A stretch of 24,925 nt of DNA from Spirogloea muscicola (lineage: Eukaryota > Streptophyta > Zygnematophyceae > Spirogloeales > Spirogloeaceae). Each line of letters starts with the position of its first letter. Position 1 is the stretch's first letter. The notes under the pieces are model-generated. The model was given only the letters and a program-made list of their open reading frames with translations. It made no database searches and was not told the DNA's origin. Shown piece after piece: positions 1-24,925 of this stretch. The stretch lies in NCBI GenBank assembly GCA_009602725.1, contig WELB01000241.1:23671-48595 (forward strand), given 5' to 3'. The position numbers and the translations under genes are program-made.

Positions 1-1235
1 CCGCCTGCCGTCGGCCCTGGGGCCGCCGGTGGCGGCGGCGAGCGCCGTCGGCGCCGGGAGGAGGGCCGGCGTCTGCGTTGTGACGGCGGCGGGGCCCTCC
101 AGCACCGTCCTGCTGCTGGATGGCCGCTCGCTCGACGTCCTCAGCGTGTCGCGGCGCCTATGGCCGGGCCTGCGGCCGCCGCTCCGGGTCATGGCCGCCG
201 CGCCCAGCCTGCTCGGGGACTGCTTGGCCGTGGCCGGCGGCGGTGCAGGCGCCGGCGCCGCTCTCTGGCGCGGCGAGTCGCTTGCGGAGCTCGCCCAGTA
301 CCGATCGTGGCCGGAGACTGCCGCCGCCGTCCCCGGCGGCATCCGGCAGGCTGTGCCGGCGCCAGGCGGCCGCCTCGTCTTGCTCCTCGGCCGCGCCGCA
401 TGGGCGCTGGTGGACGCCGAAGAGGGCGGCAGCATCCAGAGCCCCGGTGGCGGCGCTGGCGACAGCAGCAGCACCGCGCTGATGGTCTTGGCGCGCGGTG
501 GGCGCCCCGGCGGCAAGGGCAGCGGCACGGCCTGGTCGGGCGGCATGTTCGTCGCCTACGCCGATCCCGGCAGCTCCGGCGACGGCGACGGGGAAGACGA
601 TGACGACGACGACGACAACGACGATAACAGTGGCGGCAGCGACAGCGACGACGCCGCCCTCCTCCTCTGGGACTCCGACGGCGAGGCGGTGCTGCTCTCG
701 CTCGAGCCCCTGCGGCAGCCGGCCGGCAGCTACAGCGGCGCAACCGTGGAGCTTCCAGCAGGCCCCTGCTTCGCCGCGCCAGGTGTCTGCAAGGGTACGC
801 CTCGCAAGTGCCGCTTTACGCAGGCCGGGCGGCGCCTGCTCGTGGGCTCGGCATACAGCGTCGGGTCCGTCGCCAGCGTGGCCATCTGGCGGATTGCCTC
901 GTTGATCGACGGCGGCGGCAGCAGCGTGCTGGCTGCTGAGCTCGTCGAGGAGGCCCGCTTCAGCGCGGGCTGGGGGACGACTACTGCTGGCGGCACTGAG
1001 GGCATCAAGGGAGATCCACCATTGCCACTGCCATCCCCGCCGACGGTGGCTGTGACATGCACAATCCTGCTTGGCAGCGAGGCGGCGGCGCCGGCGCCCA
1101 CACACCTCGCCACGGGCCTGGCCGACGGCACTATCGAGCTGCTGCCGCTCCTGGCCGGCCGCCAAGCCGCTGCCAGCACCGTGCAACGCTTCCGTGGCCA
1201 TCAAGGGGCCGTGCTGTGCATGGCCGAGTTCTTAA
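1..1235 (+). CDS. WDR7: WDR7-like exon 1 (partial): N-terminal WD40 blades
   Basis: Open from base 2 with no in-frame stop. It encodes beta-propeller sequence (STVLLLDGRSLDVLSVSRRL, HLATGLADGTIELLPLL, GHQGAVLCMAEFL). The GTG at 29 is not a start, because the frame is open to the window edge and homologues have about 150 further residues upstream. The exon ends at a consensus donor GTGAGT at 1236 (phase 1). An Asp-rich tract lies at about 580-655. Confidence 0.8.
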
Positions 1236-4200
1236 GTGAGTTCTTGGTACTTTGACCTCCAGTCTGAGACCAAGCGCCGCCGCACCTAACAGCCACTAAC
1301 TTTTCAGTTTCTGGAGTCTGAAGCTTAACCACATTCTTAACCCCTTCCTCGTGCTGCTGACGATGTTGACGGTCAGCCGCTGACGCCACACCTTGCTGGG
1401 CTCGTAGCAGCGCCCAGCTCCGGCGGCGGCGGCAAGGGACTCGGGCGCAGCAACGGTGCTGGCCGACATGTCCTCCTGTCCGGCGGCCAGGACGGCACTG
1501 TGCGCGCATGGGCCCTGGACGATGGCGGCACTCTGCTCGCCGTGCTGCGCCACCACGTGGCGCCGCTGCACAGCCTGGTCCTGCCGCCAGCGGGCACGCC
1601 GCCCCCCTGGGCGGCCTGCTTCCTCTCTGCAGGCGGCGACGGCGGCGTTGCGCTGGTGTCGACCGAGACGTGGCGCTGCGAGCGGCTCCTGCCGGGCCAT
1701 CCGGGCGGCGCGCCACGCTTCATGGTGTGGGAGCCTGCCAAGGGGTACCTCGCCGTTGTGTGCCGCTGCGCCGAGAACGATGCTGGTGATGACAGCAACA
1801 ACGGTGACAGCGACGGCCATGGTGATGGTGGTGGCGATGTCGAGAGCGAGGAGGAAACTGCCGAGGAAGAAGATGGAGGAGATGAGGAGGCCAGCATCAC
1901 CACAACAGCAGTGTCAGGGACCGAAGCCGCGGCGGTGTTCAATCCACGGCAAGATGCTGTCTTGCTCTGGGACCTGCACTCGGGCAGCCTCGATCGCGTG
2001 TCAACCAGCGATGCTGCTCAGGCGCTGCTGTCATTCCTGGCGCACCGCCAGCGCAAGGCCGCCGAGCGGGCTGGCGCTGGCGCTGGTGCTGCGACAGGGC
2101 TTCTTGGCCCGTTGTGGCCACCAGGGGGCCGCGATACTGAGCTCCTATCGCTGCCACAAGAGGAGGGGCCGGCAGGTGGCAGCTCGTCGGCAGCAGTAGC
2201 TGCACCTGCAGCCGCTGCTGCGGCAGCGCCGGCCACGCCGCTGCAGCGCGTCTCCTCGGGGCTCGAGCTCATCGCATCCGTCTTTGCGCCAGCACCTGCT
2301 GTCAGCACAGCGGCTGCTGCAGAAGTGGAGCCACTGCTGGCTAGCGGCAGCCATGCAGCGGACTTGCTGCAGCGGATGGCAGCGAAGCTTCCGCCGGCAG
2401 CAGTCCCAGGCCCTCTGCAGCAGCGGCTAGTGCCGACGCCGCCTCTACCACCGGCTGTTCGAGGCGTGCTGCCGCTGCCGGGCATCCCGGTGCTGCTCTT
2501 TGATGTGCCGGCGCTCCTGACGGCGCCCATCCATCCTCAGCCGCAGCAGCCTCCGGGGGCGAAGCTCGGCATTGGAGCCGGTGCTGAGACTCTGGCAGCC
2601 GCCGCTCCAGCAGCCGAGCCGAGCCAGCTGGACGAGGGCAACGGCAGCGGCAGTGGCGGCAGCGAGGAGGCCGCGGCGCCTGCGGCACTGCGCCTGGCAC
2701 TGGCGCTGCTGCACGAGTGGGGCATCTGTGGCGAGCTCGACGACTGCCTGCATGCAGAGCTGGACATTGCGCCGCCGGCACCGGGGGCTGCCAGCCCAGG
2801 GCTGGCGGGAGATGGCGGTGCCGCCACTCTGTGCCTTCTGGAGCCGCCCTCCTCGCGACTCCACCAATGGGTTGCCTTGCCCGAGTTCTCGGCGTCTCGC
2901 TCACTAGCCATCACTGCGCTTGCGCAGCGCCTTATGGGCATTGCGCCGAACGCCCGCCAGTCCTGCAGGTACACAGGTAGCTCGGACAGCGAAGCCCTGA
3001 TCGTCCTAAGCATACACTCTGCATGCTAAGCCTTGCAGCCTCATCTTACTTAACTTGGAGAGTCCGGCAGCCCCTGTGGCGCTTAGTTCCTCCCAGACAG
3101 AGGCTACTTCATATGATCGGAGGTCCAGCACTTGTAAGGCCTTAGCTTCGGGCTTTGGCACTAGGTCCTGCACAGAATACTTAGCCTCAGCTATATGGGC
3201 TTCTTTCCGCACTTAAGGAATAGAGTACCCGATAATTGGAGTCTTGGGTTTCTGCTTAAGCTTCCGTCATGATCCTGACTCGGTATATGGCCTGTTTGGT
3301 TGGCGCGGCAGCATGCTGGCGTCCCACTACTCGCGCGGCCTGGCTGAGAAGATGCCCAGCTTCGCACCACCATCACTGGAGGTCCGCATCTTCTGCTCTT
3401 CTTAACTTTGTATCGCATCACAGTGTGTCTTCCTTTGGTTGGCACCTCTCTCTCGCTCTCCTCATCCCACCTCCTCCTCAGCTCTCTGCGGAAACCCCTT
3501 CTCTTTCCCAGCTTGATGCGTCACCCTCACACTAACACCTTGCCATATCCCATCTCCCTCTATCCATCCTACCACCAAAATCCTCAATGTAAATCTTAAA
3601 GGAATGAATGCATACAGGATTGCATCTTTGCATCTTTGCCTCCTATCTTCACAAGTGCTTGCAGGATCTTCAATTGGTAGAGTCACTGTCTGCTGGCACT
3701 CGTGTGCAGGTCCTTGCCTGCTACTGGCAGCACCCTGTAGAGCACCTCCGCCAGGCCGCCAAGTCGCTCTTCCACTGCTCCGCGACGCGCTCCTTCCCAC
3801 CCCTCCTGCGCTCGTCCACCTTTCCCTCGCCCCACCCGGTGCTGGCAGCGGCGCCGCTGGTGGCAACTCCCTCCCCCGCCTTCTCACCACCAGCAGACGA
3901 GGGGCTGTGGGACAGCACAGAAATCTATGCATGGCTCCACGGTCCGCTGTCTGAGGAGGGTGTAGCGCGGCCAACGGAGGGCAAAGACGCCCGTGCGGTG
4001 CGCATCGTTGTTGCTGCGGCGCTGGCCATGTGGTATCCTTCGCTCGGGCGCCCAGACCTGCCGCCCGCTGTCACGCTTCCACTGCTGGAGCTCGCGCGTA
4101 GCGCCGCAAGCCTGCACGCCGCCACCGCTGCAGAGTTCCTCGCTGAGGGCATGGCATCCACGTGGCTTCCACTGATCGGGCCCGAAGTTCCACGCCTCAT

Positions 4201-6490
4201 CATCGACGCCTTTGCCCTCACAGAAAGCCTCGGCACCCAGATCGCTCCTGCTGCTGCCACACCTGCCGCCACTGTGCCGGCGCCGGCGTTGGCTGTCCTC
4301 GGCGCTACATTGGCAAGCTCCCTGCCAGTGGCGGTGGTCGTGCGGGAGGTGCTAGGCAGTGCGCTGCTGCCAGCACTGGCCGCCGCTGACGTCCCTGGCT
4401 TCCTGCATGTCATTCAAGGGCAGCTCGGGAGCTCAAGCCCGACCTCACCTGTGCACGTAGTCGCGCTCCTGGCCCTCGTCCGTGCAATCCGAGCCAACCC
4501 TCGCGCCGTCATCCTCTACCTGCAGCAGGCAGCCTCCTGAATCCATTACCATAAACGTACTGTACTTAAGAAGCTCCAAGCCCTGGCCAGACCCAAACCT
4601 TCGTATATTCGCAGAACTCTTGAATCTCACCATGGCACATATGATGCTCTTTATGAGACTAGGATGGAAGCTCCAAAGCTTGACGCTAGTGCCCATCATC
4701 GTACATTTTGATTCCTCCTCGGTTCTGATTGACAGTCAAAGCTCTTGTACGCTGGCAGATAGTAAGCGTCCTCCTGCACACCATGGACCCCGGCAACCCG
4801 ATGCTCCGCCGAACGTGCCTCCAGAGTGCCATGGCCGTGGTCATGGAGCTCGTGCGCAACCTGCCCATGGTTGCATTCCACCGTGGCGGGGGTGGTACTG
4901 GTGGCGCCAGCGGCACATCAGCAGGTGGTGGCTCCCCACGCTTGGCTGTTGGTGATGCTCTCGGCGACATCAGCTGCCTGGGAATCCACATCTACGACCT
5001 CCGCAGGTCTTATTCTGTAAAGCCATCCCATCTAAGAAACCTTATAGCTACCTTAAAGAGCCCCAAATTCCTAACCCCTACATATTTGGTTGGTGATATA
5101 ATGCTCAATAAGTGAAATTTCTTGGCTCTCTAAAGTGATTGCCTGCGCGAAGAAGCTGGAAGATTACCTGTCACATAATTTGGCACACATGGTCATTGAT
5201 TTTGACATGGACATGACCTCGACGTCAATCTCACAGCCAATCCCACTTCATCTTTTAGATAGCTGCAATTGTAAATTCACAGTGCAGGAGCGGCTGCTTC
5301 TTGACGAACTCATGGCCACACTGATTGCCTGCCTTGCCCAGCGTCTCCAAGGTGCGCATCCTGGACGCTAGCGGGCCGCCAGGCCACCCGGGACTCATGG
5401 GGCTGGGCACGGCTGCAGGCAGCAATCACCATGCTGGTGGCGGCAGCCTGCAAGCAATTACGCTTGTCAATCTCGGCGGCATCTCGGCGGTTGCGTTCCT
5501 CGGCGATGGCGAGGGCCTCATTGCCTTCTCTCAGCGTGGCATGGTTCTGCGCTGGTGGTCCCTTGGGGCCAACTGGTGAGTGCCGCGCAATTCTTGCAGG
5601 CGCCACCTCCTGGTTCAGCTTACAACTTGCCGCATTGACCATGACCTCTCAGATCCCTCTCAAAACCCAGTTTTCAGATGTAACGTTTCAATCTTAAGTC
5701 CTTAACCTTCTCATTCTTCGACTTCATTCTTTTACAGTCGTCTTCTTCTTATGCAAGCGGGCAAGTCTACGTGAACAGCCTCAATCACAGCTAACCACCC
5801 TGAAGCTTTGTGTGCCATATCAAGCTGCCTTTTATCACAGCACGGACAGCACATTCCTCCCTTTGCAGAGCCTCTGGCGCCGCTGAACCCTGCTACAGGC
5901 TGAGGACTTCACCATGCAGCTTGCACCCCCTGATGATGCCCATCGTCTGCATGCCAGGTGGCAGAAGCTGAATAGGGGCGTTGTGACAGTGCAATGCACC
6001 AAGATGGTCCTGGTGCCACCATTGCCGGGACTCTCTCAGGCGTCCTTCCCATCCCTCATTGGAACGCTCACAGAGTCTGAGTGCGGCGAGCCCCAGGTGA
6101 GCTCTTGCTAGACCCTGAAAGCAGCATGAAATTTTGAATGTCAAGTTCCTGGTAGGATTTATTACGGGCTTGTAGCCATAGACAACTTGAGTCCTTTTTG
6201 ACAAGCAAGCGAGTAGACAGTGATGCTTCGCCTCGGTTGTTGACTGCTACTGTGTCTGCTGGCGTGCGGTGATGCAATCCGAGCTGCCGAAGTGCTGATC
6301 AGCATGGTCGTCCTCGTGTTGGCAGAGCCCGACGGCACGGCGGTTGTCACAAAGTCTGGCAAGCGGCGGGGCATCACCTTTGCAGCTGGCGCTGCAGACG
6401 CTGGACCTGTCATTCCGGCTGGAGTGGCGGCCCGTCGATCGCCGCATTGCGCTGCACCACCAGGGCAAGGAGGTCAAGAACTTCTCGTGA
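1..6490 (+). CDS. WDR7: WDR7 / Rabconnectin-3 beta-like WD40 protein (5' partial, 8 exons)
   Basis: Spliced gene running in from the left edge. Inferred exons: <1-1235, 1411-2968, 3312-3381, 3710-4528, 4759-5006, 5342-5575, 5958-6096 and 6386-6490 (stop TGA 6488-6490). I chose the junctions by GT/AG sites, phase continuity and agreement with recalled plant WDR7-type proteins. Landmarks in order: GHQGAVLCMAEF, LLSGGQDGTVRAWAL, HHVAPLHSLVLP, FLSAGGDGGVALVSTETW, VLLWDLHSGSLDRV, LAEKMPSFAPPSLE, AALAMWYPSLGRPD, LLHTMDPGNPMLRRTCLQSA, IYDLRSVSKVRILDASGPPG, RWWSLGANWW, VQCTKMVLVPP and TLDLSFRLEW. In animals WDR7 pairs with DMXL proteins (a RAVE-like complex) to promote V-ATPase assembly on endosomal and vacuolar membranes; the same role here is inferred. 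The first WD repeats lie off the window. Long acidic and Ala/Gly-rich insertions swell the loops. Family identity is strong; exact exon edges are moderate. Confidence 0.85.
580..655 (+). repeat. GAC-rich low-complexity tract (poly-Asp) in exon 1
   Basis: Imperfect GAC/GAT/AAC trinucleotide run encoding GDGEDDDDDDDNDDNSGG. It sits in frame in a propeller loop. Confidence 0.9.
1411..2968 (+). CDS. WDR7: WDR7-like exon 2: WD40 blades and linker
   Basis: The phase-1 acceptor is either 1407 or 1410 (two AGs three bases apart, both keep frame). Earlier AGs run into an in-frame stop at 1326. The exon carries the best-conserved WD40 part, a long acidic insert (about 1780-1900), then an Ala-rich linker and the segment GVLPLPGIPVLLFDVPALL typical of the family. 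It ends at CAG/GTACAC, phase 2. Confidence 0.8.
1780..1900 (+). repeat. Acidic low-complexity tract in exon 2
   Basis: Encodes an Asp/Glu/Gly-rich stretch (DAGDDSNNGDSDGHGDGGG, then ESEEETAEEEDGGDEE) between two conserved WD40 strands. It replaces what is a short loop in other members. Confidence 0.85.
3312..3381 (+). CDS. WDR7: WDR7-like exon 3 (short)
   Basis: A 70-bp exon encoding SMLASHYSRGLAEKMPSFAP and PSLE. With acceptor GGCAG at 3311 and a donor at 3382, the joined protein aligns without gaps to the plant-type FYTRNFAEK...PPSLQ region as I recall it. An alternative acceptor at 3260 also keeps frame and would add 17 residues. Confidence 0.65.
3710..4528 (+). CDS. WDR7: WDR7-like exon 4: helical middle/C-terminal domain
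   Basis: Encodes VLACYWQHPVEHLRQAAKSL through RAIRANPRAVILYLQQ, the helical region of the family (AALAMWYPSLGRPD, AAEFLAEGMASTWLPLIG). Acceptor GTGCAG at 3709 joins PPSLE to VLACYWQ in phase 0. Acceptors at 3655 or 3664 also keep frame but add residues without a counterpart. The 3' edge requires a GC donor at 4529, since no suitable GT exists before the in-frame stop at 4538. Confidence 0.7.
4529..4758 (+). other. Probable GC-AG intron of the WDR7-like gene
   Basis: Coding similarity runs to CTGCAGCAG and resumes after CGCTGGCAG at 4758 in the same phase. Joining them gives YLQQ-IVSVLLHTMDP, matching the family without a gap. The intron would start GCAGCC rather than GT. All other introns here have GT starts. 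Confidence 0.55.
4759..5006 (+). CDS. WDR7: WDR7-like exon 5
   Basis: Encodes IVSVLLHTMDPGNPMLRRTC through RLAVGDALGDISCLGIHIYD. This is the family signature before the C-terminal propeller, with a Gly-rich insert at about 4885-4935. The donor CAG/GTCTTA is at 5007, phase 2. Confidence 0.75.
5342..5575 (+). CDS. WDR7: WDR7-like exon 6: C-terminal WD blades
   Basis: The phase-2 split codon AG/C joins IYDLR to SVSKVRILDASGPPGHPG, as in plant-type homologues. It continues to ISAVAFLGDGEGLIAFS and VLRWWSLGAN, and ends at consensus donor GTGAGT (5576). Intronic reading frames at 5135-5371 lack family similarity. Confidence 0.75.
5958..6096 (+). CDS. WDR7: WDR7-like exon 7
   Basis: Encodes WQKLNRGVVTVQCTKMVLVP and the following LPGLSQASFPSLIGTL segment. 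The split codon TG/G gives ANWW, matching plant-type VWWEKLSR...VQCTK. The donor GTGAGC is at 6097, phase 0. Confidence 0.75.
6386..6490 (+). CDS. WDR7: WDR7-like terminal exon 8
   Basis: Encodes LALQTLDLSFRLEWRPVDRR and a short tail ending KEVKNFS, stop TGA 6488-6490. NLDLSYRLEW is the plant-type C-terminal motif. The acceptor is 6385 or, equally in frame, 6397. A further small exon between 6097 and 6385 cannot be excluded; the stretch 6270-6380 is GC-rich. Confidence 0.7.
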   Translation: MALQTLDLSFRLEWRPVDRRIALHHQGKEVKNFS

Positions 6491-7045
6491 CGAGTTGCGT
6501 ACTCCACTGCCATGCTTGCAGCTTGTCAGATTGCACCCGCTTGTGTGGTGCACCACAATCAGCTTCCAAGAGGCTGCCTTTTGGCCAACATTGTGAGTAA
6601 TTTGTGAGTTGGGGTAATTGGTGTGGGGCCATCAGGACCGGCAGTACATGAGCAAGCTCGTGGGCCTGAGGCTTGACCCACGACCCTCATTGCCCAAGGT
6701 GCTGAATGACGGGACAGAGTAGCTACGGGGTCATCCATGTCAGTCTTGCGGAATAGGACGGTAAGCCAGGCGCAGGCACCGCGACAAACTGCAACTCGAG
6801 AAGCTAGTGACGCGATCCCAGACGAGGGAGGAGAAGCAGTACTTGCAAAGCGGGCAGTGGGGAGTAATGAAAACTACAAATTTAACAGGAGGCGATGGCT
6901 GTGGAATGCCAGCACCAAAAGCATGGACGTCTTCAGCCGCCAGAAAGGCTGTCGAGGCCTTCCTAGAAAAGCAGCAGCTCTTGAAAGGCTAGGGATGCCG
7001 AGAGCCAGTCCACGAAAGAATGACAGACCATCTTACTGCTGGTTT
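6491..7045. other. Intergenic stretch with an unrecognised ORF-like patch
   Basis: The first part is probably the WDR7-like 3' UTR. From 6642 an open patch reads DRQYMSKLVGLRLDPRPSLP and stops at 6720. An ATG at 6737 precedes a good donor-like GTAAGC at 6761. A 6807-6992 frame reads REEKQYLQSGQWGVMKTT and ends in AFLEKQQLLKG. These could be small exons of an unknown gene or decayed sequence. I recognise no family. No copies of the downstream repeats are seen before about 7046. Confidence 0.3.
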
Positions 7046-7190
7046 TCTTAGCGCGTCCCCTGGCCCCCTTCTCGTCCTTTATTGATTCTTTTTTGGGCTG
7101 GCTTTCCAGCCCCTATTCTCACTGGGCGAGCACTTTCTTCTATTTTTCCAGCCACCAGTCAATCTGGCCGCGCTTTCTTTTTTTACTGGC
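7046..7190 (+). mobile_element. B-type 3' UTR end joined to a C-type tail
   Basis: A B-type 3' UTR (CCCCTGGCCCCCTTCTCGTC, hairpin, ACTGGGCGAGCACTTTCTTC) is followed at once by a C-type tail (CCAGCCACCAGTCAATCTGG). The order matches the B-in-C nest at 19430-19640, suggesting a copy of the same composite. Confidence 0.65.
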
Positions 7191-7261
7191 CCCTTCGAAC
7201 TCTGTTCATTCTCTTTCTGGGCTGGCTAATCACAGCCATCGCCATCTACTGGAAGAGTCTC

Positions 7262-7415
7262 TTTCTTCGCTAATGGAAAGCGCGGCCAGATTGACTGGTG
7301 GCTGGGAAAGACCAGCCCAAAGGAGAAGAGCGGCCAGATTGACTGGTGACTGGGAAAGAAGAATGAGCTCGCCCATAGAAGAGAAGAAAGTGCCCGCCCA
7401 TTGAGAAAAAAAAAA
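7262..7415 (-). mobile_element. Two C-type tails and a short terminal box
   Basis: Two successive copies of GCGGCCAGATTGACTGGTG with the hairpin arms, then CCCATAGAAG and GCCCGCCCATTGAG boxes and an A-run at 7405-7415. Non-coding 3' end debris. Confidence 0.6.
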
Positions 7416-7820
7416 TTGAGAAGAGGGGCTGGCAAAGCCAACCCAAGAAGAATGGACAATGTTCAAAGCCAAAGAAGTGCCGAAAAACAACATGAGCTCG
7501 CCCATAGAAGAGAGGGGCTGGCAGAAGCCAGCCAAAAAAGAATGGACAAAATCAAAAAGGACTACACTACAAAGTGCAAGAGGAAGCGCGGCCAGATGAA
7601 GAAGGTGCTCGCCCATTGAGAAGAGGGGCTGGCAAAGCCAACCCAAGAAGAATGGACAATGTTCAAAGCCAAAGAAGTGCCGAAAAACAACATGAGCTCG
7701 CCCATAGAAGAGAGGGGCTGGCAGAAGCCAGCCAAAAAAGAATGGACAAAATCAAAAAGGACTACACTACAAAGTGCAAGAGGAAGCGCGGCCAGATGAA
7801 GAAGGTGCTCGCCCATTGAG
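7416..7820 (-). repeat. 200-bp exact tandem repeat (two copies, plus start of a third)
   Basis: Bases 7421-7620 and 7621-7820 read identically, and a third unit starts at 7821 before diverging. Each unit holds two hairpins (GGGGCTGGCAAAGCCAACCC and GGGGCTGGCAGAAGCCAGCC), the terminal box, an A-type 3' UTR piece and part of a C-type tail. The Lys/Arg-rich frames across it simply repeat and are not genes. Confidence 0.9.
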
Positions 7821-7990
7821 AAGAGGGGCTGGCAAAGCCAACCCAAAAAGAATGGACAATGTTCAAAGCCAAAGAAAGAGGTGCTGAAAAAGGACTACAC
7901 TACAAAGTGCAAGACGGTGCAGAGGGAGATGCAGATGGCTGCTCAGTATCCACGTGTGAGCAACAGCAGATCAGAGTAACTCGGAGCAGG
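7816..7990 (-). mobile_element. A-type LINE 3' end
   Basis: Minus strand: last codons of the ORF (SDLLLLTRGY-like, stop complement at 7943-7945), then the A-type UTR (CATCTCCCTCTGCACCGTC, GTAGTGTAGTCC, hairpin, AATGGGCGAGC). 5'-truncated to about 175 bp. Confidence 0.8.
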
Positions 7991-8092
7991 AGAAGCAGAT
8001 TGACTGGTGGCTGGGAAAGGCCAGCCCAAAAGAATGGACAAAGTCTGAGGGAGCCTGAGTGCGAACGACTAGGACTAGGACATCAGCCAGGG
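7991..8092 (-). mobile_element. C-type LINE 3' UTR, left part of an interrupted copy
   Basis: Carries the C-type tail (CAGATTGACTGGTGGCTGGG) and body through CATCAGCCAGGGA. An uninterrupted C copy at 13840-13940 continues GAACGCTCAGTAACC, which here resumes at 12290. The intervening 4.2 kb is therefore inserted. Confidence 0.75.
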
Positions 8093-8282
8093 ACGACTTG
8101 GATCGGCCACACTTTCATTACATGCGCATTGCTAGCGTACAAAGTAATGGAGAGTGTGTTGAGTGATGAAGGGCCTGAGTGGCCGAGTACAAAGGCAAGC
8201 ACATCGACAGACGTACATCGCCATGCTGTTAAGCTGACCTGCTCAGTAACAACGAGTCGGCACATGGAGGTCCCTAACTGAT
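8093..8282 (-). mobile_element. D-type LINE 3' end
   Basis: Minus strand: short coding end resembling SDLYVLTRGY with its stop, then a D-type UTR (GATGTGCTTGCCTTTGTAC). It is more diverged than the D copies at 14.5-16.6 kb. It sits inside the C copy and directly abuts the intact element. Confidence 0.6.
8275..8282. repeat. Left putative target-site duplication of the intact element
   Basis: TAACTGAT here and at 12282-12289 exactly bracket 8283-12281. Confidence 0.6.
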
Positions 8283-11200
8283 AAACAGAAACAAAGGTGC
8301 TACGAGACACTCAGTAACCCCTGCTAAGCAGCCGCAGATCAGAGATGCTGGGCTCCTGGAAGTGGGTCCCCTGGCCAGAGCCAGAGGCAGCAGCGAGGGC
8401 TCTGCCGGCACGAAGGTGCAGCGCCCGGGCCATGGACCTCTGCAGCGAGACGGCCAGGCGCATTCGATACACTTGCGCCAGCGACCCGGCTGCAGGGAAG
8501 TCAACCGGCTCTCCATGGAAGCGCCGGGCGATGGTGTGGCGGGCGAGCTGGGTGAGCAGCTCGAGCCACTGAGCGCCCAGCGCCCCATGTGTGTCGATGG
8601 CCAACGGGAAGAACTCGTCTTCCCGCGGATGATCCGCGTACTTCAGCTCTTTGGCCCGAGCAGCGCAGGCAACCGCATACCCAGCCGTGGTGGCACAGTT
8701 AGCTGGGTGTGAGCGGTCATAGGCATCAGTAGTCACCACGTCCAGGAGAAGACGTGGCCCGCCGGCCTGTCGGGTGGCCACCAGGTCTACACGCGTGGCG
8801 TGGAGACCGTCGGCCCTGTGCTGGATTGGCATGATTCCGGAGTGCTCTGCTGCCACGGAGAAACCAGCCTCCAACAGGATGCCATGCATTACGTCGCGGA
8901 GGCGGTCGTGGGCCGCTGTCCGCTCTCCGCCGTGGGAACAGCGCAGAACATGAGCAGCCAGCTCTCCAGGCTCGGTCCCGCGCTCGCCACACTCACATTG
9001 ACGCACACCCTGGAGACATGGCGGCAGTAGGCCCAGGAGCCGGTGGACGGCACTTCGGAATACCTCGTCCGGGAGGGTGAGGGCGTCGTAGAGGGGGAGG
9101 GCCTGGAGCCACGCCGCAGCCCCCGGGGAAGAGGCCGAGTGGAGTCTCGCGCGCCCGCGCAAGTCGGCCTCGGGGAGCTGGAGCACGGCGGTGGTGTAGG
9201 CGGCCTTGTCGACCACTGCCGCGATGCGCGCTTGGACGCGCAAGTCGGCGGTGTGCGCGAGGTGCGCAAAGGATACCGCCTGGCCGGCCAGGTCCGGGTG
9301 CGCCGCGAGCAGCTCCTGGTGGGCGGAGCGAAGCGACACCTGGAACGGCAGCGGGCCCATGTCGACCTCCGCCACCGCCTGCTCCAGTGCCCGCCGGCCG
9401 TGGACCAAGAAGCGCTGGGCCACGGAGGCGGCAGTCTGCGCCCAGCTGCCGAGGTATGCCGCCCGGCAAGAACGAGCGAGCGGGCGCAGGCCGAGACCAC
9501 CGTGGCTGAGGGGTAGCGCCGCCTGGTGGATAGCTGCTGGCGACTGGAGGAAGCCCTGGTGGCGGACCAGGGCCGCCAAGCTCGCCACCATGCTTGCATC
9601 GAAATCTGCATACGCTGCCAACGCCCCAGGGGACGGCGGAGTGGCCCGCGTCAGGTACTGGGGCCGCTGCCCAATGGCCCTGGTCAACATGGCCAGCGAT
9701 AGTTGCATGTCGTCCAGCTCGGGAAGCCGGGCCGCAGGCTGAAGGTGCTCCGCCAGGCGGGCTCGCAGCTGCCCCTCCACGAAGGACGGCGCGCCGATGG
9801 GGACCCCCAGCAGGGTGAAGCCATCTGCTGGAGTTTGGCAGCCGGTGGGCAGCGTCAGGTTGGGTGGGAGGCCGCTGGGAGACCAGGCCGCGCACTTTGA
9901 CGCCCGGGTGGACAGGCCGAGGGTGGCCAGCTGCAGCTCAAGGGTGATGAAGGCCGCCGCCACGTCTTCCGGAGGGCCGACGATGGTGGTGTCGTCCGCG
10001 AAGGAGGGGAGTAGGACTCCTGGGTGTGCCGCGGCGGTTGCCTGCAGGGCCCGGTGGTGAGCGAGCGCAAAGTAGAAGCCGGCGAGGGGGTCTCCTTGCC
10101 GCGTGCCCGCTTGGGACTGCAGGACCTCCACTTGATCTCCCCCTGTCCGCCAGAGGAGGTCGCTGGGCTGACCGTACCCCAAGCGGAAAAAGGGTACCAG
10201 GGAGGGGAAGGATGCCCGGAGCTCCTCCGCAATGCTGGCGCGCTCCACAGTGTTGAAGGCATTCTTCACGTCAACGGCCAGCACCAGCCACCCCGGGTGC
10301 TGGTCCAAGGTCGCACGAACCCCATGGACGACGGCCTCGCCCCCACTCCGCAGCCCCGCGCCGTACTGGTGTGGCGCCATGTGCACCTGCGCCGGCCCCG
10401 CATGCTGCTGCCAGAGTACGCGGCTCACCAGGCGGTACAGGACCTCCCCAATGGCAATGGGCCTGACTCCCCCGCTCGGCTTGTCGAGGGCGAGCAGCGT
10501 GCTGGTGCACAGTACGCCGCGGATGCTGGCCGGCACATTGTCGCGGGCCATATGCTGGCAGATCTGCAGCAGCGCGTTGAAGTCTGTTGCCTCACCCTCA
10601 AGGAAGATCTCCCGCAGGTGCTCAGTTAGCATGCGGGAGGGGCCGCCGGCGGCTGCGCGACGGCTGGTCTGGAGAGCCTTCATGAGGGCGTCGGCGTCCA
10701 AGACCACCTCCTCCGGCGGGGCGAACGCGGCCAACCACGGTGGCAGGGGGGAGCTGGACGGGGGGTGGAGGGAGTCCAGAGCCGCCCGGGTTGCCGCATT
10801 GGTCGGCGCCAGCATCGCATCGTCCAGGGCCTGCACAGCCCGGGAGAGCTCGCCCGCGTGGCCGTAGCGAAGAGCCCTGCGGACGCTGGCGGCCCGGTCG
10901 TGTGTTGCCCCTCGACCACCACGGTTGGCTTCGGATGCCGCCACGGCTGCGTCGTGCCTCGCCAGGAGCTCCTCCCAGTGCCCGCTCTCGAACAACTGGA
11001 CGCGTTCCAAGAGGGGCTGCTGGCCCTGCTTGCGGCTGTCGAGAGAGACCCGCCCGAGCAACAGCCGGGGGAAGAGGATGAACAGCTTCCACGCCGCCTC
11101 GTCTCTGTGGTCCACGACGATCCGCTGTGTCACCGGGCGGAGCGCGCGGCGGAGGTGTGGGCGTGCCCAGCGTGGAACATGGCGTAGGAGCGGCAGGGCC

Positions 11201-12281
11201 GCCTGGCGGTGAACTGCGGCCAGGTCAAGGTCGGCCAGCCACTGCCAGTGGTGAGGCGTGGGCGGGGACGGCGCGGGAGGCCTGCCTGGTCTGCCCCGAC
11301 GACCACCCGCCGCCGCTGCGCTCCGCGCCTGCTCCGCACGGTTGATGTTGCCCGCGCAAGTTCGCTGGTGGTTGGACCGGCCGGACCGCGTGGTGAAGGT
11401 CCTCTGGCAAAGCTGGCACCGAGGCGGGTCGGGCGAGGGAGGAGAGGGCGACGGCGGTGGAGCCGGCTCGCTCGGCGGGGGTGGAGGCGGCGGAGATGGG
11501 GGGGGCGTCGATGGCGCCGACTGTGGAAGGCTGGGCGGCTCGAGAGGCGGGATGGCGGATGATCGGGAAGGCGGCGTCGGAGGAGGTGGGGGCGGTGGGG
11601 ACGTCGGCGGCTGTGGTGACGACGGCTCGGCGGGCGGTAGCGGCTGCCGCACCACTGTCGCCGGAGAAGCACACTCAGGGGCGTCAGGGCCGAGCACATG
11701 GGACATGGTACCCTGAGGATGGAGGAGCGTGGTCACCTCGTGGGTCCCCTCGCTTCTCAGGGGTGGAGGCGATAACGTTGGTGCCCGACACTTCTCTCGG
11801 GCGGGAGGCGATAGAGTAGTGGCCTCCGTGGAATGCTCCGTGGAATGCTCCGCCCGAGTGGATGCCAGGGCCTGGACGATGGGGCTGCAAGCCGCGACAG
11901 CCGCTGCGGGCGGCGGGCCGGTGGGGCTGGCATGCCCCTTGCAGTGTCGCCGATGCACAGAGACACCATGGGGAGTTGCGAAATCCCGCGGGCAGGTGGG
12001 GCACGGCGCGCGCGGGGGCTTCGCAGGCGAGGGTGGCGACGGCGGAAGAAGGGGGGGCTGCGGCGGAGGTGGCGTGGTGGCGGCATGGAAGGCGGCGAGG
12101 GTGAGGAACCGCTGCGCCCACGCGAACTTGGCCGGGGGAAGTTCGGGACTCCGGCTCCGAGGGCGGCGCCGAGAGCTGCACGCCGCCGCGGACCCCATGG
12201 CGGGCGCCGCCGGCGACGGCGCCGGCGGCGACCCGGGGTTTAAGAGGGGTGGTGGCGGCGGCGAAGGCGCGGGTTGAACGT
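8283..12281 (-). mobile_element. Intact RLE-type non-LTR retrotransposon (B family)
   Basis: A 3999-bp element with an 83-bp 5' UTR (12199-12281), one ORF (8311-12198) and only 28 bp of 3' UTR. It is flanked by an 8-bp direct repeat. Its 5' UTR and start region are matched by a second copy at 20650-20735 (shared TAAACCCCGGG and GGCGGCGCCCGCCATGGGG), which fixes the element's 5' side. Other B copies have about 150 bp of 3' UTR with the terminal hairpin. That part is missing here, so the 3' end is shortened or was primed internally. It lies within a D fragment that lies within a C fragment. Confidence 0.8.
8311..12198 (-). CDS. LINE polyprotein: C2HC zinc fingers, reverse transcriptase, RLE endonuclease (1295 aa)
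   Basis: Uninterrupted ORF. I chose the ATG at 12198 because the second 5' copy (20735) has the same MGS start context; 99 further open residues upstream only translate a neighbouring repeat and UTR. Domains: finger 1 at 66-86 (CPTC...HRRHC), a Pro-rich linker, finger 2 at 261-281 (CQLC...HQRTC), both C-x2-C-x12-H-x3-C; reverse transcriptase about 560-775 with VDVKNAFN (642-649), QAGTRQGDPL and FADD (733-736); a CxC...H...C knuckle at 1068-1087; endonuclease with RVD (Asp1138), LLLD (Asp1153) and Lys1183/Lys1186 (AKELK); conserved C-terminus SDLRLLSRGY. This is the R2/NeSL/CRE-like layout of RLE LINEs using target-primed reverse transcription. No apurinic endonuclease or RNase H is evident. 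All key residues appear present, so it may be active. Confidence 0.9.
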   Translation of the reverse strand: MGSAAACSSRRRPRSRSPELPPAKFAWAQRFLTLAAFHAATTPPPPQPPLLPPSPPSPAKPPRAPCPTCPRDFATPHGVSVHRRHCKGHASPTGPPPAAAVAACSPIVQALASTRAEHSTEHSTEATTLSPPAREKCRAPTLSPPPLRSEGTHEVTTLLHPQGTMSHVLGPDAPECASPATVVRQPLPPAEPSSPQPPTSPPPPPPPTPPSRSSAIPPLEPPSLPQSAPSTPPPSPPPPPPPSEPAPPPSPSPPSPDPPRCQLCQRTFTTRSGRSNHQRTCAGNINRAEQARSAAAAGGRRGRPGRPPAPSPPTPHHWQWLADLDLAAVHRQAALPLLRHVPRWARPHLRRALRPVTQRIVVDHRDEAAWKLFILFPRLLLGRVSLDSRKQGQQPLLERVQLFESGHWEELLARHDAAVAASEANRGGRGATHDRAASVRRALRYGHAGELSRAVQALDDAMLAPTNAATRAALDSLHPPSSSPLPPWLAAFAPPEEVVLDADALMKALQTSRRAAAGGPSRMLTEHLREIFLEGEATDFNALLQICQHMARDNVPASIRGVLCTSTLLALDKPSGGVRPIAIGEVLYRLVSRVLWQQHAGPAQVHMAPHQYGAGLRSGGEAVVHGVRATLDQHPGWLVLAVDVKNAFNTVERASIAEELRASFPSLVPFFRLGYGQPSDLLWRTGGDQVEVLQSQAGTRQGDPLAGFYFALAHHRALQATAAAHPGVLLPSFADDTTIVGPPEDVAAAFITLELQLATLGLSTRASKCAAWSPSGLPPNLTLPTGCQTPADGFTLLGVPIGAPSFVEGQLRARLAEHLQPAARLPELDDMQLSLAMLTRAIGQRPQYLTRATPPSPGALAAYADFDASMVASLAALVRHQGFLQSPAAIHQAALPLSHGGLGLRPLARSCRAAYLGSWAQTAASVAQRFLVHGRRALEQAVAEVDMGPLPFQVSLRSAHQELLAAHPDLAGQAVSFAHLAHTADLRVQARIAAVVDKAAYTTAVLQLPEADLRGRARLHSASSPGAAAWLQALPLYDALTLPDEVFRSAVHRLLGLLPPCLQGVRQCECGERGTEPGELAAHVLRCSHGGERTAAHDRLRDVMHGILLEAGFSVAAEHSGIMPIQHRADGLHATRVDLVATRQAGGPRLLLDVVTTDAYDRSHPANCATTAGYAVACAARAKELKYADHPREDEFFPLAIDTHGALGAQWLELLTQLARHTIARRFHGEPVDFPAAGSLAQVYRMRLAVSLQRSMARALHLRAGRALAAASGSGQGTHFQEPSISDLRLLSRGY

Positions 12282-12289
12282 TAACTGAT
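12282..12289. repeat. Right putative target-site duplication of the intact element
   Basis: TAACTGAT, matching 8275-8282. Confidence 0.6.
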
Positions 12290-12345
12290 GAACGCTCAGT
12301 AACCTCTCTAGTCTGCACTCGACTCTGCCTGAACAATGTATTGGC
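12290..12345 (-). mobile_element. C-type remnant, right part of the interrupted copy
   Basis: GAACGCTCAGTAACCTCT includes the C-type stop (complement of 12296-12298) and continues the sequence left at 8092. Similarity fades within about 40 bp. Confidence 0.6.
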
Positions 12346-12354
12346 TTGAATTGA

Positions 12355-12475
12355 AGAAAGGGCTCGCCCATTGAGGATAGGGGCTGGACAAGCCAGCCCA
12401 AAAAAGAATGAACAAAGAACGAGAAGGGGGCCAGAGGAAGCCAGAGGAAGCGCTAAGAAACCAAAGCACACAGCT
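12355..12475 (-). mobile_element. B-type 3' UTR fragment
   Basis: Terminal box GCTCGCCCATTGAG, hairpin GGGGCTGGACAAGCCAGCCC, then the B-type body GAACGAGAAGGGGGCCAGAG and GAAGCGCTAAG. No coding sequence is kept. Confidence 0.75.
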
Positions 12476-12519
12476 TGAATTGGCCTCCCTTTCAATTCAT
12501 GCGCCCCGCGCGCCTTCTC

Positions 12520-12850
12520 TCTCTAGACAGGAGATGCCGGTCCGAGAAGCTAGCTGGCGGAAAGACGTCGCCCCGACGGAAGCCGGAGGCCGCCGCCAAA
12601 GCTCGGCCTGCGCGCAAGTGAACCGCGAAGGCGAGGGACCGCTGCATCGAGACGGCCAAACGCATACGGAAAACCTGAGCGAGGGACCCGGCTACGTTGA
12701 AGCCGGGCTGCTCGCCCTGCTGCCCGAGGCGGCGGCCCGCTGCACGCCGCGCCAGGCGGTGGAGCAAGTCAAGCCATTTGGAGCCAAAGGCTCCGTGCAC
12801 GTCCACTGCCAGTGGAACGAACTCGTCGCCCACCGGGTGGTCCGAGTACT
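12520..12850 (-). pseudogene. C-type RLE C-terminus fragment
   Basis: Minus-strand frame reads TRKYSDHPVGDEFVPLAVDVHGAFGSKWLDLL through RALAAASGFRRGDVFPPAS and ends near a degenerate SDRHLLSRE. It is the last ~110 residues of an RLE LINE. The normal RGY stop is lost and the 5' side is cut and joined to an A-type UTR piece. Confidence 0.75.
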
Positions 12851-12905
12851 TCCGAGTGCAAGACGGTGCAGAGGGAGATGCAGATGGATGCTCAGTATCC
12901 ACGCC
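12851..12905 (-). mobile_element. A-type 3' UTR head, short fragment
   Basis: GTGCAAGACGGTGCAGAGGG and GATGCTCAGTATCCAC are the complement of the A-type stop and first ~45 UTR bases. The fragment has no hairpin. Confidence 0.7.
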
Positions 12906-13350
12906 CATAGAAGAAGAAGGGCTCGCTCATTGAGAATATGGGCTGGAACAGCCAGCCCAAAAAAGAATGAACAGAGTACAAGAAAAGGGGGGGGGAAGCC
13001 AGGCGAAGCCCTAAGGCGAAGCAGCAGAAATGACAAGCACACAAGAAAAAACAAAGCAGCTACTAACCACTCAGTAACCCCTGCTAAGCAGGCGCAGGTC
13101 GGAGAGGCTATGCTCCTGGAAGTATGTCCCCTGGCCAGAGCCAGAGGCAGCAGCAAGGGCTCGGCCAGCACGCAGGTGCAGCGCACGGGCCATGGACCTC
13201 TGCAGCGAGACGGCCAGGCGCATGCGATACACCTGGGCCAACGACCCGGCGGCGGGGAAGTCTACCGGCTCCCCATGGAAGCGGCGGGCAACGGCGTGAC
13301 GAGCAAGTTGGTGGAGCAGTTCGAGCCACCGAGCACCCAACGCACCCAAC
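12906..13350 (-). pseudogene. B-type LINE 3' end with RLE C-terminus
   Basis: Minus strand: open frame MGALGARWLELLHQLARHAV to SDLRLLSRGY (stop complement 13071-13073), then a full B-type 3' UTR and hairpin to about 12906. It is 5'-truncated at 13350, where it meets a plus-strand B end head to head. The protein is close to the same part of the intact element. Confidence 0.8.
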
Positions 13351-13416
13351 GCTTAGCAGGGTTTACTGAGTGATTCGTAGCTGCTTTGTTTACTTGTGTG
13401 CTTGATTTTCTTAGCG
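13351..13416 (+). mobile_element. B-type 3' end fragment
   Basis: CTTAGCAGGGTTTACTGAGT (end of the ORF, TGA 13366-13368) and the first part of the B-type 3' UTR to TTCTTAGCG. It is broken off at 13416. Confidence 0.75.
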
Positions 13417-13737
13417 GTCAATGGCCTGGCGGGCAAGCCGCTGAAGGAGATCCAGCCAGCGGCTGCTGAAAGCCCCGAGTCATCCATCGCCAGGGTTGGC
13501 GAACTCATCGCCAACGGGGTGATCAGCGTATTTTCGCTCCTTGCCCCGGGCCGCCAGGCCAACCGCGTGCCCGGCAAACGACGCCGATCTGGTGGAATTG
13601 GCGGAGTCGCACTGGTGGAATTGGCGGAGTCGCAGCAGTCAGTTGTCACGTAATCGGCGGGGACCGCCGCCGGGCGTGATGGCGACCAAGGCGCGTCGGC
13701 GCGTCGTGTATGGGAGCTGCCGTCCGCGCACCTCCGC
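13417..13737 (-). pseudogene. Degenerate A-type RLE fragment
   Basis: Minus-strand similarity to VVTADCVDSANPAKSATLVG and DHPPGDAFAALAIDVHG, spread over several frames. It contains a local tandem duplication of CTGGTGGAATTGGCGGAGTC at about 13588-13633. Confidence 0.6.
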
Positions 13738-13815
13738 TCATTCTTTTTTGGGCTGGCTTTTCCAGCCCCTTATTTTTTTCTCAATGGGCGAGCACTTTCT
13801 TCTAATTAGAAGAAA
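13738..13815 (+). mobile_element. Terminal hairpin module, plus orientation
   Basis: TTTTTTGGGCTGGCTTTTCC, CAGCCCC, then CTCAATGGGCGAGCACTTTC. It is the 3' end of a B-like element without coding sequence, placed at the edge of the degenerate A fragment. Confidence 0.7.
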
Positions 13816-13819
13816 GAAG

Positions 13820-14140
13820 AAGCGCGGCCAGATTGACTGGTGGCTGGGAAAGGCCAGCCCAAAGGAATGGACAAGGTCTGAGGGAGCCTGATGAGTGCGA
13901 CGACTAGGACTAAGACATCAGCCAGGGAACGCTCAGTAACCTCTAATCAGGAGATGCAAGTCTGAGTAGCTAGCTGGCGGAAAGACGTCGCCCTGACGGA
14001 AGCCGGAGGCCGCCGCAAAAGCTCGGCCTGCGCGCAAGTGAACTGCGAAGGCAAGGGACCGCTGCATCGAGACGGCCAAACGCATACGGAAGACTTGTGC
14101 GAAATACCCGGCGACAAAGTAGCTACGAATCACTCACTCT
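13820..14140 (-). pseudogene. C-type LINE 3' end
   Basis: Minus strand: VAGYFAQVFRMRLAVSMQRS through AFAAASGFRQGDVFPPASYS and DLHLLIRGY (stop complement 13933-13935), then a complete C-type UTR ending in the CAGTCAATCTGGCCGCGC tail. It shows what the C host at 8092/12290 looked like before insertion. Confidence 0.8.
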
Positions 14141-14175
14141 AATTACTACGCAGGTGCAAGGCGTGGGCCATGGAC

Positions 14176-14428
14176 CGCTGAACGGAAATACTCGGACCAC
14201 CCGGCGGAAGACGAGTTTGTTCCACTGGCAGTCGACGTGCTCGGAGCCATTTTGGCACCAAATGGCTTGACTTGCTTCACCACCTTGCGCGGTGTGCCGC
14301 GGCCCGCCGCATCGGGCAGCAGGGGCGAGCAGCCCGGCTTCAATGTCGCCGGGTCCCTCGTTCAGGTCTTCCGAATGCGTTCTTTTTTCCCATCTCAATG
14401 CAGCGGTCCCTTGCCTTCGCGGTTCACT
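14176..14428 (+). pseudogene. C-type RLE fragment
   Basis: Plus strand: ERKYSDHPAEDEFVPLAVDV, then a frameshifted stretch, then GEQPGFNVAGSLVQVFRMR. It ends abruptly in unrelated T-rich sequence, with a scrambled trace of the next residues (QRSLAFAVHL). Confidence 0.7.
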
Positions 14429-14525
14429 TGAGAAAGTGCTCGCCCATTGAGAAGATGGGCTAGGAAAGAAAGCACGGCCAGAAAAGCCAGCCCAAAAAAG
14501 AAGAAAATGCCCGCCCATAGAGGAA
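14429..14525 (-). mobile_element. Terminal box and hairpin fragments
   Basis: GTGCTCGCCCATTGAGAAGA, a broken hairpin, and a second CCCGCCCATAGAG box. These are 3' end debris leading into the D array. Confidence 0.6.
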
Positions 14526-14830
14526 AAAATAATATATATAAGAAACAAATGTAGGCCAAACGGCCAAGTACAAAAGGCAAGCACATCTAACGATCTACAT
14601 AACCTCAAGCAGATTGACCCGCTCAATAACCACGGGTCAAAACATAAAGGTCACTAATCGATGCATGAATATAAGATGCCAGAAACGGAACCCTTCTGCC
14701 ACCAACTGGAGCTCGCCCAGCTTTCTGGTGTAAGGCACTAGCCTGAGCACGCTGCAAACAGGCCGAAACTCGTCGTCGGCCGGAAACACATCTGCACGTC
14801 AAGTGTAGCCTAGATTGGCAATGTTTTGAA
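14526..14830 (-). pseudogene. D-type LINE 3' end, copy 1
   Basis: Minus strand: coding end with SISDLYVLTRGY (stop complement 14623-14625), then D-type UTR through GATGTGCTTGCC and CCGTTTGGCC to about 14526. The upstream coding part (LLQNIANLGYT) matches copy 3. Confidence 0.75.
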
Positions 14831-15055
14831 GGAGCGTGTGGAAGGTCGCTGATTGATGCCTGAATACCAGATAGCAGATTCCAACCTTTCTTCCAACAAC
14901 TAGAGTTCGCCCAGCTTCTGGTGCAAAGCGTGAGCCTGAGCAGGCTGCAAACCGACCGGCACTCGACGGCGCAAGAACGACAGATATGCAGCTGGCAAGC
15001 CACCTCAGCCGGAAGCACATCTGCGCATCGTGCATAACCAGAAGGGAATCGCGTG
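14831..15055 (-). pseudogene. D-type coding fragment, copy 2
   Basis: Minus strand: VACQLHI...RRRVS-like and ISDL end region similar to copies 1 and 3, but it lacks its own stop and UTR and is joined straight to copy 1. More diverged than the other two. Confidence 0.65.
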
Positions 15056-16210
15056 TATTTGAAACAAACGAAGGCCAAATGGCCAAGTACAAAGGCAAGC
15101 ACATCTGAAGACCTACAAAACACAACAGCAGACTGACCCGCTCAGTAATCACAGGTCAATTTTTGAAGGTCGCTAATCGATGCCTGAATACTAGATGGCA
15201 GACACGAAGCCCTTCTGCCACCAACTAGAGCTCGCCCAGCTTTCTGGTGCAAGGCATTGGCCTGAGCACGCTGCAAACAGGCCGAAACTCGTCGTCGCAA
15301 GAACGACAGATATGCAGCTGGCAAGCCCATCTCAGACGGGAACACATTTGCATGTCGTGTGTAGCCTAGATTGGCCATGTTTTGAAGGAGAGTAAGGAAA
15401 CGAGGGCCTGAGCAGCCAAAAATGTCGCCTGCCCCTGGCAGGAGCAGATCACATTGAGGATAGTCGGAGTAGTGCTGCAGTTTTCTTTGTTCTGCACTGC
15501 CCACTGCGTGGCCAGCGATGTGTGTCGATGCTGGACCTCTATGCGCCTCCACGACATCGACCAGGGCCCGTGGTCCTCCACCAGGTTGCACGCCCACAAT
15601 GCCAAGTGTGCGGCGATGATGACGTCCCTGGGCATCCGTGGTGATAGGCATGATGTTGTTCTCTTCCACGACCGCACGGTACCGGCGTCGTGCATCAACC
15701 TCGCCAGGGCATCACGGAGGAGGTTGTGGATGCCCACCACTTCTGGTCCAGTGGGGCATCGCAGCATGTGAGTGGCGAGCTCGGCACTCTCTGCACGGAA
15801 GCCGCACTCACACTGGCGCACCCCAATCAGGCATTTAGGTGGAGGCCGAGGAAAGAGTTGAAGCGATGTCCGAAAGGCCTCAGAGCTGATGCTGAAGGCG
15901 TTGGCGACGGGGGAAGAGGTGATCCAGTCAGTGGCACCAGGTGAGGCTAGAGAAGTAAGTCTTGCCAAGCTCCTTGGATTGTTCTGAATCTCTGGCAGCC
16001 TCCTCAACCTTCTGCGGCGTTAGTCTTCCACTGCCGTAACCAGTCTGGATTGTGCCCCTCTATCAGAAGCCTGGGCGAGGGCAGAGAACGGCGTGGACGG
16101 GGTTGGAGAAAGGGGAAAGAGCTGATGGCTGAGTCGCGGATGCTCCTCAGATCCGCTTGGAAGGGGAAGGAGCCTTCCTCCACCTTGCACACAGGGTCGT
16201 GGAGGCGCGT
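15056..16210 (-). pseudogene. D-type LINE, longest copy (RLE region)
   Basis: Minus strand: DPVCKVEEGSFPFQADLRS at about 16130-16205, then the CCHC knuckle (CECG...HMLRC) near 15770, an endonuclease segment with GGGPRALVDVVEA, and a C-terminus RALVGGRR...SISDLQKLTCDY (stop complement 15142-15144). The UTR continues to about 15062. Frames shift at least twice, and the first endonuclease Asp position reads TLGIV, so it is dead. It is distinct in sequence from A, B and C, with the same domain order. Confidence 0.75.
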
Positions 16211-16375
16211 AGCGAGAAGAGGGGCTGGCAAAGCCAACCCAAAAAGAATGGACAATGTTTAAAGCCAAAGAAACAAGTGCCGAAAAAGGACTACACTACA
16301 TAGTGCAAGACGGTGCAGATGGATGCTCAGTATCCACGTGTGAGCAACAGCAAATCAGAGCAAATCGGAGCAGGA
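16211..16375 (-). mobile_element. A-type LINE 3' end
   Basis: Hairpin GGGGCTGGCAAAGCCAACCC, A-type UTR, stop complement (GCTCAGTATCCACG) and about 40 bp of ORF end. It lies between two D copies. Confidence 0.75.
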
Positions 16376-16600
16376 AATGAAAGTGCCCGCCCATAGAGAA
16401 GAAAAGAGATCGTGTATTAGAAAGAAATGTAGGCCAAATGGCCAGGTACAAAGGCAAGCACATCTAAAAATCTACATAACCTACAGCAGATTGACCCGCT
16501 CAATAACCACGGGTCAAAACATAAAGGTCACTACTCGATGCATGAATACTAGATGCCAGGAACGGAGCCCTTCTGCCACCTACTAGAGCTCGCCCAGCTT
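16376..16600 (-). mobile_element. D-type LINE 3' end, copy 4
   Basis: Terminal box GCCCGCCCATAGAG, D-type UTR (GGCCAAATGGCC, AAAGGCAAGCACATCT), stop complement at 16500-16502 and about 100 bp of coding end. Nearly the same as copy 1. Confidence 0.75.
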
Positions 16601-16702
16601 TCAGAGAAGAGGGGCTGGCAAAGCCAGCCCAAAAAGAAAGGACAATGTTAAAAGCCAAAGAAAGAAGTGCCGAAAAAGGAGAGCTCGCCGATAGAGAAGA
16701 AA
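16601..16702 (-). mobile_element. A-type 3' UTR fragment
   Basis: AGGGGCTGGCAAAGCCAGCC, AAAGCCAAAGAAAGAAGTGC and AAAAAGGA, cut before the stop, followed by a small GAGCTCGCCGATAGAG box. Confidence 0.7.
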
Positions 16703-17016
16703 GTGCTCGCCCATTGAGAATAGGGGCTGGAACAACCAGCCCGAAAAAGAAGAGGGGCCAGGCCCGCAAGAAAGAAGAAAGTGCTCGCCCATTGAGAATA
16801 GGGGCTGGAACAACCAGCCCGAAAAAGAATGAACAGAGTACGAGAAGGGGGCCAGGGGAAGCGCTAAGTAACAGAAACAAAGCTGCTACGAGACACTCAG
16901 TAACCCCTGCTAAGCAGCCGCAGATCAGAGATGCTGGGCTCCTGGAAGTGGGTCCCCTGGCCAGAGCCAGAGGCAGCAGCGAGGGCTCTGCCGGCACGAA
17001 GGTGCAGCGCCCGGGC
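16703..17016 (-). pseudogene. B-type LINE 3' end with a partly duplicated tail
   Basis: B-type UTR whose terminal module (GTGCTCGCCCATTGAGAATA, hairpin) occurs at 16703 and again at 16781. The coding end (stop complement 16897-16899) reads RAGRALAAASGSGQGTHFQE to SDLRLLSRGY. From 16870 to 17016 it is almost identical to 8283-8430, so it is a recent relative of the intact element. It breaks at 17017. Confidence 0.8.
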
Positions 17017-17017
17017 C

Positions 17018-18113
17018 GCAAGACTGCGCTTGTGGACAAAGCGGCCTATGACCTTAGCCCTAGCATCTCCGACCTGCGGCTGCTTAGCAGAGGTTACTGA
17101 GTGATTCTCCTGTAGCTCTTTGGATTTTGTCCATTCTTTTTTGGCTGGCTTCTCTCTCTCTGCCAGCCCCTCTCTTCTATGGGCGAGCTCATTCCTATGA
17201 CCAGGTGGTGGAGCTCCTTCCGCCGCACGACATCCGAGGGCGCGCCCGGATCCTCTCCGCCTCCTCCCCGGGAGCGGCGGCGGGGCTATCAGCACTCCCC
17301 ATCTACGCGGCGCTGACAACTCCAGACGCGGTATGAAGGACGGCGGCCCACCGGCTCCTTAGCCTCCTCCCTCCCTGCCTCGTCGGGGTCCAACAGTGCG
17401 AGTGCGGTGCCCGCCACGATGACCCTGCAACGCTGGCGGCCCACATGCTCCGCTGCGCGCACGGGGGCGAGCGGACAGGTTCGCACGACCTCCTGCGAGA
17501 CGCCATGCAGGGTGTGTTCCTGGAGGCCGGCTACAAGGTGGTAGTGGAAAACTCGACGATTATGCCCATCCTGCAGGGCGCTGACGGACAGCTTCACACC
17601 CGCCGCGCGGACCTCGTTGCCATCCCGCCCGGAGGAGGTCCGCGTATCATCGCTGATGTGGTGACTGCAGATTGCGTTGATTCGGCCAACCCCGCGAAGT
17701 CGGCGACGCTCGTCGGGCACGTGGTCGCTTTGGCGGCTCGGAGTAAGGAGCGCAAGTACTCTGACCACCCTCCAGGCGATGCCTTCGCGGCACTAGCCAT
17801 TGACGTACACGGGGCCTTCGGCATTGGCTGGTTGGATCTCCTCCAGCGGCTTGCCCGGGAGGCCATCGAGCGGCGGCAGGGCTTGCCAGGTTTCAATACT
17901 GCCGGCTCCCTCTCGCAGGTTTTTCGGATGAGGCTGGCGGTCTCGCTGCAGCGCTCTTTGGCTCATGCGGTCCACGCGCGCGCTGGCCGTGCTATGGCTG
18001 CTGCTTCTGGGTCTCGACAGAGTGCCGCTTTTCCTGCTTCGAGTTACTCTGATCTGCTGTTGCTCACACGTGGATACTGAGCATCCATCTGCATCTCCCT
18101 CCGCACCGTCTCG
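17018..18113 (+). pseudogene. A-type LINE, RLE half, interrupted (left arm of inverted repeat)
   Basis: Plus strand: TALVDKAAYD, a 140-bp insertion, then VVELLPPHDIRGRARILSAS to a CxC...HMLRC knuckle, RRADLVAIPPGGGPRIIADV, KERKYSDHPPGDAFAALAID and YSDLLLLTRGY (stop 18078-18080), plus the first ~33 bp of UTR. There is an in-frame TGA at 17334-17336 where the sister copy has TTT. Beyond it the endonuclease core (Asp, Asp, Lys) is intact. No RT part is present. It faces a near-identical minus copy across 18113/18114. Confidence 0.85.
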
Positions 18114-19088
18114 TGAAAAAGGACTACACTACAAAGTTCAAGACGGTGCAGAGGGAGATGCAGATGGATGCTCAGTATCCACGTGTGAGCAATAGCAGAT
18201 CAGAGTAACTCGGAGCAGGAAAAGCGGCACTCTGCCGAGACCCGGACGCAGCAGCCATGGCACGGCCAGCGCGCGCGTGGACCGCATGAGCCAAAGAGCG
18301 CTGCAGCGAGACCGCCAGCCTCATCCGAAAGACCTGCGCGAGGGAGCCGGCAGCATTGAAACCTGGCGAACCCTGCCGCCGCTCAATGGCCTCCTGGGCA
18401 AGCAGCTGGAGGAGATCCAACCAGCCACTGCCAAAGGCCCCGTGTACGTCAATGGCCAGTGCCGCGAAGGCATCGCCTGGAGGGTGGTCAGAGTACTTGC
18501 GCTCCTTACTCCGAGCCGCCAGAGCGACCGCGTGCCTGACGAGCGTCGCCGACTTCGCGGGGTTGGCCGAATCAACGCAATCTGCAGTCACCACATCAGC
18601 GATGATACGCGGACCTCCTCCGGGCCGGGATAGCAACGAGGTCCGCGCGGCGGGTGTGAAGCTGTCTGTCGGCGCCCCGCAGGATGGGCATGATCATGGA
18701 GTTCTCCACTGCCACCTGGTAGCCGGCCTCCAGTAACACACCCTGCATGGCGTCTCGCAGGAGGTCGTGTGAACCTGTCCGCTCGCCCCCGTGCGCGCAG
18801 CGGAGCATGTGGGCCGCCAGCGCTGCAGGGTCGTATCATCGTGGCGGGCACCGCAATCGCACTGTTGGACCCCGATGAGGCAGGGAGGGAGGAGGCCAAG
18901 GAGCCGGTGGGCCGCCGTCCTAAATACCGCGTCTGGAATTGTCAGCGCCGCGTAGATGGGGAGTGCTGATAGCCACGCCGCCGTCCCAGGGGCGGAGGCG
19001 GAGAGGATCTGGGCGCGCCCTCGGATGTCGTGCGGCGGAAGGAGCTCCACCACCCGGTCGTAGGCCGCTTTGTCCACAAGCGCAGTGT
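17022..19088. repeat. Large imperfect inverted repeat, arms about 0.95 kb, no spacer
   Basis: The two A-type copies meet tail to tail at 18113/18114 with their UTRs cut at different points. Pairing runs outward from the ACGGTGC/GCACCGT region to the ALVDKAAYD codons on both sides, apart from the 149 bp added by the nested insertion. Confidence 0.8.
17054..17193 (+). mobile_element. 140-bp 5'-truncated LINE insertion with 9-bp TSD
   Basis: Contains only SISDLRLLSRGY codons, the stop, a shortened UTR, the hairpin and CTATGGGCGAGC. It is flanked by CCTATGACC at 17045-17053 and 17194-17202. Removing it and one repeat restores the A-type reading DKAAYD-xVVELL. Confidence 0.85.
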
Positions 19089-19160
19089 AGCGGGCCTGGG
19101 CCCGCAGGTCGGGGGTGTGCGCAAGGTGGATGAACGGAACGACCTGCTTCGACATGTCGG
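18114..19160 (-). pseudogene. A-type LINE, RLE half (right arm of inverted repeat)
   Basis: Minus strand: DMSKQVVPFIHLAHTPDLRA, TALVDKAAYDRVVELLPPHD, knuckle CDCG..., endonuclease PRIIADVVTADCVDSANPAK and C-terminus YSDLLLLTRGY (stop complement 18172-18174), with UTR cut off in CCTTTTT. Small indels break the frame near 18830 and at about 18600-18630. Very similar to 17018-18113. Confidence 0.8.
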
Positions 19161-19257
19161 GGGGAAAAGCGGCACTCTGCCGAGACCCGGAAGCAGCAGC
19201 CATAGCACGGCCAGCGCGCGCGTGAGAAAGAATCAACAAAGGACGAGAAGGGGGCCA
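19161..19257 (-). mobile_element. A-type C-terminal scrap and B-type UTR scrap
   Basis: A minus-strand piece encoding HARAGRAMAAASGSRQSAAF is fused to the 5' edge of the inverted-repeat arm. It is followed by a B-type UTR piece (GGACGAGAAGGGGGCCAGG). Confidence 0.6.
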
Positions 19258-19640
19258 GGCCGAGCGCGCAGGCCGAGCTTTGGCGGCGGCCTCCGGCTTC
19301 CTTCAGGGCGACGTCTTTCCGGCGGCTAGCTACTCAGACTTGCATCTCCTGACTAGAGGTTACTGAGCGTTCCCTGGCTGATGTCTTAGTCCTAGTCCTT
19401 CGCACTCTGGCTCCTTCAGACCTTGTCCAGCTTAGCAGGGGTTACTGAGTGATCCGTAGCTGCTTTGTTTTTTTGTGTGCTTGTTTTTCTTAGCGCTTCC
19501 CCTGGCCCCCTTCTCGTCCTTTGTTGATTCGTTTTTGGGCTGGCTTTTCCAGCCCCTACTCTCAATGGGCGAGCACTTTCTTGTCTATTTTTCTGGGTTG
19601 GCCTTTCCCAGCCACCAGTCAACCTGGCCGCGCTTTCTAT
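19258..19640 (+). pseudogene. C-type LINE 3' end, interrupted
   Basis: Plus strand: about 35 codons ending AASYSDLHLLTRGY (stop 19364-19366), C-type UTR to CCTTGTCCA. It resumes at 19580 with CTTGTCTATTTTTCTGGGTT and the CAGTCAACCTGGCCGCGC tail. A B-type fragment lies between. Confidence 0.8.
19430..19579 (+). mobile_element. 150-bp B-type insertion with short TSD
   Basis: Starts GCTTAGCAGGGGTTACTGAG, carries the B-type UTR and hairpin, and ends CAATGGGCGAGCACTTT. The flanks CTTGTCCA (19422-19429) and CTTGTCTA (19580-19587) match at 7 of 8 positions, with six contiguous (CTTGTC). Confidence 0.75.
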
Positions 19641-19734
19641 CTTTGAAGGGAGATGGACAGGCGCATGCGGTAAAAGAAGAAGAAGAAGAGAAAAACATAA
19701 TAAACAGAAGAAGAGGAAGAAATTGCTCGCTCAT
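19641..19734. repeat. Purine-rich simple sequence
   Basis: AAGAAGAAGAAGAAG-like run after a scrap resembling GGACAGGCGCATGCGGTA from the B coding end. No gene seen. Confidence 0.5.
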
Positions 19735-19985
19735 AGAGAAGAGGGGCTGGCAGAGACCAGCCCTACATGAATGGGCAAAAGCGGTAGATCTGGCCCACGA
19801 GCCAGCGTTGAAGTCAGCCTGCTCAATAAACGAGAGAACAGGGGCTGGAAAAGGCTAGCCCAAAGAAGAATGAACAAAGTGCGAGAAGGGGCCAGTAGAA
19901 GCACTAAGGATGACAAGCACAATAAGAAATTAAGCAGCTACGAAATTCTCAGTAACCCTGGTAAGTAGCCCGAAGTCAGTCACCA
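19735..19985 (-). mobile_element. E-type scrap and B-type 3' end
   Basis: The 19735-19828 part holds a hairpin and a piece matching the E element near 23640 (CCCACGAGCCAGCG, GTTGAAGTCAGCC). The 19830-19985 part is a B-type UTR and coding end reading TDFGLLTRVTE, with a damaged RGY stop near 19949. Confidence 0.6.
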
Positions 19986-20632
19986 GAAGGAGCTTCCAAC
20001 GCAGGCATGGTGGCGAGCCTGGCGGCCCTGGTCCGCCACCAGGGCTTCCCCCAGTCGCCTGCCGCTCTTCATCAGGCGGCGCTGCCCCTCGGCTACGGCG
20101 GTCTCGGCCTGCGCCCGCTCGTCCGTACCTGCAGGGCGGTAACTCGGCAGCTCGGCCCAGACAGCCGCCTCCGTGTCCCAGCGCTTCCTGGTCCACGGCC
20201 GGCGTGCGCTGGAGCAGGCGGTGGTGGAGGTAAACACGGGTGTGCTGCCATTCCAGGCGTCACTACGCTGAGCCCACCAGCAGCTGCTCGCGGCGCACCC
20301 GGATCTGGCGGGCCAGGCGGTCTCCTTTGAGCACCTCGCGCACACCGCCGACCTGCGCGTCCAAGCACGCTTTGCAGCCGCGATGGACAAGGCAGCCTTC
20401 ACCACCGACTTGCAGCAGCTCCCAGAGGCCGACCTGCGTGGGCGCGCACGACTCCACTCGGCCTCTTCCCCGGGGGCAGCGGCGTGGCTCCAGGCCCTCC
20501 CTCTCGACGACGGCCTCACCCGCCCGGACGAGGTATTCCGCAGTGCCGTTCACCGGCTCCTGGGCCTGCCGCCGCCATGTCTCAGGAATTGCGTCAATGC
20601 GAATGTGGCGAGCAAGGGGCCGAGCCTGGGAA

Positions 20633-21907
20633 TATCGTTGGTCCGGAAGAGCTAGGTCGCGGGCGCCGCCGCCGTAGCCGCCACCCCTCCTAAACCCCGG
20701 GCCGCTGCAGGCGCCATCGCCGGCGGCGCCCGCCATGGGGTCCACGGCGGCGAGCAGGCCCCCGCGCCGGCCCCCGATGCCATCACCGCTCCCGTCGCCG
20801 ACGCGCCGCCCGCCGTCGCCACACTCGCGCGTTCTCGTCGCCGCCTTCGGAGCCGGAGTTCCAAACTACCCCCGGCCAAGTTCGCTTGGGCGCAACGGTT
20901 TCTCGTCCTCTCCGCCCTCGATGCTGTCACCAGGCCATCTTTACCGGCCCCAGCGCCATCGCCTCCATGCACCGGAAGCATTGCGAGGGGTATCCCAGCT
21001 CCGCCGGCGCGACGACCTTCACCACGCGGTCAGGCCGGGCCAACCAAGCGCGAGCCTGTGAGAGCCGCAACAATCGTGCGGAGCAGATGCGGAGCCCCGC
21101 GGCTGCGGGTGGCCGTCGGGGAGGACCAGGCAGGCCAGGCCCTCCAGCCCCATCCCCTCCCACGCCTCCGCACTGGCAGTGGCTGGCCGGCCTCGACCTG
21201 GCTGCTGTCCACCGCCAGGCGGCCCTCCCGCTTGTGCGGCATGTCCCCGCTGGGTGCGCCCGCACATTCGTTGCGCGCTCCGCCCGGCGATGCAGCGGAT
21301 TGTCCGAGACCACCGGGACGAGGTGGCCTGGAAGCTCTTCCTCCTCTTCCCCCCGGATTGTGTCGATTCCGCCAACCCCGCAAAGTCGGCGACGCTCGCC
21401 GGGCACGCGGTCGCTTTGGCGGCTTGGAGTAAGGAGCGCAAGTACTCTGACCACCCTCCAGGCGATGCCTTCGCAGCCCTAGCCATTGACGTACACGGGG
21501 CCTTCGGCAGTGGCTGGTTGGATCTCCTCCAGCGGCTTGCCCGGGAGGCCATCGAGCGGCGGCCAGGTTTGCCAGGCTTCAATGCTGCCGGCTCCCTGGC
21601 GCAGGTATTTCGGATGAGGCTGGCGGTCTCGCTCCAGCGCTCTTTGGCTCATGCGGTCCACGCGCGCGCTGGCCGTGCTATGGCTGCTTCCGGGTCTCGG
21701 CAGAGTGCCGCTTTTCCTGCTCCGAGTTACTCTGATCTGCTGTTGCTCACACGTGGATACTGAGCATCCATCTGGATTTCCCTCTGCACCGTCTCGTGCT
21801 TTGCAGTGTAGTCCTTTTTCGGCTCTTATCTCTTTGGCTTCGGACATTGTCCATTCTTTTTCGGCTGGCTTTGCCAGCCCCTCTTCTCTATGGGCGAGCT
21901 CTTTCTT
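20633..21907 (+). mobile_element. Nested A-type LINE with 5' and 3' ends but RT deleted
   Basis: A 1275-bp insert with a ~100-bp 5' UTR, an ATG at 20735 in the same context as the intact element, zinc-finger remnants and the downstream HWQWLAGLDLAAVHRQAALP. It jumps at about 21355 from KLFLLFP to DCVDSANPAK, then has the A-type C-terminus (stop 21761-21763), UTR, hairpin and CTATGGGCGAGCTCTTTCTT. CTGGG occurs on both flanks. Host sequence reads EPG/GELAAH across it. Confidence 0.8.
21179..21763 (+). pseudogene. In-frame fusion of N-terminal region to RLE, no RT
   Basis: Within the nested A copy, the segment RIVRDHRDEVAWKLFLLFP runs directly in frame into DCVDSANPAKSATLAGHAVA and on to YSDLLLLTRGY. 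In the intact element these points are roughly 800 residues apart. The whole RT, the knuckle and the first endonuclease Asp are gone. The N-terminal frame shifts more than once before 21290, so I treat it as a deletion derivative, not a gene. Confidence 0.65.
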
Positions 21908-22489
21908 CTGGGGAGCTGGCTGCCCATTTTCTGTGCTGTTCCCATGGCAGGGAGCGGACAGCCGCCCACGACCGCCTCCGGGATGCGATGCATGGCATCC
22001 TCGTGGAGGCTGGCTTCTCGGTGGCAGCCGAGAACTCCGCCCGCCGTCATGCCGCTCCAGTGACGGGCCGACGGTCTCTACGCTCGTCGCGTCGACCTTG
22101 TGGCCACCCCACCAGCTGGCGAGCCACGTCATATCCTTGACGTGGTGACCACTGATCCCTACGACCGCTCACACCCAGCCCAGTGTGCCACCGAGGCTGG
22201 GTATGCGGTAGCCTGCGCCGCTCGGGCCAAGGAGCTCAAATATGCAGATCACCTGCTTGCCATCGACACGCATGGGGTGTTGGGCGCTTGGTGGCTCGAG
22301 CAGCTCACCCAGCTCTCATGTCAGCCATCGTCTGCCGCTTCCATGGGGAGCCGGTGGACTTCCATGCAGCCGGGTCGCTAGCGCAGGTGTACCGCATGCG
22401 CTTGGCCGTCTCGCTGCAGAGGTCTACGGCCCGCGCGCTGTACCTGCGAGCCGGAAGAGCCCTCGCTGCTGCCTCTGGCTCTGGCCAGG

Positions 22490-22607
22490 AAAAACTGATC
22501 GCCCACAAAGAAGAGGGCCGGCAAAGCCAGCCCAAAAAGAATGGACAATGTCCAAAGCCAAAGAAAGAGGAGCTACAAAAGGACTACACTACAAAACATA
22601 AGACGAT
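22490..22607 (-). mobile_element. 118-bp UTR-only LINE insertion with 12-bp TSD
   Basis: Minus strand: A-type UTR from GTAGTGTAGTCC through hairpin to TGTGGGCGATCAGTTTTT. It is flanked by GCTCTGGCCAGG at 22478-22489 and 22608-22619. It has no coding sequence. Removing it restores the host reading ASGSGQG. Confidence 0.9.
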
Positions 22608-22812
22608 GCTCTGGCCAGGGGACCCGCTTCCAGGAACCCAGTTTCTTTGACGTAAGGCTGCTTAGGTTACTGAGTGCTTCGTAGCTGCTTAATTACTTCT
22701 TGTGCTTGTTTATTTTCAGTGCTTCCCCTGGCCCCTTCTCGTCCTTCGTTCAATCTTTTCCGAGCTAGCTTCTTCCAGCCCTTATCCTCCATGAGCGAGC
22801 CCTTCTTCTTTT

Positions 22813-22925
22813 AGCTGCTATTTCTGGGTTTCGTCTGGGTGCCTCTTTACCAGCTCTTTACCAGCTTTTTGGGTTGGCTTTGCCAGCCCCTCTTCTCCAT
22901 GGGCGAGCTCTTCTTCTTTGCCAGC
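22813..22925 (+). mobile_element. Terminal hairpin module, plus orientation
   Basis: GGGTTGGCTTTGCCAGCCCC and CCATGGGCGAGCTCTTCTTC, preceded by a small duplication of CTCTTTACCAG. The upstream 40 bp has no clear match here. Confidence 0.65.
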
Positions 22926-23060
22926 TGTCTTAGTAAAAGGGGGCGAGGGCTGTGAACGGCCAGCCCAAAGCGCTTTCTCTCCAAACAAAAGTGGCTCTCC
23001 CAATGGGGGCAAGGGCTGTGGAAAGCCAGCCCGAAAAGAATTGACAAAAGGTTCGAAGTG
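22926..23060 (-). mobile_element. Diverged hairpin modules
   Basis: Two minus-oriented variants (GGGCGAGGGCTGTGAACGGC; GGGGCAAGGGCTGTGGAAAG) with CCAGCCC arms. They resemble the module at 24722, so they may belong to the E group. Confidence 0.55.
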
Positions 23061-23300
23061 GCCAAATGACGGAGGGGCCTAAAGCTCTATGTCAGAGCCT
23101 CTCCCCTCTTTCCCTGCAGCAAGCTACTCAGACCTGATGTTGCTCACTCGTGGGTACTGAGCTTCCCTCTGCATCGTCTACGTGTTTTGTAGTGTTTTGT
23201 AGTGTAGTCCTTTTTGGCCCCTCTTTCTTTGGCTCTAGACATTGTCCATTCCTTTTGGACTGGCTTTGCCAGCTCCTCTTCTTTATGGGCAAGCGTTTCT
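23061..23300 (+). mobile_element. A-type LINE 3' end with an E-type scrap at its left
   Basis: GGAGGGGCCTAAAGCTCTAT at about 23072 matches the E-type UTR. Then come plus-strand codons PAASYSDLMLLTRGY (stop 23158-23160), A-type UTR with an internal duplication (GTGTTTTGTA twice), and the hairpin and TATGGGCAAGCG end. Confidence 0.75.
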
Positions 23301-23480
23301 TCTATGTCAGAACGGGAGGAGGAGGGACCACTCAGTAGGCGGGCAGGCCATGCACTGGTGCTGCTTCTGGGTCTTGTCGGGGTGCCTCTCGGAGGGGCCA
23401 GCCCCTATCCTCAATGGGCGAGCACTGTCTTCTCGGAGGGGCCTAAAGCGCTATGTCAGAAAGGGAAGAGGAGGAACCAC
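23301..23480 (-). mobile_element. E-type 3' UTR, duplicated start
   Basis: GACCACTCAGTAGGCG near 23325 and AACCACTCAGTAGCGC near 23475 are two copies of the E stop region. Between them lies the UTR (CCTAAAGCGCTATGTCAGAA) with a tiny insertion at 23400-23430. Confidence 0.65.
23400..23430 (+). mobile_element. 31-bp LINE tail insertion with 13-bp TSD
   Basis: The insert is only AGCCCCTATCCTCAATGGGC plus GAGCACTGTCT, the last ~30 bases of the B-type 3' end. TCTCGGAGGGGCC occurs at 23387-23399 and 23431-23443. The uninserted form (GGAGGGGCCTAAAGC) is seen at about 23072. Confidence 0.85.
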
Positions 23481-24712
23481 TCAGTAGCGCCCAGTGAGGA
23501 ACCTCAAATCTGACAGACTAGCTGCCGGCAAACAATCCCCTTGGCGAAAGCCAGAGGCTGCAGCGAGAGCACGGCCAGCACGCAGATGCAAGGCGTGGGC
23601 CATGGAACACTGCAGGGAGACTGACAAACGCATGCGATAAACGTGGGCCCACGAGCCAGCGGCGTTGAAGTCAGCCGGCTCAACTCGCCTGCAGGACACA
23701 GCGCGCCGCGCAAGCCTGGCCAGCAGGTCGAGCCACTGGGACCCGAGAGCATCGTGCACGTTCACGGCCAGGGGTACGGACTCGTCTCCAACCGCGTGGT
23801 CAGCGTGTTTGGCCGCCTTGCTGCGAGCGGCCTTCGCCGCAGCATGGCCAGCCCGCAAGGCAGAAAGCTCCGGATTGAATCGGTCCACCACATCGGTGGT
23901 GACCACGTCTGCAATGATGCGTGCGCCTCCTCCGGCGTCGAGGCCACCAAGTCCACGCGGCGCGTGTGGTGTCTGTCGGCAATCTGAAGAATTGGCATGA
24001 CAGAAGTATTCTCCATCGCCACCGTGTAGCCGGCCTCCTGGAAGCTGCCGAAGATTTCATCCCGGAGGAGGTCGTGAACAGCTGTACGTTCACCTCCAGT
24101 GGTGCAGCGAAAGACATGTGCCGCCAGCTCCGCCGGGTCCGCCGACCGCTTCCCGCACTCAGACTGCAGCACGCCTAGCAGACGGGGCGGGGGGTGACCC
24201 AACAGGCGATGGGTTGCCATACGGAAGAGCTCATCCGGCATCCTGAGGGCATCGTACAGGGGGAGCGCGGAGAACCAGGCTGCCGCGCCAGGGGAGGCGG
24301 CCGACCGCAGCCGGCCGCGCACGTCTGTCGGAGGGAGGAGCCGCAGCGTGGCCGTGAAGGCCGCCTTGTCGACTGCCGCCATGTACCGCGCCTGCGCTTG
24401 CGAGTCGGTGGAGTGGGCAAGGTGGTCAAACGGGACCACGTTCTCTGCGAGGGCAAGGTGCTCCGCAAAGCAACTCGTGTTGAGCAGAGCGGAGCGCCAC
24501 CTGAAAAGGCAGCGAGCCGGTCGCCACCTCCGCCACAGCCTGCTGCAACGTGGGCCGCCCATCATGGAGAAAGCGCTGTGCCACCGACGTGGCGACCTGA
24601 GCCCAACTGCCGAGGTACGCTGGCCTGCAGATGCGAGCGAGCGAGCGAGGCCGCCATGGCCGACGGGCAGAGTGGCGGCCTGGTGAAAGACCATCACGTC
24701 TGGGCTGGCCAT
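23481..24712 (-). pseudogene. E-type LINE, C-terminal half (RLE region)
   Basis: Minus strand from about 24712: VGHGGLARSLA, ENVVPFDHLAHSTDSQAQAR, AAVDKAAFTATLRLLPPTDV, a knuckle region reading SECGKRS...HVFRC (first Cys replaced by Ser), GGERTAVHDLLRD and RRVDLVAS. A frameshift lies near 23910-23945, then VVTTDVVDRFNPELSA to SLSDLRFLTGRY (stop complement 23481-23483). It is truncated before the RT. The lost Cys and the frameshift argue it is dead. Same domain order as the intact element but clearly separate in sequence. Confidence 0.8.
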
Positions 24713-24886
24713 TCACTTCCAGTGGCGGGCGAGGGCTGTGGATGGGCAGCTGAAAGAATGAGTAGGCGGAGTTCGAGGTGGGCCAGAAGAAAGAAAAAGA
24801 GAGAAAGCACATCGGAAGAGCCATCTTGCGTCGCGCCGGCCGCCCGCCGGCCGCCGCCGCCGGGGCGCATGTCGCGCCTGGCCCGC

Positions 24887-24887
<1 letters not shown>
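24713..24887. other. Hairpin variant and GC-rich inverted repeats
   Basis: GGCGGGCGAGGGCTGTGGAT resembles the module at 23000. Further right, GCCGGCCGCCCGCCGGCCGC forms overlapping GC palindromes. No gene seen. Confidence 0.5.

Positions 24888-24925
<38 letters not shown>
24888..24925. repeat. Poly(T) run of 38 at the window edge
   Basis: Uninterrupted T from 24888 to the last base. It may be a homopolymer, the poly(A) side of a minus-strand insertion off the window, or a contig-end artefact. Confidence 0.9.

Follow-up and report, generated by a model that had tools for sequence, protein, structure and literature searches.

The R2 elements (R2Bm, R2Tg, R2Pm) are the closest described counterparts of the LINEs considered here. 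The core of the R2 3' UTR is described as P1, J1/2 and P2, and a 43-nt 'R2 tag' is reported (PMC10499050; PMC12222951); this small two-stem core is needed for target-primed reverse transcription (TPRT) (PMC10499050). We analysed a window of 24,925 nucleotides from the alga Spirogloea muscicola, which is a nest of R2-like LINEs (with reverse transcriptase, RT, and restriction-like endonuclease, RLE). Their tail of about 65 nt, with one hairpin, a box and a possible outer helix, differs from the two successive stems described for R2 (PMC10499050; PMC12222951). In both cases the RT is combined with a C-terminal RLE, and TPRT, which in R2 starts from a short structured 3' element, would do so in the present elements too; R2 has a single target site, whereas the present elements occupy many sites and are nested in each other.

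UnaL2, ZfL2-1 and ZfL2-2, which are L2-clade LINEs with an APE endonuclease and 3' repeats, resemble the present elements in their 3'-terminal stem-loop and in the sharing of tails between elements. Their stem-loop is needed for retrotransposition and their partner SINEs share the tail (PMC4176376; for the 3' repeats of UnaL2 see PMC3747384), whereas no such partners were noticed in our sample of tails (see below). In an L1 lineage of maize and sorghum and its SINEs the last 45 nt are conserved and contain a hairpin with CGAG 3' of the stem (PMC3747384). There, as here, the tail is far better conserved than the rest, and CGAG can be compared with our box ATGGGCGAGC, a likeness of four letters that may be due to chance; those elements, however, belong to the L1 clade and compensatory stem changes are reported for them (PMC3747384), whereas none stood out clearly here. 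A green alga, Chlamydomonas, offers a case of LINE/SINE tail sharing in its RandI/Dualen LINEs and SINEX elements, but these have repeats, for example (ATT)n, at their ends, unlike the present ones (PMC3747384). The principle of such a tail is known from other jumping genes, while the present one and the elements that carry it seem to be of a new form. Among the literature titles and abstract openings listed, none dealt with a tail of this kind in algal R2-like elements; we make no claim that it is unpublished.

Host elements and their protein

Judged by their sequences, the elements are R2-like LINEs with a C-terminal RLE. The subfamily labels used below are our own, the labels A to D of the initial annotation having come without definition. 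The A-family ORF lies at 8314..12192 (-), where 1,293 aa were taken from a frame that is open over 1,403 codons (C-terminus SDLRLLSRGY*), and has the domain order: C2H2-like fingers (N-terminal matches that fall below the Pfam cut-offs), RT (RVT_1 match, E 7.8e-16), zinc knuckle and RLE. In the C-terminal region of seven aligned proteins the CCHC knuckle is found in six and DVV in all seven; we take RADLV...DVV...K..KY to be the restriction-like endonuclease motif. A profile search of the PDB with the A-family protein returned three sequences, all three of them R2, and R2 proteins were also the three best matches in another PDB sequence search; LINE clades other than R2 are poorly represented in the PDB, so the placement of the A-family RT next to R2 is provisional. 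With Foldseek, the C-terminal 300 aa had five R2 chains as their five best matches (E from 3.7e-3 to 3.5e-2 and in no case below 0.001, with low TM scores and a query model of mean pLDDT 54); the predicted model of the 1,036-aa RT-RLE part (pLDDT 40) was set aside.

A long uninterrupted RT frame was found in four subfamilies with two tail types, A, F and two of the C-type (C2, C3), and B has an open frame of 1,130 codons. The RTs form one clade, A being 71%, 69% and 67% identical to F, C2 and C3, respectively, over the aligned region. At least ten full-length protein matches in the genome rounded to 100% identity, the copy counts from the protein search being lower bounds since the best candidates alone were scored. 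The flanks of the 39 A ends that we read were diverse and hence point to no single target, different from the insertion of R2 proper in 28S rDNA.

The shared tail in the window and in the genome

The 3' end of several subfamilies is formed by a tail with the following parts: a TTGTYCATTCTTTT stretch, a GGGCTGG/CCAGCCC hairpin of 6-8 bp, a pyrimidine spacer and the box ATGGGCGAGC, about 65 nt in all. Past the box follow ACTTTCTTCT in A, ACCTTCTTC in B and CTTCTTCT in F, and thereafter diverse flank. Roughly 30 copies had been estimated for the window and indeed the box with at most one mismatch matched 29 times (3.3 expected, largest shuffle 8), but five of these matches are non-tails by position, which leaves 24. 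The five lie in host-gene sequence (289), in C-type RT coding sequence (14321) and in D coding sequence (14711, 15230, 16588), where CTGGGCGAGC encodes A-G-R-A. The strict combination of hairpin, spacer and box matched 14 times, once (289-333) inside the host gene.

The best-defined end in the window is that of a 5'-truncated A2-type insert at 12354..12472 (-), which ends in ATGGGCGAGC and CCTTTCTT, stops 8 nt past the box and is flanked by a clean 10-bp target-site duplication (TSD) CAATTCAAGC (12473-12482 and 12344-12353). Tails of the A-type were found at 7076..7137 (+, box CTGGGCGAGC), 12916..12981 (-, box ATGAGCGAGC), 13736..13800 (+, spacer lengthened by a T run), 16699..16747 (-, match starting just before the hairpin, at model position 23), 16776..16845 (-) and 19518..19580 (+, with a C-type tail behind it at 19595). 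The B-type tails, with upstream motif, hairpin, spacer and box, lie at 7600..7671 (-), 7800..7871 (-), 7385..7471 (-, elongated spacer, box ATGGGCGGGC), 21835..21906 (+), 22865..22914 (+, match starting just before the hairpin, at model position 22) and 23231..23300 (+, box ATGGGCAAGC), and those of the B2-type at 7492..7557 (-, in a repeated 200-bp unit with a second copy at 7692-7757) and 17118..17195 (+, enlarged loop). The remaining types are C (hairpin and ACCAGTCAATCTGGCCGCGC, a diverged box; 7280..7318 (-), 13822..13860 (-) and 19595..19633 (+)), E (hairpin, TTGCCCCC and ATTGGGAGAGCC; 22993..23032 (-)) and, as the weakest assignment, G (hairpin and ACTGGAAGAGTC; 7219..7259 (+)).

The D family has a distinct tail, GGCCATTTGGCC...CTAATACACG(ATCTCT) at 16411..16444 (-) and a variant without the box (CAAATACACG) at 15052..15085 (-), and the end GGCCATTTGGCC...CTAATACACGATCTCT was present in all 11 D copies that were fetched. 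Short versions of the box had been reported to flank D copies; they are instead D coding sequence or the severed boxes of B tails. One B tail, at 16585..16657 (-), is interrupted in its spacer by D sequence (its match extends into a D look-alike box), and its own severed box lies at 16379-16402 (-) with CTTCTCT on both sides; another is severed at 16213..16267 (-) and its box is probably that at 14502-14526 (-), beyond the D sequence, the duplication being imperfect. The boxes at 14509 and 16385 beside D are thus most simply explained by entry of D into the spacer of a B tail. Whether the spacer is a general insertion hot spot was considered and rejected: such insertions were seen in few tails, but in none of 40 sampled A copies.

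In the whole genome we counted 7,845 exact matches (3963 + 3882; reversed control 0 + 0) to CCAGCCC-N(3-16)-ATGGGCGAGC, which joins the 3' arm of the hairpin to the spacer and box of the A/B type, and 2,235 and 2,588 exact ends of the E-type and C-type, respectively (reversed controls 0). A simple hairpin scan of twelve random 10-kb stretches gave 21 matches, only some of them tail-like; one stretch was all N and eight others partly N, and no density is claimed. We also sampled A copies by an upstream word (the first 40 of the 100 places listed out of 1,221, contigs C1-C4). In 39 of the 40 the box was present and the copy stopped 4-10 nt after it, one of the 39 (L158) having a damaged hairpin; 10 nt of ACTTTCTTCT were retained in 27 copies, 9 in 6 and 4-8 in 6 (one mismatch tolerated). 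Among copies chosen by coding sequence, 49 of 51 had the end of their own family (A 12/13, F 5/6, B 8/8, E1 7/7, E2/E3 10/10, C 4/4, C2 3/3). These counts include, with a caveat, L103 (tail beyond an insert), L058 (flank soon N) and L022 (ends 4 nt past the box), and leave out: L036 (disrupted UTR), L061-L069 (too little sequence to reach most tails), L038-L040 and L020 (further A-like tails, all of which have hairpin and box), L049-L053 (B2-B4, box in each by eye), L113 and L119 (degenerate E tails) and L120 (wrong-side stretch). No poly(A) run was present at the counted insertion ends. This agrees with the initial annotation, by which insertions end near the box and need no poly(A), and the abundant insertions ending elsewhere that it had named as counter-evidence did not turn up among the upstream-word copies.

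At 13 junctions for which the empty target is known, an average of 1.8 nt was shared with it (raw mean, uncorrected for chance). We also inspected by eye 22 pattern-chosen tails of the 100 listed, all from contig C1. In four the insert was seemingly truncated inside the hairpin with the 3' end still complete, as expected if copying begins at that end; neither a non-LINE body nor a SINE partner was noticed on any of the 22.

Conservation and folding of the tail

Among A, B, F, B2, C, C2, E1 and E2 the tails are 66-92% identical (52-56% when shuffled). The UTR bodies are at most 5 points above shuffled in 20 of the 28 pairs, in which the tails are 12-39 points above, and more than 5 points above in 8 pairs. 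The bodies of A, B and C had been called unrelated, which applies to A and B (59% versus 63% shuffled; A-B2 49% versus 56%), whose tails, like those of A and B2, are 81-86% identical (about 55% shuffled), but not to A and C, where body (72%) and tail (71%) are equally alike. Similarly, the common end of hairpin, spacer and box holds for A and B, whereas C ends in the hairpin and ACCAGTCAATCTGGCCGCGC and the boxes have diverged to AATCTGGCCGCGC in the C-type and to ATTGGGAGAGCC in the E-type. Compared with the eight other tails, that of D does not rise above the shuffled level in six cases and lies 6-8 points higher in the remaining two, F and B2. A B-type tail stands at the end of C135, a full-length copy of the A lineage (94% identical); apart from this copy, the sampled RT lineages retain their own tail version.

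Across the five core pairs of the inner stem, 97.6% of cells are paired, and most changes are to G-U. Compensatory changes, which had been proposed as a check on the stem, did not clearly exceed those in shuffles: two-sided changes were found in 5 pairs versus 3.8 in shuffles (133 of 500 as high) and in none of the five core pairs, and the five measures were matched by 242, 133, 48, 48 and 112 of 500 shuffles. The alignment was made from sequence only, out of the best 150 of 176 matches (115 of them distinct; tails of C and E and partial ones were included), with a model that carried no structure, to avoid bias toward one, and the test has little power because the stem is nearly invariant. Compared with slid partners, 85.4% versus at most 57.8% of cells were paired, the structure being drawn from the same sequences. 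Since covariation does not clearly surpass the shuffles, the conservation may be one of sequence rather than of structure.

A motif upstream of the hairpin, TTGTYCATTC, is new here and is also kept in C and E. In the A/B/F clade we tentatively pair it with the box as an outer helix around the hairpin: for eight A/B/F tails, shuffled upstream stretches folded as well in 4 to 104 of 400 cases and equalled the number of upstream-box pairs in 2 to 274 of 400 (274 in F). As a general feature the outer helix was rejected, shuffles being as stable in 248 (C) and 394 (E1) of 400, and a possible outer helix of D did not outdo those formed after shuffling upstream (as stable in 233 of 400, with as many pairs in 204 of 400). 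The motif pairs poorly with the boxes of C and E, where it is kept nonetheless, and so has some other role. Swapping upstream strands and boxes between families was uninformative, because A, B and C hardly differ in the upstream strand. By eye, a pairing between hairpin loop and box was noticed for A2 and E1.

A putative recognition element for reverse transcription

The shared end is, in our judgement, probably a stringent 3' recognition element for TPRT in one superfamily of R2-like LINEs: a 3'-terminal feature is kept although the greater part of the UTR is not, nearly all sampled insertions end there and poly(A) is absent, which gives it the look of the stringent type. Roughly the terminal 65 nt of the RNA would bind the element's own protein, presumably through the RT, with each RT preferring the version of its own subfamily; the protein would then bring the 3' end of the RNA, which lies 4-10 nt past the box, to the nicked target, where TPRT would start without poly(A). 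Selection on this step would preserve the tail while the upstream UTR drifts. The idea that the RT recognises the shared end agrees with its position, conservation and sharp ends, from which we infer the recognition itself.

The tail could instead be a signal for transcription termination or 3' processing, with sharp insertions just mirroring sharp RNA ends. We think this possible but a good deal less probable: a short pyrimidine run behind a hairpin could plausibly serve as a processing signal and the ends are nearly fixed, but a stretch with a complete A tail lies upstream in three full-length copies (C66, C453, C135), which share it but differ in their start points, which is most simply read as reverse transcription of read-through RNA (by eye; segmental duplication is the alternative), and the variation of the end points by several nt, together with the short target sharing at the junctions, is more like a choice made by the RT.

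It had also been suggested that one active family mobilises the others through the common tail; A would be an example of such a family acting in trans. C135, with its A-lineage RT and B-type tail, indicates that tails may be interchangeable and keeps this conceivable, but mobilisation by a single family is not needed where A, F, C2 and C3 have their own long RT frames and B an open frame as well; moreover, that no non-LINE body was noticed on the 22 inspected tails and that the other sampled RT lineages keep to their own tails make us doubt it. Similarly speculative is a picture in which an outer helix UUGUYCAUU/AAUGGGCGA closes over the hairpin in A/B/F and the RT reads this compact two-helix end and sets its start point at a distance of 8-10 nt, C, E and D having replaced the second helix by different 3' structures while keeping the hairpin or its place, so that exchangeable tails might allow R2-like LINEs to mobilise each other.

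Youth or close kinship of the subfamilies without functional constraint is improbable as the sole cause: all RTs are in one clade and A and C are as alike in body as in tail, but tails stand far above shuffled in the 20 pairs whose bodies do not; part of the sharing could nevertheless be common descent, given A-C and the eight pairs with related bodies. That the endonuclease prefers a target site which includes the box, so that the box would be taken from the insertion locus and would not belong to the element, as tails severed in the spacer might suggest (window 16213 and 16585; L025/L026; L116; by eye), is hardly credible, being already contradicted by the TSD cases, in which the insert at 12354-12472 and C195 (GAAACAAA on both sides) carry box and terminal pyrimidines as element sequence, and by the 40 sampled A copies, none of which is cut between hairpin and box.

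R2 proteins are under development for RNA-templated gene insertion (PMC12222951) and which templates their RTs accept is a live question. With its many subfamilies, its at least ten protein matches of about 100% identity and its more than 12 thousand exact tail matches, the clade offers a natural record of the 3' ends that were accepted, of the limits of tail divergence and of the points at which reverse transcription started.

The locus and its LINE proteins

The genome that was searched comprises 153 Mb in 471 contigs, the window being on contig C241. A host gene whose WD40-like matches are weak lies on the left of the window; from ~7 kb rightwards, LINE copies in either orientation form a nest. 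The chlorophyll a/b-binding family gave 68 genome matches, every one over the curated cut-off, which marks the source as a photosynthetic eukaryote, probably an alga. One LINE copy, of the A family, has a long open frame (8314-12192, minus strand) with an RT domain, a C-terminal knuckle and a restriction-like endonuclease. Among solved structures, R2 proteins were its sole relatives in a profile search and its three best matches in a single-sequence search; the five best hits of a low-confidence model of the knuckle and endonuclease were likewise all R2 chains (E 3.7e-3 to 3.5e-2). A genome search with the A protein (36 candidates scored out of 30,257) gave at least 39 matches; those listed included at least 10 full-length A proteins rounding to 100% identity and at least six near-full-length members of a second family, F (68% identity to A). 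The D protein is related but divergent (36% across the part that aligns).

Three further features of the window were observed: i) a 200-bp tandem duplication of a B2-tail + B-tail unit (7415-7814), probably recent because its copies are 100% identical; ii) a 488-nt inverted repeat of the B-family 3' coding end (17624-18111 and 18141-18628; 95%, arms 29 nt apart); and iii) a 38-T run at the right end (24888-24925).

A shared hairpin with several boxes

We counted exact versions of the element end throughout the genome: 7,845 of A/B type, 2,235 of E type (CAGCCCTTGCCCCCATTGGGAGNGCCACTTC) and 2,588 of C type (CCCAGCCACCAGTNNATNNGGCCGCGC), with 0 for each reversed control. By these counts, the GGGCTGG/CCAGCCC hairpin is common to the A/B, C and E types, with a box in at least three versions that align mutually. 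The initial annotation had given its subfamilies A, B and C one hairpin and one box; the hairpin holds for these types, but the single box does not. The D tail has a different hairpin (GGCCATTTGGCC) and a different end, CTAATACACGATCTCT, found in 11/11 D copies with 0-6 nt of ATCTCT kept.

The UTR bodies (stop codon to tail) and the tails (the last ~65 nt) were compared with their shuffled levels for the 28 pairs among A, B, F, B2, C, C2, E1 and E2. The bodies, called unrelated for A, B and C in the initial annotation, mostly show little similarity: 20 pairs lie at most 5 percentage points over the shuffled level (e.g. A-B 59% vs 63%, A-B2 49 vs 56), but eight exceed it by more (A-C, 72 vs 59; A-C2, B-F, B-C2, B-E1, B-E2, C-C2 and E1-E2). 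The tails show 66-92% identity (52-56% shuffled) among themselves and 53-66% (57-60% shuffled) to the D tail. In the A-C pair, body (72%) and tail (71%) are equally alike, which argues against selective retention of the tail between these two.

Boxes do adjoin D, as was initially noted, but those at 14711, 15230 and 16588 are look-alikes, being D codons for A-G-R-A. Two others, at 14509 and 16385, come after D sequence. Beyond D in each case stands a B hairpin with its spacer, severed where the box should follow (16213 and 16585). The 16585/16385 stretch has CTTCTCT on both sides; the duplication around 16213/14509 is imperfect. Junction flanks of D copies elsewhere are pyrimidine-rich by eye, and the pyrimidine spacer is therefore a likely D insertion target.

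Copy ends and probable recognition of the tail

In copies picked by coding sequence, for which the 3' sides were fetched, the expected end was found in 49/51 of those counted (A 12/13, F 5/6, B 8/8, E1 7/7, E2/E3 10/10, C 4/4, C2 3/3). The exceptions were one copy that stops at CTATTCTC ahead of the box (C165) and an F copy adjoining a B2 tail cut at the spacer, its own box missing (C111). In a stricter survey, copies were taken by a 27-nt word from the region upstream of the A hairpin, which has 1,221 exact matches in the genome (control 0); the first 40 listed were fetched. The box was reached in 39, one with a damaged hairpin (L158), and the remaining copy (L146) is broken before the hairpin. 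After the box, these 39 kept 10 nt of ACTTTCTTCT in 27 cases, 9 in six and 4-8 in six. This survey addressed the abundant insertions ending elsewhere that the initial annotation had named as a refutation of its reading, and it left that reading unrefuted.

Among 22 tails sampled by pattern, four inserts (L161, L164, L177 and L183; ~45 nt, seemingly less than a whole tail) look by eye to be cut off inside the hairpin with the 3' end complete, and for this reason copying most likely begins at the tail. Its start point varies within ~6 nt. Junctions share on average 1.8 nt with the known empty target (n=13, three with none; a mean without shuffled baseline), and the short overlap would match pairing of the target end with the RNA end to prime copying. 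In R2, a small structured 3' UTR core starts copying, a 43-nt version being enough in vitro (PMC10499050). On these grounds the tail most likely serves a clade of R2-like, stringent-type LINEs as recognition element, with protein binding that we infer.

One tail (L170) contains several degenerate repeats of a CCAGCCCC(T) segment, such as an RT slipping or restarting at the hairpin might leave. One host repeat (GGCCAATTCAAGCCAATAC), which lies in the window at 12320-12353 and 12473-12530, was hit twice at about the same point, by an A2 insert there and by an F insert on contig C63 (L027 and L028).

Of the cells at the five core pairs of the inner stem, 97.6% are paired, and these pairs are nearly invariant; such changes as occur affect one side, mostly giving G-U. 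The compensatory changes that had been proposed as a check do not stand out: two-sided changes affect 5 pairs over the whole structure where shuffles give 3.8 (a level reached by 133 of 500 shuffles), or 9 against 5.5 counted by cells (48 of 500). A structural role is neither supported nor excluded by this. Upstream of the hairpin lies a conserved TTGTYCATTC, absent from the first list of features, which in single-strand folding of A/B-clade tails is predicted to pair with the box around the hairpin; the A2 tail has a different lowest-energy fold. Dinucleotide shuffles folded as well as the whole tail in 1/200 (A) and 0/200 (B), an advantage to which the hairpin itself contributes part, and in 34 (C), 36 (E), 3 (G) and 16 (D) of 200. 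Shuffling the upstream stretch alone (400 trials per tail) matched the fold in 49 (A), 11 (A3), 63 (A2), 102 (B), 48 (F), 4 (B2), 104 (B3) and 38 (B4) trials, and the upstream-box pair count in 2, 53, 14, 123, 274, 18, 139 and 82, respectively. These eight tails are related, not independent, and the control leans towards a real outer helix in A/B/F tails short of proof. On stability, the control lends the outer helix no support in C and E tails (upstream shuffles as stable in 248 for C, 204 C3, 100 C2, 394 E1, 288 E2 and 269 E3 of 400), which retain the upstream motif despite this failure.

Possible mobilisation between families

That one active family mobilises the others, as first proposed, is not needed, since A, F (L098), C2 (L094) and C3 (L097) each have a long uninterrupted frame, ending in S-D-L-x-L-L-[ST]-R-G-Y. 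Such help is possible, because the C135 copy (L019/L020) joins an A-lineage ORF (94%) to a 3' UTR switching from A-type to B-type, making it a chimeric element. No SINE-like partner was noticed among the 22 tails sampled by pattern. The 5' sides of three full-length A copies (C66, C453 and C135; L013, L017 and L019) carry the same upstream piece, another A tail plus ~200 nt, with differing starts; most simply, this is reverse-transcribed RNA that had read through past one tail (5' transduction). We consider it rather unlikely that the A/B/F box is the 3' strand of an outer helix from which the RT measures its start point, that C, E and D use substitutes for this helix, and that exchangeable tails create a network of mutual mobilisation; the pair-count control for F (274 of 400) makes this slightly less likely.

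Conserved 3' hairpins, kept though the rest has diverged, are known in L2- and L1-type LINEs (PMC4176376; PMC3747384). The present tail differs from these in its clade, which has a restriction-like endonuclease, in the hairpin-plus-box form with its possible outer helix, and in scale.
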